DNA of 64,000 nucleotides, from assembly GCF_015529805.1 (NCBI RefSeq), contig NZ_CP064654.1, positions 2,170,001 through 2,234,000 of the forward strand. Direction: 5' to 3'. The notes beneath the pieces were generated by a model. That model was not told where the DNA came from. It saw only the letters and a list, made by a program, of their open reading frames with translations, and ran no database searches. Below are positions 1-64,000 of the stretch, piece after piece; within the stretch, counting starts at the first letter, position 1; each line of letters starts with the position of its first letter. The position numbers and the translations under genes were made by a program. Source of the stretch: Qipengyuania soli (GTDB lineage: Bacteria > Pseudomonadota > Alphaproteobacteria > Sphingomonadales > Sphingomonadaceae).

Positions 1-1178
1 ACCCGCGCGAACTGGCCGAACAGATTTACGACCTCGCCCTGCTGCGCCAGCTGGTGACGGTGGGCCGCAACCTCGTCGAGGGCGCACTCGACACTTCGGA
101 CGAGGTCGAACCGCTCAAGAAGATCGAGCAGGCAGAAGCCGATCTCTACCGCGTCGCCGAAGGGGCGACGACGGGCAGCGAGGCGCAGAGTTTCCGCACC
201 GCGGCCTTCGGCGCGCTACAGGTGGTCCAGGCTGCGATGAATTCGGGCGGGCGCTTTTCGGGCAAGACCACCGGCCTCGACACGATCAACGACAAGACCA
301 GCGGCCTGCACAATTCCGACCTCGTGATCCTCGCGGGGCGTCCGGCGATGGGCAAGACCTCGCTGGCGACCAACATCGCCTTCAACGCTGCCTCACGCCT
401 GATGCGCGACCTGCGCGACGGGATCGACCGCGCGGATTCGCCCGGGGCAGGCGTTGCGTTTTTCAGCCTCGAAATGAGCGCCGACCAGCTGGCAACGCGT
501 ATCCTTGCCGAACAGGCGGAGATTTCGAGCGAGAAGCTGCGTTCTGGCAAGCTGTCGCGCGACGAATTCCAGCGCCTGTCCTTCGCCAGCCAGGAACTGA
601 CCGACCTCCCGCTTTACATCGACGACACGCCGGCCCTAACCATCGGCGCACTGCGCACCCGCGCGCGGCGGTTGAAGCGGCGGCATGATATCGGCCTCGT
701 CGTGGTCGACTACCTTCAGCTGCTGCAGGGGTCGGGTCGCGCAAGCGACAATCGCGTCAACGAAATCTCCGAGATCAGCCGCGGATTGAAAACGCTGGCC
801 AAGGAGCTTCATGTTCCGGTTATCGCGCTGTCCCAGCTGTCACGTCAGGTCGAGAGCCGCGAAGACAAGCGGCCCCAGCTTTCCGACCTGCGCGAATCCG
901 GCTCGATCGAGCAGGACGCGGACATGGTATGGTTCATCTACCGAGCGGAATACTACCACAACGCGCTGAAGCCCGACACGCCGGACGAAACCTCGTCGGA
1001 AGACGTGCGGATGAAATATGCCGAGTGGGAGGCCAAGCATCTCGAACTGGTCAACAAGGCCACGCTGATTGTTGCCAAGCAGCGCCATGGTTCGACCGGC
1101 AACGTGCCCCTGCTGTTCCACAGCGAGTATACCAAGTTCAGCAGCCCCGATATCCGCTACACGGACGACTACGAATAG
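1..1178 (+). CDS. dnaB: Replicative DNA helicase DnaB, C-terminal part (5' end outside window)
   Basis: This is the hexameric helicase that unwinds DNA at the replication fork. The open frame (first whole codon at position 3) runs in from the window edge, so the N-terminal primase-interaction domain is only partly present. The RecA-like ATPase domain is complete. It has a Walker A in the segment RPAMGKTSLA, FFSLEMS, a Walker B VVVDYLQLL, and the typical SQLSRQVE and DLRESGSIEQDAD segments. It ends two bases before the convergent phospholipase D gene, with no visible terminator between them. Identity is certain. The true start cannot be seen. Confidence 0.96.
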   Translation, partial: PRELAEQIYDLALLRQLVTVGRNLVEGALDTSDEVEPLKKIEQAEADLYRVAEGATTGSEAQSFRTAAFGALQVVQAAMNSGGRFSGKTTGLDTINDKTSGLHNSDLVILAGRPAMGKTSLATNIAFNAASRLMRDLRDGIDRADSPGAGVAFFSLEMSADQLATRILAEQAEISSEKLRSGKLSRDEFQRLSFASQELTDLPLYIDDTPALTIGALRTRARRLKRRHDIGLVVVDYLQLLQGSGRASDNRVNEISEISRGLKTLAKELHVPVIALSQLSRQVESREDKRPQLSDLRESGSIEQDADMVWFIYRAEYYHNALKPDTPDETSSEDVRMKYAEWEAKHLELVNKATLIVAKQRHGSTGNVPLLFHSEYTKFSSPDIRYTDDYE

Positions 1179-1179
1179 G

Positions 1180-2379
1180 TCAGATGCCCAGGTTCAGCCT
1201 GCGCGTCACCGTGTAGTCGATTACCGAGACCAGCACCCAGCCCATCCACCAGCGCACGCGGTTGAACACGGTGCGCCGCTGGCGATGCAGTTCAGGGGTG
1301 ATCTCCTCCGACGCGGCAATCTGGCGTCCGATATATTCGCGCAGCGTGTCGGCGAGCACGCGGTCCTCGATCCGCAGCATGATCTCGAGGTTGAGATAAA
1401 GGCTGCGCATGTCGAAATTGGCGCTGCCCATGTAAACCGCGTCGTCGAGCACCAGCAGCTTCGTGTGCAGCTTGCACGGGCTGAACTCCCAGATCTTCGC
1501 CCCACGCTTGAGCAGGTAGGAGTAGAGCGAGCGCGTCGCTCCAAGCGTTGCGCCATTGTCGCTCTTGGCCGCCATCAGCAGGCGGGTATGGCCCTTGCGT
1601 GCCACCCGCGCGATGCGCCGAAGGAGTGTGTAGGGCGGCGAAAAGTAGGCCATGAAGATGTCGAGCTTCTCGCCATCGACGAGATCACGGGTGACGCTGC
1701 GTGCCCAACTCGACAGACCTCGTGTCGGTCCACCGACCAGCCAGCGCGCATGGCCTTCGGGCGCGGTCCACTCCCACTTGCCGACCGTTTCGCGAATGGC
1801 GCGGAAATGGGCATCCTTATCGTCGGTCCAGTCGGCGAGGCGCTCGAACCAGTCGGTAAGGCCTCCCACCGCATCGCCCTCGATCCCGATGGCGAGGTCG
1901 TTCCAGCCGTTCTCTTCCGGCGGGGCGAAATAGCTATCCTCGATGTTGAACCCGCCGAACAGCGCACGCTTGCCGTCGGCGATGACCATCTTCTGGTGGT
2001 TGCGGATGAGGTATCTCAGGCCGATCCGCGGCGAGAAGCAGAAGAACCGCCCGCCTGCATCGACCAGCGGCTGGAGGAAGGCGTCGGATGCGGAAGCCCC
2101 GAAACGGTCGATGATCAGCGTCACTGCGACGCCACGCCTCGCGGCTGCGGCCAGCGCATCACGCAGTTCCGCGCTCACCCGGTCCTCGGCGAAGATGTAG
2201 AAGCAGATGTCGAGCCGCTCCTTGGCTGAGGCGACGATTTCCATCAACGCTTCGCGCCGGTCCGCTCCTGCCGGATAGAAGGTGAGCGACTGGCCCTGCG
2301 CCTCGACCGCGAAGGGTGGCGGGTCGGCATAAGGTGCAGTTGCGGGCGTGGTCTCGCTCTCTCCCATCGGTGCGAGCAT
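1180..2379 (-). CDS. Phospholipase D family protein (cardiolipin synthase-like)
   Basis: This is a two-domain phospholipase D/cardiolipin synthase family enzyme, probably acting on phospholipids at the membrane. Both HKD signatures are visible. The first is HQKMVIADGKRALFGGFN and the second HTKLLVLDDAVYMGSANFD, each followed by the glycine/serine and asparagine of the family. No long N-terminal membrane anchor is seen, unlike classical ClsA, so the exact reaction is open. The frame extends upstream to a TTG at 2478, but that would overlap the divergent rpoZ start. The ATG at 2379 follows a G-rich Shine-Dalgarno and is preferred. An ATG at 2367 is also possible. Confidence 0.85.
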   Translation of the reverse strand: MLAPMGESETTPATAPYADPPPFAVEAQGQSLTFYPAGADRREALMEIVASAKERLDICFYIFAEDRVSAELRDALAAAARRGVAVTLIIDRFGASASDAFLQPLVDAGGRFFCFSPRIGLRYLIRNHQKMVIADGKRALFGGFNIEDSYFAPPEENGWNDLAIGIEGDAVGGLTDWFERLADWTDDKDAHFRAIRETVGKWEWTAPEGHARWLVGGPTRGLSSWARSVTRDLVDGEKLDIFMAYFSPPYTLLRRIARVARKGHTRLLMAAKSDNGATLGATRSLYSYLLKRGAKIWEFSPCKLHTKLLVLDDAVYMGSANFDMRSLYLNLEIMLRIEDRVLADTLREYIGRQIAASEEITPELHRQRRTVFNRVRWWMGWVLVSVIDYTVTRRLNLGI

Positions 2380-2477
2380 TAGCGCCCCCGCGCTGCGGCG
2401 CAAATCCTTGACTGTCCGGCCCACAAAACCTATGTCGCCGCCTTTCCCGGATTCTCTAGAATATATCGGAGTGCCCA

Positions 2478-2822
2478 ATGGCGCGCGTTACCGTCGAAGA
2501 TTGCGTAGACAAGGTCCCCAACCGTTTCGATCTCGTGCTGCTGGCTGCCCAGCGCGCGCGTGAGATTTCGGGCGGTGCGGAACTGACCGTCGATCGCGAC
2601 CGCGACAAGAACCCGGTCGTCGCGCTGCGCGAAATCGCCGAGCAGACGATCAAGCCCAAGGATCTTCAGGAAGCCGCCGTCACCAACCTGCAGAAGATCC
2701 TGCCGGACGACGACGACGAGATGGATGAAGTCGGCTCGCTGAGCCAGTCGGCCGAAGCCCTGCGCATTACCGCATCGGCTCCGACCCGTTCGACCTCGAT
2801 CGGCGGCGACTACGACGGCTGA
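2478..2822 (+). CDS. rpoZ: DNA-directed RNA polymerase subunit omega
   Basis: Omega is a small subunit that helps assemble and stabilise RNA polymerase by clamping beta'. The 114-residue product starts [13 protein letters not shown]. It carries the family core [19 protein letters not shown] and the segment [12 protein letters not shown], and it has the usual length with a short serine/threonine-rich tail. It is transcribed alone and divergently from the phospholipase D gene. A strong hairpin terminator follows. Confidence 0.97.
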
Positions 2823-2851
2823 TCCGTTTGCCATCGGCAGATCAATGAAGA

Positions 2852-2876
2852 CCCGCCCCTCACCGGGCGGGTTTTT
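2852..2876 (+). terminator. Rho-independent terminator after rpoZ
   Basis: The arms CCCGCCC (2852-2858) and GGGCGGG (2865-2871) enclose a six-base loop and are followed by five T. This terminates rpoZ just before the convergent sterol-desaturase-family gene ends. Confidence 0.9.
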
Positions 2877-2890
2877 CATTTCCGGCCAGG

Positions 2891-3682
2891 CTATTTTCGA
2901 AACGGAAGCAACAGGGTCCAGCCAAGCCTGTGCGGCCGCACGTCCTGGTATTCGTCCAGTCCGATGGTGATCGCATCCGGTCCTGAAGCAGCGCGGTCGG
3001 TATAGGTCCCGAAGAGGCGATCCCAGCCAGACAGCAGTGTTCCATAATTGCTGTCGGTCTCGCGCTGGAGCGCCGAATGGTGGATGCGGTGCATTCCGGG
3101 TGTGACGAGAACTGTCCGAGCCGAACCTTCCACTGCCTTGGGCAGTGCGAAGTTCGCATGGGTGAACAGCGTCGCGATGTTGAACACCGTCTCGAAGACG
3201 AAGACCCCCAGCGCCGGCAAACCCAGCGCAACGACAACGGCCATCTTGTAGAGCATCGACGCGACGATCTCCAATGGGTGGAATCGTGCCGCCGTGGTGA
3301 CATCGAATTGCGGATCGGAATGGTGGACCTTGTGCAGCCGCCACAACAGCGGGACGCGATGGGTCGCTCGGTGCTGCCAGTAGAGCGCCATGTCCAGCGC
3401 GATGACGGCCATGGCGATACCGGCCCAATCCGGCAATCCAACAAGGTTCAGAAGACCCCAGCCCCGCTCCGCCGCAAGAGCAGCGGCGCCGACCATCAGG
3501 AGTGGTACCAGCAATCTGACTGCAATCGTGTCGATTGCGAACAAGGCAAGGTTGGTGACCCAGCGATGCCCGCGAACTGTCGGGCGCGCCGGCGAGACGA
3601 ATTCGATCGCGGCGAAGATACCAAAAACACCCGCCATTGCGAGGAACGCGAGCAATTGGGCTGTGTCGTCCGGCGCGGCCAT
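2891..3682 (-). CDS. Sterol desaturase / fatty acid hydroxylase superfamily membrane protein
   Basis: This is a non-haem di-iron membrane oxygenase of the fatty acid hydroxylase superfamily. The histidine boxes that bind the iron pair are all present: HRATHR, then HKVHH, then a late HRIHH. Several hydrophobic segments surround them, including LLAFLAMAGVFGIFAAIEF near the N terminus. The substrate could be a carotenoid, hopanoid, lipid or alkyl chain and cannot be told from sequence. The frame opens at a TTG (3697), but the ATG at 3682 follows an AAGG site and is preferred. The gene stands alone and diverges from the DUF3667 gene. Confidence 0.87.
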   Translation of the reverse strand: MAAPDDTAQLLAFLAMAGVFGIFAAIEFVSPARPTVRGHRWVTNLALFAIDTIAVRLLVPLLMVGAAALAAERGWGLLNLVGLPDWAGIAMAVIALDMALYWQHRATHRVPLLWRLHKVHHSDPQFDVTTAARFHPLEIVASMLYKMAVVVALGLPALGVFVFETVFNIATLFTHANFALPKAVEGSARTVLVTPGMHRIHHSALQRETDSNYGTLLSGWDRLFGTYTDRAASGPDAITIGLDEYQDVRPHRLGWTLLLPFRK

Positions 3683-3776
3683 GACGCCTTGTCGCAAGCA
3701 TGCGGAAGAACGGCAAGCTGGCGATTGCCTCCCAAATCGCGCATTCTATATGGCGGGGCCTCACACGGGGGACGCA

Positions 3777-4862
3777 ATGAGCGATTTTGGCGAAGCACTG
3801 GGCACAGCGATTGAAGGCGGGCTGTTTTCGAAAGCAGTCTCGCGAAAGGAGGGCGGCTCTCCCGGCGAACCCGCGCTCGAGAAGGGCCATTTTGCCGAGG
3901 GCAGCTGCCTCAATTGCGGGACACAGCTAATCGGCGCGCATTGCCACGAATGCGGGCAGAAGGCCCATCTCCACCGAACCATGGGCGCCTTCATGCACGA
4001 CCTGCTCCACGGCGCACTGCATTTCGAAGGCAAGACGTGGAAAACGCTGCCCATGCTCTTCTTCAAGCCGGGCGAACTGACCCGCCGCTATGTCGAGGGC
4101 GAAAGGGCGCGCTTCGTTTCACCGATGGCGTTGTTCCTCTTTTCGATCTTCCTTATGTTCGCCGTGTTCCAGGCAGTGGGCCTGTCTGCGCCGACCGAAA
4201 TTCACACGTCGGATGCGCTGAAGGCCGATCTCGAACACGTCTATACCGAAGCGAAGACCAAGACCGTCGAGCAGCGGGAGCGGGTGGCCAAGATGGCTCC
4301 GGACAACGAACGTTATGCCGACGCCAAGGCCCGCCTCGACAAGTACGAGGAAGAGCTGGCCGATCTGGAGAAAGCCCGGTCGCTGGTAGTCGATACAAAG
4401 GTCGCGTCCGGGGTAAAGGTCAACGGTATCGGCGTGCCGTGGATCGATAAGGGGCTGGAGAAATGGAAATCAAACCCCGGCCTCATGCTCTACAAGCTGC
4501 AGAGCAACAGTTACAAATTCAGTTGGTTGCTGATCCCGCTGTCCATTCCCTTCATGTCACTGCTATTCCTGTGGCGCCGAAAGTACCGCGCCTATGACCA
4601 CGCGATCTTTGTGACCTATTCGATCGCGTTCATGTCTTTGCTCTTCATCATTATCTCGGTCCTGGTGAAGATGGGAGCACCTGAATGGACCTGGGGCATA
4701 CTCGTTGGCTTTGTGCCGCCGCTGCACATCTACAAGCAGTTGCGCGGAGCCTACGGCCTCTCCCGCTTCTCGGCGTTCTGGCGCCTGTGCGTACTGAGCA
4801 TATTCGTGATGATCGTGCTTTCGCTGTTCCTGCAGCTACTGCTGGTCATCGGAGTATTCTGA
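3777..4862 (+). CDS. DUF3667 family membrane protein with N-terminal zinc-ribbon-like motif
   Basis: This 361-residue protein is of unknown function. A cytoplasmic N-terminal part holds CLNCG and, about 14 residues later, CHECGQ, a likely zinc ribbon. Next comes the family stretch with FEGKTWKTLPMLFFKPGELT, a transmembrane segment (FLFSIFLMFAVFQAVGL), a charged helical section of about 70 residues that could form a coiled coil, and three more hydrophobic segments at the C terminus. The frame is open from 3390, but homology begins at MSDFGEAL (ATG 3777). A bidirectional hairpin separates it from ftsH. Confidence 0.75.
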   Translation: MSDFGEALGTAIEGGLFSKAVSRKEGGSPGEPALEKGHFAEGSCLNCGTQLIGAHCHECGQKAHLHRTMGAFMHDLLHGALHFEGKTWKTLPMLFFKPGELTRRYVEGERARFVSPMALFLFSIFLMFAVFQAVGLSAPTEIHTSDALKADLEHVYTEAKTKTVEQRERVAKMAPDNERYADAKARLDKYEEELADLEKARSLVVDTKVASGVKVNGIGVPWIDKGLEKWKSNPGLMLYKLQSNSYKFSWLLIPLSIPFMSLLFLWRRKYRAYDHAIFVTYSIAFMSLLFIIISVLVKMGAPEWTWGILVGFVPPLHIYKQLRGAYGLSRFSAFWRLCVLSIFVMIVLSLFLQLLLVIGVF

Positions 4863-4873
4863 GCGACAACGAA

Positions 4874-4901
4874 AAAGGGGCGCCCGCGAGGACGCCCCTT
4901 T
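4874..4901. terminator. Bidirectional hairpin terminator between DUF3667 gene and ftsH
   Basis: AAAGGGGCG (4874-4882) pairs perfectly with CGCCCCTTT (4893-4901) around a ten-base loop. A run of A on the left and T on the right lets it serve both convergent genes. Confidence 0.85.
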
Positions 4902-4920
4902 CCATCGTTTGGGTACTGGA

Positions 4921-6873
<1,953 letters not shown>

Positions 6874-6954
6874 GCGCACAAATCCTTTCGTGCCACCCAA
6901 TGTAGGATAGCACCGGTGAATGGCAAGTTGACTGCGCCCGCGATATTTTCGCTC

Positions 6955-7926
6955 TCAGGCAGCGATACGTTCGATCAGCCAGAAGGCTCCGGTCACCCCT
7001 ATCGCATAGGTTGCGATCCGCAGCATGGCTTGTTCGACAGTGGGAGCGAAGCGTTCGACGAGTGCCCTTAGGCCGAGGACGGCGGCTATGATGAGTAGCT
7101 GCCCCGTTTCGACGCCGAGATTGAAGCTCACCAATGCTGCCGGCACCTCCCCCTCGGGCAGGCCGATTTCGCGCAGGGCGCCAGCGAAACCGAAACCATG
7201 AAGCAGGCCGAAAACGAAGGCCACTACCCAGGGCAGTCGCCGTGCGAGCGTCTCGCGCTCCCCTTTCGCCAGTTCGACGGCAAGGAACACGATCGACAGG
7301 GCGATCAGCACCTCGACCGGGCGCTGCGGCAGGCCCGTCACGCCAAGGGTCACGGCGGCGAGGGTCAGCGAATGCGCCACGGTGAAAGCGGTGGCGGCCT
7401 TCACCACCGGCCACGGCCGTGCGACCAGCAGGACCAGCGCGATGACGAACAGCAGGTGATCCCACCCTTCGAGGATGTGGATCACCCCGATACGAAAATA
7501 GCTGCGCCACACCTGTGCGCTTTCCGGCTTCGCCGCGATCCGGGCAGTGGGCGCTTCGGTGGTGAGCCTGTAGACCTGAACCGGACGGCCCGCTGGCGCG
7601 ATCCGCACGATCGCATCTGCGTTGCCGGCAAGCGCAGGCCAGCCGATCTCGCCACCCTCGACGTGCCCGGCACAAGCGACGTTCGCCCGACCGACCAGCG
7701 CGAGCGCCGCCAGGTCGCGGGCGGGTTGCCCTACCATGCGGCACCCTCGGGGAAGCGTCGGCACCAGAAGCTCGTCGTCGGCTGGGCTGGAGAGCGGCTG
7801 CTTCCAGCTCAGGCGCCACTGCTGACCGACAGACTGCTCGAACTGGATCGACACCGGGCGCAACTCGTCCGCCGCGGCAGGACCTGCGAAGAGAAGCAGG
7901 ACAAGCAGCGCCGCCAGCCAACGCAT
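6955..7926 (-). CDS. HupE/UreJ family membrane protein
   Basis: This 323-residue protein has a cleavable signal peptide (LAALLVLLLFAGPAAADE), an extracytoplasmic domain of about 130 residues, and a C-terminal block of roughly six membrane helices. The block begins FRIGVIHILEGWDHLLF and contains the HupE/UreJ-type histidine signatures (GWDHLLF, AHSLTL, GLLHGFGFA). Relatives are proposed to move nickel or other metals, but this subfamily is uncharacterised. Its ATG overlaps the stop of the PpiC-like gene by four bases, so it is translated with that gene and the DUF3604 gene. Confidence 0.8.
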   Translation of the reverse strand: MRWLAALLVLLLFAGPAAADELRPVSIQFEQSVGQQWRLSWKQPLSSPADDELLVPTLPRGCRMVGQPARDLAALALVGRANVACAGHVEGGEIGWPALAGNADAIVRIAPAGRPVQVYRLTTEAPTARIAAKPESAQVWRSYFRIGVIHILEGWDHLLFVIALVLLVARPWPVVKAATAFTVAHSLTLAAVTLGVTGLPQRPVEVLIALSIVFLAVELAKGERETLARRLPWVVAFVFGLLHGFGFAGALREIGLPEGEVPAALVSFNLGVETGQLLIIAAVLGLRALVERFAPTVEQAMLRIATYAIGVTGAFWLIERIAA

Positions 7927-8711
7927 CAGTCGACCCTTACGCGGTAGGCATCGCGGAGCACGCGATAGGCCCGTTCGCGCCGCTCCGCGATGGTCGCGTT
8001 GCGCCAGTCTGCCTCGACCCTGTCCCTGACCTCCGCGAGCGGCGGCACCTTGCCGGTTTCACGCGCGAGCAGGCGGACGAGATGCCAGCCGAATCCCGAA
8101 GGGATAGGCCCCTGCCACGTCTCCCCCGGCGAAAGCTGCGCGAGTGCCTCGGCGAACTGCTGGCCGAAGATGTCGCGAACTTCGCGTCTGTCCTTGGCAT
8201 CGACGCTCGCCGGAAGGCTAATCGGGAAGCCGCGCGGGTTAGCTTGGGCTTTGGCATTACCGGCTGCTTCCTCGCTGGCGAAATACAGCTGGTCGAAACT
8301 TACCGTGCCATTGTCGACGAAGCGCTGCGGGTGATCCGCCAGCCACTTCTCCAGCGTCTTGTCACTCACGCTCTCGGTTTCGGCGCTGGCAGAGGCAAGC
8401 TCGTCCATCTTGGTCGAGAGGCGGCGCCGAACCACAGCGTCGTCGCGGTCGAGACCGAGCCGTAGAGCCTCGCGGTAGAGAACTTCCTCACGCACCCAGC
8501 GATCGATCAGCCCGTCCATTTCGGCATCGGTCGGAGAGCGCCCGACGGTGCGCTCGAAGCCAAGGGCGATCCCCGCCCGCTCGTCATCGCTTAGCGAAAT
8601 GGTGCGGGAGGCAGGGTCGACCGGGTTACCGAACCACACAAGGCCGATGTAGATGGCCGCGCCCGCCAGCAGGAAATGAACCAGCGGTTCGCGCAGCAGC
8701 CTTCGTATCAC
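7926..8711 (-). CDS. Parvulin-type peptidyl-prolyl cis-trans isomerase, membrane-anchored
   Basis: This 261-residue protein has one N-terminal membrane segment (FLLAGAAIYIGLVWFG). A helical SurA-like region follows, then a C-terminal PpiC/rotamase-like domain that includes GPIPSGFGWHLVRLL and a predicted foldase role in the periplasm. It starts with GTG in a GTGA overlap with the DUF3604 stop and overlaps the HupE-like start, so the three genes form one operon. It may fold one of its neighbours (inference). Confidence 0.8.
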   Translation of the reverse strand: MIRRLLREPLVHFLLAGAAIYIGLVWFGNPVDPASRTISLSDDERAGIALGFERTVGRSPTDAEMDGLIDRWVREEVLYREALRLGLDRDDAVVRRRLSTKMDELASASAETESVSDKTLEKWLADHPQRFVDNGTVSFDQLYFASEEAAGNAKAQANPRGFPISLPASVDAKDRREVRDIFGQQFAEALAQLSPGETWQGPIPSGFGWHLVRLLARETGKVPPLAEVRDRVEADWRNATIAERRERAYRVLRDAYRVRVD

Positions 8712-10645
8712 GTACCCTCCATGATCGGCGGGGCGTCACCGACCTGCTTCGGCGTTGCAGGGCGCAACCAGACGGGCGAACTGTAGGCACGTTCCTGCGC
8801 GACTGCCGACGCCATCGCGTCCTTCGACAGCTTAATGCCAAAGCGCTTGGCATCGAACAGGATCCAGCGCGGCGTCGGGATTTCGAGGACGCGAACGTAG
8901 TAGAATGCCCTCTGCCCCGCGCGATAGTCCGGGTCGGTCCAGGTCGCACGCAGTTCGGCAGCACCGATCGCGTTCTGGTAGCTCGCCTCAGCGCGATTGA
9001 CCGTGTCGCCAACCAGCGGGATCTTGCCACCGACCCTGGCGCGCTTGCCGTCCATGTCCGACCAGGCGACGTCGTAGATCTTCTCCTGCGCCTTTCCCGA
9101 AGCGTCGACCCAGCCTTTTATCACCTGCACGCGATCGAGGTTGGCCCCGTCGGGGTCCTTGAGGGCCGAGATCAGGAAAACCGGCGGCTTGCCGCTGTCG
9201 GCCAGTTCGCCGCCCATCGGCACGCCGCGCTTGTATCCTGCACGGACCCAGTCGCCGCCCCAGTCCTGCGCGGTGAAGTCGAACCCGGCGAACAGGCGCA
9301 GGACCATGCGCGGTCCGGTCGTGGCATAGGTCTCCCTCCGCTTGAACGCATCGAAGATCTCGGCACGCGTGTTCCCCCGCGCCCAGGCGGCGGCATAACC
9401 ACCCGCGAGGTAGTTCCAGCCGAAGCGCCCAACGCGCGTACCCAGGTTCTGCGGTTCCATGGCGCGGCCCGGCCGCGGCTCGTTGCCGGTATGTTTGCCG
9501 AAGAAATTGTCCTCGTCGCCGGTCGACAGCGCAGTGTGGCTATCAGTCGAACCGATCAGGCCGAAGGCATAGGGATTGACCCCCAGTTGCGCCTCCAGCG
9601 TCAGGCCGCGCAGGAGCGCCGATCGCACATAGGACCCGGCAAACATGTCGGGCGTCGTCTTGTGCGTGAGCGGCAGGTTGCCGAGGTCCCAGCCGGTCAC
9701 CCCGAAACCGGCGAACTCGTCGTTGGGCGAAAGGAAGGGATGGGTCTCGCTGTCGCCCTTGATCTGCGTCGCCTCGACGACAGGCTCATGCGCCGAACGG
9801 CGGCGCGCATACTCGGCCGTCATCGGTCCGCCGTCGGGCCCGACCAGTTCGAACATCATGCCGTTGGACAGGTTGGAATTGTGGGGGATCGCGAGGATCT
9901 GGCCCCCGGTGTCCTTCTCGTAGGCGTCCATGTAGTCCCACAGCTGCTCGACTTTCATGTCGAGGCCCGGGAACGGCACCACCTGCCCTGTCTTTGCCGC
10001 GCCGTCCCTGAACATGACCACCCGGTGGAGGTTGTTGCCGTCGGGCATCAGGCTCCATTCGAACCCGGCGAAGGAGGTGAACTTGCCCGGCTGGTTGTAG
10101 CGGTCGAGCAGGGCGACATGGCGCGTCCAGAGATTTCGCGTTGCCTTGGCGGTCCTTTCCGGGTCGCGCATGGCAGAGGGGATTTCGTTATTGGCGGCCG
10201 CGGTTATCAACTGAGCCACGGCCCTTTGCGACTGCTCGGGGCTCTCGTGCATCATGTCGTACCAGCGGCGCAGGACCGGATCGCGCACGAGCATGCGCGG
10301 GGAATCGTACAGGCGCCTGGTTGCACCCATCGCGTCCGAGTGGTCCGAGATGACGAGGAAATCGAGTGGCCGCGCGAGTTGCGCCTTCATTCCGGTAGTC
10401 GCCGTGACCTCTTCACCGCGGGCGAATTTCAACGCGTCTTCGGGCCCCAGGCGAACGCCGAACCCGAAGGCATCGACCGAAATGTCGGTGTGGAGGTGAG
10501 TGTCGCCCCAATAGGGTCGGTCCGGAAACTCCGCCAGCTTGATCGTGTCGGTTCCATCGCCGCTCTGCGTTTCATCGACGCCACCCGGACCCATATTGCA
10601 GCCCGCGAGCGTCAAAGACGCCGCAGCCAACCACCATGCCTTCAT
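8708..10645 (-). CDS. DUF3604 domain lipoprotein
   Basis: This 645-residue secreted lipoprotein has a lipobox LTLAGC after a short hydrophobic stretch. The DUF3604 region resembles PHP-type metal-dependent hydrolases: YWGDTHLHT near residue 45, LVISDHSD, and later FEWSLM and STDSHTA contribute plausible metal-binding His and Asp residues. The substrate is unknown. It heads the operon with ppiC-like and hupE-like genes, and GGGGAGAG precedes its ATG. The family is clear. The reaction is not. Confidence 0.8.
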   Translation of the reverse strand: MKAWWLAAASLTLAGCNMGPGGVDETQSGDGTDTIKLAEFPDRPYWGDTHLHTDISVDAFGFGVRLGPEDALKFARGEEVTATTGMKAQLARPLDFLVISDHSDAMGATRRLYDSPRMLVRDPVLRRWYDMMHESPEQSQRAVAQLITAAANNEIPSAMRDPERTAKATRNLWTRHVALLDRYNQPGKFTSFAGFEWSLMPDGNNLHRVVMFRDGAAKTGQVVPFPGLDMKVEQLWDYMDAYEKDTGGQILAIPHNSNLSNGMMFELVGPDGGPMTAEYARRRSAHEPVVEATQIKGDSETHPFLSPNDEFAGFGVTGWDLGNLPLTHKTTPDMFAGSYVRSALLRGLTLEAQLGVNPYAFGLIGSTDSHTALSTGDEDNFFGKHTGNEPRPGRAMEPQNLGTRVGRFGWNYLAGGYAAAWARGNTRAEIFDAFKRRETYATTGPRMVLRLFAGFDFTAQDWGGDWVRAGYKRGVPMGGELADSGKPPVFLISALKDPDGANLDRVQVIKGWVDASGKAQEKIYDVAWSDMDGKRARVGGKIPLVGDTVNRAEASYQNAIGAAELRATWTDPDYRAGQRAFYYVRVLEIPTPRWILFDAKRFGIKLSKDAMASAVAQERAYSSPVWLRPATPKQVGDAPPIMEGT

Positions 10646-10699
10646 TCCAGCTCTCCCCTGCCCTCTCGGACGGGAATGTGCGCGCAGGCCTGTGGCGCG

Positions 10700-11317
10700 T
10701 CAACCGGTCAGCTTCTCCGCGGCATCGAAGGTGACGAACATCCAGCCGCCGACGGCGCTGGCAAAGAGGGTGAAGATCAGCGAAGCGAGCAACAAGGCGC
10801 CGTCACGCACGGTCAGGGCGAGGCCGAGGACCGCATTGGCCAGCATCGGGATCGAACTGGCGAAGGGCAGGAACTCGAGCGGCGGGACGGTGCAGCACAG
10901 GAGCAGGACGACGACCGCGACCAGCTTGGGCGCCAGGCCTTCCGTTAGCGCTTCCAGCCTGCCTTCGCTGTGGCGGTCGAGAAAGTCCGCGAACCCGCGC
11001 ATCTTGCCCACCGCCTTGTGCAACTGTTTGCCCGAAACCGAGCGCTGCTGGATGAAATCGGGCATCCAGACGTGTTCGCGTCCCATCAGTAGCTGGAGCG
11101 CAGTTAGCGCGATAACCAGCGCCAGGAACGTCGGCACCCCCGGAATGCCACCGATGGGCGTCATTTCCATCAGTGCGGGGAGCATGATGAAGGGGCCGAA
11201 GCTGCGCTCGCCGAAGTCGTCGAGGACATCGCCAATACACACCTCTTCACGCGTCGCGGCGAGCTCGTCGAGTTCGCCGAGGACTTCGGTCACGCTTTCA
11301 TGGGCATGTTGCGACAA
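10700..11317 (-). CDS. exoD: Exopolysaccharide synthesis protein ExoD family
   Basis: This inner-membrane protein is of the ExoD family, linked in rhizobia to exopolysaccharide production but biochemically undefined. Family signatures are FGPFIMLPALMEMTPIGGIPGVPT and a run of hydrophobic helices in the second half. The frame reaches a TTG at 11341. The TTG at 11317, starting MSQHAHESVTEVL, lies seven bases after a strong GAGGAG and is the better start, giving about 205 residues. It is not part of an obvious polysaccharide cluster here. Confidence 0.8.
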   Translation of the reverse strand: MSQHAHESVTEVLGELDELAATREEVCIGDVLDDFGERSFGPFIMLPALMEMTPIGGIPGVPTFLALVIALTALQLLMGREHVWMPDFIQQRSVSGKQLHKAVGKMRGFADFLDRHSEGRLEALTEGLAPKLVAVVVLLLCCTVPPLEFLPFASSIPMLANAVLGLALTVRDGALLLASLIFTLFASAVGGWMFVTFDAAEKLTG

Positions 11318-11369
11318 GATGGTGCTCCTCGCGTGAGCCAACGCGCGAAGAGCCCTTACGGCTCCCCGA

Positions 11370-11819
11370 TCAGTTCCTCTTGTTCAGCAAAGCTGCGCGT
11401 TCGCATCGGCAGACAACCTCGCCGCGCTGGTTGATCGCCTCATGGAGGAAGGTGACGATCCCGGCACCGGGCCGCGATTTGCTTTCCTTGAGCCCGATAA
11501 CTTCGCTGGTCGCATGCAGCGTGTCACCGATGAACACCGGCTTGGGCATGACGAGCTTGTCATATCCGAGGTTCGCCACCAGCGTGCCGAGCGTGGTGTC
11601 GCCGACCGAAAGCCCCACCATCAGCGAGAAGGTGAAGGTGCCGTTGACCAGAATCTGGCCAAACTCGCTCGCCCGCGCCGCTTCCACGTCGAGGTGAAGC
11701 GGCTGCGGGTTGTGCGTCATGGTCGTGAACAGCAGGTTGTCGGTCTCGGTGACCGTGCGGCGAATCTCATGCGTAATCCGGTCGCCAACCTGCCATTCGT
11801 CGAAAAAGCGTCCTGCCAT
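11370..11819 (-). CDS. MaoC family dehydratase
   Basis: This is a hot-dog-fold enoyl-CoA hydratase/dehydratase of about 149 residues. It contains [10 protein letters not shown], which matches the family's hydratase loop with the catalytic Asp/His region, and [17 protein letters not shown], as in mesaconyl-CoA-hydratase-like proteins. Its ATG overlaps the aldehyde dehydrogenase stop (ATGA), so it is the last gene of a four-gene CoA-ester operon. The substrate is unknown. A C4-C5 branched acyl-CoA is suggested by the neighbours. Confidence 0.85.
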
Positions 11820-13234
11820 CAGGCAACCATGACCGACTTGACCTCGAGGAACTCGTGGAAGCCGAAGACGCCCCATTCGCGGCCGTTGCCCGACTTCTTG
11901 TAGCCCCCGAAGGAGGCGTTCATGTCGTAGCCGCCGTTGATCGCCACGCGTCCGGCACGGATGCGCTTGGCCAGTTCCTTGGCCTGCTCCGTATCCTCGC
12001 CCATGATGTGCGCGGCGAGGCCGTATTCGGTGTCGTTGCCGATGCGCACCGCATCATCGAGATCTTCGTAGCCGAGGATGCACAGCACCGGGCCGAAGAT
12101 TTCCTCGCGCGCGATGGTCATGTCGTTGGTGACGTCGGCGAAGACGGTCGGCTTGACGTAGTGTCCGGTCTCCAGGCCTTCCGGCTTGCCCGGACCACCG
12201 GCGACCAGCGTTGCGCCTTCCTCGATACCCTTCTCGATCAGGCCCTGGATCTTGTCCCACTGCGCCTTGGAGACGACGGGACCGATAGTGGCATTGCCCT
12301 TGGGATCGCCGGGGATGACGCTCTCGGCGGCTTCCTTCGCAGCGACCTTGGCCTCTTCCATGCGCGCCTTGGGCACGAACATGCGGCTGGGCGCGGTGCA
12401 GGTCTGGCCCGAATTGCCCATCATGCCCGTAGTGCCCTTGGCAACCGAGCGGGCGAAGCTGGCATCGTCGAGGATGATGTTGGGGCTCTTGCCGCCCAGT
12501 TCCTGCGCCACGCGCTTGACCGTGCTGGCGGCATTGGCGGCGATGGCGATGCCGGCGCGGGTCGAACCGGTGAAGGAAATCATGTCGATGTCCTCATGGC
12601 CTGACATGGCGGTGCCGACGCCCGGGCCGTCACCGTTGATCATGTTGTAGACACCGGCCGGGGTGCCGGCGGCATGCATGATCTCGGTAAAGATCGCGGC
12701 GTCGAAGGGCGCGATTTCGGACGGCTTGAGGATCATCGTGTTTCCGGTCGCCAGCGCGGGGAAGACCTTGCAGGCGATCTGGTTCAATGGCCAGTTCCAC
12801 GGGGTGATCATGCCGACCACACCGATCGGTTCGTAGAGATGCGTGGTGTTGCCGTTGGTCTTCTCGAACTCGAAGTTCTCGAGAATACCGATGGCGGTCA
12901 TCAGGTGGCCCGAGAGCAGGCCGGTGTGCGGACCGCTGGCAAGGCTCATGGGCGCACCCATCTCGTCACTGACGGCGCGGGCGAGGTCTTCCTTGCGCTT
13001 GTCGATCTCCGCGAGGATCGAGCGCATCAGGTCGAGCCGTTCGGCGCGCGAGGAGAACTGCCAGCTTTCGAAGGCGCGGCGCGCTGCGGCAACGGCCTTG
13101 TCGACATCGGCCTTGGTGCCGAGCGAGATGTGACCGATCGTCTCTTCGGTGGCGGGGTTCTCGACCGGCACGGTGTTCGGCGTAACCGGGTCGACCCACT
13201 GGCCGTCGATGTAGAACTGGGTATACTCGTACAT
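11819..13234 (-). CDS. NAD(P)-dependent aldehyde dehydrogenase
   Basis: This 471-residue aldehyde dehydrogenase superfamily member oxidises an aldehyde to an acid. The general base lies in QELGGKSP (Glu245) and the nucleophile in [11 protein letters not shown] (Cys279). TPWNWPLNQ and FTGSTRAG of the cofactor site are also present. AAGGAGAG precedes the ATG. It sits between the CaiB-type gene and the MaoC gene in one operon, so it probably makes the acid that is then activated as a CoA ester. The specific substrate cannot be assigned. Confidence 0.92.
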
Positions 13235-13260
13235 GGGGGGACTCTCCTTCGGGATGCGCT

Positions 13261-14349
13261 CTAGCCGTCTCGGCTCCAGCGCTCAACGACTGCTTCACCA
13301 TCCTGCGCGCTGTCGCGGATCGTGTTCGGGGTACGGTCGAACCGGGGGGCCGGCGCGGTGTGCCAGCGACCGCCGTGTTCGACGAATGCGCCGCGCGCCT
13401 TCATGTGGGGATGGTCCTTCGCCTCGTCTAGCGGCACGACCGGCGCAAAGCATGCATCGGTGCCTTCGAGGAGCTCGCACCACTCGGCCTGGGTTTTGGT
13501 CGCAAACATGGCTGCGAGATCGTCGGCATAATCGTCCCAGTTGGCCGGGTTCATCTGTCCTTCGCGCAGCTTTTCGGGAGCATCCGCGCGCTGGAGCAGC
13601 TCGGCATAGAACTGCGGCTCGATCGCGCCGACGCTGATCTCCTTGCCGTCCTTGCAGGTGTAGCAACGGTAGAAATGCGCCGCGCCGCCGAGCAGGCCCG
13701 CACCGCGCGTGGTGGTGCGCAGCGCGCTGTGCGGCTGGCCGTAGAAGAAGCTCATCAGGCTGGTCACGCCATCGACGATCGCCGCGTCGACGACCTGCCC
13801 CTTGCCGCTGCGCTCGCGCTCCCACAGCGCGGCGAGGATGCCGAGCGCGCAGTACATCGAGCCGCCGCCGAAATCGCCAACCAGGTTCTGCGGCGGGATC
13901 GGCAAATCATTGCGCTTGCCGATGGCATCGAGCGCGCCGGTAATGGCGATGTAATTGAGGTCATGGCCAGCAGCCATGGCGAGCGGACCGTCCTGGCCCC
14001 AGCCGGTCATGCGGGCGTAGACGAGGCGCGGATTGGCCGCGAGCATCTCTTCCGGCCCAAGGCCCAGACGTTCCATCACGCCGGGGCGGAAACCCTCGAT
14101 CAGCACGTCGGCCCTGGCCAGCGCAGACTTGACGAAGGCACGACCGTTATCGCTCTTGAGATCGACCGCGGCGCGATGGCGGGCGCGTTCGACCACGGTG
14201 TTCATCGGGACATGGCCCTCACGCTCGATCCGGACCACTTCCGCGCCCATGTCGGCGAGCAGCATCGCGACGTGCGGCCCTGGCCCGATGCCCTGGAATT
14301 CGACCACCTTGAGGCCGGTCAGCGGACCCTTGCTTGCGGAATCGGTCAT
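13261..14349 (-). CDS. CaiB/BaiF family protein, alpha-methylacyl-CoA racemase-like
   Basis: This is a family III CoA-transferase-fold protein of 362 residues. The segment GHDLNYIAITGAL resembles alpha-methylacyl-CoA racemases. His129 and Asp159 are spaced by 30, like the catalytic His/Asp pair of the mycobacterial racemase, which favours racemase over transferase. The frame opens upstream, but the ATG at 14349 (MTDSASKG) follows GGGAGAG and matches the family start. It lies between the HpcH-type lyase and the aldehyde dehydrogenase. Confidence 0.88.
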   Translation of the reverse strand: MTDSASKGPLTGLKVVEFQGIGPGPHVAMLLADMGAEVVRIEREGHVPMNTVVERARHRAAVDLKSDNGRAFVKSALARADVLIEGFRPGVMERLGLGPEEMLAANPRLVYARMTGWGQDGPLAMAAGHDLNYIAITGALDAIGKRNDLPIPPQNLVGDFGGGSMYCALGILAALWERERSGKGQVVDAAIVDGVTSLMSFFYGQPHSALRTTTRGAGLLGGAAHFYRCYTCKDGKEISVGAIEPQFYAELLQRADAPEKLREGQMNPANWDDYADDLAAMFATKTQAEWCELLEGTDACFAPVVPLDEAKDHPHMKARGAFVEHGGRWHTAPAPRFDRTPNTIRDSAQDGEAVVERWSRDG

Positions 14350-14427
14350 GCGTTCGTCTCTCCCAAAATTTGCGACCTGCATGCCAAGCCGCGCGATGGG
14401 TTGCAAACGAGAACGCGTTTCGCGGGA

Positions 14428-15297
14428 TCAATCCCAGTCGATTTGCGAGAGCAGCTGGCGCGCGCGGGAAAGGTGCGGCCGATCGAGCATGCCGCCCTTC
14501 CAGCCGATCGTGCCGGCACCGGGATTGGCCTCGAATAGGCCGACGATCTCGCGTGCTTCGGCGATTTCCTCGTCCCCCGGGGTGAAGGCCTCGTTGATCA
14601 CCTCGACCTGCGCCGGGTGGATGGCGAGCATGCCGCGGAAGCCCGCGCGACGCACGTTTTCCGCGCGCGTCTTGAGGCCCTCGGTGTCGCGGAAATCGCT
14701 CTGGATCGTCTCGATGGCGGGGACACCTGCAGTCGCTGCGCCGAGCAGGCACATGCTGCGCGCAAGCTCGTAGGTGAAGGTGAAGCTGCCGTCGGGATTG
14801 CGGTTGGTGCTCGCCCCGATCGAATCCGCCAGGTCCTCCGCCCCCCAGGTCAGCGCGACAAGCCGCGGTGCGCCCTTGAAGTCGCCGGCATGGAACATGC
14901 ATTCGGCAACCTCGGTCAAGAGCACGATGACCAGTGTCGAACCGTTTTCGATGCCATTCGCGACTTCAAGCGCGGACAGGTACTTGTCGAGCGCCTCCAC
15001 ATCCTGCCGGCCATAGGCCTTGGGCAGCATGATGCCACCCGGTTTGCCGGGCATAATTGCGGCCAGATCATCGAGAGTATGCGGTCCGTCGAGCGGGTTC
15101 ACGCGCACGAATATCTGTTCGCGGGCGTCCGGGTTGGCTTCAAGGAAGTCACGGACCATGCGGCGGGCCTGGGGCTTGTTCTCGATGGCGACGGCATCCT
15201 CGAGATCGAAGATCACGACATCCGCCGCGCCCTCGACCGCCTTCTCCATCTTCCGCTCGCTGTCGCCCGGGGCGAACAGCCATGACCGCATCTTCAT
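14428..15297 (-). CDS. HpcH/HpaI (CitE-like) family CoA ester lyase
   Basis: This 289-residue TIM-barrel lyase is of the citrate lyase beta/malyl-CoA lyase type. It shows RSWLFAPGDSERKMEKA, VVIFDLEDAV, RVNPLDG, and the late GMLAIHPAQVEVINEAFTP. It probably cleaves a 3-hydroxyacyl-CoA such as a malyl- or citramalyl-CoA. AGAGAGG eight bases before the ATG at 15297 sets the start. It heads an operon with CaiB/AMACR, aldehyde dehydrogenase and MaoC genes, a set recalling C4/C5 dicarboxylyl-CoA breakdown (inference). Confidence 0.88.
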   Translation of the reverse strand: MKMRSWLFAPGDSERKMEKAVEGAADVVIFDLEDAVAIENKPQARRMVRDFLEANPDAREQIFVRVNPLDGPHTLDDLAAIMPGKPGGIMLPKAYGRQDVEALDKYLSALEVANGIENGSTLVIVLLTEVAECMFHAGDFKGAPRLVALTWGAEDLADSIGASTNRNPDGSFTFTYELARSMCLLGAATAGVPAIETIQSDFRDTEGLKTRAENVRRAGFRGMLAIHPAQVEVINEAFTPGDEEIAEAREIVGLFEANPGAGTIGWKGGMLDRPHLSRARQLLSQIDWD

Positions 15298-15368
15298 CGG
15301 CGATACCTCTCTAGCTCTCGCGCCATGCCTCACAGCTTTTGCGCAGCGATTGCAAGGCCGAGCGATGG

Positions 15369-16634
15369 CTACTTCACCAGCGCGCCTCCCTTCATGACAT
15401 GCGCAACCGTCTCCAGCGTGCGCACATCGGCGAGCGGGTCACCGGCAACGGCGATCATGTCCGCGAACTTGCCGGCAGCAATTGAGCCGAGTTCGTCCTG
15501 CTTCCCGACCACTGTCGCCGCGCTCAGCGTGGCAGCGCGGATGGCCTGCGCGGGCGTCATCCCGTTGGCGACCATGTAAGCGAACTGGCGCGCGTTGATG
15601 CCGTGCGGATAGACCCCGCTATCGCTGCCGAAGGCGAGCAGTACGCCCATGGCCACGGCGCGGCGGAAATTGTCGCGCTGGATCTGCGTCGTCTCGCGGT
15701 TCTTGCGCAGATATTCTTCGGGCCAGCCCTCCTTGGTGCCGATGTCGTCGATGTAGTCGCCGTTAAAGACGTCCATGACCAGCCAGACACCTTGCGCCTT
15801 CGCCGTCCGGAGCCCTTCCTCGTCGATGAGACTGGCGTGTTCGATACTGCGGACCCCGGCACGGATGGCGTTCTTGATGCCCTCGGCGCCATGGGCATGC
15901 GCGGTGGCATAGGTCCCGTGCGCCTTGGCGACAGCGATCGCGGCGCGCATTTCGTCCTCGGTCACTTCCGGCTCGCCCGGCTCGGTGCCGATCGCCAGCA
16001 CCGCGCCGGTGGCGATTATCTTGAGGAAGTCGGCTCCGTGGCCGAGCAGGTATTCGGCCTTCTGGGCGGCTTCCTCGGGACTGGTGAGCACGCCAAGGCG
16101 CATATCCGCAGGCAGTTGGTCGTTGGGCACAACGCCGTTGAGCTCGCCCCCGCCGCCCGGATGGGTCAGATAGGCCCCCGCAACGAACATGCGCGGCCCG
16201 GGGACGAGACCGCGATTGATCGCATCGCGCAATGCCACGTCGGTCAGCCCGCGATAGGTTCCGACATCGCGAACGGTGGTGAAGCCGGCCTCGAGCGTCA
16301 CCTTGGCATTGTGCGCTCCGATCAGCGCGGTCAGCTGCGGCGAGGTCCTGAGCGGCAATGCGACGTCCGCATCCTGCCCCGCATCGGCGAGATGGGTGTG
16401 GAGGTCGATCAGGCCCGGCAGGACGGTATAGCCCGACCAGTCGACGCGCTCGGCACCTTCGGGCGTAGCTGCGCAGGGTTCGACCCGCGCTATCCGCTCG
16501 CCCTCGACCAGAATGCACTGGCCGCTCGCCTCGGTCCCGGTTCCGACGTCGAGGAGCTTGCCTGCCTCGACATAGAGGCTGCCCGCCGAAGCGGGCGTCG
16601 CAATCAGCGCTGCAGCGAGTGCGAGTGCCTTCAC
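15369..16634 (-). CDS. Secreted metal-dependent amidohydrolase
   Basis: This 421-residue amidohydrolase has a signal peptide (ALAAALIATPASAG), so it acts in the periplasm. Metal-site residues are visible: DLHTHLAD, the probable carbamylated lysine in GADFLKIIATG, HAHG, IEHAS, and an Asp in FGSDSG. Relatives include imidazolonepropionase-like enzymes and prolidases. It begins with GTG in a GTGA overlap with the M20 peptidase stop, so the two are translated together. The pairing suggests peptide or amide scavenging. Confidence 0.86.
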   Translation of the reverse strand: MKALALAAALIATPASAGSLYVEAGKLLDVGTGTEASGQCILVEGERIARVEPCAATPEGAERVDWSGYTVLPGLIDLHTHLADAGQDADVALPLRTSPQLTALIGAHNAKVTLEAGFTTVRDVGTYRGLTDVALRDAINRGLVPGPRMFVAGAYLTHPGGGGELNGVVPNDQLPADMRLGVLTSPEEAAQKAEYLLGHGADFLKIIATGAVLAIGTEPGEPEVTEDEMRAAIAVAKAHGTYATAHAHGAEGIKNAIRAGVRSIEHASLIDEEGLRTAKAQGVWLVMDVFNGDYIDDIGTKEGWPEEYLRKNRETTQIQRDNFRRAVAMGVLLAFGSDSGVYPHGINARQFAYMVANGMTPAQAIRAATLSAATVVGKQDELGSIAAGKFADMIAVAGDPLADVRTLETVAHVMKGGALVK

Positions 16635-18028
16635 TTGCTCGCCAGCTCGGTCAGCAGCACGTGGTAATAGTCGATGCTCTTGCCGATATTGCCGATCGGC
16701 GTGCGCTCGTTGAGGCCGTGCGAGTAGTCATCGCTGTCCTTGGTGAAGGTGCCGCTGGCGCCGTAGCTCGGCACGCCAAGGGCGCGGTACCACATCGAAT
16801 CCGATGCGCCCGATGCCTGCGAAGCGATAATCGGGACATTGCCGAAGGCCGAATGGACCGCCTTGGTCGCAGCATCGACAAATGCCTTGTCGTAGGGCGA
16901 GGCGTCGGCCTCGACGACATATTCGGGATTGATTTCCTCGATCGTCATCGCCGGCTCGCCGGCCACCTTCTTCAGCTCCTCGATGATCGAGGCCTTGGAA
17001 TGGCCGGGAAAAATGCGGCAGTTGACGTATCCGGTGGCGCGCTGCGGCAGGGCATTGAGTGCATGTCCGCCCTCCACCATCGTCGGCACGCAGGTGGTGC
17101 CAATCTTGCCGATGTAGGAAGGATTGCCGCGCAGTACCGCCACCGCCCCCTTGTCGTTCGGGTCCTTGGCGAAGGCACGCATCGCGGCGGCGAGCAGCGG
17201 ATCGCCTTCGAACTGCGCGGCCTTGGTGAAGTAGTCGCGGGTGATGTCGTTCACTTCCGGCGTGAAGCGATAGGCCCCGATCTTCGCAAGCGCCGCACCC
17301 AGTTGCGCGATGGCGTTCTCGTCACGCGGGGTCGAGCTATGACCGCCGGGATTGGTGATCTCGAGCTTGAAGTCGCCATAGGTCTTTTCCGCCCCCTGCC
17401 AACTCCAGTAAGCGGGTTTGCCGGTCGCCTCGTCGAGCGAGCCCGAAGCGCCGTCGACATTGAGCACCAGCTTGGCGTTCCTGAGCTTCTCGGCGATCAT
17501 CTTGGAGGTGATCATCGTGGTTTCTTCATCGCCCGAATAGGCGATGACGATGCTGCGCTTCGGCTTGAAACCCTGCTGGCGCAGCGTGATCGCCGCGACC
17601 ATCGCCTGCACCGCATCGAACTTGGTGTCGCTCGCCCCGCGGCCATAGAGCATCCCGTTCTCGACCACCGCGGTGAAGGGATCGCGCTCCCAGTCCTCGG
17701 GCTTGGCCTCGACCACGTCCATGTGCGCCGAGAGCACGATCGGGCCGAGCGTCGGATCGCTGCCGGGCCAGGTGGCGATCAGGTAGGCGGTGTCGTCGAC
17801 CGGCACGATCTCGATGTCGTTCGCGGCCCAGCCAGCCTTGAGCAGAGTGTCGCGGAACAGTTCGGCGACCTTGCCGGTCTGGTTGCCCTCTCCGCGCACC
17901 GAGCGCATCCCGATTGCCTGCTTCGACAGGTCGATGACCTGCTGGACTGCTGCCGGGGTGCTCTTGGCAGAAGCGGGGGTGGTGGCGGCAAGCGCGAGCA
18001 GGCTCGCGGCGATCAGACTGGCACGCAT
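16631..18028 (-). CDS. Secreted M20 family metallopeptidase
   Basis: This 465-residue zinc peptidase of the M20/ArgE-DapE-CPG2 group has a signal peptide ending TPASAK. Zinc ligands are in LSAHMDVVE, GRGASDTKFD, and the catalytic Glu pair in SGDEETT. A dimerisation-domain His is in GGHSSTP and a late ligand in SHGLNE. It follows the FAD oxidoreductase by 54 bases on the same strand and overlaps the amidohydrolase. It may be part of the TetR-controlled unit, though a separate promoter in the gap is possible. Confidence 0.88.
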   Translation of the reverse strand: MRASLIAASLLALAATTPASAKSTPAAVQQVIDLSKQAIGMRSVRGEGNQTGKVAELFRDTLLKAGWAANDIEIVPVDDTAYLIATWPGSDPTLGPIVLSAHMDVVEAKPEDWERDPFTAVVENGMLYGRGASDTKFDAVQAMVAAITLRQQGFKPKRSIVIAYSGDEETTMITSKMIAEKLRNAKLVLNVDGASGSLDEATGKPAYWSWQGAEKTYGDFKLEITNPGGHSSTPRDENAIAQLGAALAKIGAYRFTPEVNDITRDYFTKAAQFEGDPLLAAAMRAFAKDPNDKGAVAVLRGNPSYIGKIGTTCVPTMVEGGHALNALPQRATGYVNCRIFPGHSKASIIEELKKVAGEPAMTIEEINPEYVVEADASPYDKAFVDAATKAVHSAFGNVPIIASQASGASDSMWYRALGVPSYGASGTFTKDSDDYSHGLNERTPIGNIGKSIDYYHVLLTELASK

Positions 18029-18082
18029 TTCAAGTGATTCCTCTCGTATTTCGGGACAGGCCTAGCACCGCCGCCGGACGCG

Positions 18083-19690
18083 TCAAACCGCGGAGAAGCG
18101 CCGCCAGTTGCCGCGATCGAAGATGACCTCGCGCGCGCAATTGTGGCCTGGCGCACCGGTGACGCCGCCGCCCGGATGGGTCCCCGCGCCGCACATGTAG
18201 AGGCCCTTTACCGGTCCGCGATAGGCGCCGTTGCCGAGCACCGGACGCGCCGACCACAGCTGGTCGAGGCTCATGTGTCCGTGCATGATATCGCCGCCGA
18301 CGAGGCCGAACTTCTTGTAGAGCCCTTTGGGGCTGAGCACCTGCCGACCGAGAATCGAGGCGCGGAAGCCGGGCGCCTGCGCCTCCACCGTGTCGATGAT
18401 AGTGTCGGCCGCTGCGTCTTCCTCGTCGTCCCAGTCGCGACCGTCTGGAAGCTCGGGAGCGAACTGCTGGCAGAACAGGCTGGCGACGTGCTGGCCGGGA
18501 GGGGCGAGGCTGTCGTCCACCGTGCTCGGGATCAGCATCTCGACGATCGGCTTTTTCGACCAGCCATGCGCTTTCGCATCGAGGAAGGCCTTGTCCATGT
18601 AGTCTAGCGTCGGGGCGAGGATGATGCCCGACTGGTGATGTTCGCCCGGCTCGGGGAGACAGGTGAACTTCGGCAGTTCGGTCAGGGCGACGTTCATGCG
18701 GAAGGTGCCGCCGCCAGCCTTGAAGCCCTTCATCCGACGACGGAAATCCTCGGGCTGGTGGCTCGCATCGAGCATCTTTCCGTAGAGCAGCTTCGGCCCG
18801 ACATTGGCAATAACGCGCTTCGCCGCGATCTCCTCACCGCTTTCGAGGCGGACGCCGGCAACCGCATCGCCATCGACCAGCACCTGGTCAACCGGCGCTT
18901 CGAGGCTGATCTCCACCCCGCACTGGCGGCAGACATCGGCCATGATCTGCGTGATCGTGCCCATGCCACCGACCGAGTGGCCCCAGGCGCCCTTCTTGCC
19001 GTTCACCTCGCCAAAGACGTGGTGCAGAAGGACGTATGCGCTGCCCGGGGTGTCGGGACTGGCGTAATTGCCGACCACGGCGTCAAATCCGAAAGCGGCC
19101 TTGACCGCCTCGCTCTCGAACCACTGGCCCAGGAAGCTGGTCGCCGACTTGGTGAAGAGGTCGAGAATGTCGCGCTTGGCCGCAAGGTCGAGACGTGACA
19201 TTCCCCAGCCCTGCGTCGCACCCGCGATGAGCGTGCGCAGCCCTTCGCCGACATTGGGCGGGCTCTTGAGCGCGAGGTCGCGCAGCACTTCGGCGACGCC
19301 TTCGAGTGCATCGTAATAGGCGGGCAGCGCCTCGGCGTCGGCATTCGAGAACTTGCGAAACTCGGCCTGCGTCCGCTCAAGCCCGCCGCCGAGCTTGAGG
19401 TAGCCGCCGTCTACCTGCGGCAGGAAGTTGGAGATCGGGCGTTCGATCACGCGATAGCCATGGTCGTGCAGGCGCATGTCACGAATGACCTTGGGCTGCA
19501 GCAGGCTGACCGTGTAGCTCGCCACCGAATTGCGGAAACCTGGGTGGAATTCCTCGGTTACCGCCGCGCCGCCGACGACATCGCGCCGCTCGACGATGCG
19601 GACCTTGAGCCCTGCCTGGGCGAGGTAAAAGGCGCAGACGAGCCCGTTGTGGCCCGCGCCGATGATCACGGCGTCGTATTGCTTGGTCAT
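18083..19690 (-). CDS. FAD-dependent oxidoreductase, phytoene desaturase/PYROXD2-like
   Basis: This 535-residue flavoprotein has an N-terminal Rossmann FAD site (IIGAGHNGLVCAFYLAQAG, then VERRDVVGGAAVTEEFHPGF). A C-terminal part has GLYMCGAGTHPGGGVTGAPG, as in carotenoid-desaturase-like amine oxidase families. No carotenoid genes are nearby, so it is more likely an oxidase or dehydrogenase acting with the Rieske oxygenase, whose stop overlaps its ATG by four bases. The substrate is unknown. Confidence 0.85.
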   Translation of the reverse strand: MTKQYDAVIIGAGHNGLVCAFYLAQAGLKVRIVERRDVVGGAAVTEEFHPGFRNSVASYTVSLLQPKVIRDMRLHDHGYRVIERPISNFLPQVDGGYLKLGGGLERTQAEFRKFSNADAEALPAYYDALEGVAEVLRDLALKSPPNVGEGLRTLIAGATQGWGMSRLDLAAKRDILDLFTKSATSFLGQWFESEAVKAAFGFDAVVGNYASPDTPGSAYVLLHHVFGEVNGKKGAWGHSVGGMGTITQIMADVCRQCGVEISLEAPVDQVLVDGDAVAGVRLESGEEIAAKRVIANVGPKLLYGKMLDASHQPEDFRRRMKGFKAGGGTFRMNVALTELPKFTCLPEPGEHHQSGIILAPTLDYMDKAFLDAKAHGWSKKPIVEMLIPSTVDDSLAPPGQHVASLFCQQFAPELPDGRDWDDEEDAAADTIIDTVEAQAPGFRASILGRQVLSPKGLYKKFGLVGGDIMHGHMSLDQLWSARPVLGNGAYRGPVKGLYMCGAGTHPGGGVTGAPGHNCAREVIFDRGNWRRFSAV

Positions 19691-20853
19691 TTGTGGCTCC
19701 AGCCGGCAGGGGGTTGGCGTTCGAGGCGTGCCTCGGGAATGGTGTCGCGCATGCGCTTGCAGAAATGCTTGAGGCAGACTTCCTTGTCGCTCAGCGGCCC
19801 CATCGAGAAGCTGCGCGAGGCCATGCCTTCCTGCACGCGCGTGATCAGCATGGTGTCCTCGGCATTGACCTGCCGGTTGATCCGCCAGTTGAGGTATCGC
19901 GCGGCGCGCATCTCTCGCCTGTCATCCGGCAGGACATAGCTGATCTCGCGGATCAGGCAGGTGGTCGGGCCGGTCGGCAGCCACTGCATGAAGTCGACCT
20001 GGTCGGGGTAGATGTCGAAGGCGACGTTCGGCCACAGCTTGAAGTAGAGCCAGTGGCGCTGGCTCGCCTCGGGCAGGTGTGGCACCGGCGGCAGCAGCTT
20101 CTGGTACATGCGCTCGGACCAGTTGGCGCTCTCGCGGTCCTGCATATCACCCCACATCCGGTCGACGTTGGCCTCGGCTTCCACGCCGTAGCTCTTGCCG
20201 AAAAGGCGGGTGAGGCCGGGGTGCGCGACGGGGATGTGGAGCCCGTCCGAGTAGTTGTCGCCGACGTTCTTCCAGTTCACCTCGCGCGGGCGCAGGGTCA
20301 CACGACCCAGCGCGCCGAGTTCCTCGAAACGATAGGGTTGGACCATGGCTTCATAGGGCGCCATCATCTGCGCCACACCCGGCCCGCCATCGTCCTCCAG
20401 CCGGACGAAGATAAAGCCGCGCCAGATTTCGAGTTCGACCGGCACCAGTCCCGCGCGGTCGCGGTCGAGCGTGGGATAGCTCGCGCTGTCGGGCACGCCC
20501 GTCAGGCGTCCATCGAGGTCGTAGGTCCACGCGTGATAGGGGCACACCAGCTTCTTCGCGCAACCGACCGCACCATCGACCAGCCGCGAGCCGCGATGGC
20601 GGCAGACATTGGTGAAGGCGCGCAGCACGTCGTCCTTGCCGCGCACGACGATGACGCTTTCGCCGCAATAGTCGAGCGTGTGCCAATCGCCATGGCCGGG
20701 AATGTCGCTGACATGGCAGACGATCTGCCAGCTGGGGCGGAAGATGCGGTCGAGCTCGAGGCGATGGAATTCTTCATCGTGGTACGTCCACGCAGGCAGG
20801 CTCCACCCTTCGAGGGGGTCTGGTTGATGAAGTACATCCGCTAGCGTTGCCAT
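19687..20853 (-). CDS. Rieske-type aromatic ring-hydroxylating/demethylating oxygenase alpha subunit
   Basis: This 388-residue oxygenase has a Rieske 2Fe-2S site with Cys84, His86, Cys104 and His107. Its mononuclear iron site has Asp203, His206 and His211 in the segment DNYSDGLHIPVAHPGL. No small beta subunit is next to it. Length and layout resemble quaternary-amine oxygenases (carnitine, betaine, stachydrine) as well as aromatic ones. The ATG at 20853 follows AAGGAG, although the frame extends to 21051 inside the regulator gene. It heads the operon opposite a BetI-like TetR gene. Confidence 0.9.
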   Translation of the reverse strand: MATLADVLHQPDPLEGWSLPAWTYHDEEFHRLELDRIFRPSWQIVCHVSDIPGHGDWHTLDYCGESVIVVRGKDDVLRAFTNVCRHRGSRLVDGAVGCAKKLVCPYHAWTYDLDGRLTGVPDSASYPTLDRDRAGLVPVELEIWRGFIFVRLEDDGGPGVAQMMAPYEAMVQPYRFEELGALGRVTLRPREVNWKNVGDNYSDGLHIPVAHPGLTRLFGKSYGVEAEANVDRMWGDMQDRESANWSERMYQKLLPPVPHLPEASQRHWLYFKLWPNVAFDIYPDQVDFMQWLPTGPTTCLIREISYVLPDDRREMRAARYLNWRINRQVNAEDTMLITRVQEGMASRSFSMGPLSDKEVCLKHFCKRMRDTIPEARLERQPPAGWSHK

Positions 20854-20867
20854 TGCGCGCTCCTTGC

Positions 20868-20893
20868 TATACACTCGTATAACAAGCTGTATA
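20868..20893. promoter_or_regulatory. Candidate TetR operator in the divergent promoter
   Basis: TATAC (20868-20872) and GTATA (20877-20881) form an inverted repeat with a four-base spacer. A second GTATA lies at 20889-20893. The region is only 39 bases between two divergent starts, so a repressor bound here could control both genes. Confidence 0.5.
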
Positions 20894-21489
20894 TGAGCGC
20901 ACAACCCGCCTTTACCCGCGCCGATCCCGACGAGCGCAGACAGAGCCTTATCGAAGCGACCGCTCGCGTCTTGGCGGACAAGGGAGCAGCAGGAGTTTCG
21001 GTCCGCGCGATCTGCGCAGAGGCAGGCGTCTCCCCAGGCCTTTTGCGGCATTACTTTTCCGGCGTGTCCGAAGCGATTGCCGAAACCTATCGCTGGATGG
21101 GCGCCCGGATCGCGCAGGCGCTCGATGCAGCGGTGGCCGATGCCGGTCCCGATCCGCGCGCCCGCGTGCTCGCCTATCTCACCGCCAGCTTCAGGCCGCC
21201 CATCGCGTCGCCCGACCTCCTCGCCAGCTATGTCGCGTTGTGGAGCCTCACCCGCAGCGACTCCTCGGTCGCGGGGGTCAGGGCGGAGGTCTATCGCGAT
21301 TACCGTGCCGACCTTGAGAAACTGCTGGTCGAATGGCGGCCCGACCTCGCCGATCCGGCACTCGCGGCGATAGCCCTCACCGCACTCATCGACGGCCTGT
21401 GGCTCGAACTCTCGCTCGGCGACGCACCTTTTGCGCCAGAGCAGGCAAGTGAACTGGCCGAGGCCTGGCTCGATCGTCTCGCGGGCTGA
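20893..21489 (+). CDS. TetR/AcrR family regulator, BetI-like
   Basis: This 198-residue repressor has an N-terminal helix-turn-helix (AARVLADKG, VSVRAICAEAGVSPGLLRHYFSG), the TetR DNA-binding signature. A C-terminal helical ligand domain of the BetI type follows. It diverges from the Rieske oxygenase operon with a very short shared promoter, so it probably represses that operon in response to its substrate. No clear Shine-Dalgarno precedes the ATG, so translation may be leaderless. A bidirectional terminator follows. Confidence 0.88.
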   Translation: MSAQPAFTRADPDERRQSLIEATARVLADKGAAGVSVRAICAEAGVSPGLLRHYFSGVSEAIAETYRWMGARIAQALDAAVADAGPDPRARVLAYLTASFRPPIASPDLLASYVALWSLTRSDSSVAGVRAEVYRDYRADLEKLLVEWRPDLADPALAAIALTALIDGLWLELSLGDAPFAPEQASELAEAWLDRLAG

Positions 21490-21495
21490 AACGAA

Positions 21496-21522
21496 AAAGG
21501 CCGGGCGCTCGGCCCGGCCTTT
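21496..21522. terminator. Bidirectional hairpin terminator between tetR and TonB receptor
   Basis: An 11-base perfect stem, AAAGGCCGGGC (21496-21506) with GCCCGGCCTTT (21512-21522), has a five-base loop. It carries A and T tracts on its two sides and suits the convergent genes on both sides. Confidence 0.9.
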
Positions 21523-21546
21523 CCCGTCAAATACCGGTGGTTCCGA

Positions 21547-23943
21547 TCAGAAATCGAAGCCGGTCTTGATACCGATCACGCGCGGCTTGATGACGGTGTC
21601 GTAGAAGACGCCGCCGGTGCTGCTGATCCCGTCGGGATCGCCGCAGGTGGTTTCGAGGCACTGCACCCCGGTGTTGATCACCCCGCGCTCGTCGAAGAGG
21701 TTCGTCGCGAAGAGCTCGAAGCGCATCTTGTCGTTCTTCATCCCGATGCTCAGGTCGAGCGTGGTGTAGGCCGGGAAGGTACCCTTCAGCCCGTTCTCGA
21801 AGGTGCGAAGATCGCTCCGCCGGCTTCCGATATGGGCGAGAGCGCCCTGAACGTGACCGTCCCACGAACCCAGCGGGAATTCGTAGCGCGCAATCGCGTT
21901 GCCCTTGAACTTGGCAGTGATCGGCAGGCGCGTCCCGGCAGGGGCCAGCAGCGCGTTCACACGACCATCGCCCGGATCGAAGGTACAATCGAAGTCCGGA
22001 TTGGCGATGCGGCAGAAGTCCTTGCGGATCGTCGCATCATTGTAGCTGCCCGAAAGCGAAAGCGTCAGGCCGTTCGCACGGTAGCTGAAGTCGGCTTCGA
22101 GACCGCGGATGCGAGCGATACCCGCGTTGCGGATTTCGGTCAGGCCGTTTTCGCCGAGGAAGGACAGCTGTATGTCGCTCCAGTCCTCCTGGTAGACCGC
22201 ACCATTGAAGGTGACGTCGCCGAAGCGGGTCTTCCAGCCGAGCTCGTAATTGTCGAGCGAGTCCGGCTTGTAAGGAGGCAGCGTGCCGCGACGGTTGATG
22301 CCGCCCGGACGGAAGCCTTGCGACCAGGTCGCATAGACCAGTACGTCCGGATTGATCTCGTAGGTCGCATTGAGCTTCCAGATCGCATCGGTGTCCGAGG
22401 TGACCTTGTCGAGGTTGGTACAGGGCGTGCCGTCCACGATCGGACCGGCGAAACATGCTGCCTCACCCGTGCGGCTCGAGAAGTTGGCGTTGTAGCCGAA
22501 GAACCCGATGAGCGAGTTCTTGTACTTGTAGAGGCGCGCACCACCGGTCAGCGTCAGCTGGTCGGTAACGTCGAAGCTCAGTTCGCCGAACGCTGCATAG
22601 TCGCGGTCGGTACGCGTCTGGCGGGTCAGCCAGACATTGCTTTCCGTGCCGGTGACCGTGAACAGGTCGGTCAGATTGTCGATGATGTAGTTCTGCGTGA
22701 TCTCGTGGCGCTGGCGCTGGGCGAACAGGCCGCCGATGAAGCGGATCGGCGCTTCCTGCGGGCTGGCCACGCGGATTTCGCCGAACATCCGGCGATATTT
22801 GTCGCCGCCCTGGATGTACTGGTTCGGGCTGATGAGATCGTAGTTGTTGTCGTAGAAATACGCGCCGTAGCCGTAGAGTGCGTCATAGAAATACGCGTAG
22901 TCCGAATAGTCGGATTCGACGTGGTCCTTGCGCCACAGACCGCCACCGGTGGCGGTGAGGTCCCAGTTGCCCAGCTTGCCTTCGATGGTCAGGGCGGCCT
23001 GGAGCCACTTGTCCTTCGAATATTCGGGATTGTACTGGACCGTCTGGAGATCGCCGGTGACTGCGGTCGAGCGTTCCTGCGAGAAGCTGCCGTTGGCGGT
23101 CTGGACCTGGCCCATCACCGTCGGACGGACAGTCCAGTTGTCGTCCAATTCGATGCCCAGGGCGACACGCGCACCATAGGTTTCTACGTCGTTGTAATCT
23201 TCCTCGACCAGGGCAGCGTTGTTCTGGGTAATGCCCGAGGTCGGGTAGGTCCGGCTGCCTGCGACATTGTCGATGTAACCAGCATCCTTGCGATACCAGC
23301 CGACCACGCGCAGCGCAGCGTTCGAGCCGAGGCTGGCGTTGTAGAAGCCTTCCGCCGTGCCGCCGATGCCGCCATGCGCGACCTGGTTCAGTTCGAGGTC
23401 GATGGCGCCGTAGCTGTCGCCGTAGTCGGGCGCATTGGTGACCATCTTGATCGTTCCGGCCATCGAGCTGGCGCCGTAGAGCGTGCCCTGCGGGCCTGCC
23501 AGCGCCTCGACGCGGGCGAGGTCATAGGCATGGATGTCCAGCGCACCCTGGATGGTCGTCACCGGCATTTCGTCGAGATAGGTGCCGACGGTCGGCAGCG
23601 ACGAAGAGTGGTTGGCGTTCTCGCCGCTGGCGACGCCGCGGAAATAGACCTGGCTGAAACCCGGCGCAGCCGTCTGGATCGTGACCGACGGCAGGAACTT
23701 CACCACGTCCTGCAGCTCGCTGACCTGAAGCTGGTCGAGCTTCTCGGTCCCGATTGCCGTGATGGCAACCGGCACGTCCTGCAGGTCCTGTGCGCGCTTC
23801 TGCGCGGTCACGATGATGACGTCTGAGTCCGTTTCAGCGGCACCGGCATCCTGCGCAAGCGCAGGAGTCGTGGCGGTAAGCGCGGTCCCCGCGAGCAGGC
23901 TGGCCGCCATGCTAAGGCGACGGCGCTTGTGCTCGAATACCAT
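21547..23943 (-). CDS. TonB-dependent outer membrane receptor
   Basis: This 798-residue receptor has a signal peptide (AASLLAGTALTATTPALAQ), a plug domain with VIIVTAQKRAQDLQDVPVAI and DVVKFLPSVTIQ, and a long beta-barrel ending in a final aromatic residue (GFDF). It imports an unknown ligand using TonB energy. AAGGAGGG precedes the ATG. It lies beside a TPR-sulfotransferase gene and close to the Rieske operon, so an organic ligand is as likely as a siderophore. Confidence 0.93.
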   Translation of the reverse strand: MVFEHKRRRLSMAASLLAGTALTATTPALAQDAGAAETDSDVIIVTAQKRAQDLQDVPVAITAIGTEKLDQLQVSELQDVVKFLPSVTIQTAAPGFSQVYFRGVASGENANHSSSLPTVGTYLDEMPVTTIQGALDIHAYDLARVEALAGPQGTLYGASSMAGTIKMVTNAPDYGDSYGAIDLELNQVAHGGIGGTAEGFYNASLGSNAALRVVGWYRKDAGYIDNVAGSRTYPTSGITQNNAALVEEDYNDVETYGARVALGIELDDNWTVRPTVMGQVQTANGSFSQERSTAVTGDLQTVQYNPEYSKDKWLQAALTIEGKLGNWDLTATGGGLWRKDHVESDYSDYAYFYDALYGYGAYFYDNNYDLISPNQYIQGGDKYRRMFGEIRVASPQEAPIRFIGGLFAQRQRHEITQNYIIDNLTDLFTVTGTESNVWLTRQTRTDRDYAAFGELSFDVTDQLTLTGGARLYKYKNSLIGFFGYNANFSSRTGEAACFAGPIVDGTPCTNLDKVTSDTDAIWKLNATYEINPDVLVYATWSQGFRPGGINRRGTLPPYKPDSLDNYELGWKTRFGDVTFNGAVYQEDWSDIQLSFLGENGLTEIRNAGIARIRGLEADFSYRANGLTLSLSGSYNDATIRKDFCRIANPDFDCTFDPGDGRVNALLAPAGTRLPITAKFKGNAIARYEFPLGSWDGHVQGALAHIGSRRSDLRTFENGLKGTFPAYTTLDLSIGMKNDKMRFELFATNLFDERGVINTGVQCLETTCGDPDGISSTGGVFYDTVIKPRVIGIKTGFDF

Positions 23944-24097
23944 AATTCCCTCCTTGAATGCGTCCCCGCTTCATAACCGCCACAATTGTGCCGTTTTGCC
24001 AAGGCCAGACGGCTGGCCTGCGTCGACTCCCCACAGCTTTCCGTCGAATTCATGGCATTTTTGCAACGGCCCCAGCGACCGAACGGCAAGGAAGTTG

Positions 24098-25876
24098 CTA
24101 GCGCACGTATGTGGTCGGCAAATCTCCGAGCGCCTTCTCGAGCGGTCCGAGCCATTCCCGATAGGGCTCCCATTGCCCGACCCCGTCGCGATTGATCGGG
24201 CGGCGCACCTGCTCTGACGACGCGGTGCGGACTGCCCGTGTGTTGCGGTGAAATTCGAGACACGCCTCTTCGAACGGCAGGTCGAGATAGGCCAGCAACG
24301 CGCGAACCTCACCCTCGGGATCGTCGAGCAGGCGTTCGTGGATCACACGATGGATGCGGCCGGGAAGCACGGCATCGTAGTGGTCCATCGCCCGCACATA
24401 ATCAGCATAGTAGCGGCCGATGTGGTCGAGCGAATAGGAGAAGCCCTGCCCCTTGGCGAAATGCTGGCGAAAATTGGAGAAGCAGCAATCCATCGGATGG
24501 CGCCGCGCGTCGATGATCTTCGCATTCGGCAGGATCAGGTGGATGAAGCCGGCATAGCTCCAGTTGTTGGGCAATTTGTCGATGTAGAAGGGCTTGCCGC
24601 TCTTGCGCTGCACGCGGGTGCGCTCGAGGAATTCGGCACCCAGTTCGGCGAACTGTGCCGCGTCCATCTCCGCCACGGCATCGGGCCAGTCGCGCAGGTC
24701 GCCGCCCGACTTGCGCGCCTCGCGCATGGCCATTGCCGGGATGTCGGGCAATTCCATCGTCCCTTCGACCTGGCTGTGGCTCGACAGGATCTGTTCGAGC
24801 AGCGTCGATCCGGCGCGCGGAAGGCCGAGAATGAAGATCGGGTCCGGCGTGGGATCGCCTACGTCCTTGTGCGCTGCGACGAATTCGGGCGTCATCACTG
24901 CGATCATCCGGTCGACCTGGTCGGTGATCGCCTGCGGGTCGTAGGCCAATTCCTCGCTCCGCAAGGCGTTGCCGCGCTCGTAGTGACGGAAGGCTGCCTG
25001 TGCATCGCCCCTGTCGGCATAGGCCTTGCCGAGGGCGAAATGGAGGTGGAGCGCATCCTCGTGCGCGGGATTGCCTTCGAGGGCGGCTTCCATCGCCCCA
25101 ACGTCCGCGTCGGTGAACTCTACCGTCTTGAGATTCGCTAGACTCCACCAGACCTCGCCGAGGTCGGGCTGCGCAGCGAGTGCGGCACGATACGCGGCAA
25201 TGCCCTCGTCCTGCCGCCCTACCGTCTTGAGCATGTGACCGTAGCTCATCTGCAGCTTGGCATGGTCGGGGAATGTTTCTGTCAGCTCGCCATAAAGCTT
25301 CAAGGCTTCGTCATAGTCGCCGATGCGGCCCAGCGTCGCGGCCATCAAATTGCGGTTGCCCGGATTGGCCGGGTCACGCTCGAGCACCTCATCGAGGACC
25401 TTGGCGGCCTCTTCGTAACGGCTCTGCTTGTAGAGCACGTTGGCGAGGTTCGCGCGCGCTGCAGTAAAGCCGGGGGCGATTTCGAGAGCGCGGCGCAGCA
25501 GCCGCTCTGAATCGGGCAGTCGCCCGAGACGCGCTGCGAGTTCGGCTATCAGGCGTATCGCGGCGGCATCGGTCGGCAGGCGGGTCAGTCGCTGGCGAAG
25601 CAGGCCCTCGGCCTGGGGCAGGTCCCCGTCCTGCAACGCGATGGCGATGGCCAGCATTTCGGGATCGGCGGCGGTCGCCCGGACCGCGGCCATGTCCGCC
25701 GCATCCGCCTCAGCCTCCTCGCCCAGCTTGCGCAGCGCACGCGCCAGCAGGCGATGGGCCGGTGCCAGTGCCGGATCGCGCGCAACCGCCGCCCGCAGGC
25801 GCGGCAGGGCAGCCGCAGGATCGCTCTCGACGAGGGCGGCCATCGAAATCGGCTTGTCTGTGGAAGGCGTGTCCAT
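24098..25876 (-). CDS. TPR-repeat sulfotransferase
   Basis: This is a two-part protein of about 592 residues. The N-terminal 300 or so residues are tetratricopeptide repeats (for example [20 protein letters not shown]). The C-terminal part is a sulfotransferase domain with the PAPS 5'-phosphosulfate loop [20 protein letters not shown] and a downstream phosphate-binding region [16 protein letters not shown]. It transfers sulfate from PAPS to an unknown acceptor. The frame opens at 25969, overlapping moaC's start. The ATG at 25876 is preferred. The TonB receptor follows on the same strand after 154 bases. Confidence 0.85.
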
Positions 25877-25967
25877 TGCCCTATCGCGTAACATGCCGCC
25901 GTCAGCAGGCAAACCCGCCAGCGATTTGTCCTCGACAGGCGTGCATGGTCCTGCTGGAAGGGCGGAC

Positions 25968-26447
25968 ATGAGCGAGCTTACCCATCTGGATGATCAGGGC
26001 CGTGCGCACATGGTCGACGTCTCCGGCAAGGAGGCCACAGCGCGCGTCGCGACGGCTCGGGGAAGATTGACCTGCGCAAGCGCCACGCTCGACGCGGTGC
26101 GCAAGGGCAAGGCGCCGAAAGGCGCGGTGATTTCGACCGCGGAAATCGCCGGGATCATGGCTGCTAAGCGCACTGCCGACCTCATCCCGCTGTGCCATCC
26201 GCTTGCGCTGTCCAAGGTCAGCGTGACGATAGCACCCGACGATGACTTGCCCGGCTTCGCGGTAAAAGCCGAGGTCCGCACCACCGGACCGACGGGTGTG
26301 GAAATGGAAGCGCTGACGGCCGTATCCACCGCCTGCCTGACCCTGTTCGACATGCTCAAGGCGATCGACCGGACGATGGAGATTTCCGGCATCCGCGTGG
26401 TCTCCAAGACCGGCGGCAAGTCGGGTGACTGGGGCGCGGTAGCCTAG
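25968..26447 (+). CDS. moaC: Cyclic pyranopterin monophosphate synthase MoaC
   Basis: With MoaA, this converts GTP to cyclic pyranopterin monophosphate, the first molybdenum cofactor intermediate. The 159-residue product has [28 protein letters not shown], and [23 protein letters not shown], all MoaC signatures. The open frame begins far upstream, but the ATG at 25968 follows GGAAGG and matches the family start. The stop overlaps that of the convergent PLP enzyme gene by four bases. It stands about 36 kb from moaA. Confidence 0.95.
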
Positions 26448-27580
26448 CCGAGCGCGGCGGCGAGGTCGTCGATCAGCGCCTGAGCCCCTTCCAGACCGAC
26501 GGACAGGCGCAACAGCGATGCGGGCAATCGCGGTTCGGGGCCGCCTGCGGGATCAAACTTGTGGCCGGTCATCACCAGGCTCTCCGCCCCGCCCCAGCTC
26601 ACGGCATTGCCAAACAGTTTGAGCCGGTTCGCGACTTCGACTGCGCGCTGGAAGCCGCCCTCGCCCAGTTCGAACGAGAACAGGCCCGAGTGTGCGCCGG
26701 CATTGCCTTCCAGTTCGGGGTGGAAAACCCGCGCCACCGCCGGGTGCGCCTTGAGGAACCGCGCCACCTCCAGCCCGTCGGCCCGGTGCCGCTCCATCCG
26801 CGCGGGCAGGGTCATCAGGCCGCGCAGGAACAGCCAGGCTTCGAACGGAGGCATGCGCGCGCCGAGCAACAGGTAGGCGTCGTAGAAAATGCGCTCGAGC
26901 AGGTCCTCCGGGCCAACCAGCGCACCGCCGATGGCGTCGCTGTGCCCGCCGATGTATTTCGAGCAGCTGTGGATCACGAGGTCGACGCCCAGCGTGATCG
27001 GCTTCTGCAGCAACGGCGTGGAGACGGTGTTGTCGATGGCCGAGAGTACCCCACGCGCCTTGGCAAGCGCAGCGATACCTTCAACATCGACACGACCGAA
27101 CAGCATCGATCCGGGGCTCTCCAGGTAGATCATCCGCGTTTCGTCGCGCAGCGCCGCGGCCACTTCCTCGACCGATCCGCCAAGGATGTGGTCGTGGGAG
27201 ACTCCGAAGTCCTCGAGCTTTTGCGCGAGCTGGAGCGTCGGGCCGTAGATGTCGTTGACAAACAGCACATGGTCGCCCGCCTTGAGGAGGCCGAACAGCA
27301 ACGCCCCGATCGCGCCCATGCCGGAGGCAAAGCACTTGCACGCCTCACCCCGCTCCAGCTCGGCAAGCGTCCGCTCGAGCACGCGCACGGTGGGGTTGGT
27401 TCCGCGCGAATAGACCGTCGCGAGGTGTTCCTGCCCGAGCTCGCGGTGAAGCTCTTCCATCGTCTCCTTGCGGAAGATCGATGCCTGCGCGATCGGCGGC
27501 AGGACCATGCCGCCGCTCTCCGACAGGTCGTCGCCAGCGCGCAGGCAGATCAGCTGGTCGCGCGGGTCGATGACGCTCAT
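26444..27580 (-). CDS. Cys/Met metabolism PLP-dependent enzyme (cystathionine beta-lyase-like)
   Basis: This 378-residue trans-sulfuration family enzyme carries the PLP-binding lysine in [12 protein letters not shown] (Lys198) and the cofactor-site motifs [13 protein letters not shown] and [10 protein letters not shown]. Family members interconvert cystathionine, homocysteine and methionine or act as C-S lyases. The ATG at 27580 has GGGAG eight bases upstream; an ATG at 27595 has none. The beta-lyase role is the best guess. It is not operonic with the sulfur genes. Confidence 0.87.
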
Positions 27581-27600
27581 TTCAGGCACTCCCATGACCG

Positions 27601-27618
27601 GAGCGGTTACACCCGCTC
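27601..27618 (-). other. Perfect hairpin in the leader of the PLP enzyme gene
   Basis: GAGCGG (27601-27606) and CCGCTC (27613-27618) form six-base arms with a six-base loop. The hairpin lies about 20 bases upstream of the ATG at 27580, between this gene and tolC. It could be a leader structure or a weak terminator for tolC. No riboswitch class was recognised. Confidence 0.3.
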
Positions 27619-27660
27619 ACGCGCTTGGGAAAGGCACAGCCGACCAAGCGTCCCCGTCAT

Positions 27661-28926
27661 TCAGCCTTCGCTGTCCATCCCCGCTATCGCCCGCAGGGCA
27701 TGCGCCGCGAGGATGCGCCTGCCCGCCGCATCGATCCTCGCGCTCTCGGCCTCGATCGCCTCACGCTCTGCATCGAGCAAGGCGACCTGCGGCTTGGCAC
27801 CCGCCTTGACCTCGAGCCGAGTGCTGCGAAGAGCTGCCTGCGTTGCCTCGGCGCGTTTCTCGGCTGCGAGGAGCATGGCGGTCGCGGTCTGAAAGTCGCT
27901 GTAGCGCTGGATTGCCGCAACCCTCAGCTGGTCCTCGTACTCCTGCACGTCGAGGCTGGCCGCCCGCGCTTCGGCGGCCGCGCGATCCACTTTCGAAGAC
28001 ACTCGACCTCCACTGAAGAAAGTCCACTTCGCCCGCAGGCCGACGCTTGCGCTGTCTGCCTTGTAACCGGGGAAGAACTGGTCGCGGACAGAGGAGGCAT
28101 CGGCATAGGCAGCCACCGTCGGCAGGTATTCGAACCGTGCGGCCCGTTCGCCGGCGGAAGCGATCTTCGCAGCGTAACGCGCCTGCTCGATCTCCGGATT
28201 GCCGGCGATGGCGGCATCCACCGCCGCCGCTGCGGTTTCGGGCGTTTGGGGCAGCGCGGGAAGATTGGGGAAGAGTTCTATGGGCTGGCCCGCGAGCTGT
28301 GTCAGCCGGGCGGTAGCAGCCGCCAATTCGCCCTTGGCTGCAGCAAGTCCGACCTCTGCTTCGGCAAGCCTGGCCTCGGCCTCCGATACGTCGGTCGAAG
28401 TGGCGGCACCGACTTCAAACATGAGACGGGCCTGGCGCAGAAGTTCCTGCATGGAGCGGACCATCGTCTCGTAGGCACGCGACCTCTCGCGAGCCGACAG
28501 GGCTGTCGTGTAGGTGGAAATCACCTCCGTGCGCAGGTCGCGGGCCGCAATCCTGCGAGCCAGCCGGGCAGCTTCCAGCCCTCCTCTCGCCTGGTCCACC
28601 GCGGCACCGATCCGTCCGCCCGTGAACAGGGGCCACTGCGCACCGACCTGCGCGACGCGCGGGGTCACGTTGTCGGCGGGCAAGGTGAAGAAGCCTTGCG
28701 GATCGATCCGGCCGACACCGATCTGCCCCTGGAGGTCAGCCGTCGGATTGCGTTCTGCCCGCGCCTGTTCCACCGCAGCTGCGGCCCCGTCCTCACGCGC
28801 CCTTGCCGCAGCGACCGCGGGCGAGCGCGCGAGAACCATGTCGATCGTCGCATCGAGGGACTGGGCTGCAGCAGGAGAGGCGACGAGCGCCGATGCGCTC
28901 GCGAACAACAGGGCGGCGCGGGACAT
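27661..28926 (-). CDS. TolC family outer membrane efflux protein
   Basis: This is an outer membrane efflux duct of 421 residues with a signal peptide (LLFASASALVASPAAAQ) and two repeated long helical, alanine-rich TolC halves. Its ATG overlaps the sulfide:quinone oxidoreductase stop (ATGA), so the two are co-translated. The same reading frame continues far upstream, but this is inside the oxidoreductase gene in another frame. With the divergent membrane-fusion and RND genes it supplies the third part of a tripartite pump. Confidence 0.88.
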   Translation of the reverse strand: MSRAALLFASASALVASPAAAQSLDATIDMVLARSPAVAAARAREDGAAAAVEQARAERNPTADLQGQIGVGRIDPQGFFTLPADNVTPRVAQVGAQWPLFTGGRIGAAVDQARGGLEAARLARRIAARDLRTEVISTYTTALSARERSRAYETMVRSMQELLRQARLMFEVGAATSTDVSEAEARLAEAEVGLAAAKGELAAATARLTQLAGQPIELFPNLPALPQTPETAAAAVDAAIAGNPEIEQARYAAKIASAGERAARFEYLPTVAAYADASSVRDQFFPGYKADSASVGLRAKWTFFSGGRVSSKVDRAAAEARAASLDVQEYEDQLRVAAIQRYSDFQTATAMLLAAEKRAEATQAALRSTRLEVKAGAKPQVALLDAEREAIEAESARIDAAGRRILAAHALRAIAGMDSEG

Positions 28927-30206
28927 CAGTTCAGTTCGAGCTTCTTGATGCCCATCGCGTGCAGCGCGAGCTTCTCGTAGAACGGCTCGCTCTGGCCCTT
29001 GCGAACCTTGCGCAGGAAGTACTTTTCGAACCCGATCTTGGCGAGGTGGACCCACTTGCCGTCGGACGACCAGTTGACATTGCGCGGGGGGATTTGCGGC
29101 TTGGCGACGAAGGCGACGCCGCCATCGCCGAAATCGGCGAGGCAGACGGCGTTCCACGTCGCCTCGTGCGTCGGTTCCTGTCCGGAAAGGACTTCCTTCA
29201 GGTTCTGGGCAACCGCGGTGACCATGCTTTCGATCATGAACCCGGTCTTGGGCACGCCGACGGGCAGCGGTGTCGGACCGGTGGGCGGGATGGCGATGCA
29301 GACGCCGAGACCGAAGATGTTGCTGTAGGCCGGATTGCGCTGGTGCTTGTCGACCAGGACGAAGCCGCGCGGGTTGACGAGGCCCTCGAGGCCCATGATT
29401 GCAGGGACCCCGCGGAATGGGGGCATGAGCATGGCCCAGCCGAAATCGAGGTCGTGCTTCTTCTTCTCCGATCCGTCCTCGTTGACTTCGGTCAGGTGCA
29501 TCTTGCCTTCTTCGACACTGTCGACCTTGGCGTTGGTGATCCACTTGATATTGCGGTCGCGCATCTCGCTTTCGAGCAGACTCTTGGTGTCGCCGACGCC
29601 GTCGAGACCGAGATGGCCGATGTAGGGTTCGGGCGTAACGAAGGTCATCGGGACCTTGTGGCGGATCTTGCGGCGCTTGAGTTCCGTGTCGATGATCATC
29701 GCCATTTCGTAGGCCGGGCCATAGCATGACGCGCCTTGGGCGGCGCCGACCACGATGGGGCGGGGGTTGGCCGCCAGTTCCTCGAACTTCGCATGCGCCT
29801 TGGCCGCATGGGCGGTTTCGCAGATGGACACGGTGTTGCGTTCAGGGCCGAAGCCTTCGATCTCGTCGAAAGCGAGGTCCGGACCAGTCGCAATTACAAG
29901 ATAGTCGTAATCGATGAAACTTCCGTCGTTCAATTCGACTCGATTGGAAGCCGGGTCGAGCCTCTTTGCGCCCACTCCGTTATAGCCGATCTTGTGCTTG
30001 GCCATGACGGGCGGGAGGTGAACCTTGAGCGCCTCCGGCTCGCGCCATCCGACCACAACCCAGGGATTGGAGGGCGCGAACCAATAGTCGTCGCCCTTGT
30101 TGATCACGGTCACCCGCGCCTTGCCCTTGGTCGCCTCGTTGATCTCGTACGCAGCGATGGTGCCCCCCAGTCCAGCGCCCAGGACGACGATGTGCTTCTC
30201 ACTCAT
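28926..30206 (-). CDS. sqr: Sulfide:quinone oxidoreductase
   Basis: This membrane-associated flavoprotein oxidises sulfide to polysulfide or a persulfide and passes electrons to quinone. It has 426 residues, an N-terminal FAD site VVLGAGLGGTIAAYEI and a second nucleotide segment. Three cysteines at 129, 161 and 355 have almost the spacing of the redox cysteines of characterised SQRs, which separates it from NDH-2 and flavocytochrome c. An amphipathic C terminus (VRKGQSEPFYEKLALHAMGIKKL) could bind the membrane. It is co-translated with tolC and divergent from a rhodanese gene. The SQR type is not assigned. Confidence 0.9.
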   Translation of the reverse strand: MSEKHIVVLGAGLGGTIAAYEINEATKGKARVTVINKGDDYWFAPSNPWVVVGWREPEALKVHLPPVMAKHKIGYNGVGAKRLDPASNRVELNDGSFIDYDYLVIATGPDLAFDEIEGFGPERNTVSICETAHAAKAHAKFEELAANPRPIVVGAAQGASCYGPAYEMAMIIDTELKRRKIRHKVPMTFVTPEPYIGHLGLDGVGDTKSLLESEMRDRNIKWITNAKVDSVEEGKMHLTEVNEDGSEKKKHDLDFGWAMLMPPFRGVPAIMGLEGLVNPRGFVLVDKHQRNPAYSNIFGLGVCIAIPPTGPTPLPVGVPKTGFMIESMVTAVAQNLKEVLSGQEPTHEATWNAVCLADFGDGGVAFVAKPQIPPRNVNWSSDGKWVHLAKIGFEKYFLRKVRKGQSEPFYEKLALHAMGIKKLELN

Positions 30207-30248
30207 GCGACTGCTCCTCTCCGGAAATCACTTGACTGCTATGACATC

Positions 30249-30274
30249 TACACGATATTTGCAAGTTACTAAAT
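30249..30274. promoter_or_regulatory. AT-rich control region between sqr and rhodanese operons
   Basis: The 81-base divergent gap contains TACACGAT followed by an imperfect inverted repeat ATATTTG (30255-30261) ... CTAAAT (30269-30274). The octamer TACACGAT recurs before the peroxiredoxin gene at 36411. It probably holds both promoters and a thiol-sensing repressor site, but no protein is proven to bind it. Confidence 0.4.
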
Positions 30275-30287
30275 GAAAGGATCGAAA

Positions 30288-30620
30288 GTGTTCGGATTTG
30301 GCAATCGCAAACCCATCCGAGAAATCATGCCTGCTGAGCTGCACGACATGATCGTTGCCGGTACCGCGATCGTGGTCGACGTCCGCGAGCCGGGAGAATT
30401 CCAGGGCGGCCACGTTCCCGGTGCTATCAATCTTCCGCTGTCGCGCTTTGACCCCGGTCAACTTCCGCAGGCCGAAGGCAAAAAAATCGTCCTGAACTGC
30501 GCTGCGGGCATGCGATCGGCAAAGGCGCTGAAGATGTGCGGCGACCTGCCGGTCGACACGCACCTGCGCGGCGGCATGGGCATGTGGCTCCGTACCGGCC
30601 TGCCGGTGGAGCGCGGCTGA
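30288..30620 (+). CDS. Rhodanese-like sulfurtransferase
   Basis: This single-domain rhodanese of 110 residues has VVDVREPGEFQGGHVPGAINLP and an active-site loop LNCAAGMRSAK with Cys71. It would accept or release sulfane sulfur, for example the persulfide made by SQR. An ATG at 30273 is in frame, but the GTG at 30288 lies seven bases after AAAGGA and gives the more usual N terminus. Its stop overlaps the ATG of the membrane-fusion gene (TGATG), so it heads the four-gene unit rhodanese-MFP-RND-trxC. Confidence 0.88.
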   Translation: MFGFGNRKPIREIMPAELHDMIVAGTAIVVDVREPGEFQGGHVPGAINLPLSRFDPGQLPQAEGKKIVLNCAAGMRSAKALKMCGDLPVDTHLRGGMGMWLRTGLPVERG

Positions 30621-31660
30621 TGCACCGCCCGGGGGCAAGATTGGCGGGTGTGCTCGCCCTGGCGTTGTCATTGGCGTCGTGCGGACGCGATACGGCTGAC
30701 GAGAATCTCGCCCCTGCGGCTCAAGACGGTGCCGCCCCCATTGTCTTGCGCGAGTCCACCCTGCCCGGATGGCAATCGGTCAGTGCCGAAGTCTCCACCG
30801 TCGACCAGGCGGTTGCGGCGGCACGCATCCCCGGCGTGCTGGTTTCGCTGAACGTCAGGGAAGGCGACTACGTCAAGCGCGGCCAAGTCATCGGCCGGAT
30901 CGTCGACAGCCAGCTCGGTTACCAGAGCGGCGCCTATGGCGCTCAGGCCGCCGCCGCGCAGGCGCAGGCCGCGCAAGCCCAGGCCGAACTGCAACGCACG
31001 CGCTATCTCTACGAGAATGGCGTCTACGCCAAGGCGCGACTCGAACAGGCCCAGGCAGCGAGTTCGGCAGCGCAGGCACAGGTCCGCGCCGCGCGGCAGC
31101 AGCAGGCAGCCGTCAATGCTGTCGCGGGCCAGGGGGCGGTGGTGGCACCTACATCGGGTCGCGTCCTCGTGGCGGACATTCCTGCCGGGTCGGCAGTCGC
31201 ACCGGGGATGCCGATCGCGACGATTACCTCGGGGCCCGTGGTCCTGCGCCTCGAACTGCCCGAAACACTTGCCGACAAGGTTCGCGCCGGAACGAAGGTC
31301 CGCGTGACCACCGAGGATGGCAGCGAGCTGACCGGCACTGTCGCCCGTCTCTACCCTGCAGTTGCCGGAGGGCAGGTTCGCGCCGATGCCGAGGTTTCCG
31401 GTCTCGATGCACGGCTGATCGGACGACGCCTGGCTGCGGACATCGATGCCGGTACCAAGTCCGCCCTCGTCGTGCCCGACAGCTACGTCACCACAAGATA
31501 CGGTATCGACTACGTCACGGTTCGCGCGAAGGACGGCAGCACCGCCATCGTTCCCGTCCAGACAGCCCCTTCCGGCAAGGCCGGCACTCTCGAAATCCTC
31601 TCGGGGGTCACTGCCGGTGATGTGCTGGTCAAGCCTGCACCCGGCGGAGCGGTAGGATGA
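30620..31660 (+). CDS. RND efflux periplasmic adaptor (membrane fusion lipoprotein)
   Basis: This 346-residue adaptor of the HlyD/AcrA group links an inner-membrane RND pump to an outer-membrane channel. It has a lipobox LASC, a biotinyl-lipoyl half (VSLNVREGDYVKRGQVIGRI), a coiled-coil hairpin rich in Ala/Gln (residues about 100-160), the second lipoyl half (GAVVAPTSGRVLVADIPAGS) and a beta-barrel. It overlaps the rhodanese stop upstream and the RND start downstream (ATGAG). Confidence 0.9.
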   Translation: MHRPGARLAGVLALALSLASCGRDTADENLAPAAQDGAAPIVLRESTLPGWQSVSAEVSTVDQAVAAARIPGVLVSLNVREGDYVKRGQVIGRIVDSQLGYQSGAYGAQAAAAQAQAAQAQAELQRTRYLYENGVYAKARLEQAQAASSAAQAQVRAARQQQAAVNAVAGQGAVVAPTSGRVLVADIPAGSAVAPGMPIATITSGPVVLRLELPETLADKVRAGTKVRVTTEDGSELTGTVARLYPAVAGGQVRADAEVSGLDARLIGRRLAADIDAGTKSALVVPDSYVTTRYGIDYVTVRAKDGSTAIVPVQTAPSGKAGTLEILSGVTAGDVLVKPAPGGAVG

Positions 31661-34600
31661 GCCTTGGGATTTCCGGCCGCCTGACACGGGCGACCATCAA
31701 CTCCCCGCTTACCCCGCTGTTGCTGCTCGCAGCGATACTCGTCGGCGTGATCGCCACGATGACGATCGCACGCGAGGAGGAACCCCAGATCAGCGTGCCG
31801 GTGGTCGACATACAGGTGGCTGCACCCGGGCTTTCGGCAGAGGATGTCGCCGAGCTGGTGGCCAAGCCGCTCGAAACGATCGTCAAGTCGATCGATGCGG
31901 TAGAACACGTCTACACGCAGGCCGAAGACAACCGCGCAATGGTCACCGCACGCTTCGAAGTCGGTTCCGATCCCGAAGATGCTGCGACGCGCATCGATGC
32001 CAAGATCAATTCGAACATGGATCGAATCCCGGTCGGCATTCCCCCGCCGCATGTTACCGTGCGCGGGATCAGCGACGTGCCCATTGTCGTGCTGACGCTG
32101 AGCCCGAAGGCCGGAGCCCCCGGGCAGTGGACCGACCAGGCAGTTTACGAGATCGCCGACCGGCTGAAGACCGAGGTCGCGAAGGTCGAGGATGTCGGCC
32201 TCACCTTTCTCGTCGGCGGGCAGCAGCAAGCGATCCGCATCGTGCCCGATCCTGCGAAGCTGGCCGTCCACCAGGTCCCGCTGGGTGCGGTGCTGGAGGC
32301 TGCGGGACAGGCCAACCGCGCCTTTCCTGCGGGGACCGTTCGCGAAGGCGGCACTGCCGCGACCGTGATCGCCGGCCAGAACCTGCGCAGCGCGGACGAG
32401 GTCGCCGACCTTCAGGTGCGCTCGGTCACCGGCGCCCCCGTCTACCTGCGCGACGTGGCGACGGTGAGCGAAGGGCCGACGCAGGACCAGTCGCGCGCAT
32501 GGCGTTGGGCCCGTTCCGGTGGAGGCGAGGATGGCCAGTGGACCATGGCTCCTGCGGTCAGCCTCGCGGTGGCCAAGCGTGCAGGTGCCAATGCGGTCGA
32601 GGTATCCGATGCGGTCGTCGCGCGGGTCGAGGCGCTCGAGGGCTCCCTGATACCCCAGGGCCTGTCGGTCGACGTCACGCGCAATTATGGCCAGACCGCG
32701 AACGAGAAGGCCAACGAACTCCTCTATCATCTCGCACTCGCCACGGTGTCGATCGTGGTCCTCATCGGTTTCTCGATCGGGTGGCGCGAGGCGGGAGTGA
32801 CCGCCATCGTCATCCCCACGACGATCCTGCTGACCATGTTCGCCAGCAAGATCATGGGCTTCACCATCAACCGCGTCAGCCTGTTCGCGCTGATCTTCTC
32901 CATCGGCATCCTCGTCGACGATGCCATCGTGATGATCGAGAACATCGCGCGCCACTGGGCCATGAACGACGGACGCGACCGCAAGACAGCAGCAATCGAG
33001 GCGGTGGCGGAGGTCGGCAATCCGACCATCGTGGCGACGCTGACCGTCGTGGCAGCGCTGTTGCCCATGCTGTTCGTATCCGGCCTGATGGGCCCCTACA
33101 TGGCGCCCATTCCGATCAACGCCAGCGCGGCCATGGTCTTCAGTTTCTTCGTCGCAGTGATCATCGCGCCCTGGCTGATGATCCGCTTTGCGCGGCAGAC
33201 GCTGGCGGACGGTCACGGCCATGACGAGCATGGCGGCAAGCTCGGCGAACTCTATGGCAGGGTGGCCGCGCGAGTGATCGGCGAGCGCCGGACTGCACGC
33301 AACTTCCTGATTGCCGTCGGGGTGGCAACGCTCGTCGCCTGTTCGATGTTCTACTTCAAGGCGGTGACGGTGAAGCTGCTGCCCTTCGACAACAAGTCGG
33401 AGGTCCAGCTGGTCGTCGACATGCCCGAAGGGACCAGCCTCGAAACGACAAGCCGGGTGCTGGAGCAGGCTGCCAGCGCAGCCCGGTCGGTGCCCGAAGT
33501 CGTCTCCATGGAGGCCTATGCCGGCACCTCGGCACCGTTCAATTTCAACGGCCTCGTGCGCCACTATTTCCTGCGCAACCGCCCGTGGATGGGCGACCTC
33601 ATGGTAACCCTGTCGGAAAAGGGCGAACGTTCGCGATCCAGCCACGAGGTCGCGGTCGACCTGCGCGAACGGCTATCGGCGATCACCCTGCCGAAGGGCG
33701 GGTCGATCAAGGTCGTCGAGACGCCGCCCGGCCCGCCTGTCCTTTCAACCCTGCTTGCCGAAATCTACGGACCCGACGAACAGGCCCGGCGCGCGACTGC
33801 GGAGCAGGTCGAGAAGATCTTCCGGCAGGTTCCCTTCATCGTCGACGTCGACAACAGCTTCGGACAGCCCGTCCCGCAGCTGCGGCTCGTGCCGGACCGT
33901 GACAAGCTGGATTACTACGGCCTGTCCCAGCGCCAGGTCTACGATAGCATCAGTGCGCTGCTGGGGACGCAGACTGTCGGCTATGCGACGCAGGGCATGG
34001 GACGCCATCCGCTGCCGATCCAGATCACTCTGGACCAGTCGCAACGCAGCTGGAGCCAGCAATTGGGGGCGACTCCGGTCGCTGCCATGCAAGGTCCGGG
34101 CGGCGGCAGGCTGATCCGGCTCGACCAGGTGGTGAAGGTCGAGAACACTGTCGGCGGTCAGTCGATCTTTCGCCGGGACGGTCGCGGCGCGACGATGGTG
34201 ACCGCCGAACTGGCAGGGCGCTACGAAGCCCCCATCTACGGTATGCTCGAAGTCAATCGCGCCATCGACGACTTCGACTGGAAGGCTGCCGGCCTAGCCA
34301 AGCCCGATGTCCGGCTGAACGGCCAGCCATCCGATGAAGAGCACACCACGGTCCTGTGGGACGGCGAATGGGAGATCACCTGGGTGACCTTCCGCGACAT
34401 GGGTGCCGCCTTCATGGTCGCGCTCCTCGGCATCTACGTGCTGGTCGTCGGCCAGTTCGGTAACTTCAAGATCCCGCTCGTCATTCTGACCCCGATCCCG
34501 CTGACACTCGTCGGCATCGTGCTGGGCCACATGCTGTTCGGGGCGCCGTTCACCGCAACGAGCATGATCGGCTTCATCGCGCTTGCCGGCATCATCGTGC

Positions 34601-34917
34601 GCAATTCGATCCTGCTGGTCGATTTCATCCGCCATGCCCGTAGCGAGGAGAAGAGCCTGCGCGATACGCTGCTGGAAGCGGGCATGATCCGCTTCAAGCC
34701 GATCGTCCTGACAGCGGCGGCTGCCATGATCGGCGCTGCCGTGATCCTCACCGACCCGATCTTTCAGGGCCTCGCCATATCGTTGCTGTTCGGGTTGGCC
34801 AGTTCGACCCTGCTGACCGTGCTGGTCATTCCGGCAATCTACGTGGTGTTGCGCGATGACGGCAAACCGATGACACTGGTGCGGCATGAACCCGATGAGG
34901 AGGCACCTGCGACATGA
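31657..34917 (+). CDS. RND family efflux transporter permease
   Basis: This is a proton-driven inner-membrane pump of 1086 residues, the usual RND length. It has twelve expected helices, two large periplasmic loops, and the proton-relay segment GILVDDAIVMIENIARH. The C-terminal half contains the repeat GIIVRNSILLVDFIRHARSEE. The cargo is unknown. Placement between rhodanese and trxC, opposite sqr-tolC, suggests export of a sulfur species or of a toxic product of sulfide oxidation (inference). It is linked by four-base overlaps to both neighbours. Confidence 0.92.
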   Translation: MSLGISGRLTRATINSPLTPLLLLAAILVGVIATMTIAREEEPQISVPVVDIQVAAPGLSAEDVAELVAKPLETIVKSIDAVEHVYTQAEDNRAMVTARFEVGSDPEDAATRIDAKINSNMDRIPVGIPPPHVTVRGISDVPIVVLTLSPKAGAPGQWTDQAVYEIADRLKTEVAKVEDVGLTFLVGGQQQAIRIVPDPAKLAVHQVPLGAVLEAAGQANRAFPAGTVREGGTAATVIAGQNLRSADEVADLQVRSVTGAPVYLRDVATVSEGPTQDQSRAWRWARSGGGEDGQWTMAPAVSLAVAKRAGANAVEVSDAVVARVEALEGSLIPQGLSVDVTRNYGQTANEKANELLYHLALATVSIVVLIGFSIGWREAGVTAIVIPTTILLTMFASKIMGFTINRVSLFALIFSIGILVDDAIVMIENIARHWAMNDGRDRKTAAIEAVAEVGNPTIVATLTVVAALLPMLFVSGLMGPYMAPIPINASAAMVFSFFVAVIIAPWLMIRFARQTLADGHGHDEHGGKLGELYGRVAARVIGERRTARNFLIAVGVATLVACSMFYFKAVTVKLLPFDNKSEVQLVVDMPEGTSLETTSRVLEQAASAARSVPEVVSMEAYAGTSAPFNFNGLVRHYFLRNRPWMGDLMVTLSEKGERSRSSHEVAVDLRERLSAITLPKGGSIKVVETPPGPPVLSTLLAEIYGPDEQARRATAEQVEKIFRQVPFIVDVDNSFGQPVPQLRLVPDRDKLDYYGLSQRQVYDSISALLGTQTVGYATQGMGRHPLPIQITLDQSQRSWSQQLGATPVAAMQGPGGGRLIRLDQVVKVENTVGGQSIFRRDGRGATMVTAELAGRYEAPIYGMLEVNRAIDDFDWKAAGLAKPDVRLNGQPSDEEHTTVLWDGEWEITWVTFRDMGAAFMVALLGIYVLVVGQFGNFKIPLVILTPIPLTLVGIVLGHMLFGAPFTATSMIGFIALAGIIVRNSILLVDFIRHARSEEKSLRDTLLEAGMIRFKPIVLTAAAAMIGAAVILTDPIFQGLAISLLFGLASSTLLTVLVIPAIYVVLRDDGKPMTLVRHEPDEEAPAT

Positions 34918-35351
34918 GCAACGACATCGCCGTCTGCGCCCATTGCGGCGGATTGAACCGTGTCCCGGCTGAAAGACTGGGTGACAATCCCAAATGCGGG
35001 AAGTGCGGCAAGGCTGTCTTCACGGGCAAGCCCGTGGACGCCGATGCCACCATGTTCGACCGCTTCGTGACCAAGGGCAGCCAGCCGGTCCTGGTCGACT
35101 TCTGGGCCAGCTGGTGCGGTCCCTGCCGGATGATGGCCCCGGCCTTCGCAAGCGCGGCTGCCAAGCTCGAACCGCAGATCCGCCTGCTCAAGGTGGACAC
35201 CGAGGCACAACAGGCCATCGCCGGGCGCTACCAGATCCAGTCGATCCCCACGCTGATGCTGTTCAGGGGCGGTCGCGAAGTGGCCCGGCAGGCAGGTGCA
35301 ATGCCGGAACAGGCGATAATCGGCTGGGCCCGCCAGGCCTCCGGTCTCTAA
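34914..35351 (+). CDS. trxC: Thioredoxin 2 (zinc-ribbon thioredoxin)
   Basis: This 145-residue TrxC-type thioredoxin has an N-terminal zinc ribbon with Cys8, Cys11, Cys28 and Cys31. A thioredoxin fold follows with the active site WCGPC (Cys68 and Cys71) and the cis-proline in IQSIPTLMLF. It reduces disulfides and could release sulfur from protein persulfides. The start overlaps the RND stop by four bases. Its stop overlaps the stop of the opposing arsR gene by three bases, so the two operons converge. Confidence 0.94.
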   Translation: MSNDIAVCAHCGGLNRVPAERLGDNPKCGKCGKAVFTGKPVDADATMFDRFVTKGSQPVLVDFWASWCGPCRMMAPAFASAAAKLEPQIRLLKVDTEAQQAIAGRYQIQSIPTLMLFRGGREVARQAGAMPEQAIIGWARQASGL

Positions 35352-35707
35352 CGGAAGACCCGCGCGAAAGTGGCCGCGCCACCGCCGCTGTGAATGCGCG
35401 AGGTGTGGCGGTCGATCCTGCGCTCCGTCGCCGTCCCCGCCAGCGCATCGAGCATCTCGCTCGCCCCGAGCAGTCGCTCGCTGTCGACCTGGTAGAATAT
35501 CTGCTTGCCGTGGCGGCGCGTGATGACGAGGTCGGCCTTGCGCAGGATAGCCAGCTGTTGCGACAGGCCGGGCTGGGCAATGCCGGTGATATCCTCGATC
35601 TCGCTGACGGCGTGCTCGTCCTTGATCGCACAAAGGATCTGCAGCCGCACTGGATGCGCGATGGCGCGGAGCAGTTCCGCCGAACCTTCGAAGTCGCGGT
35701 CTTCCAT
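35348..35707 (-). CDS. ArsR/SmtB family transcriptional regulator (BigR/SqrR-like, one cysteine)
   Basis: This is a winged-helix repressor of 119 residues. LLRAIAHPVRLQILCAIKD and the recognition helix GIAQPGLSQQLAILRKADLV are typical, followed by the wing TRRHGKQIFYQVD. Sulfide/persulfide sensors of this family use two cysteines. Here only Cys26, in the first position, is present; the C-terminal helix has none. The C-terminal extension TATERRIDRHTSRIHSGGGAATFARVFR is also unusual. It lies five bases behind the peroxiredoxin gene. The ligand and targets are open. Confidence 0.85.
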   Translation of the reverse strand: MEDRDFEGSAELLRAIAHPVRLQILCAIKDEHAVSEIEDITGIAQPGLSQQLAILRKADLVITRRHGKQIFYQVDSERLLGASEMLDALAGTATERRIDRHTSRIHSGGGAATFARVFR

Positions 35708-35712
35708 CGTAC

Positions 35713-36351
35713 CTACTCCCGGTCCTGCGTCTTGTTGAAGAACCAGCCCGACGCGTCTTTCGGTTTCAACACATCGCTCACCGTCTCGCGCGGGGTCACC
35801 AGCAGCTCGTCCCCAGGCTGCCAATCGGCAGGGGCGAGCACGTCCCCGCCATCGACACGCTGGAGCGCAATGAGAAGCCGGAGCATCTCGGGCACGGAAC
35901 GTCCGACCGTCGGCGGATAGCAGGTTGTCGCGCGAAGGACGCCCTTGGGATCGATGAAGAAGGTCGATCGTACCGTCCCGGCGTCGAGCGCATCGGCGGA
36001 GATCATGCCGTATGCGCCGGCAATCTCCATCGTGGGGTCCTCGATGATCGGGAAATCGACTTCGAGCCCGGTCATATCGCGGATCATGCGTACCCAGGCG
36101 AGGTGCGAATAGAGACTGTCGATCGACAGCCCGATCAAGGCGCAGTCCCTTTCCCTGAACTGGGCGGACGCGCGCGCAATGGCGATGAATTCGCTCGTAC
36201 AGACAGGCGTAAAGTCGGCCGGGTGGGAGAACAGGATTACCCATTTCCCCCGATAGGTCGAAAGGTCGATCGGTCCCTGGGTGCTGCGCGCAGCGAAGAG
36301 AGGGACGGTTTCGCCGATGCGCAGCGGATGTTCGGTTATCGGGTCAATCAC
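35713..36351 (-). CDS. Peroxiredoxin, Prx6/1-Cys type
   Basis: This 212-residue AhpC/TSA family peroxidase has the catalytic cysteine in FTPVCTSEF (Cys51), with the upstream FSHPADFTP loop, and a C-terminal extension with GDELLVTPRETV typical of the Prx6 group. A second Cys occurs in RATTCYPP. It starts with GTG after GGAG. It would remove peroxide, or possibly hydropersulfides, during sulfide oxidation. It forms a two-gene unit with the following arsR. Confidence 0.9.
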   Translation of the reverse strand: MIDPITEHPLRIGETVPLFAARSTQGPIDLSTYRGKWVILFSHPADFTPVCTSEFIAIARASAQFRERDCALIGLSIDSLYSHLAWVRMIRDMTGLEVDFPIIEDPTMEIAGAYGMISADALDAGTVRSTFFIDPKGVLRATTCYPPTVGRSVPEMLRLLIALQRVDGGDVLAPADWQPGDELLVTPRETVSDVLKPKDASGWFFNKTQDRE

Positions 36352-36402
36352 AAGCTCTCCACGTGTCCCGCATGGTCGCCGGCGACGCCATGCGAATAAG
36401 GC

Positions 36403-36432
36403 GTTCCATATACACGATTAGCGATATTGTGG
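36403..36432 (-). promoter_or_regulatory. Candidate promoter/operator of the peroxiredoxin-arsR unit
   Basis: This AT-rich island lies about 55-80 bases upstream of the GTG in otherwise GC-rich DNA. It holds TACACGAT (36411-36418), ATTAG (36417-36421) and ATATTG, elements also found before the sqr/rhodanese genes and other sulfur genes. The symmetry is imperfect, so this is a weak call. Confidence 0.35.
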
Positions 36433-36489
36433 AAATGATTGCGAAGCTGGAGCGGCATTTTTCAGCCCGTCGCTCGAAACGGAATTCGT

Positions 36490-37098
36490 TCAGGATTGGT
36501 CGAACATTTTTCCCGCGATAGCAAGGTCTTCCGCAGAATTGATGTTGAAGAACGGATCGATTTCGTCGCCGGTCGGCCATTCAACCCGAACGCAGCCCAC
36601 AGTTTCGGCAAGTCGCATGAGAGAGTGGTTCTTGCCAGCTTTCACCGACTCAACGCCCGCTTGCGCTTCCGCCACCTGCCACAAGGAGCACGTCGGATGG
36701 TCGCGCCCGTTGCTGTGCGCCAATGCGCAGGCCGCACTGGCGTCAGTGTCCAGCCTCTCGCGGAGCCGGTCGCAAAGGTCATGCGGCAGAAATGGAGCAT
36801 CAACGGGGATCACGAGAAGAGTCTCGGCCCCCGACTGCGCAGCGCCAAGGAGTCCTGCCGCGAGACCCGCCAGCGGGCCTCCCATTCCCCCGGCATCCTC
36901 GACAAATACCGCGTCGTCGTGATCACCGCCGTCATGCCGCGTACCGGCCACGATTGTCCGTCCGTCACTCCAGCGCCGCGCCATGCGCAACGCGTGATCG
37001 AGCAATGTCTGGCCAGCGAGCTTGCGCAGCGGCTTGCCGCCCCCGATGCGGCGGCCATCGCCTCCTGCGAGGACCAGAACCATCGGTCCTCGGCTCAT
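36490..37098 (-). CDS. mobA: Molybdenum cofactor guanylyltransferase MobA
   Basis: It attaches GMP to molybdopterin to make the bis-MGD cofactor used by DMSO-reductase-family enzymes. The 202-residue protein has the nucleotide-binding start VLVLAGGDGRRIGGGKPLRKLAG, then IPVDAPFLP and FFNINSAEDL. It overlaps the mrp stop by four bases and is the last gene of soeABC-mrp-mobA. That suggests co-production with the molybdoenzyme SoeA, which needs bis-MGD. Confidence 0.93.
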   Translation of the reverse strand: MSRGPMVLVLAGGDGRRIGGGKPLRKLAGQTLLDHALRMARRWSDGRTIVAGTRHDGGDHDDAVFVEDAGGMGGPLAGLAAGLLGAAQSGAETLLVIPVDAPFLPHDLCDRLRERLDTDASAACALAHSNGRDHPTCSLWQVAEAQAGVESVKAGKNHSLMRLAETVGCVRVEWPTGDEIDPFFNINSAEDLAIAGKMFDQS

Positions 37099-38201
37099 TG
37101 GTCGGCCGGTGCTACAGCGAGGTCGATCATGATCCTGTCGGCCATAGCCAGATAGGCTTGTGCGATGGCGCTATCCGGGGCCGCAATCACGATCGGGAGC
37201 CCTTGCTCGCCCTGGCGCATGATCGCCGGGTCCAGCGGGACCTGACCGAGGATGGCGATGCCCTTTTCCTTCGCGGCGGCAATCGCCCCGCCGTGGCCGA
37301 AGATATCATGCGTGCTGCCGCAATCGGGGCAGGTGAACTGGCTCATGTTCTCGACCATGCCGAGCACGCGAATGCCGATCTGGTCGAACATATCATAGGC
37401 CTTGCGGGCATCGATCAGGGCGATGTCCTGCGGCGTCGAGACCAGCACCGCGCCGTCGACAGGGACGGTCTGGACAAGGCTGAGTTGCGCATCGCCCGTC
37501 CCCGGCGGCAGGTCGACCACGAGCACGTCGACACCGCCGTCCTCGTCCCACGCCACACCGCCGAGCAATTGCTGGATCGCGCCGATGACCATCGGCCCGC
37601 GCCAGATCGTCGCGCGATCCTCGGGCACAAGGTGGCCCATCGAAATTGCCTTGATGCCATGGCTGACCACCGGCCTGATACGGTCATCCGGAGTGAAGTC
37701 GGGCCTCCCGCCAGCACCGAGCATCTTCGGAATGCTGGGTCCGTAGATGTCCGCATCGAGGACCGCGACCTTGAGCCCGCGCTGTTTCAGCGCCAACGCC
37801 AGATTGACCGATGTGGTCGACTTGCCGACCCCGCCCTTGCCGCTCGCGACGGCGACGATCTTCCTGACACCATTGAGGGGTTGTGGCGCCGGCGGTTTGG
37901 GCGGCGGCACGGCCCCGCGCGGCATCGATGGCTCTCGCGCAGGTTCGGCACGGTGCGCAGTCAGCGCAATACGCACCGACTTCACGCCGGAGAGCTTGGC
38001 GACGGCGCCTTCGCACTCCTTGCCGACAGCCTCCATCGCGTCGAGCGTCCGGGGATCGATGGCAAGGATGACAGTGACATCGCCGTCCTTGATCGCCACG
38101 CTTTCGACGATCCCGGAGGAGACCACGTCCCCGCCTGTGACCGGGTTCATGATCGTGCCCAGCGCATCGCGCACACGCTTCTCGGTCAGCGGTCGCAGCA
38201 T
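37095..38201 (-). CDS. mrp: Mrp/ApbC family iron-sulfur cluster carrier ATPase
   Basis: This P-loop ATPase of the Mrp/NBP35 family carries and delivers Fe-S clusters. An N-terminal DUF59-like domain (VRDALGTIMNPVTGGDVVSSG) is followed by SGKGGVGKSTTSVNLA and the cluster-binding CxxC in FTCPDCGS. The start is set at the ATG at 38201, one base after the soeC stop; an ATG at 38222 would overlap soeC. Its place in the soe operon fits maturation of the five expected clusters of SoeAB. Confidence 0.9.
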   Translation of the reverse strand: MLRPLTEKRVRDALGTIMNPVTGGDVVSSGIVESVAIKDGDVTVILAIDPRTLDAMEAVGKECEGAVAKLSGVKSVRIALTAHRAEPAREPSMPRGAVPPPKPPAPQPLNGVRKIVAVASGKGGVGKSTTSVNLALALKQRGLKVAVLDADIYGPSIPKMLGAGGRPDFTPDDRIRPVVSHGIKAISMGHLVPEDRATIWRGPMVIGAIQQLLGGVAWDEDGGVDVLVVDLPPGTGDAQLSLVQTVPVDGAVLVSTPQDIALIDARKAYDMFDQIGIRVLGMVENMSQFTCPDCGSTHDIFGHGGAIAAAKEKGIAILGQVPLDPAIMRQGEQGLPIVIAAPDSAIAQAYLAMADRIMIDLAVAPADQ

Positions 38202-38202
38202 G

Positions 38203-39159
38203 TCAGACAGCCTGCTCGCCATAGAACAGCGTCACGACATGCTTGGCTTCCGCGAAGAACAGCCAGCGCTCGGCGGTCAGGCCGATCTGGCAAGTAACGG
38301 CGGCCAGCAGGGCCAGAAGGATCGCCAGCGGACCATCGGGAAAGACGATGCCCGTTGCAACGCACAGGATCGGAACGACGAAGCCGAGCACTAGCGCGAT
38401 GCGGCGCAGCTTGTCGGCGTGCTTGCGCGCGACGCGAAAACCCATTTCGCGCAGCAGGTAGTTCTCGGCATCGTGCGGGCTGGCGGTCATCTCGACCTTG
38501 CCGAGATGGCCGAGGCCGGTGGCCGTACCCGAAGTGCTGACGGGTCCGGCGCTGCCGATGTGCTGCCAGTAGAGCAGCTTGACTGCGAGCCCGGCGAACA
38601 GGGCTGCCAAGGCGATCACCCGCATCGCCTCCGCAGCTTCGGCAAATCCGAACAGCTTGAGCAGGAGCGCAAGGATCACCGCGCCGGTCGTGGGGCCGAG
38701 GACGAGGTAGGCGGCGATCGTCCAGCCGTTGTGCCAAGCGGGGATGGTCCGCAGCGAGGCGTAGATCATCGAGGTGCAACAGACCGTCGCGAGGCTCATC
38801 AGCGCGCCGAGCAGGCCCAGCACCATCGAGGTCGAGGCAGGAGTTAGACCGAAGACCCAGGTCAGCGCGAACAGGCCCATCGGTACGAAGGCGAGGATCG
38901 CCGCCACGCCTTCCCTCGACAGCCAGCTGGAACGCCATTGCGAGAGCGCCCGCCATGCCCGCTCGGGATGGCCGAGATGGAAGGTCGAGGACAGCAGGCC
39001 CGCGGTGATGAGGCCGAGCGCGAGACCGAAGGCGACCAGCCCGAAGACGAGGTCGCCCGGCAACAGGCCCAGCGCGGCCAGCACGGCCAGCCAGACCATC
39101 ATGCCGTAACCCGCGCCGCTCGCGGTGGTGAAGAAGATGACGGATTTGGCGGGGTGCAT
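38203..39159 (-). CDS. soeC: SoeC, DmsC-like membrane anchor of sulfite:quinone oxidoreductase
   Basis: This 318-residue polytopic protein of the DmsC/NrfD-like anchor group has about eight hydrophobic helices. It carries the conserved STFHLGHPERAWRALSQWRSSWLSRE segment and a long tail with LLREMGFRVARKHADKLR. It would hold SoeAB to the inner face of the membrane and pass electrons to quinone. It follows soeB with a one-base gap on the same strand. Confidence 0.88.
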   Translation of the reverse strand: MHPAKSVIFFTTASGAGYGMMVWLAVLAALGLLPGDLVFGLVAFGLALGLITAGLLSSTFHLGHPERAWRALSQWRSSWLSREGVAAILAFVPMGLFALTWVFGLTPASTSMVLGLLGALMSLATVCCTSMIYASLRTIPAWHNGWTIAAYLVLGPTTGAVILALLLKLFGFAEAAEAMRVIALAALFAGLAVKLLYWQHIGSAGPVSTSGTATGLGHLGKVEMTASPHDAENYLLREMGFRVARKHADKLRRIALVLGFVVPILCVATGIVFPDGPLAILLALLAAVTCQIGLTAERWLFFAEAKHVVTLFYGEQAV

Positions 39160-39160
39160 C

Positions 39161-39907
39161 CTATGAAAGTATCCTGTCGACCCAGCGCGCGATCAGGCCG
39201 GCGCCATCGGTGCTATCGTCCTTGTGATCGAGCATTCGCGGCGCTTTCTCGTCGTCGCCGCGCTGGCGTGGGCGGGGTGGCAAATACTTGTTGACCGGCT
39301 TCGTCGCCTGCTCCGGCATGAGGTCATAGCCGCCGCGCGCAGCGACCAGTTTCGAGACTTCGCTCTCCGGATCGCCGAGGTCGCCGAAGCTGCGTGCGCC
39401 TGCGGGGCAGGTCGAGACGCAGGCCGGGACGCGGCTCTCGGCGGGCAGGTTCTCGTTGTAGATCTTGTCGACGCAGAGCGTGCATTTCTTCATCACGCCT
39501 TCGTGCTCGTCGTATTCGCGCGCGCCATATGGACAAGCCCAGCTGCACAGCTTGCAGCCGATGCAGATATCCTCGTTGACCAGCACGATGCCGTCCTCGG
39601 TACGCTTGTAGCTGGCGCCGGTCGGGCAGACGGTGACGCAGGGCGCGTCCTCGCAATGAAGGCAGCTGCGCGGGAAATGGACGGTTTGCCCGCGCCCTGC
39701 ATCGTCGGTCGTTTCGTAGGTATGGATGCGGTTGAACCATACGCCGTCGGGCTTCTTGCCGTAGGGATCGTAGTCGGTCAGCGGCGCGCTCTTCGCGCCC
39801 GCATTCCACTCCTTGCAGTTCACCGCGCAGGCATGGCAGCCGACACAGATGTCGAGGTCGATGACGAGGCCGAGCTTCTTCGCGGTGCTGTCGGGAAGCG
39901 AGGTCAT
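39161..39907 (-). CDS. soeB: SoeB, four-cluster ferredoxin subunit of sulfite:quinone oxidoreductase
   Basis: This 248-residue electron-transfer subunit has four cysteine groups. The first is Cys21-x2-Cys24-x2-Cys27-x3-Cys31, followed by CLHCEDAPCVTVCP, CIGCKLCSWACPYG, and CTLCVDK with CVSTCP. It would carry electrons from SoeA to SoeC. There is no signal peptide, in line with a cytoplasmic complex. Its start overlaps the soeA stop. Confidence 0.92.
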   Translation of the reverse strand: MTSLPDSTAKKLGLVIDLDICVGCHACAVNCKEWNAGAKSAPLTDYDPYGKKPDGVWFNRIHTYETTDDAGRGQTVHFPRSCLHCEDAPCVTVCPTGASYKRTEDGIVLVNEDICIGCKLCSWACPYGAREYDEHEGVMKKCTLCVDKIYNENLPAESRVPACVSTCPAGARSFGDLGDPESEVSKLVAARGGYDLMPEQATKPVNKYLPPRPRQRGDDEKAPRMLDHKDDSTDGAGLIARWVDRILS

Positions 39908-42873
39908 GAATCCTCCCTCACGCGGTTGCCGCGACCGTCACGGATGCCCGAAATCCACGAATGATTGGCCTGCCGCTGGCCGATGAAGTCCCTGAGCGGT
40001 TCCTTCCCGCCGGTGTCCTCGCCCTGCAGGTCCTTGCCGTATTCGAGTGGCCCTTGTGGTCCCTCCATGCGCTTCGCCAGAGGCTCGAACATCGGCCAGG
40101 TTTCGTCCGCCTCTTCCGCGCTGCATTTCTTCAGCCGCACGCGCAGGTCGTACCATGCCGCCTGCCCCGTGACCGGGTCGGAGTTCGAATATTCCTTGCC
40201 GCCTTTTTCCGGCAGCAGTTTTTCGGTGATGATGTGGTTCAAGAGGAAGCCCTTGGTGAATTCGGGACTGTCCTTGTCGAGGCCCCAGGCCCCCTTGCGC
40301 TTGCCGATCGCATTCCAGGTCCACACCACCGAGGGGTTCACGCCGGTGACGAGCCGCACCTGCGCCTTCACCCGCCCGCGCCCGTTCTCGATCCACACCC
40401 AGTCGTCGTCGGCAAGGTCGTGCCTGGAGGCGAGATCGCGATGCATGTGGAGCTTGTTGGCATTGGTGATCTGCCGTAGCCAGGCGTTCTGGCTGCCCCA
40501 GCTGTGGTACATGTGCATGGGCCGCTGCGAGAGTGCGTGGACCGGGAATTCCTCGCCGCCCTCGTCGCGTTCGAGGAAGGGCTGGTACCAGATCGGTAGC
40601 GGGTCGAAGTAGGTCTCGATCCTTGTCCGATGCTCGTCCGGCGGCTGCACCTTCCCATGCCCCTGCGCGGCGAGGCGGAATTTCTGCAGGTCCTCGTTGT
40701 AGAGCTGGAATGTGATCGGGTCGGCATGGCCGATCCATTTCATCTTCGTGGCGTAGTCGAGATATTCGCGATTGGCGTATTTCATGAACTGCGCCGAGAG
40801 CGGCAGTTCCTCGTGCCAGAAGCAGCCGTGCTCGATGTAGCGTTCGAGCTGGTTCGGATTGACCGCACCCACACCCGACTTCGATCCATCCTCGCCGCGC
40901 CAGCCCGATAGCGGGCCGACACCGGGCGAACGCTCGTGATTGACGATGTAATCCTCGTATCCGCCGAGGAATTTGGGCGAGCCGTCGGGATTGGTCATGC
41001 CCGGCAAGCCGAGCCGCGCGCCGAGGTCGAGCAGCACGGTCTGGAACGGCCGCACGTCGCGGTCGAGCGGCAGCACCGGCTGGCGGATCGCGTCGCCCCC
41101 GCCGTGCGCCGAGGAGATCGGCCGGTCGAGCATCGAAATGCAATCCCAGCGCTCGAGATAGGTCGTGTCGGGCAGGATCAGGTCGCAATAGGGCACCGTC
41201 TCCGACCAGAAGGCATCGGAATAGATGATCTTCGGGATGACGTATTCGCCGCTCTCGTCCTTCTTGGTGAAGTACCCCAGCGTCTCGGGGATGTTCATCG
41301 AGCTGTTCCAGGCCATGTTGGCCATGAACATGAACAGCACGTCGATGCCGTAGGGGTCCTTGGTCGCCGCATTGTGCAGCACCATGTGCATCAGGCCATG
41401 GAGCGCGAGCGGGTGCTCCCAGCTATAGGCCTTGTCGATCCGCAACGGGTCGCCGTGCTGGTCGACGATCAGGTCCTCGGGCGAGCGCGGGAAGCCGAGC
41501 GGCGGGCCGTCGAGCGGGACGCCTGCCTCTGCCTTGGGCCATGCCGCCTTGACCCCGGGCGGGATCGGCTTGGGGAAAGGCGCCTTATAGCGCCAGCCAC
41601 CGGGGCAATCGACCGAGCCCAGCAGCGCCTGGAGAATGTGGATCGCGCGGCAGGTATGGAAGCCGTTCGAATGCGCCGAAATACCGCGCATGGCGTGGAA
41701 CGAGACCGGACGCCCGACGAAGTTCTTGTGGCGGCGGCCCCAGGCATCGACCCATGGCTCGTCGATCACGATTTCCTTCTCGAACGCAGTCTCGGCCAGC
41801 TCGGCGGCGATGCGGCGGGTGGTCGCCGCAGGCACGCCAGTCGTCTCTGCCACGGCCTCGGGCGAGAATTCGTCCGCGAGGTAACGCTCGGCGAGGATCT
41901 GGAACGAGGGCACGACCTTGCGGCCATTGACGGTCCGTTCCCCTGCAAAGGCGGGCTTGATGTGGACCGCATTCGCGTGGATCGCCTTGCCCTGCTCGAG
42001 GCACCAGGCAAGCGGCCCGCCATCCTCGTGGCGCAGGAACAGTCCGTCGTCCGCCGCGCCGGGCTCGCGAATGACGAGCCACGGCGCGTTGGAATAGCGG
42101 GCGAGGCTGGCGAAATCGATCTTCTCGGCGCGCAGCAGCTCGTGGATCAGGGCGAAGACGAAGAGCCCGTCGGTGCCCGGACGGATGCCGACCCATTCGT
42201 CGGCGATCGCGGAATAGCCGGTGCGCACCGGATTGACCGAGACAAACTTGGTCCCCGGCCGGGTCTTGAGATTGCCCAGCCCGAGCTTGATCGGGTTGCT
42301 GTCATGGTCGTCGGCGACGCCGAACATCATGTGATAGAGCGTGCGCTCGTAATCGGGCTCGCCGAATTCCCAGAACGCGCCGCCCAGGGTGTAGAGCCCA
42401 CCGGCTGCCATGTTGACCGAGCAGAACCCGCCGTGCGCGGCGAAATTGTGGGTGCCGAACTGCGTCGCCCACCAGCCGGTCAGCGATTGCGACTGGTCGC
42501 GCCCGGTGAAGAAGGCGAGTTTGGCCGGGTCCTTGCGCCGCACTTCCCCGAGCCATTCGGTCGCCAGCCCCAGCGCCTCGTCCCACTCGATTTCCCTGAA
42601 CTCGCCCGAACCTCGCTCGCCCACGCGCAACAGCGGCTTGGTCAGCTTGGCAGGCGAATACTGGTGCATGATCCCGGCGCTGCCCTTGGCGCAGAGCACG
42701 CCCTTGTTGACCGGGTGATCGGGGTTGCCCTCGATATAGCGGATCGCACCGTTCTTGAGGTGGACCTTGATGCCGCAGCGGCAGGCGCACATGTAGCATG
42801 TGCTCGTTTTCACCTCGTCCGACACTTCGGGCGACAGGCCGACCTCTTCCCGGACGGTCTCGAACGGATTCAC
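39904..42873 (-). CDS. soeA: SoeA, molybdopterin catalytic subunit of cytoplasmic sulfite:quinone oxidoreductase
   Basis: This DMSO-reductase-family molybdoenzyme of about 989 residues is predicted to oxidise sulfite to sulfate. The N-terminal 4Fe-4S site has Cys26, Cys29, Cys33 and Cys61. A cysteine in HGGFCSVNMAAGG is a candidate molybdenum ligand. No twin-arginine signal is present, which separates it from periplasmic relatives and supports the Soe assignment, as does the B-C gene order. The GTG at 42873 follows GGAGGGAGAG. A TTG at 42894 in frame is less likely. Polysulfide/thiosulfate reductases are the main alternative. Confidence 0.88.
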   Translation of the reverse strand: MNPFETVREEVGLSPEVSDEVKTSTCYMCACRCGIKVHLKNGAIRYIEGNPDHPVNKGVLCAKGSAGIMHQYSPAKLTKPLLRVGERGSGEFREIEWDEALGLATEWLGEVRRKDPAKLAFFTGRDQSQSLTGWWATQFGTHNFAAHGGFCSVNMAAGGLYTLGGAFWEFGEPDYERTLYHMMFGVADDHDSNPIKLGLGNLKTRPGTKFVSVNPVRTGYSAIADEWVGIRPGTDGLFVFALIHELLRAEKIDFASLARYSNAPWLVIREPGAADDGLFLRHEDGGPLAWCLEQGKAIHANAVHIKPAFAGERTVNGRKVVPSFQILAERYLADEFSPEAVAETTGVPAATTRRIAAELAETAFEKEIVIDEPWVDAWGRRHKNFVGRPVSFHAMRGISAHSNGFHTCRAIHILQALLGSVDCPGGWRYKAPFPKPIPPGVKAAWPKAEAGVPLDGPPLGFPRSPEDLIVDQHGDPLRIDKAYSWEHPLALHGLMHMVLHNAATKDPYGIDVLFMFMANMAWNSSMNIPETLGYFTKKDESGEYVIPKIIYSDAFWSETVPYCDLILPDTTYLERWDCISMLDRPISSAHGGGDAIRQPVLPLDRDVRPFQTVLLDLGARLGLPGMTNPDGSPKFLGGYEDYIVNHERSPGVGPLSGWRGEDGSKSGVGAVNPNQLERYIEHGCFWHEELPLSAQFMKYANREYLDYATKMKWIGHADPITFQLYNEDLQKFRLAAQGHGKVQPPDEHRTRIETYFDPLPIWYQPFLERDEGGEEFPVHALSQRPMHMYHSWGSQNAWLRQITNANKLHMHRDLASRHDLADDDWVWIENGRGRVKAQVRLVTGVNPSVVWTWNAIGKRKGAWGLDKDSPEFTKGFLLNHIITEKLLPEKGGKEYSNSDPVTGQAAWYDLRVRLKKCSAEEADETWPMFEPLAKRMEGPQGPLEYGKDLQGEDTGGKEPLRDFIGQRQANHSWISGIRDGRGNRVREDS

Positions 42874-42923
42874 GAACTGACTCTCCCTCCGCAACGCGGT
42901 CCCGGACGGGCGTTACGCGTCCC

Positions 42924-42944
42924 CGCCACACATGTCATGTGGCG
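42924..42944 (-). promoter_or_regulatory. Inverted repeat upstream of soeA
   Basis: CGCCACA (42924-42930) and TGTGGCG (42938-42944) are perfect seven-base arms with a seven-base spacer, centred about 60 bases before the soeA start. It resembles a repressor or activator site and differs from the ATTAG-type palindromes of the other sulfur promoters. Confidence 0.45.
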
Positions 42945-42996
42945 CATGCCCTGCTGTATGTCTACCGTTGGACTTTTGGTTCCTGCGCGGTCCGGG

Positions 42997-43012
42997 CGAA
43001 GCCTTGGCTTCG
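42997..43012 (-). other. Short hairpin between fadL-type gene and soeA
   Basis: CGAAGCC (42997-43003) and GGCTTCG (43006-43012) can form a seven-base stem 34 bases past the fadL-type stop. No T-tract follows on the minus strand. It may be a weak terminator or an RNA-processing point. Confidence 0.3.
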
Positions 43013-43045
43013 GGGCGGGCCGCGACCTGGCAAAAGCTATCGACC

Positions 43046-44338
43046 TCAGAGCTTGAATTTGAGGCCCACCGTCAATTCGAGCTGGTTCATCTCGATCTTG
43101 ATGTCTCGCCCGGGATTGGGTCCGAGCGGGGTGATCTCGATCCCGTTCACGCTTTCGTTGGGCGCGTACATCACCGCGAATTCGAGATCGGTGCTCGAAC
43201 CGAGGCCGAAGCTGGCGCCAGCGGTGAAGTGGTTCTGGACCACGCCCGGAGCGAGCACGTTGACCGTTACGTCGCCGCCGGAGATCGGCTGCGAATTGTG
43301 CGAATAGCCGACACGGAAAGCGGTCCGGTCGTCGGGTCGGTATTCGGCACCGATCTTCCAGGCGTCGACATCGTCCCAGCCGAAGCCGGGCCCGCCGTCC
43401 GAACCGAACGGTTGCTGCACCGTCATCGGATTATGCACCGCAGGAACGTCGGAATAGTTGATCCGGCGATAGTCGGCCATCAGCGTCAGCTGCGGCGTCG
43501 CATCGACTGCCACGCCAACCTGCCAGCTGGACGGGATATCGAAGCTGCCCTGACCTTCGAACAGTCCGGCATATTCGTCGAACCTGCTCATGTTGAACTT
43601 GGTCTGGTACGCGCCGCCGACGCGGAAGCCGGGGGCGGGTTCGACCTCGATGCCGATACGCCCGCCGAAACCGGTGGAGTAGGACTGGCCGTTGTCGGAC
43701 AGTTTCGCCGGATCCTGCGACACGCCGCCAAACGCCATGATGCCACGGCCGCGGAAACGCTGGAGCGCGAAGATCGGCGAGACACCGACCTTCACCGCGC
43801 CGAAATCGTGCGCATAGGCGGCAGCGAAGAACATCTGGATGAGGTTCACACCCGACTTGCCGCCGCAGAACACGCCGTTCGTCGCCGGAAACGGGGGTGA
43901 TGCGCAAGCCGGATTGGCAACCGCGCTATAGTTGGTGTTGAGGCCGCCATTGCCGCTCAGCGAAAAGCCCAGCGTCCCCGCGTCGCCGACCTTGTAGGCC
44001 ATGGCGAAGTTCGGGATGGGGAAGATGTCCACATTGCTGTCGGTCTTGCCGTCGGGGAGGAATCCCGGCCCGCCGGTGACCACGAAATCGCGGTTCGGGT
44101 TGAACAGTGAAATGGCGACGTCGATCTCGCTATGCTCGAGACCGGCAATACCTGCAGGATTGAGGTTGATTGCCGTCGCATCGCGGGAGTCCGCTACGCC
44201 GGCACCGGCAACCCCCTTGCTACGCGCGCCCACGCCGTTGGAGAAATAGCCTTCGGTCGCGTGAGCCGAGGTGGCTCCGAGTGCCAGTGCGAGAAGCGCA
44301 GCGCAGCTCTTCGCTTGCGCCGAAATGGACATCCTCAT
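43046..44338 (-). CDS. FadL/OmpP1/TodX family outer membrane channel
   Basis: This 430-residue outer membrane beta-barrel is of the FadL family, which brings hydrophobic compounds across the outer membrane. It has a signal peptide (ALLALALGATSAHA), then the conserved N-terminal hatch TEGYFSNGVGARSKGVAGAG and AINLNPAGIAGLE, and a barrel ending in Phe-Lys-Leu. GGGGAG precedes the ATG. It lies between tusA and soeA on the same strand. Fatty acids, aromatics or elemental sulfur are all possible cargos; the location favours a sulfur link (inference). Confidence 0.88.
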   Translation of the reverse strand: MRMSISAQAKSCAALLALALGATSAHATEGYFSNGVGARSKGVAGAGVADSRDATAINLNPAGIAGLEHSEIDVAISLFNPNRDFVVTGGPGFLPDGKTDSNVDIFPIPNFAMAYKVGDAGTLGFSLSGNGGLNTNYSAVANPACASPPFPATNGVFCGGKSGVNLIQMFFAAAYAHDFGAVKVGVSPIFALQRFRGRGIMAFGGVSQDPAKLSDNGQSYSTGFGGRIGIEVEPAPGFRVGGAYQTKFNMSRFDEYAGLFEGQGSFDIPSSWQVGVAVDATPQLTLMADYRRINYSDVPAVHNPMTVQQPFGSDGGPGFGWDDVDAWKIGAEYRPDDRTAFRVGYSHNSQPISGGDVTVNVLAPGVVQNHFTAGASFGLGSSTDLEFAVMYAPNESVNGIEITPLGPNPGRDIKIEMNQLELTVGLKFKL

Positions 44339-44352
44339 CGTGTTCTCCCCGA

Positions 44353-44373
44353 ATTACGTATGTTATTCCGTAT
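44353..44373. promoter_or_regulatory. Direct repeat upstream of the fadL-type gene
   Basis: ATTACGTAT (44353-44361) and ATTCCGTAT (44365-44373) are near-identical nonamers 12 bases apart in an AT-rich patch 15-35 bases before the fadL-type start. The spacing of about one helical turn suits a regulator binding in tandem, or part of the promoter. Confidence 0.4.
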
Positions 44374-44418
44374 TTTACCTCGTCATTTATTCTTGCTGGC
44401 CGGCGTCCCGCTTGCGCG

Positions 44419-44646
44419 TCACACAACCCGTTCGATGATGAAGCGATAGACGCCGCCGTCCTCGCCGCTTTCGAGCAGCTTGTTGCCGGTCGTGCGCGAG
44501 AAGGCCTCGAAGTCCTTCACCGACCCCGGGTCGGTGGCGAGGATCTCGAGCGTCTGTCCGTTGCCGAGTTCCTTCAGCGCCTTCTTGGCCTTGAGGATGG
44601 GGAGCGGGCAATTGAGACCCTTCGCGTCGAGCGTTGCGTCGGCCAT
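44419..44646 (-). CDS. tusA: Sulfur carrier protein TusA
   Basis: This 75-residue sulfurtransferase carries sulfur as a persulfide on Cys13 in the signature LNCPLPILKAKKAL. In sulfur oxidisers TusA passes sulfane sulfur between rhodanese, DsrE proteins and the Dsr or sHdr machinery in the cytoplasm. It lies 15 bases behind dsrE3A on the same strand, a common pairing. Length and motif are textbook. Confidence 0.96.
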   Translation of the reverse strand: MADATLDAKGLNCPLPILKAKKALKELGNGQTLEILATDPGSVKDFEAFSRTTGNKLLESGEDGGVYRFIIERVV

Positions 44647-44661
44647 GAATAATTCTCCGGA

Positions 44662-45168
44662 TTACATGTACAGATTGATGTCGGACTGGAGCGCGGATTC
44701 CATCCAGGTCGCCGCGCCGCCGATCTCGATATCATCGATCATATCTTCCTTCTTCATTTCGAAGAGGTCGAGGGTCATCTGGCAAGCGATCATGCGAACG
44801 TCGGACAGGACGGCGGCCTCGCGCAGTTCCTCGATCGAGGCGACACCCTTCTTCTTGATCATGTTCTTCATCATGGCGGTGGCGCCGCTGGTAACGCCCG
44901 GCAGCATGCCGACCATGTTGGGCATCCCCATGTGCATGCCCATCATCGGCATTTCCATGGCTGGGTTGCCCAGCGGCGAGACCTTGAGGTCGAGCTTCTT
45001 GTTGAGCAGGCCGAGACCATAGAAGGTGAAGAACATCGTCACCTCGACGTCCATTGCCGCAGCCGTCGTGCCGAGGATGAACGGAGGATAGGCCCAGTCG
45101 AGCGTGCCCTTCGTGCAGATGATCGTCATCTTCTTGGTGTTGTTGAGGTCGATACCACCTTCGGCCAT
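44662..45168 (-). CDS. dsrE3A: DsrE3A-type sulfur carrier
   Basis: This 168-residue DsrE-family protein has TIICTKGTLDWAYPPFILGTTAAA, a methionine-rich middle, and a conserved Cys129 in IACQMTLDLFEMKKED, expected to carry sulfur as a persulfide and exchange it with TusA. Two ATG codons are adjacent (45171 and 45168). The second has the better spacing from GGAG. It is co-transcribed with tusA. A second DsrE-type gene lies with the hdr genes. Confidence 0.9.
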   Translation of the reverse strand: MAEGGIDLNNTKKMTIICTKGTLDWAYPPFILGTTAAAMDVEVTMFFTFYGLGLLNKKLDLKVSPLGNPAMEMPMMGMHMGMPNMVGMLPGVTSGATAMMKNMIKKKGVASIEELREAAVLSDVRMIACQMTLDLFEMKKEDMIDDIEIGGAATWMESALQSDINLYM

Positions 45169-45205
45169 CATCTCTCTCCGATCCGGCGCCCCCAAGGCGC
45201 CTGCC

Positions 45206-45226
45206 ATTAGCTATTGCTACATTAGC
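45206..45226. promoter_or_regulatory. Variant ATTAG-type operator between dsrE3A and the deacetylase gene
   Basis: ATTAG (45206-45210), six bases, then CTACAT (45217-45222) resembles the ATTAG-N6-CTAAT palindromes of the other sulfur promoters. It overlaps a second symmetry, GCTA (45210-45213) with TAGC (45223-45226). A full half-site TACATTAG is at 45218-45225. It lies about 40 bases before dsrE3A. Confidence 0.45.
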
Positions 45227-45350
45227 AAATGCGAAACTATAGCAAGGATCGAGGCTTGTCCATAGAACGCCTCGCGAGGGGAGAGTACGACTGCAAGCGA
45301 CGGCTGATCACGTCCGAAAGCCAGCCTTTCCGCGGCTCGCGCGACCCGCG

Positions 45351-46448
45351 GTGTTCATCGGCGGGGAAGTCTACACCCGTCCATCCTTCGGTTCGAACCA
45401 CCCGCTATCCTTTACAAGACAGGGCGCCGTCGTCGCAATGTGCGACTCGCTGGAATGGCTCGAGGCGGATGCTTGCCGCGAGGCCCCGCAAGCTGCGCCC
45501 GAGGTTCTGAGACGCCTGCACGATGCCGCCTACATCGGCGCCCTCAAGTCGGCGAGCGAACTGGGCCGGGTCTCGCCCGAACAGCGCGAGCGCTATCGTT
45601 TCGGGACAATGGAGAACCCGCTCTTCCCTGGCCTGTTCGAACGAGCGGCCTCGACAGTCGGCGGATCGATCCTCGCCGCGCAATTGGCGCTGGAGGGCAA
45701 GGTCGCCTTCCATCCTGCCGGCGGCACGCATCACGGCAAGCGCGATCGCGCGAGCGGCTTCTGCTATTTCAACGACCCCGCCTTCGCGGTCCTGACGTTC
45801 CTCGATGCCGGACTCGAGCGAGTGCTCTACGTCGACGTCGATGCCCATCATGGCGATGGGGTCTTCGAGGCCTTCGCAGGCGACGATCGTGTCGCCTGCG
45901 TTTCGATCCACGAGAATGACCGCTGGCCGAACACCGGCTCGGCTGGCGAGCAGGATCCGCGCACGCTCAACGTGTCCGTGCCCTGGGGCGTCACCGACGA
46001 CGAGTACAATGTCGTCATGGAGCAGCTGGTGCTGCCCTTCGCCACGCGCTTTTCCCCGCAAGCGCTTGTCGTCACATGCGGTGCTGACGCACTGCATGGC
46101 GACCCGCTGTCGAAGATGGAACTGAGCAACGGCGCCCTTTGGCGCGCGGTCCTCCAGCTCGTCGAGGCTGTACCTGCGAGCGTCGTCGTCGGCGGAGGCG
46201 GCTACAATCCCTGGACCACGGTGCGCTGCTGGGCCGGGCTGTGGGGCCTGCTTTCGGGGCGCGAGTTCCCGTCGGAGTTGCCACAACACGCGCGGACTCT
46301 GCTCGAAGGATTCGACTCGGACCTTGTCGACGAGGACGAGATGGAACCCTTCTGGCGCGATTCACTCGCCGACCCGCCGATGCCCGGCGGGACGCGACCG
46401 GAGGTCGTGGAACTGTGCAAGGAAATCGCGGGAGTCCACGGGCTGTGA
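45351..46448 (+). CDS. Histone deacetylase/AcuC superfamily enzyme
   Basis: This is a zinc-dependent deacylase of 365 residues as called. All active-site features are present: GGTHH (His127, His128), GFCYFND, zinc ligands Asp164 and His166 in VDVDAHHGDG and Asp251 in GDPL, and the catalytic Tyr285 in GGGGYNPW. It should therefore be active, removing acyl groups from lysine or a small amine. GTG at 45351 is the only standard start in frame, but it has no Shine-Dalgarno. A CTG at 45291 has an excellent GGAG site and would add a conserved-looking leader. It directly precedes the lipoate-assembly genes. Confidence 0.86.
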   Translation: MFIGGEVYTRPSFGSNHPLSFTRQGAVVAMCDSLEWLEADACREAPQAAPEVLRRLHDAAYIGALKSASELGRVSPEQRERYRFGTMENPLFPGLFERAASTVGGSILAAQLALEGKVAFHPAGGTHHGKRDRASGFCYFNDPAFAVLTFLDAGLERVLYVDVDAHHGDGVFEAFAGDDRVACVSIHENDRWPNTGSAGEQDPRTLNVSVPWGVTDDEYNVVMEQLVLPFATRFSPQALVVTCGADALHGDPLSKMELSNGALWRAVLQLVEAVPASVVVGGGGYNPWTTVRCWAGLWGLLSGREFPSELPQHARTLLEGFDSDLVDEDEMEPFWRDSLADPPMPGGTRPEVVELCKEIAGVHGL

Positions 46449-46466
46449 ACCGTGCAATGGCAGCCC

Positions 46467-46492
46467 TATACATTAGCTTTATCTAATGTATA
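46467..46492. promoter_or_regulatory. Perfect palindromic operator before the lipoate-assembly operon
   Basis: The ten-base arms TATACATTAG (46467-46476) and CTAATGTATA (46483-46492) are perfect inverted repeats around a six-base spacer. They lie 32 bases before the TTG start of the first radical SAM gene. This is the best copy of a motif also seen at 50663, 61962 and, in altered form, 45206. A dimeric winged-helix repressor such as the ArsR protein at 57800 is the likely binder (inference). Confidence 0.7.
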
Positions 46493-46523
46493 ACGAGGCA
46501 GAGTTCGTAAGGAGAGACGGGCT

Positions 46524-47561
46524 TTGGACTGGATGGAAAGACTGGAAGCGATCGAGCCGCTCGAGGATGCGGAGTTCGATCCCTCGCTCGTTTACGCGAT
46601 GGAGGCCAATGCCGCCAAAGCGCTGTCCCGGCCGATCCGCTTCTCCACTCCGACCTTCAAGGAATACCAGAGCGACGAGCTCAAGGGCTGCGGCAAGAAC
46701 AGCTTCCCCGCCTTCTCGATCACGGCGGGCGGCTGTGCGCTCAACTGCGACCATTGCCAGAAGAAGATCCTCGAGCCGATGATCCCCGCGACCAGTCCCG
46801 AGATGCTGGAACAGAAGGTCCGCGACCTCATCATGCTCCAGAACCTGCAAGGCTTCCTGCTGTCGGGCGGGTCCAACCGGCGCAACGAGATCCGCTACGA
46901 ACGCTACCTACCGGTGGTCGAGAAGCTGAAGAACGAATTCCCGCACCTGCGGGTCGCCATCCACACCGCCCTGCTCGACGAAACGCTGGCCAAGAGCATG
47001 GAAAGCGCGGGCGTCGATACCGCGATGATGGACGTCATCGGGGCGCAGGAAACCATCAACCAGGTCTACAAGCTCGACCGCCCGGTCGAGGATTTCGAGG
47101 CCACGCTTGCCGCGCTGTGCGCGACCTCGATGGAGGTCACGCCGCATATCGTTGTCGGCCTGCACTATGGCCAGATTCTCGGCGAGGCGAACGCGCTCGA
47201 TATCATTGCACGGCACGATGTCGGCTCGCTGGTGCTGGTGGTGATCATGCCGTTCTACGCCAAGCCGGGCACCTTCACGACGCCTTCAACTTCGGACGTC
47301 GGGCGCATCTTCATGGAAGCGCGGCGGCGCCTGCCCGACAAGCCGGTGCTGCTTGGCTGTGCCCGCCCGCCGGGCATGCACAAGCGTGTGACCGATGCCT
47401 ATGCGGTCATGGCCGGCCTCGACGGCATCGCCTTCCCCGCCGACGGCGCGGTCGCGGTTTCGCAGGCGATCGGGCGCAGCTTCGAACAGGAACATGCCTG
47501 CTGCTCCATCAAGCTGGGGCAGGCCGGCGAAAAGGCGATCCGCGTCGCCTGCGCCGCATGA
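46524..47561 (+). CDS. Radical SAM lipoyl synthase component (LipS1/LipS2 type, smaller)
   Basis: This 345-residue radical SAM protein has the cluster motif Cys71-x3-Cys75-x2-Cys78 in GGCALNCDHCQKK. It resembles one of the paired LipS1/LipS2 lipoate synthases that insert sulfur into octanoyl-lysine in sHdr-linked pathways; which of the two it is, I leave open. The TTG at 46524 lies nine bases after AAGGAG. The first ATG is three codons later and too far from it. The larger radical SAM gene follows after 25 bases. BioB-like proteins are the alternative, but the context argues against that. Confidence 0.82.
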   Translation: MDWMERLEAIEPLEDAEFDPSLVYAMEANAAKALSRPIRFSTPTFKEYQSDELKGCGKNSFPAFSITAGGCALNCDHCQKKILEPMIPATSPEMLEQKVRDLIMLQNLQGFLLSGGSNRRNEIRYERYLPVVEKLKNEFPHLRVAIHTALLDETLAKSMESAGVDTAMMDVIGAQETINQVYKLDRPVEDFEATLAALCATSMEVTPHIVVGLHYGQILGEANALDIIARHDVGSLVLVVIMPFYAKPGTFTTPSTSDVGRIFMEARRRLPDKPVLLGCARPPGMHKRVTDAYAVMAGLDGIAFPADGAVAVSQAIGRSFEQEHACCSIKLGQAGEKAIRVACAA

Positions 47562-47586
47562 GAGAGAAAACGGGAGAGTATCGCCG

Positions 47587-48879
47587 ATGAGTTGCCTGAA
47601 GAACGAAAGCGAGCGCACTTCGATTACGGGCACGGGCGGCGCGGACTTCAATGCCGCGGTCGCCATGCAGCCGCGCGTCCCCGATTTCATCGCGCCCGAA
47701 TTCCGCAACGGCGGCCGGGTCAAGAGCAGCGCGGTCCCGCCGACCGGCGTCTATCGCCCGAACAACAATATCCAGACGCCCAACATGACCTCGCCCGAAT
47801 ATGTGCAGATCAGCACGGCGGCGGCGATGACGCTGGGGCTGATGCCCGGCTCGATGCACGGCTGTTCGTGCACCCGCTGCCTCAACCTGCTGCTGACCTA
47901 TCCCGAGGGGTGCCGCGCCAATTGCGCCTATTGCGGCCTTGCCCGCCACCGCGAGGCCGACCGCGACTATGCCGACCGCAACTTCATCCGCGTCGACTGG
48001 CCTGCGGTGCCGATGGCGCAGATCGCCGAGATCGTCGGCCGTGACGGGGCCAAGAGCCCGTTTCACCGCATGTGCATCTCGATGATCACCCACCCCAAGT
48101 CGGACGAGGACACCTTTGCCGTCCTCAAGACCTGGACCGACCACGTCTCTCCCGACGACATCCCGGTTTCGATCCTCTCGAACCCCACGACCATGCAGCG
48201 CGCGGACGTCAAGAAGCTGCACGAGATGGGGTCGGACATCTTCACTGTCGCGCTCGATGCGGCGACGCCGGAAATCTTCGACCGCGTGCGCGGCAAGGGC
48301 GTGCAGAGCCCGCACAACTGGGCGAAGTACTGGGAAATCCTCGAGGATGCGCGCGACATCTTCGGGCCGAAGAAGTTCGGCGCGCACATCATCGTCGGCA
48401 TGGGCGAAACCGAGAGCGAAATCCTGCATCTCGTCCAGAAGCTCGTCGACATGGGCGGTCACAGCCACATGTTCTGCTTCTTCCCCGAGAAGGGCAGCCT
48501 GATGGACCACCTGCCGGCGACCCCGCGCGACCAGTGGCGGCGGGTACAGCTTGCCCGCTACATGATCGACTATTGCGGCGTGCGCGTGGAGCAGATGAAG
48601 TTCGACGAGCATGGCCGCGTGGTCGACTTCGGCCTGCCTTCTGCCGAGGTCGACATGATCATCGACACCGGCATCGCCTTCCGCACCAGCGGTTGCCCGG
48701 GCAAGTTCGCCGAGGACATTTCCGCCTGCGACCGCCCCTATGGCGACAGCCCCGTCTCCGACATCGCCAGCTACCCCTTCCAGCCGGAAGGTGCGCACAT
48801 GAAGAAGATCCGCACCCAGCTGGGCCGGGTCCGTCCGGGCGAGGAATACGAGCCCGGCGAAGAATTCGAGGAACTGTGA
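47587..48879 (+). CDS. Radical SAM lipoyl synthase component (LipS1/LipS2 type, larger)
   Basis: This 430-residue radical SAM protein has the SAM cluster at Cys109, Cys113 and Cys116 in EGCRANCAYCGLARHR. Three extra cysteines just before it (93, 95, 98), and more in SGCPGKFAEDISACDRPYG near the C terminus, are candidates for an auxiliary cluster that gives up sulfur, as in lipoyl synthases. GGGAGAG precedes the ATG. The stop overlaps the ligase start (TGATG). The pair of dissimilar radical SAM genes next to a lipoate ligase is the hallmark of the LipS1/LipS2 route. Confidence 0.84.
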   Translation: MSCLKNESERTSITGTGGADFNAAVAMQPRVPDFIAPEFRNGGRVKSSAVPPTGVYRPNNNIQTPNMTSPEYVQISTAAAMTLGLMPGSMHGCSCTRCLNLLLTYPEGCRANCAYCGLARHREADRDYADRNFIRVDWPAVPMAQIAEIVGRDGAKSPFHRMCISMITHPKSDEDTFAVLKTWTDHVSPDDIPVSILSNPTTMQRADVKKLHEMGSDIFTVALDAATPEIFDRVRGKGVQSPHNWAKYWEILEDARDIFGPKKFGAHIIVGMGETESEILHLVQKLVDMGGHSHMFCFFPEKGSLMDHLPATPRDQWRRVQLARYMIDYCGVRVEQMKFDEHGRVVDFGLPSAEVDMIIDTGIAFRTSGCPGKFAEDISACDRPYGDSPVSDIASYPFQPEGAHMKKIRTQLGRVRPGEEYEPGEEFEEL

Positions 48880-49940
48880 TGGGCGCGAAGTTCAGGGTCG
48901 TCGACACCGGGGTTCGCACGGGCCGCGAGAACATCGCTCTCGACAAGGCGCTGATCGAGGCGCGGCTGGCAGGCGACATCGGCGACACGATCCGCTTCAT
49001 CCAGTTCGAACCCTGCGCGCTGGTCGGCCGTCACCAGGACCTGGCGCAGGAGCTCAACCTCGACGCGTGCGCCGCGCGCGGCGTGCAGACCGTTCGCAGG
49101 ATGACCGGCGGCGGGGCGATCTTCATGGACGGCGGCCAGCTCGGCTGGGCGCTGGTTTGCGACAAGCGCGTGTTCGGGCAGGTCACCCTCCCCGATGTCA
49201 CGAGGCTCATCTGCGAAGGCATTGCCGCAGGGCTGTCGAAGCTCGGTGTCGATGCCCGCTTCCGTCCGCGCAACGATATCGAGATCGAGGGACGCAAGGT
49301 TTCCGGCACCGGTGGCTTCTTCGACGGCAATATCCTCATCTTCCAGGGCACGGTCATCCTCGACCTCGACCCGGCTGCGATGATGGCGGTGCTGAACGTC
49401 CCGCAAGCGAAGCTGGAAAAGCGTCAGCTGGCCGATGCCGGCGCGCGCGTGACCTCGCTCAAGGCGGAATTGGGCGAGATGCCTTCGCTCAACAGGGTGA
49501 AGATGCTGCTCATCGAGGGGCTCGAGGAAACGCTCGGCATCGAGACTTTTGCCGAGGAACTGACCGAGGGCGAACAGACCCGCGCCAACATCGCCTATGC
49601 CGAGGAAATCGGGACGCAGGAGTTCGTCGAGGAAATCTGCAACCCTGCGCGCGAGAAGGACGTGCTCACCGGCCAGAATCCCGCGCGCAACCTGACCGCC
49701 TATGTGCGGGTCGACGGCAACCAGGACAGCCGCATCCGCGAGGTCCTGTTCGTCGGCGACGTCTTCGTCACCCCGCCCCGCGCCCTGCTCGACCTGGAAT
49801 CGCACCTCCGCGGAACGCAGCTCGAAGATGTCGAGCGCAAGACCGCGGAATTCTTCGAGGGTTCGGGCATCTCCATGCTCGGGCTGGAACCGCGCGACTT
49901 CGCTGCCGCGGTGATGGACGCAGCCTGCCAGCCAGCGTGA
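48879..49940 (+). CDS. Lipoate-protein ligase of the sHdr-linked type (sLpl(AB)-like)
   Basis: This 353-residue ligase attaches lipoate or octanoate to a target lysine. The N-terminal catalytic half has FEPCALVGRHQD, RRMTGGGAIFMDGGQLGWAL, and RNDIEIEGRKVSGTGGFF with the catalytic lysine region. The C-terminal half (about residue 230 on) contains the accessory domain found in LplA/LplB. It overlaps the radical SAM stop and its own stop overlaps the next start, giving tight coupling. The target is most likely the LbpA encoded 7.4 kb downstream. Confidence 0.87.
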   Translation: MGAKFRVVDTGVRTGRENIALDKALIEARLAGDIGDTIRFIQFEPCALVGRHQDLAQELNLDACAARGVQTVRRMTGGGAIFMDGGQLGWALVCDKRVFGQVTLPDVTRLICEGIAAGLSKLGVDARFRPRNDIEIEGRKVSGTGGFFDGNILIFQGTVILDLDPAAMMAVLNVPQAKLEKRQLADAGARVTSLKAELGEMPSLNRVKMLLIEGLEETLGIETFAEELTEGEQTRANIAYAEEIGTQEFVEEICNPAREKDVLTGQNPARNLTAYVRVDGNQDSRIREVLFVGDVFVTPPRALLDLESHLRGTQLEDVERKTAEFFEGSGISMLGLEPRDFAAAVMDAACQPA

Positions 49941-50635
49941 AGCAGCTAACCGTCATCCAGCATACTTCGGCCGATTACCTCGGCCTGATCGAGGACCACC
50001 TCGAAGGGCGGCAGATCCGCTTCCATTACCATCGCCCATTCACCGAGGCGGGGAAGGTCCCGCAATTCGCGCAGGTCGGTGACGGGCTGATCCTGCTCGG
50101 CGGGGGTCCTTGGGGAAGCGCGGGGGTGCGCGACGTACCAACGCTAGCCGAAGAAGTCGCGCTTGCGCGGGCCTGCTACATGAGCGGCGTGCCGATGATC
50201 GGCATCGGCCTGGGCGCGCAGATCGTGGCGCTGGCCTGCGATGGATCGGTCGAGGAAGCGCCGCTGACTTTCACTGCGGAGGAGGCCGTCCGAGTCGCGG
50301 ATGACGCATTGGCGGGGTTCATGCCCGAACGCTGGCTCAACCCTGTCTACATGCGCGACCGCCCGGTGCCGCCGTCCTTTGCGCAGACCTTGGCAATCGA
50401 TCCGGAGGGGCGCCCTTCAGCCTTCCAGGTCGGCACGAACATTTTCGGCTTCACGGGCCACCCCGGCTTCAAGCGCGCCATGGCCGAAGACCTCATCATG
50501 GAGTTCGAGGAAGTCCCCGAAAAGCCCGGCGCGGCGCTCGATGCCCTGGGCATGCGCAAGAACGACATCGCCGACGCGCTGGTCCCGATGATGACGGGAA
50601 TCGTGCAGCTGACCGGCTGGATGGATGCGGGTTGA
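49937..50635 (+). CDS. Class I glutamine amidotransferase-like protein lacking the nucleophile
   Basis: This 232-residue protein has the class I amidotransferase fold: LILLGGGPWG, the nucleophile elbow GIGLGAQIVALA and a late FTGHPGFKRAM. In active enzymes the elbow carries Cys and the HP pair is followed by Glu. Here Gly91 and Gly177 take those positions, so glutaminase activity is not expected. It starts with GTG in a GTGA overlap with the lipoate ligase, so the two are made together. A partner or ligand-binding role in lipoate assembly or LbpA handling is possible but unproven. Confidence 0.82.
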   Translation: MKQLTVIQHTSADYLGLIEDHLEGRQIRFHYHRPFTEAGKVPQFAQVGDGLILLGGGPWGSAGVRDVPTLAEEVALARACYMSGVPMIGIGLGAQIVALACDGSVEEAPLTFTAEEAVRVADDALAGFMPERWLNPVYMRDRPVPPSFAQTLAIDPEGRPSAFQVGTNIFGFTGHPGFKRAMAEDLIMEFEEVPEKPGAALDALGMRKNDIADALVPMMTGIVQLTGWMDAG

Positions 50636-50662
50636 AAAGAAGCGGGTCCCTGCCCTTGCTTA

Positions 50663-50678
50663 ATTAGTATATTCTAAT
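50663..50678. promoter_or_regulatory. ATTAG-N6-CTAAT palindrome before the hdr operon
   Basis: ATTAG (50663-50667), six bases, CTAAT (50674-50678) forms a perfect five-base inverted repeat in a short AT-rich island. It lies 52 bases before the dsrE3B ATG and 27 bases after the amidotransferase-like stop. It marks a separate promoter for dsrE3B-hdr-lbpA. Confidence 0.6.
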
Positions 50679-50730
50679 ATGATTGAGTCGCACGACCCCG
50701 GAATACGGGGCGGCAATGCGGAGAGAGAAC

Positions 50731-51111
50731 ATGGCCGACAAGCTCGTCATCATCATGGCGAACACCGATCCCGCCAACGGCGAGGAACTGGGTGCCCCCA
50801 TCTTCCAGGCCACCGTGGCCGCGGCCATGGAATACGAGGTCGAGGTCATCTGCACCGCCACCTCGGGCAAGCTGATGAAGAAGGGCGTCGCCGAAAAGCT
50901 GGTCGTGAAGCCCGGTTCGCCGAAGACGGTCTACGACTTCATCAAGGATGCGCACGACGCGGGGGTGAAGTTCATGTGCTGCTCCCCCAACCTCGACCTG
51001 TTCGACATGACCAAGGACGATCTTATCCCCGAGTGCTCCGACATCGTCGGGGGCGCCTACCTGATCGAACAGATCATGGAGGAAGACGACACCAAGGTGC
51101 TGACCTACTGA
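50731..51111 (+). CDS. dsrE3B: DsrE3B-type sulfur carrier
   Basis: This 126-residue DsrE-family protein has LVIIMANTDPANGEELGAPIF and an adjacent cysteine pair Cys83-Cys84 in FMCCSPNLDLF. The pair aligns with the single reactive Cys of DsrE3A (shared LDLF context). Cys41 and Cys102 are also present. It probably hands sulfur to or from the sHdr complex. GGAGAG sets the ATG at 50731. It heads the hdr operon and lies ten bases before shdrC1. Confidence 0.87.
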   Translation: MADKLVIIMANTDPANGEELGAPIFQATVAAAMEYEVEVICTATSGKLMKKGVAEKLVVKPGSPKTVYDFIKDAHDAGVKFMCCSPNLDLFDMTKDDLIPECSDIVGGAYLIEQIMEEDDTKVLTY

Positions 51112-51121
51112 GGACGGGACG

Positions 51122-51886
51122 ATGGGCGCGATAGACACCTCCACCCGTGTCGAGAAATACATCGGCGACCCCGTAGAGGGAACGCAGGAAGTTCCCCGCG
51201 CCAAGCTCGAGAAGATCTTCAACGACATCCAGTCGGACCTGCGCTTCGACCACGAGCTCAACGGCTGCCTCAATTGCGGCATCTGCACCGCAACCTGCCC
51301 CGCCGCGCACTATTACGACTTCAGCCCGCGCGAGATCGTCCAGCTGCTGTGGACCGAGAATCTCGAGGGGATCTACGACGCGATGCAGGAGAAGATCTGG
51401 TCGTGCGCCCAGTGCTACACCTGTGCGGCGCGCTGCCCCTTCGGCAATTCGCCCGGAGGCCTGGTGATGCTGATGCGCGAGGCGGCGATCAAGCACGGCA
51501 TGGAAAGCGCCAAGAGCGTGCTGCGTCCCTTCAGCCGCGTCATGCTCAAGCTGATCTCGACCGGCAACCAGCTGTCGCCCGACATGATCAACCCCGACCA
51601 TTTCGGTGACTGGGGTCCGAACATCTCGAAGATCGATGCGCCGCTGCAGGTGCTGCGCCGGGCCATCCCTATGCCCACGCTCAACACCATCAAGACTGCG
51701 TGGGAGACCAATCTCAAGACCTCGGTCGAACTCTACACGATCTGGGAGGAGAGCGGCGTTCTCGACCAGCTGGAGACCATCGACGAGAACCTTTTCGACG
51801 TGATCGAGGACATCATGGACGAGAAGCGGGACGAGTGGGACGAGTTCCTCGAGGACATGGAAGACGACGATGACGACGATGATTGA
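51122..51886 (+). CDS. shdrC1: sHdrC1, iron-sulfur subunit of the sulfur-oxidising Hdr-like complex
   Basis: This 254-residue HdrC-type protein has two cubane cluster motifs, Cys49-Cys52-Cys55-Cys59 and Cys95-Cys98-Cys101-Cys105. It would pass electrons between sHdrA and sHdrB1. The C-terminal 40 residues are helical and very acidic, ending with seven Asp in a row, an unusual tail. It is in the standard order C1-B1-A-hyp-C2-B2 of sHdr clusters and lies 11 bases before shdrB1. Confidence 0.93.
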   Translation: MGAIDTSTRVEKYIGDPVEGTQEVPRAKLEKIFNDIQSDLRFDHELNGCLNCGICTATCPAAHYYDFSPREIVQLLWTENLEGIYDAMQEKIWSCAQCYTCAARCPFGNSPGGLVMLMREAAIKHGMESAKSVLRPFSRVMLKLISTGNQLSPDMINPDHFGDWGPNISKIDAPLQVLRRAIPMPTLNTIKTAWETNLKTSVELYTIWEESGVLDQLETIDENLFDVIEDIMDEKRDEWDEFLEDMEDDDDDDD

Positions 51887-51897
51887 GGACAGGGCCC

Positions 51898-53286
51898 ATG
51901 TCTGACCCGACACCTACCGACGGCGAACGCTTCACCGGCCACGGCGCCGAATGGCGCGACAGCAACCTGTCCGCCGCCGACGCCGCGCAGGCGACTAGCT
52001 GGGTCGAACAGAAGATCGACAAGCGCTCGATGCTCACCAACAAGGACCGCGTCCACGACATCCGTGACGCCATGTGGGAGCTGGAGAAAGACGGCCAGAT
52101 CAAGGTCCACCGCGTCGAAGACCAGCACGCCCCGCGCATCGCCAAGACGCTTTACGGCTGGGAAAAGAAGATCCCGACCCGCCAGCTGTGGCACCACAAG
52201 AGCTGCGGCCAGTGCGGCAACATCCCGGGCTATCCCACGGCGCTGCTGTGGATGATGAACGAGATGGACATCCCCTATCTCGACGAGACCGACCAGACGA
52301 GCTGCACCGCCTGGAACTACCATGGTTCCGGCATCGGCAATATCGTCAGCCTTGCCGCGGTTTTCCTGCGCAACTTCCACCAGGCCTATGTCTCGGCCAA
52401 GGCGGAGGGGCTGCCCGAGGGCTATTACTATCCGCTGGTCCACTGCGGCACCTCCTTCGGCAATTACAAGGAGGTGCGCGAGTACCTGCTGCTTTCCGCA
52501 TCGCTGCGCGAGAAGGTCACCAAGATCCTCGGCAAGCTCGACCGGCTGGTCGACGGGAAGCTGCTGATCCCCGAAGAGATCGTCCATTATTCCGAGTGGG
52601 TCCACGCCATGCGCAAGGACATCGCCGCGCGGCAGGTGTTCGATGTCTCGAACGTGCGCGCCACGATCCACCCGGCGTGCCACGTCTACAAGATGATCCC
52701 GCAGGACGTGATCTACGACGACGAGGTGCTCGACGGGAACCGCGTCGCGGTCTCGACCGGCATCATCCAGGACCTCGGCGCACAGGTGATCGACTATTCG
52801 ACCTGGTACGACTGCTGCGGCTTCGGCTTCCGCCACATCATTTCCGAGCGCGAGTTCACCCGCAGCTTTGCCATCGACCGCAAGATCAAGGTCGCGGTCG
52901 ACGAGGCGCATTCGGACGTGATGATCGGCCATGACACCGGCTGCATCACCACGCTCGACAAGAACCAGTGGATCGCCAAGGCGGACGAGCGCAACGCGGG
53001 CAAGGACTACTCGCTGCCGGTGATCGCCGACATCCAGTTCGCCGCGCTCGCCTGCGGTGCGCACCCCTACAAGATCGTCCAGTCGCACTGGCACGCTTCG
53101 CCGATGGAGCGCCTGTTTGAGAAGATGGGCATCGACTGGCAGGCGCGCGAGGCCGAGTTCAAGGAATACCTGGAGCAGGTGAAAGCGGGCAAGCAGGACA
53201 ACCTCTACGACCCGCGCCGCCGCATCACCGGCGGCCCCGGCTACATCCCGCCCGAGAAACGCAAAGCAATCGAGGCACGTCCGTAA
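51898..53286 (+). CDS. shdrB1: sHdrB1, catalytic-type subunit of the Hdr-like complex
   Basis: This 462-residue HdrB-type protein is expected to hold the unusual cluster at which disulfide or persulfide chemistry occurs. Visible cysteines are Cys103 and Cys106 (KSCGQCGN), Cys136, Cys183, Cys261 and the CC pair 306-307 (YDCCGFGFRH), followed by HDTGC. The long N-terminal extension of about 90 residues before the first Cys is typical of sHdrB1. The ATG at 51898 follows an AGG-rich site. Its stop overlaps the shdrA start region. Confidence 0.92.
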   Translation: MSDPTPTDGERFTGHGAEWRDSNLSAADAAQATSWVEQKIDKRSMLTNKDRVHDIRDAMWELEKDGQIKVHRVEDQHAPRIAKTLYGWEKKIPTRQLWHHKSCGQCGNIPGYPTALLWMMNEMDIPYLDETDQTSCTAWNYHGSGIGNIVSLAAVFLRNFHQAYVSAKAEGLPEGYYYPLVHCGTSFGNYKEVREYLLLSASLREKVTKILGKLDRLVDGKLLIPEEIVHYSEWVHAMRKDIAARQVFDVSNVRATIHPACHVYKMIPQDVIYDDEVLDGNRVAVSTGIIQDLGAQVIDYSTWYDCCGFGFRHIISEREFTRSFAIDRKIKVAVDEAHSDVMIGHDTGCITTLDKNQWIAKADERNAGKDYSLPVIADIQFAALACGAHPYKIVQSHWHASPMERLFEKMGIDWQAREAEFKEYLEQVKAGKQDNLYDPRRRITGGPGYIPPEKRKAIEARP

Positions 53287-54332
53287 TGAGCAAGCCCATC
53301 CTCGTTGTCGGCGGTGGTCCCGCCGGTCTCGCAGCCGCCCATTCGCTCGCCATCGCCGGGCAGCAGGTGGTGATCGTCGACAAAGCCGACCGCCTTGGTG
53401 GCGCGCCGATCCTCTCGGGCTACGCCAAGCTCGCGCCGACTTTCGAGTGGGCGACGGACGCCATCGGCCCGATGGTCACCCGCGTGGCCGAGAGCCCGGC
53501 AGTGACGGTCCACCTCAACGCGACTGTCAGCGACTTCTCGGGCGAACCGGGCGCCTTCACCGCAAAGCTTTCAACAGGGGAAAGCGTGGACTGCGCCGCG
53601 GCCATGCTGTGCACCGGCTTCACCCACTTCGACAGCATCAACAAGCCCGAATGGGGCTTCGGCACCTTCCCCGACGTGGTCACCACCACGCAGGTCGAAC
53701 AGATGATCTCCTCAGGCAAGGGCATCCGCCGCCCCAGCAATGGCGAGCCGCCCAAGCGCGTGGCGATCCTGCTCTGCGTCGGCAGCCGCGACCGCCAGAT
53801 CGGGCGCGAATGGTGCTCCAAGATCTGCTGCACCGTCTCGGCCAAGATGGGCATGGAAATCCGCGAGGAACTGCCCGACTGCCACGTCTACATCTACTAC
53901 ATGGATATCCGGACCTTCGGACTCTACGAGGAAATCTACTGGCGCAGCCAGGAAGAGCACAAGGTCAAGTACATCAAGGCGCGCATCGCCGAGGTCACCA
54001 GCGATGGCGACAAGGTCATCGTCAAGGGCGAGGACACTCTGGTCAAACGCCCGATCACCATCCCCTTCGACATGGTCGTCCACGCCATCGGCATGGATCC
54101 CAATGTCGACAACATGCTGATTTCCAGCATTTTCGGGGTCGAACTGCATCACTGGGGCTACATCAAGCGGCAGAACAACTACGGGATCGTGGGCGCTACC
54201 AATCGCCCGGGCGTGTTCGTCGCGGGTGCGGCCACCGGGCCGGAGACGATCGACGATTCCATCGCGCAGGGCACGGCTGCCGCAATGTCGCTGCTGACCT
54301 CGCTCGCCCCCCAGATGGAGGCTGCTGAATAG
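53286..54332 (+). CDS. shdrA: sHdrA, FAD subunit of the Hdr-like complex
   Basis: This 348-residue flavoprotein has an N-terminal FAD site LVVGGGPAGLAAAHSL and the HdrA-type cluster cysteines Cys164, Cys177, Cys181 and Cys182 (CVGSRDRQ ... WCSKICC). A second dinucleotide region with VFVAGAATGPETIDDSIAQG follows. At this length it is the short sHdrA form, without the extra ferredoxin domains of methanogen HdrA. It probably passes electrons from sulfur oxidation to NAD+ (inference from the family). Confidence 0.94.
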   Translation: MSKPILVVGGGPAGLAAAHSLAIAGQQVVIVDKADRLGGAPILSGYAKLAPTFEWATDAIGPMVTRVAESPAVTVHLNATVSDFSGEPGAFTAKLSTGESVDCAAAMLCTGFTHFDSINKPEWGFGTFPDVVTTTQVEQMISSGKGIRRPSNGEPPKRVAILLCVGSRDRQIGREWCSKICCTVSAKMGMEIREELPDCHVYIYYMDIRTFGLYEEIYWRSQEEHKVKYIKARIAEVTSDGDKVIVKGEDTLVKRPITIPFDMVVHAIGMDPNVDNMLISSIFGVELHHWGYIKRQNNYGIVGATNRPGVFVAGAATGPETIDDSIAQGTAAAMSLLTSLAPQMEAAE

Positions 54333-54336
54333 GATC

Positions 54337-55203
54337 ATGGGCGCACGGGCCAACCCTTCTGCCTACTACCCCGGCGAGATCGATCTCGCCGTGCGGCTCG
54401 ACCTCGATGGCGAGCGGCTGGGCCAGGCATTGTCGGGAATGCTTGCGTCGGCCGAAGCGCATGGCGGGATCGAGAAGATCGTCGAAGCGCTCAATCTCAA
54501 GACCGAACTTTTCGCCGATGCCTTCGCCGACGGCGCGAAGGACCTGACGCCGGAGAACTTCCTCAAGCTGCTGATGTTCATGCCGACCGTGCGCCGCCGG
54601 GTGGGCGACTACCTCGAGGGTGCCAACTTCCTGCACATGAAGCAGGCTATCGGCGAGCTCCTTGCAGAAGGCGACACCGACGAGCGCATCGCGCGCTTCA
54701 CCGCCGCCTTTCCCGCCAGCAAGCGCCACCGCTGGGTGCGCGACCTTGCCTGCGAGATCCTCCACAATTCGCGCCGCGAACTCTACCCGCTGATGACCCG
54801 CTGGGTCTGGGACCACAAGGCGAACTCGGGCGTGCTGCGCGAAATCTGGTTCGCCGACGATGTCGACAACATGCTGATCGACGTGGCCGACAACTACGCG
54901 ACCTTCCTCAAGCTGCGCGAGGAACTGGCCGGCTACCTGACCGACAATGGCGTGTTTCGCGATGTGCCCTGCTACGTCGATCTGGTCTGCGCGCAGGTCT
55001 ATGCCGGTTATATCGCCAGTCAGGGCGGAGCTTTCCTCAAGGCCGATTTCGCGTCCGAGCAGGACAGCTTCCTGTTCGTCCTGCGCCTGCTTGGCCTCGA
55101 CGGCGTGCAGGCCAAGGCCGCCGATGTCTCGGCCCGCGAGGATGACGATGCGATCGATCTGTCCGACATCATGACGACCTCCCGACTGATGGGGAACGCC
55201 TGA
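54337..55203 (+). CDS. Conserved hypothetical protein of sHdr clusters (Hyp)
   Basis: This 288-residue protein between shdrA and shdrC2 matches in position and size the hypothetical protein always found there in sHdr loci. It is helix-rich and soluble-looking, with only two cysteines at DVPCYVDLVCAQV and no recognised cofactor motif. The N-terminal ANPSAYYPGEIDLAVRLDLD and the segment NFLKLLMFMPTVRRRVGDYL stand out. Gaps of four and one bases to its neighbours show co-expression. A structural or assembly role is likely, but the function is not known. Confidence 0.85.
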   Translation: MGARANPSAYYPGEIDLAVRLDLDGERLGQALSGMLASAEAHGGIEKIVEALNLKTELFADAFADGAKDLTPENFLKLLMFMPTVRRRVGDYLEGANFLHMKQAIGELLAEGDTDERIARFTAAFPASKRHRWVRDLACEILHNSRRELYPLMTRWVWDHKANSGVLREIWFADDVDNMLIDVADNYATFLKLREELAGYLTDNGVFRDVPCYVDLVCAQVYAGYIASQGGAFLKADFASEQDSFLFVLRLLGLDGVQAKAADVSAREDDDAIDLSDIMTTSRLMGNA

Positions 55204-55204
55204 C

Positions 55205-55945
55205 ATGCCCATCCACGAAAAGAGCCTGATCCGCCCGGAAAACCTCTCGACCCACGACAATCTCGTGATCGACGGAGTGGACGTGTCGGGCGATTTCTCG
55301 ACCTTCATCCGCAGCCGCGTGGTCACCGACTACAACGAGGATTTGCAGGACGAGATCGCCGCCATGCCGGGCGGCGAATACATCCACCGCTGCTGGCAAT
55401 GCGGCTCCTGCACCAACAGCTGCACGGTCAATGCGGAGAACCCGGACTTCAACCCGCGCTACTGGATCTACCTCATCCGCATGGGGATGGAGAGCGAGCT
55501 GCTGCGCGACAAGGACATCATCTGGCAGTGCGTCAGCTGCAACAAGTGCACCAGCGCCTGCCCGCGCGACGTCGTGCCCGAAGGGGTGATGAAGGCGACC
55601 GCGCACTGGCTCGAGATGAAGGGGCACACGCCGAAGTCGAACTCACTGATCTTTGACGAGATATTCACCGACCAGGTGGTCGAATATGGCCGTATCGAGG
55701 ACGGCCGGGTTCTCATGGAATTCATGAAGAAGACCGACCAGCCGCTGCTGCAGGACTGGCTGGTCGATCTCGTCAAGAAGCTGGTCAGCGGCCTGCCGCT
55801 CAAGGCGCTCAGCAAGATGGGCTGGTCGACGCTGTTCCACCCCAAGACTTCAGACTGGTCGAAGGCGCGCGATGCCCTTCGCGAACACATTGCCGAAGAA
55901 AAGGCCAAGCAGCACGCAGCGCTGGGCATGGACCCGGCCGAGTAG
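55205..55945 (+). CDS. shdrC2: sHdrC2, iron-sulfur subunit of the Hdr-like complex
   Basis: This second HdrC-type subunit has 246 residues and two cluster motifs: Cys63-Cys66-Cys69-Cys73 (CWQCGSCTNSC) and Cys109-Cys112-Cys115-Cys119 (CVSCNKCTSACP). It pairs with sHdrB2. It lacks the acidic tail of sHdrC1 and ends instead with a mixed-charge helix. It lies one base after hyp and nine before shdrB2. Confidence 0.93.
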   Translation: MPIHEKSLIRPENLSTHDNLVIDGVDVSGDFSTFIRSRVVTDYNEDLQDEIAAMPGGEYIHRCWQCGSCTNSCTVNAENPDFNPRYWIYLIRMGMESELLRDKDIIWQCVSCNKCTSACPRDVVPEGVMKATAHWLEMKGHTPKSNSLIFDEIFTDQVVEYGRIEDGRVLMEFMKKTDQPLLQDWLVDLVKKLVSGLPLKALSKMGWSTLFHPKTSDWSKARDALREHIAEEKAKQHAALGMDPAE

Positions 55946-55954
55946 GATCGAGAG

Positions 55955-56893
55955 ATGCAGGACAACCGCAAGGAACGGTACAAGACGGTCGCTTACTACC
56001 CCGGCTGCGCGCTGGAGGGTACCGGCCAGCCCTATGACATCTCGACCCGCGCGGTCGGCAAGAAGCTCGGCCTCAAGCTCGAGGAAGTGAAGGACTGGAA
56101 CTGCTGCGGCGCGATGGAGGTCAAGAACATCGACCTCGAGGTGCAGACCTATCTTTCCTCGCGGGTGATGAGTCAGGCGGTGCACAAGAACAAGGCCGAG
56201 GTCGTGATGGCGCCGTGCAACGGTTGCTACCACAACCTCAAGAAGGCCGAATACGACCTCAGCCACAAGGAAAAGTCCAAAGCCACGGTCGAGAAGATCA
56301 GCGCCAAGGCCGGGCATGAAGCCTATCATCCGGGCGAGATCGAGACGATCCATGCGCTCGACTGGATCAAGTTCGGCTATGGCGAGGAAGAGCTCAAGGC
56401 CAAGATCAAGGGTGGCCTCAAGGGGCTGAAGGTCGCGAACTACTACGGCTGCATGTACACGCGTCCGCGCCACATTTTCCCCGAGAAGGGCCACGGCGGC
56501 GACAGCGAGAGCTTCAAGGACCCGCACTACATGGACGACCTGCTCGCCATCGCGGGGGCGGAGAATGTCGAATTCCCGCTGAAAACAGCCTGCTGCGGCG
56601 GGGCGCACACGCTGTCGGACAGCGACATGTCGACCAAGCTGGTGCTCAACATCCTTGAGGCGGCGGAAGCTGCGGGGGCGGAGGTTATCGCCACCGAATG
56701 CCCGACCTGCCATTCGGGCCTCGAAATGCACCAGATCCGCGCACTCAAGAAGCTGTCGAAGGATACCAAGGTCAAGGTCGTCTACTTCACCCAACTGCTC
56801 GGCCTCGCCATGGGCCTGTCTCCGCGCAAGGTCGGGCTCCACGCCAATGTCTCGCAGTCGATCCCGCTGCTGAAGGCAAAGGGGATCGCCTGA
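55955..56893 (+). CDS. shdrB2: sHdrB2, second HdrB-type subunit of the Hdr-like complex
   Basis: This 312-residue HdrB-type subunit has two complete CCG domains. The first has Cys18, Cys50-Cys51, Cys88 and Cys91; the second has Cys166, Cys213-Cys214, Cys249 and Cys252. These build noncubane clusters in HdrB. Because all ligands are present, it is a strong candidate for the active site where LbpA-bound sulfur is processed. Two bases separate it from the next gene. Confidence 0.94.
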   Translation: MQDNRKERYKTVAYYPGCALEGTGQPYDISTRAVGKKLGLKLEEVKDWNCCGAMEVKNIDLEVQTYLSSRVMSQAVHKNKAEVVMAPCNGCYHNLKKAEYDLSHKEKSKATVEKISAKAGHEAYHPGEIETIHALDWIKFGYGEEELKAKIKGGLKGLKVANYYGCMYTRPRHIFPEKGHGGDSESFKDPHYMDDLLAIAGAENVEFPLKTACCGGAHTLSDSDMSTKLVLNILEAAEAAGAEVIATECPTCHSGLEMHQIRALKKLSKDTKVKVVYFTQLLGLAMGLSPRKVGLHANVSQSIPLLKAKGIA

Positions 56894-56895
56894 CC

Positions 56896-57336
56896 ATGCG
56901 TAGCATCGCCGAGATCGAGCAGTGGCTGGAGACGGGCGAACGTTCGCCCGACCCGCTCGACCATGCGGCAGAGCTGCTCCAGGCGAGCGAAGACGTGCTC
57001 GAGAACTGGATCGTCGCCCATGGCGGCACCCCTACCGACGAGATGCGCGAGGGGTTTCGTCTGCTTGCACTCCACCGCCAGGGTGCGAAGGGTGATCCGA
57101 GTTTCAACGCCTGCCGCGAGACCTGTCGCGAGGTCGCCTATCACTACAATCTCGTCAGTATGAACGCCGCCGACCCCTGTATCGGGAGCACTGTCGCCAT
57201 GATGCGTCTGGTGACAAAGCACCTGGTGCTGTTTATCGGTGGGAAGCTTCAGGAAGCGGGTCTGGGGGACTTCTGCTGCTCCTCGCGCCCGATCAGATCC
57301 AAGCCCGACCGCAAAGTCGACTATCTGGGAGTGTAA
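56896..57336 (+). CDS. Cysteine-containing protein of unknown function between shdrB2 and lbpA
   Basis: This 146-residue protein was not recognised. The N-terminal half is helical and acidic (IEQWLETGERSPDPLDHAAELLQ). The C-terminal half has cysteines in FNACRETCREVAYHYN, DPCIGS and DFCCSSRP, and a lysine/arginine-rich end. The pattern could bind a metal or cluster or carry sulfur. It sits two bases from shdrB2 and one base from lbpA, so it is certainly part of the operon. The ATG at 56896 is chosen from context; the frame itself is open further upstream. Confidence 0.8.
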   Translation: MRSIAEIEQWLETGERSPDPLDHAAELLQASEDVLENWIVAHGGTPTDEMREGFRLLALHRQGAKGDPSFNACRETCREVAYHYNLVSMNAADPCIGSTVAMMRLVTKHLVLFIGGKLQEAGLGDFCCSSRPIRSKPDRKVDYLGV

Positions 57337-57337
57337 C

Positions 57338-57775
57338 ATGCCAAGCGTACGCGGATGCAACCTGCCCGACGACCTGCTCTACGACGTCGACAACCACATC
57401 TGGATCAAGGAAGAAGGCGACGGCAACATCCGCATCGGGATGACCGCCGTGGCGGTCGCCCTAGCCGGCGAACTGGTCGCCTTCACGCCGAAGAAGCCGG
57501 GCAAGGAAATCAAGGCCGGGCGTTCCTGCGCGATCGTCGAAAGCGGCAAGTGGGTCGGTCCGGCCAAGACCCAGGCCGGCGGCGAAATCGTCGCCGTGAA
57601 CGAAGACCTGGTGGCCAAACCAAGCCTTGCCAACGAGGATCCCTACGCGAACTGGATGGTCATTCTTGCGCCGGAGGACTGGGACAGCGTAAAGGGCAGT
57701 CTCACACCCGGTAGCGAAGTTGCCGGACCCTACGAAGCGAAGATGGATGAAGACGGGTTCGCCGGTTGCGGCTGA
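57338..57775 (+). CDS. lbpA: Lipoate-binding protein LbpA (GcvH-like) of the sHdr pathway
   Basis: This 145-residue lipoyl-domain protein resembles glycine cleavage H protein but is the form dedicated to sulfur oxidation. The lipoylation lysine is Lys71 in VESGKWVGP. The family loop GMTAVAVALAGELVAFTPKKPGKEI precedes it. It shuttles sulfur intermediates on its lipoyl arm to the sHdr complex. A C-terminal glycine/cysteine end (GFAGCG) is notable. It follows the unknown gene by one base; the LipS-type proteins and ligase upstream are its probable modifying enzymes. Confidence 0.93.
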   Translation: MPSVRGCNLPDDLLYDVDNHIWIKEEGDGNIRIGMTAVAVALAGELVAFTPKKPGKEIKAGRSCAIVESGKWVGPAKTQAGGEIVAVNEDLVAKPSLANEDPYANWMVILAPEDWDSVKGSLTPGSEVAGPYEAKMDEDGFAGCG

Positions 57776-57799
57776 TGCCCGCAGTTGAAGGAACGGCAA

Positions 57800-58129
57800 G
57801 TGGAACTTCCACTGGAATTGATGAAGGAAAATGCCGGTCGCGCTTCGGCCTTGCTGAAGTCGATGGCCAATGAATCGCGCCTGATGATCCTGTGCCAGCT
57901 GTCGCAGCAGGAAATGACCGTCGGCGACCTGACCAAGAAGATCGAACTTTCGCAATCAGCCCTGTCGCAGCATCTCGGGATCCTTCGACGGGAGAAGCTG
58001 GTGAAGACCCGGCGGGAATCGCAATACGTCTGGTATTCCATCGACAGCGAGGACGCGAAGGCGGTAATCGGTACGCTCTACGACCTGTTCTGCGCCGAGT
58101 GCGAGATCGACAACAAGGCCAATTGCTAG
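57800..58129 (+). CDS. shdrR: ArsR family persulfide-responsive repressor (SqrR/sHdrR-like)
   Basis: This 109-residue winged-helix repressor has two cysteines, Cys32 (MILCQL) and Cys98 (LFCAEC), 66 residues apart, exactly the spacing of the sulfide/persulfide sensor SqrR. A third Cys101 and a terminal Cys109 are extra. The recognition helix is LSQSALSQHLGILRREKLV. The frame can start at TTG 57785, but GTG 57800 lies seven bases after AAGGA. It is the last gene of the hdr-lbpA operon, which suggests feedback control, and it probably binds the ATTAG-type palindromes (inference). Confidence 0.86.
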   Translation: MELPLELMKENAGRASALLKSMANESRLMILCQLSQQEMTVGDLTKKIELSQSALSQHLGILRREKLVKTRRESQYVWYSIDSEDAKAVIGTLYDLFCAECEIDNKANC

Positions 58130-58141
58130 AACCAGCTCATT

Positions 58142-58480
58142 TCACAGGCAGTGGATCAGCACCCTGATCCTCGCCTCGTGAAATGCTTTCCAGCGATCCA
58201 TGATCCGTTGCTCGACGACCTCGTCGGCAGGTGACGCGGCCGCTGCGTGGAACGCGTCGATAAGGGGAAGCAGCTGATCCTTGAGCTCGATCGTTCGCAA
58301 GTCCCCTGGCGTCCAGCCGATGTAGAGCGCATCGTGCCGCAGCTTCTCAGGGTCGCCGATCGCTGCCGCCATTTCCGCCAGCTTGCGGACACGCACGAGG
58401 TCTTCGCGCGCCAGATGCGCCTGGAAATAGCTGTCGGACCGCTCGGCAATGCCATGCAGATAGGTTTCGAGGGGCGTCAC
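58142..58480 (-). CDS. Small protein of unknown function downstream of sulP
   Basis: This 112-residue protein was not recognised. It is mostly helical, rich in Ala, Arg and Glu, with a single Cys near the end and no membrane segment or signal peptide. It starts with GTG in a GTGA overlap with the SulP stop, good evidence that it is a real, translationally coupled gene. It may serve the transporter or be a metabolic helper. No function is assigned. Confidence 0.65.
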   Translation of the reverse strand: MTPLETYLHGIAERSDSYFQAHLAREDLVRVRKLAEMAAAIGDPEKLRHDALYIGWTPGDLRTIELKDQLLPLIDAFHAAAASPADEVVEQRIMDRWKAFHEARIRVLIHCL

Positions 58481-60294
58481 TTTGCACCTCCGGTCACGAT
58501 ATCGGGCTTCGACAGATGTCCTTCGCTGGCGGCAGCCGGCGCAAGTTTCTCGAACGCCTCGTTCTGCGACAGGAATATCTTTCCGCGCAGTTCGTCGAGC
58601 AGGTTCGATCGCGCGAGGCGATCCATCACTGGTCCCTTCACTTCGGAAAGGTGCAGTATCACGCCCGAATCCGCGAGGCGGCGGTTGAGCGCCTCGAGCA
58701 TTTCGAGGCCCGTTGCATCAACCCAGTTCACCGCCGAACACATCAGCACCAGCTCGCGCACTTCGGGGTTCTTGGCCACTTGGTCGAAGACGAAATCCTC
58801 GAACCAGCGCGAGTTGAGATAGGTCAGCGATTCATCGATCCGGATGGTCAGCAGGTGCGGAGCGACCAGCACCTCGTGCCGGCGCACATTGCGGAAATGC
58901 TCGGAATGGGGGATGCGTCCGACGACCGCAGCATGCGGGCGCGAGGCATGCCACACCAGCAGGGCGAGGCTTATCGCGACCCCCGCCAGAACACCCGTCT
59001 CGACGCCGTCGGCAAGGGTGATGGCGATCGTCGCCGCAATGCCGGCAAAATCGCGCTTCGAATAGCGCCAGAGCTCGCGCGGCTTGTCCAAGTCGACCAG
59101 CGAGAGGACGGCCACGATGATGGTCGCGGCCAGTGTCGCAAGCGGCAGGTAGAACAGGAACGGTGTCAGCAGGATCGAGGCAAGCGCCATGCCTATAGCG
59201 GTGTATGCACCCGACGCCGGCGTTTCCGCGCCCGCATCGTAGTTTACGACCGAGCGCGAGAAACCACCCGTTACGGGAAATCCCCCCGACATCGACGACA
59301 GCACGTTGGCCGAACCGAGAGCCACCAGTTCCTGGTCGGGGTCGATCCTGCGACGGCGTTTGGCCGCCAGCGTCTGCGCGACCGATATCGACTCGACGAA
59401 ACCGATTATCGCGATGAACAGTGACCCGACAAGGAGCTTAGACCACAGCACCGGGTCCCACTGCGGAAAGACCAGGTGGGGCAAGCCGATCGGAATGTCT
59501 CCCACCGTCTTGACGCCCTTTGCAGGCAAGTCTGCCGCCGCGACGACAATGGTTGTCAGGAGGATGGCGACCGCGGGCGCCGCCTTGGCCATCAATCCCG
59601 CGGCCTGCCGGCGTATCCCTCGCCTGACGAGGAAGAGCTTCAGACTGCTGCGCGCCCATACGAGGAAGAGGATCGTGCCGAGACCGACGCCAAGAGTGTA
59701 AGGATTGGCATCTCCCGCATGTCTGAGCAGGGTGCTGCCGATCGCATAGAGATCCTCTCCTTCCGCCTTCACCCCAAGTATGTGCTTGAGCTGGCTGGCA
59801 GCGATCAGGATGCCGCTGGCGCTGATGAAGCCGCTTACCACCGGATGGGAGAGCAGGTTGGCGAGAAACCCAAGTCTGAAGATGCCCATGGCGAGCAACA
59901 TCAGGCCTGAAATCATCGCCAGCGCGATGGCAGCGGCGAGATATTCGGGCGATCCGGCCGTCGCCACGCCGCCTGCCGCTGCGGCAGTCATCAGGGAAAT
60001 GACGGCGACGGGCCCGACCGAGAGGACCCGGCTGGTCCCGAACACGGCATAGGCGAGGAGCGGCAAGAGCGAGGCGTAGAGACCGACGACCGGCGGTAAC
60101 CCGGCGAGGAGGGCGTAGGCCAGGCTCTGGGGAATGAGCATGACCGTGACGATCACCGCAGCGACCAGGTCACGAGATAGCGCTAGCCGGCTGTAGGTGC
60201 GGCTCCATTCTAGAATGGGAAAATAACGCTGCAGCGACGCCAACCCGTTCACCGACGCGGAGGTCTTGGCGGCGGGAGGCGTATCCTGGAGCAT
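58477..60294 (-). CDS. SulP family anion transporter with STAS domain
   Basis: This 605-residue membrane protein has the SulP core of 12-14 helices. The segments SLAYALLAGLPPVVGLYASLLPLLAYAVFGTSR and SGGFPVTGGFSRSVVNYDAG are typical, and a C-terminal STAS domain (LVLMCSAVNWVDATGLEMLEALN) follows. Relatives carry sulfate or bicarbonate. In this operon, downstream of persulfide-oxidation genes, sulfate or sulfite export is the natural guess. It lies 16 bases behind the DUF442 gene. Confidence 0.92.
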   Translation of the reverse strand: MLQDTPPAAKTSASVNGLASLQRYFPILEWSRTYSRLALSRDLVAAVIVTVMLIPQSLAYALLAGLPPVVGLYASLLPLLAYAVFGTSRVLSVGPVAVISLMTAAAAGGVATAGSPEYLAAAIALAMISGLMLLAMGIFRLGFLANLLSHPVVSGFISASGILIAASQLKHILGVKAEGEDLYAIGSTLLRHAGDANPYTLGVGLGTILFLVWARSSLKLFLVRRGIRRQAAGLMAKAAPAVAILLTTIVVAAADLPAKGVKTVGDIPIGLPHLVFPQWDPVLWSKLLVGSLFIAIIGFVESISVAQTLAAKRRRRIDPDQELVALGSANVLSSMSGGFPVTGGFSRSVVNYDAGAETPASGAYTAIGMALASILLTPFLFYLPLATLAATIIVAVLSLVDLDKPRELWRYSKRDFAGIAATIAITLADGVETGVLAGVAISLALLVWHASRPHAAVVGRIPHSEHFRNVRRHEVLVAPHLLTIRIDESLTYLNSRWFEDFVFDQVAKNPEVRELVLMCSAVNWVDATGLEMLEALNRRLADSGVILHLSEVKGPVMDRLARSNLLDELRGKIFLSQNEAFEKLAPAAASEGHLSKPDIVTGGAK

Positions 60295-60310
60295 CAGGCC
60301 CGTGGAGGTT

Positions 60311-60718
60311 TCACAGCCTGGGGCGAAGCATGGCGAGATCGTAGCCCGCGTCGGTGGCGCATTTGATCCGGTCGTCTGCGCTCAACCCGTGCGGATTGGC
60401 GACCATCCACAGCGCTGTGGCCCGCTGGCCGCTGCCGCAATAGGCGAGGACCGGACCGTCGGCCTCGGCAATCGCCTTGCGCTGGGCTTCGACGGCTTCA
60501 GGGGTGATGCCGCCCGGCACGATCGGGTTATGGACGAATTCCAGACCCGCGGCCTCGACCGCGGCGCGCACGTCATCTGCACAGGGCTGGTCGGGCTTTT
60601 CCCCATCGGGGCGATTGCAGATGATCCGCGCGAAGCCTTGCGCCTTGATCGCTTGGATGTCGGCGGGTGTTATCTGGCCGCGGACGCTAAGCCCTTCGGT
60701 AAGCTGCTTGCATTCCAT
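60311..60718 (-). CDS. DUF442 / Blh-type sulfurtransferase-like protein (TIGR01244)
   Basis: This 135-residue protein has the phosphatase-like fold of the DUF442 domain found fused to persulfide dioxygenases in Blh proteins. The loop AYCGSGQRAT holds Cys94 and Arg99 in a Cys-x4-Arg arrangement, and RIICNRPDGEK is conserved. Here it is a free-standing gene next to a metallo-hydrolase, as if Blh were split in two. It probably handles sulfane sulfur. AAGGA precedes the ATG. Confidence 0.87.
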   Translation of the reverse strand: MECKQLTEGLSVRGQITPADIQAIKAQGFARIICNRPDGEKPDQPCADDVRAAVEAAGLEFVHNPIVPGGITPEAVEAQRKAIAEADGPVLAYCGSGQRATALWMVANPHGLSADDRIKCATDAGYDLAMLRPRL

Positions 60719-60787
60719 GTGGGGGTTCCTTTGCGGGTTTTCCTGTCCGCCTGCTCGGCGGTCACCAACGGATTCTCGTTTGGAGCT

Positions 60788-60988
60788 TCAATTCCTGCAG
60801 GTACTGAGGCCGAGCGGCTTGTAGAGCGGACAAAAGCCGACAATGCTGGTAAGGACGAAAATTGCGGCGACTGCCCCGGCCACGATGGCAAGTGTCCCGG
60901 AGATTGTTCCGGTCAACAGTAGGTAGGCCAGCACGACTGCCACGATGAGACGCAGTGTCCGGTCGATCGAGCCCATGTTCTTGACCAT
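60788..60988 (-). CDS. DUF2892 (YgaP-like) small membrane protein
   Basis: This 66-residue inner-membrane protein of the DUF2892 family, the membrane part of YgaP rhodaneses, has MGSIDRTLRLIVAVVLAYLL, then a second helix, and ends FCPLYKPLGLSTC. Cys53 and Cys64 flank the CPLY-type motif. It sits between the metallo-hydrolase and DUF442 genes. It may anchor sulfurtransferases or help pass sulfur through the membrane (inference). AAGGAGAG sets the start. Confidence 0.88.
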   Translation of the reverse strand: MVKNMGSIDRTLRLIVAVVLAYLLLTGTISGTLAIVAGAVAAIFVLTSIVGFCPLYKPLGLSTCRN

Positions 60989-61012
60989 ACTCTCTCTCCT
61001 TCTCAGCCGGTC

Positions 61013-61948
61013 CTACACGGCGTTGACCGGTATCTTGATGTAGCTGACCCCATTGTCCTCGGGATCTGGAAGGCGTCCGCCGCGGATGTTGACCTGCACG
61101 CTGGGCATGATGAGCTTGGGCATGGCGAGCGTCTTGTCGCGCGCTGTCCGCATGGCGACGAACTCGTCCTCGCTCACGCCGTCCCTCACGTGGACGTTCC
61201 CGGTTCGCTGGAGACCGACGGTGGTCTCCCACGCATACTCGTCGCGTCCCGGGGCCTTGTAGTCGTGGCACAGGAACAGGCGCGTATCCTCGGGCAAGGC
61301 GAGCAGCCGGCGAATGGAGCGGAAAAGCTCTCGCGCATCGCCGCCAGGAAAGTCTGCGCGCGCGGTGCCGAAATCCGGCATGAAGATGGTGTCGCCGACG
61401 AAAGCCGCGTCGCCGATGACGAATGCCATGTCCGCAGGCGTGTGTCCCGGCACGTGCAGCGCAATCGCATCGATGGTGCCGAGCCTGAAGGTTTCGCCGT
61501 CGTCGAACAGGCGATCGAATTGCGAGCCGTCACGCTGGAAATCGGTGCCGGCGTTGAAGAGCTTGCCGAATACGTCCTGCACCCGGATGATGTCGCGTCC
61601 GATAGCCAGCTTTCCGCCGAGTTCACTCTGGAGATATGGGGCGGCAGAAATGTGGTCGGCATGGGCATGCGTCTCGATCAGCCATTCGACCTTGAGGTCG
61701 TTCTTGCGCACGTATTCGACGATCAGGTTCGCTGAGCCGTGCGAGGTTCGTCCCGCCGCCGCATCGTAGTCGAGAACCGAGTCGATGATCGCGGCGACAT
61801 TGGTCGCCGGATCATGGACGACATAGCTGACGGTATTGGTCGCCTCGTCGAAGAAACCCGCGATCGATGGCCGCTTGGCCTTGTCGGCGCGTGCCTCTTC
61901 GATCTGCCTTGCGGCTGCCGCGAGGACGGTGTCACTTGAAAAGTCCAT
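61013..61948 (-). CDS. Persulfide dioxygenase-type MBL-fold hydrolase (ETHE1/Blh-like)
   Basis: This 311-residue metallo-beta-lactamase-fold protein has ETHAHADHISAAPYLQ (His94, His96, Asp98, His99), LHVPGHTPADMAFV, FVGDTIFMPDFGTARADFPGG and a late FLCHDYK. These match persulfide dioxygenases and their Blh relatives, which oxidise glutathione persulfide to sulfite using one iron. The frame reaches ATG 61963, but the ATG at 61948 has AGAGG and is chosen. It heads the operon DUF2892-DUF442-sulP-small unknown, under an ATTAG-type palindrome. Confidence 0.88.
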   Translation of the reverse strand: MDFSSDTVLAAAARQIEEARADKAKRPSIAGFFDEATNTVSYVVHDPATNVAAIIDSVLDYDAAAGRTSHGSANLIVEYVRKNDLKVEWLIETHAHADHISAAPYLQSELGGKLAIGRDIIRVQDVFGKLFNAGTDFQRDGSQFDRLFDDGETFRLGTIDAIALHVPGHTPADMAFVIGDAAFVGDTIFMPDFGTARADFPGGDARELFRSIRRLLALPEDTRLFLCHDYKAPGRDEYAWETTVGLQRTGNVHVRDGVSEDEFVAMRTARDKTLAMPKLIMPSVQVNIRGGRLPDPEDNGVSYIKIPVNAV

Positions 61949-61961
61949 CACTGCCTCTGTC

Positions 61962-61981
61962 ATATTATGATTATCTAATAT
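61962..61981. promoter_or_regulatory. ATTAG-type palindrome before the persulfide dioxygenase operon
   Basis: ATATTAT (61962-61968), six bases, CTAATAT (61975-61981) matches in six of seven arm positions and has the same six-base spacer as the palindromes at 46467 and 50663. It begins 14 bases before the chosen start of the hydrolase, where a bound repressor would block transcription, and could also influence the divergent moaA. Confidence 0.6.
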
Positions 61982-62067
61982 ACGATCCATCCGAGTCAAT
62001 GTCGGGTGGACTTTTGTAACTTGATGCACCCTCGCCACGAAGGCCCATAGTGTATAGGACAGCCACG

Positions 62068-63105
62068 ATGGCCCGCTTCGATCCCGAATTCCAAATGCCC
62101 AAGATACGCCCTGCAAACGGGCCGGGCGGATTGCAGGACAGTTTCGGTCGTCGCTTCTCCTATCTGCGGGTCTCGTTGACGGATCGCTGCAATTTCCGCT
62201 GCACGTACTGTCTTCCCAACGGATACCAGAAACCGGCCGATGCGCCGAGCGAGCTGTCACGTGAAGAATTTCGTCGGGCGGTGGAAGCCTTTGCTCGGCT
62301 TGGTGTCTGGAAAGTGCGACTGACGGGAGGCGAGCCGACCGTGCGCCGGGACTTTTCGGAAATCGCCAGGGACATGGCGAACATTGCAGGCGTTCGGCGC
62401 GTCGCGATGACGACTAACGGCTATCGCCTCGCGCGTGAGGCGCTGGACTGGCGCGCAGCAGGTGTCGATGCCGTCAACGTCAGCGTGGACACGCTCGATC
62501 CCAAGGCATTCGCGGCCATCACGGGACATGACCGACTGGCCGAAATCCTTCGCGGCGTCGACGCCGCAATCGAGGCGCAGTTCGATGCGGTGAAGATCAA
62601 CAGCGTACTGATGGACGGAACCGAGCCGGGTGATCTCGCTGACATCCTGGATTTCATTCGCGAGCGCGATGTCTCGTGGCGTTTCATCGAGCTGATGCGC
62701 ACCAACGACAATGCGGCCTTCCACCTGCAGAATTCGCGTACAAGCGAGCGGCTGCGCGCGGCATTGGTGGCTACCGGGTGGACGGTCCAGCCAAAGGCAC
62801 CGGGCGCAGGCCCTTCGATTGACCTCGCGCATCCCGACTATCGCGGCGCCATCGGCATCATCGCCCCCTATGCCTCGGGCTTCTGCGACAGCTGCAATCG
62901 CCTTCGCCTGTCGAGCCGCGGCAAGCTCCACCTGTGCCTGTTCGGCGAGGCAGGCATCGACCTGCGCTACCTGCTCCAGCACGACGGACAGATCGACGAA
63001 CTTGTCGAACGCATCCGTTCGGCGATGCCGCACAAGACGCTGGGGCACAGGCTGCACGATCAAGACAGCGGCCAGACTCCGCATCTCGCCTCCATCGGCG
63101 GGTGA
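62068..63105 (+). CDS. moaA: GTP 3',8-cyclase MoaA
   Basis: This radical SAM enzyme performs the first step of molybdenum cofactor synthesis on GTP. The 345-residue protein has the SAM cluster motif in RCNFRCTYCLP, the SAM-binding LTGGEPTVRRD, and the C-terminal second cluster with SGFCDSCNRLRLSSRGKLHLCL. The usual C-terminal double glycine is present. GTG at 62050 is in frame, but the ATG at 62068 has AGGA at proper spacing. moeA starts 10 bases after it. Confidence 0.95.
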   Translation: MARFDPEFQMPKIRPANGPGGLQDSFGRRFSYLRVSLTDRCNFRCTYCLPNGYQKPADAPSELSREEFRRAVEAFARLGVWKVRLTGGEPTVRRDFSEIARDMANIAGVRRVAMTTNGYRLAREALDWRAAGVDAVNVSVDTLDPKAFAAITGHDRLAEILRGVDAAIEAQFDAVKINSVLMDGTEPGDLADILDFIRERDVSWRFIELMRTNDNAAFHLQNSRTSERLRAALVATGWTVQPKAPGAGPSIDLAHPDYRGAIGIIAPYASGFCDSCNRLRLSSRGKLHLCLFGEAGIDLRYLLQHDGQIDELVERIRSAMPHKTLGHRLHDQDSGQTPHLASIGG

Positions 63106-63115
63106 TCTTCCGGCC

Positions 63116-64000
63116 ATGCTGACTTTCGACGAAGCGATTGCGCTGCTCGAAACCGTAGTCGCACCGCTCCGGTCCGAAACTTTGCCAATAGCGGCAGCCG
63201 CAGACCGCTTTCTAGCGAAGCCACTGGCAGCACGTTCGGCTTCTCCCGCCCGGACGGTGTCCGCGATGGATGGCTATGCGATCAGCGGCGGCACCGAGGT
63301 CGCGGGACAATGGTTCGACCTTATCGGGGAAAATCGACCGGGTGCGGAAGACCCCGGTTCGATCGCTCCGGATCAGGCCGTCCGGGTTCTGACAGGTGCT
63401 CCCGTGCCGCAAGGGGCCGATTGCGTCGTCATGCAGGAGTATGCCGAGCGCGAAGGTTCGCGGGTGCGTTTTGCAGAAGGCTACGGCCCGGCCACCCACA
63501 TCCGCGCAGTGGGCAGCGATTTTGCAGCCAATGACGTACTTGTCGCTGCGGGCGAAAGGCTGACGCCGCGCGCCATGATCGCTGCGGCTGCGGCTGACAG
63601 GGCCGAATGTACGGTCTCGGCAAGGCCGCGCGTGGCGATCATCGCGACGGGAGACGAATTGGCGCCTCCCGGCACCTCGGCAGAACGCACCGGCTCGGTC
63701 CCGGAATCCGCCAGCTACGGGGTCGCCGCGCTTTGCGAGATCATGGGCGCTAAAGTCGTTGGTCGTTTCCATGGCCGCGACACCATCGATGAACTCGAGA
63801 GGATTGCCGGCGAGGCACTGGCCATTGCCGACTGCGTCGTCGTCACCGGGGGCGCATCGGTCGGCGACTACGACCTCGCGCGCCCAATGTTCGAAAAGCA
63901 CGGGCTCGAGCTCGTTTTCGGACGAATTGCGATCAAGCCAGGGAAACCGGTGTGGCTGGGTAAGGTCGGGAGCAAGTTGGTTCTCGGGCTGCCGGGCAAT
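63116..64000 (+). CDS. moeA: Molybdopterin molybdenumtransferase MoeA (3' end outside window)
   Basis: It inserts molybdenum into molybdopterin-AMP. The frame is open from ATG 63116 to the window edge (295 codons). It shows MLTFDEAIALLE, RTVSAMDGYAI, VRVLTGAPVPQGADCVVMQE, VAIIATGDEL, VVVTGGASVGDYD, AIKPGKPVWLG and finally LGLPGN, all in the order expected for MoeA; the C-terminal domain is cut off. It is 10 bases behind moaA, and both supply cofactor for SoeA among others. Confidence 0.95.
   Translation, partial: MLTFDEAIALLETVVAPLRSETLPIAAAADRFLAKPLAARSASPARTVSAMDGYAISGGTEVAGQWFDLIGENRPGAEDPGSIAPDQAVRVLTGAPVPQGADCVVMQEYAEREGSRVRFAEGYGPATHIRAVGSDFAANDVLVAAGERLTPRAMIAAAAADRAECTVSARPRVAIIATGDELAPPGTSAERTGSVPESASYGVAALCEIMGAKVVGRFHGRDTIDELERIAGEALAIADCVVVTGGASVGDYDLARPMFEKHGLELVFGRIAIKPGKPVWLGKVGSKLVLGLPGN

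Follow-up and report, generated by a model that had tools for sequence, protein, structure and literature searches.

Described sulfur-responsive repressors and the palindromes of the window

sHdrR (Hden_0682) and SoxR of Hyphomicrobium denitrificans are ArsR-type repressors with two sensing cysteines (PMC10451225, PMC12423496), and in EMSA each of them binds fragments upstream of lipS1 and dsrE3C (PMC12423496). It is whole promoter fragments that were bound, and no operator sequence was found in the parts of the two reports available to us (PMC10451225, PMC12423496). TauE and pdo are named there as typical targets or neighbours of sulfane-sulfur ArsR regulators (PMC10451225, PMC12423496), and the regulators linked to shdr genes are described as not forming one clade (PMC12423496, section 2.1). 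For SqrR of Rhodobacter capsulatus a site, ATTC-N8-GAAT, has been deduced (PMC9774250), and a literature search with the motif as plain text returned the SqrR form only. NolR of rhizobia, a cysteine-free regulator of nodulation genes, has the consensus (A/T)TTAG-N9-A(T/A), with Arg31, Gly46 and Gln56 given as contact residues in the available text (PMC8960804).

In the window, by which we mean the whole stretch of 64,000 nucleotides of Qipengyuania soli DNA that was analysed, the regions upstream of lipS1 and dsrE3 are again concerned, and the protein that we call ArsR1 is, like sHdrR and SoxR, of the ArsR type with two cysteines. The features discussed are the following.

35351..35710, minus strand: ArsR2, for contrast (helix AQPGLSQQL; one cysteine only in the ArsR domain)
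44662..45168, minus strand: dsrE2, sulfur carrier (NF047629, above cut-off)
45206..45236, no strand: degenerate half-site cluster upstream of dsrE2
46467..46492, no strand: predicted operator 1, 31 bp upstream of the TTG taken as the lipS1 start
46524..50635, plus strand: lip unit of LipS1-like, LipS2-like, lipoate ligase-like and amidotransferase-like genes
50663..50678, no strand: predicted operator 2, upstream of dsrE3-shdr, at 52 bp from the dsrE3 ATG
50731..57775, plus strand: dsrE3-shdr-lbpA operon, ending in arsR1; the first gene is of the DsrE family
57785..58129, plus strand: ArsR1, predicted persulfide-sensing repressor (PF01022; helix SQSALSQHL; Cys37, Cys103)
58142..61951, minus strand: persulfide-dioxygenase-like unit (dioxygenase-like gene, sulfurtransferase, SulP permease, small ORF)
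58477-60294, minus strand: SulP permease
60311-60718, minus strand: TIGR01244 sulfurtransferase
61013-61951, minus strand: persulfide-dioxygenase-like gene, matching the second half of the Blh model, below the fused-protein cut-off
61962..61981, no strand: predicted operator 3, upstream of the persulfide-dioxygenase-like gene

Operator 1 reads TATACATTAG-CTTTAT-CTAATGTATA, with arms that are perfect over ten bases; operator 2 reads ATTAG-TATATT-CTAAT, with arms perfect over five; and operator 3, ATATTATGATTATCTAATAT, matches at 6 of 7 arm positions, all three as described in the initial annotation. The fourth site claimed there, a variant at 45206-45222, is present but degenerate and weak, consisting of two matches at 2 mismatches. 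Operator 2 is flanked, by eye, by TTGCTT and TATGAT with a spacer of 16, and operator 3 overlaps a promoter-like site, TTGACT-N18-GATAAT; a strict promoter scan was negative at operators 1 and 2. The NCBIfam models for LipS1, LipS2 and lipoyltransferase match the lip unit, each at a score under its cut-off, and the names LipS1 and LipS2 follow these matches, the locus comparison having labelled the gene after operator 1 LipS2 and the next one LipS1. The last gene of the unit we take to be amidotransferase-like, and the gene names within the dsrE3-shdr-lbpA operon are in part likewise our assumption; the order of these genes is the same in the loci of relatives.

Occurrence and conservation of ATTAG-N6-CTAAT

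The palindrome is real and beyond chance. Under a first-order Markov model of own-genome DNA, exact ATTAG-N6-CTAAT is expected 0.004 times in the window and 0.18 times in the 2.91-Mb genome, and it is found two and three times, respectively. The three exact matches precede lipS1, dsrE3-shdr and, outside the window, a TauE-family gene (46 bp upstream of it). With the flanking AT included, the long form ATATTAG-N6-CTAATAT (20 bp) has seven genome sites at up to 2 mismatches vs none for the control (five vs five at exactly 3 mismatches), and a genome-wide search, which the initial annotation had proposed as a check on random placement, puts six of these seven best sites before lipS1, dsrE3, the persulfide-dioxygenase-like gene, tauE, ctaD and a DUF3422 gene; the seventh lies in a gap adjoining an uncharacterised gene. 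That the symmetry merely reflects AT-rich promoters could draw on the looser patterns, which are not enriched: the 16-bp core at up to 1 mismatch occurs 9 times genome-wide vs 11 for the reversed control. In the window, the core at up to 2 mismatches gives 6 matches vs 3.9 +/- 1.6 in shuffles, and since 16 of 100 shuffles reach 6, this level is uninformative there. The seven long-form sites vs none, together with the control palindromes in relatives (other than shifted registers of the motif), which have exact matches in no more than 2 of 52 dsrE3 promoters vs 25 for the motif, make a chance origin practically negligible, and we reject it.

For the comparison of orthologous promoters, 56 sHdrB1 loci were found, all from relatives sharing six short peptide patterns, and 52 of them had 300 bp of sequence upstream of dsrE3. 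The motif is kept: 25 of these 52 dsrE3 promoters have the exact site, 41 have it when 1 mismatch is allowed, and 11 lack it at that level; in the same comparison no site lies upstream of the internal genes hdrA, hdrC2, hdrB2, lpl, lipS2 and lbpA. As a palindrome of promoters, ATTAG-N6-CTAAT is conserved in many proteobacteria that carry shdr. Moreover, the exact core is also found upstream of lipS1 in the L015 and G261 genomes, and a site stands upstream of the persulfide-dioxygenase-like gene in two congeners, G232 and G408, and next to this gene in G180. Before dsrE2, the site is found at up to 1 mismatch in 5 of 17 promoters in other genomes, none exact.

Several single sites were also recorded. 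Core matches with 1 mismatch lie upstream of a lexA-like (L006) and a suf/rrf2-like (L009) gene, both named by eye, and we judge these to be chance; the neighbour of the L007 site encodes a small secreted protein without a Pfam match; and L080 has a site with 3 mismatches.

ArsR1 as the predicted reader of the palindrome

ArsR1 is a winged helix-turn-helix protein of the ArsR/SmtB type (PF01022, 53.6 bits vs a cut-off of 22), and the claim that an ArsR protein with an SqrR-type cysteine pair is encoded at the end of the hdr operon holds, Cys37 and Cys103 aligning with the SqrR cysteines. In an alignment to HlyU, NolR and SqrR, its R32, G47 and Q57 coincide with the DNA-contacting residues of NolR, whose helix, SQSALSQHL, is identical, and all three operators match the NolR consensus on at least one strand. 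Both ArsR proteins of the window had been put forward as candidate binders, and of the two only ArsR1 combines the fitting helix with the pair of cysteines; ArsR2 was rejected as the operator reader. Among the five HTH_5 proteins of the genome, ArsR1 alone combines, by eye, the SQSALSQHL helix with both cysteines.

Site and regulator type occur together. Of the shdr genomes that bear the motif, 41 yielded an ArsR, and all of these encode an ArsR with a QSA/QSG-type helix, vs 1 of 4 shdr genomes with ATTC-N8-GAAT, and both cysteines are present in 39 of the 41 best ArsRs of the motif-bearing genomes, these figures being raw genome counts that include the kinship among genomes as it is. Operator classes were typed by hand for this purpose in 54 loci (L026 and L047 dropped), L051 and L061 being moved from weak C-type to other. 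Among 13 genomes of the family, all seven with an ArsR1-like gene have long-form sites, and none of the six without one does, with E<=1e-20 as the limit for ArsR1-like, a limit chosen once the values were known (7.9e-21 for the weakest inside it, 1.6e-12 for the best hit in an outside genome). Finally, 15 of 31 QSA-type ArsR genes have a site at their own promoter vs 0 of 15 other ArsR genes, a count that does not include the exact sites of the ArsR genes in L106 and L114, since these sites lie further into the open frame than the search window reached.

Taken as a prediction from sequence, the palindrome is very probably the operator of ArsR1, itself a predicted persulfide-sensing repressor encoded at the end of the shdr operon. 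That another regulator (ArsR2 or a non-ArsR protein) reads it, with ArsR1 merely travelling along, seems very unlikely to us: the sites at own promoters are found also for QSA-type ArsR genes located outside shdr loci, and the distribution among congeners and the uniqueness of ArsR1 among the HTH_5 proteins argue in the same direction. In favour of such a reader, a QSA-type ArsR is still encoded in the genomes of 6 of the 7 non-matching shdr promoters, these six genomes having neither operator type at the dsrE3 promoter. Against the ArsR1 operator itself stand the 11 dsrE3 promoters without a site and G145, which, with shdr genes and a 46% identical ArsR, has no site at up to 1 mismatch within 20 kb around the shdr genes. 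G145 has a single site, and the neighbouring gene is without a Pfam match.

The best-scoring solved relative of ArsR1 is HlyU of Vibrio (E 2e-28), with the same helix and both cysteines aligned, which raises the alternative that ArsR1 acts on the palindrome as an activator or anti-silencer. HlyU is reported, in the text available, to enhance hlyA from a distant, far-upstream site, TAATTCAGACTAAATTA (PMC4330345). In contrast, the palindrome either overlaps the -35 and -10 boxes of shdr promoters or falls between them, 19 of 32 non-redundant sites have a TTG at a constant offset, operator 3 likewise falls on its promoter-like site, and the Hyphomicrobium proteins, acting on orthologous promoters, are repressors; we regard the activator as very improbable. 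ArsR1 as a repressor suggests the following course, in which we infer binding, repression, the sulfur signal and the operon limits. As long as sulfane sulfur is absent, the palindrome would be occupied by a dimer of ArsR1 that keeps RNA polymerase away; once present, sulfane sulfur would link Cys37 to Cys103 and cause ArsR1 to let go of the DNA. Release would turn on lipoate assembly (lip) and cytoplasmic sulfane-sulfur oxidation (shdr-lbpA, including arsR1 itself), as well as the persulfide-dioxygenase/sulfurtransferase/SulP operon and the TauE-type exporter, and probably also ctaD and DUF3422.

Candidate regulon and relation to known regulators

The regulon likely extends beyond the window, and as predicted from its sites it seems to take in tauE, DUF3422 and the persulfide-dioxygenase operon, as well as, to our surprise, ctaD, the gene for cytochrome oxidase subunit I. 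The ctaD site, in the coxB-ctaD gap, lies 21-23 bp upstream of ctaD in the own genome, G232 and G261, all three ArsR1-bearing, and the L015 genome has a coxB site; the DUF3422 site is common to the own genome and G261, and sites at TauE-family genes to the own genome, G408 and G099. This recurrence argues against the view that only the lip, shdr and pdo sites function and that those at ctaD, DUF3422 and tauE are coincidental. Such a view can point to G408 and G180, which have ArsR1-like genes but no ctaD site, to the oddity of a repressor on a terminal-oxidase gene and to Hyphomicrobium, where, according to the available part of the report, transcription of the aa3 oxidase is unaffected (PMC12423496), whereas a site precedes ctaD here. 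We consider it unlikely. Tentatively, a persulfide-gated ArsR might couple sulfur oxidation directly to the terminal oxidase, so that subunit I of a sulfide-sensitive oxidase and the DUF3422 protein would be made on demand as sulfane sulfur builds up; the shdr/lip cassette would then plug into a regulon of persulfide defence and respiration that persists in congeners without shdr.

If this is true, the repressors that respond to sulfane sulfur in the sHdr pathway would gain an operator of defined sequence. Genomes could then be scanned for the regulons, and the shift between ATTC-N8-GAAT and ATTAG-N6-CTAAT could be tied to residues of the helix. Judging by the sites shared at ctaD and DUF3422, respiration and an uncharacterised membrane protein may take part in the sulfur response.

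By its fold, its cysteine pair and the inverted repeat before sulfur genes, ArsR1 would belong to the SqrR/BigR/SoxR/sHdrR subfamily of sulfane-sulfur-responsive ArsR repressors, which let go of DNA when polysulfide forms a sulfur bridge within the protomer. It shares with SqrR, besides the aligned cysteines, the 16-bp ATT-N10-AAT frame, although the SqrR helix is RQAAVSQQL; the window contains no exact SqrR-type site (matches with 1 mismatch number 8 vs 16.8 expected), and the own genome has 11 exact ones vs 4 for the control. Two Hyphomicrobiaceae loci (L042, L068) have ATTC-N8-GAAT at the dsrE3 promoter, unlike the palindrome here. ArsR1 scores 93.4 bits, below the cut-off of 155 of the NCBIfam BigR equivalog, and is not filed as BigR; as in BigR/Blh of Xylella/Acinetobacter, Blh-type sulfurtransferase and dioxygenase genes lie under the operator, but here they are separate genes. 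NolR proper is ruled out by the cysteines of ArsR1 and by its place among sulfur genes. New here are the type of operator and the links to ctaD and DUF3422, the concept itself being known already from sHdrR of Hyphomicrobium.

The palindrome in the genome and the window

The three main palindromes of the initial annotation, before lipS1, dsrE3-shdr and the persulfide-dioxygenase-like gene (operators 1, 2 and 3), were found where it had placed them (46467-46492, 50663-50678 and 61962-61981); its fourth site, at 45206-45222, is only a degenerate half-site cluster. A genome-wide comparison with chance, which it had also proposed, places the exact core ATTAG-N6-CTAAT and its 20-bp long form, ATATTAG-N6-CTAATAT, above chance, but not the loose core. 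The exact core occurs three times in the 2.91 Mb genome of Qipengyuania soli against 0.18 expected, and two of these copies lie in the window, where 0.004 would be expected. The long form with up to two mismatches gives seven sites, listed below, against none for the reversed control; at exactly three mismatches there are five sites, and the reversed control also gives five. The 16-bp core with up to one mismatch shows no excess genome-wide (9 against 11 in the control), and at loose stringency the 6 matches in the window, against 3.9 expected, are nothing unusual.

Long-form sites of the Q. soli genome (C1, contig coordinates outside the window)
46470 (window): upstream of lipS1
50661 (window): upstream of dsrE3-shdr
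61962 (window): upstream of the persulfide-dioxygenase-like gene
C1:321152: 46 bp upstream of a TauE-family gene (PF01925)
C1:643253: gap between coxB and ctaD (ctaD being a COX1 match)
C1:1085249: upstream of a DUF3422 gene
C1:1513276: gap between a gene for a small secreted protein (no Pfam match) and an argG-like gene (named by eye)

A histone-deacetylase-fold gene (PF00850; 45351-46448, + strand) lies between dsrE2 and lipS1 and is also present in 20 of 56 shdr loci. A second cluster, at 28926-36351, holds genes for an SQR-like flavoprotein, an RND-type pump, a thioredoxin-like protein, ArsR2 (with a BigR-like helix and one cysteine) and a peroxiredoxin-like protein, names given partly by eye; no copy of the palindrome was found within it.

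Conservation at shdr promoters

A scan with sHdrB1 yielded 56 named loci, all metagenome-assembled to judge by their titles, including that of an uncultured Erythrobacter (L015), whose sHdrB1 is 92% identical. Comparison of orthologous promoters, as the initial annotation had suggested, shows that the motif is kept before dsrE3: among the 52 loci with 300 bp of upstream sequence it is exact in 25 and present with at most one mismatch in 41. As a control, 420 palindromes of similar composition, with spacers of 3-9 bases and the motif included, were counted identically. The shifted register TTAGA-N4-TCTAA reached 13 exact and 30 with at most one mismatch, CATTA-N8-TAATG 0 and 7, and all the remaining palindromes at most 2 and at most 7. 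Upstream of lipS1 the motif is exact in 5/35 loci (11/35 with at most one mismatch) and upstream of dsrE2 in 0/17 (5/17); at that stringency no copy precedes any of the internal genes (hdrA, hdrC2, hdrB2, lpl, lipS2 and lbpA).

Of 32 non-redundant sites, 19 have a TTG that starts 8 bases ahead of the motif and 31 have an A directly 3' of it; because of this offset and the following A, the operator would occupy the spacer between the -35 and -10 elements, as in locus L017, where TTGCGT-N17-TATAAT surrounds it. Since the sites were picked by their core, independent support comes from the flanks only. A strict promoter scan of the window placed a promoter at operator 3 only and none at operators 1 and 2.

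Long-form sites and ArsR1-like genes in related genomes

A search of 397 sampled family genomes gave sHdrB1 in four, Q. soli counted, and in none of the nine congeners listed. Thirteen family genomes were compared for long-form sites and for genes like that of ArsR1 (E<=1e-20), the predicted persulfide-sensing repressor. All seven carriers have sites (Q. soli 7, G261 and G099 4 each, G232 and G408 2 each, G180 and G145 1 each), and the six genomes lacking the gene (G112, G308, G339, G367, G388 and G427) have none (Fisher p = 1/1716, computed by hand and with kinship ignored); G308, G367, G388 and G261 each contain a single match to the control pattern. A site precedes the persulfide-dioxygenase-like gene in G232 (80% identical) and G408 (83%), and in G180 one lies between the ArsR gene and such a gene (62% identical). 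G408 also has a site upstream of a TauE-family gene, G099 has one in the gap between TauE-family and peroxiredoxin genes, and those of G261 precede ctaD (a perfect 20-mer), DUF3422, lipS1 and dsrE3. The gene order in G232 (L214 6194-12616, against window 39904-63105) is soeA-like, arsR1, persulfide-dioxygenase gene and moaA. The FadL-dsrE2-HDAC-lip-shdr-lbpA block, which separates soeA from arsR1 in the window, is absent there, in the manner of a cassette acquired or lost in one piece.

In the coxB-ctaD gap, a site lies 21-23 bp ahead of ctaD in Q. soli, G232 and G261; in the six congeners that lack an ArsR1-like gene, the best 20-mer of this gap differs from it at 6 or 7 positions. The site is also missing in G408, G180 and G099, although an ArsR1-like gene is present; in G145 no ctaD start was identified. 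The genome of L015 has one site 121 bp upstream of coxB and another directly upstream of a molybdopterin oxidoreductase gene, which we take to be soeA-like; with up to three mismatches it has 16 sites against 8 for the control, counted to that level only. In L152, from the same genome, one-mismatch long-form sites at 6287 and 12493 stand ahead of L,D-transpeptidase (YkuD) and autotransporter/OmpA genes and adjoin the sulfur island. A DUF3422 gene is preceded by a site in both Q. soli (C1:1085249) and G261 (C1:339214), which may be a clue to the role of this family. Among the literature matches listed, none links such a regulator to ctaD, an aa3-type oxidase or DUF3422.

ArsR1 and known sulfur repressors

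57785-58129: ArsR1; nearest solved structures HlyU, NolR, SqrR, YgaV and BigR

ArsR1 would bind the operators, repress the genes behind them and be released by sulfur; the operon limits are likewise predicted, and gene functions are those suggested by family matches. The genome search gave five HTH_5 proteins, the three outside the window being judged by eye, and ArsR1 alone among them combines the SQSALSQHL helix with both cysteines. This helix is identical in NolR, whose DNA contacts Arg31, Gly46 and Gln56, according to excerpts of PMC8960804, align with R32, G47 and Q57 of ArsR1. All three operators match, on at least one strand each, the NolR consensus (A/T)TTAG-N9-A(T/A) quoted there. The site deduced for SqrR, ATTC-N8-GAAT (PMC9774250, in extract), shares the 16-bp frame of the operator but differs in the fourth base.

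The ATTAG-type operator is present in 43 of 54 shdr genomes, and each of the 41 in which an ArsR was found has at least one with a QSA or QSG helix. Exact ATTC-N8-GAAT lies upstream of dsrE3 in four genomes (L042, L057, L059 and L068), one of which has such an ArsR (Fisher p 0.0003 for the association, kinship ignored). In these four it occupies the equivalent promoter place, and a QSA-type ArsR is missing in three. Seven genomes have neither operator type and six of them nonetheless have a QSA-type ArsR, which speaks against a simple rule linking helix to operator. ArsR genes elsewhere in shdr genomes have a site (at most one mismatch) in their own promoter in 15/31 QSA cases and 0/15 others; as 13 of the 15 QSA cases with a site are from Robiginitomaculum, few independent events are involved.

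The regulatory idea itself is already known from Hyphomicrobium denitrificans. As described in excerpts of PMC10451225 and PMC12423496, sHdrR and SoxR are sulfane-sulfur-responsive repressors, each of which binds the fragments ahead of lipS1 and of dsrE3C; when sHdrR is lost, lipS1 and shdr genes are derepressed. TauE and pdo are listed there with the genes that such regulators typically target or neighbour (PMC12423496, section 2.1), and thiosulfate raises a TauE transcript 2.6-fold (PMC11582611, in part). In the portion of PMC12423496 concerned, the Hyphomicrobium aa3 oxidase is unaffected, in contrast to the ctaD site described here. Three things are new: the operator sequence and its conservation, the pairing at shdr loci of an SqrR-type sensor with a NolR-type reading head, and the sites before ctaD and DUF3422.
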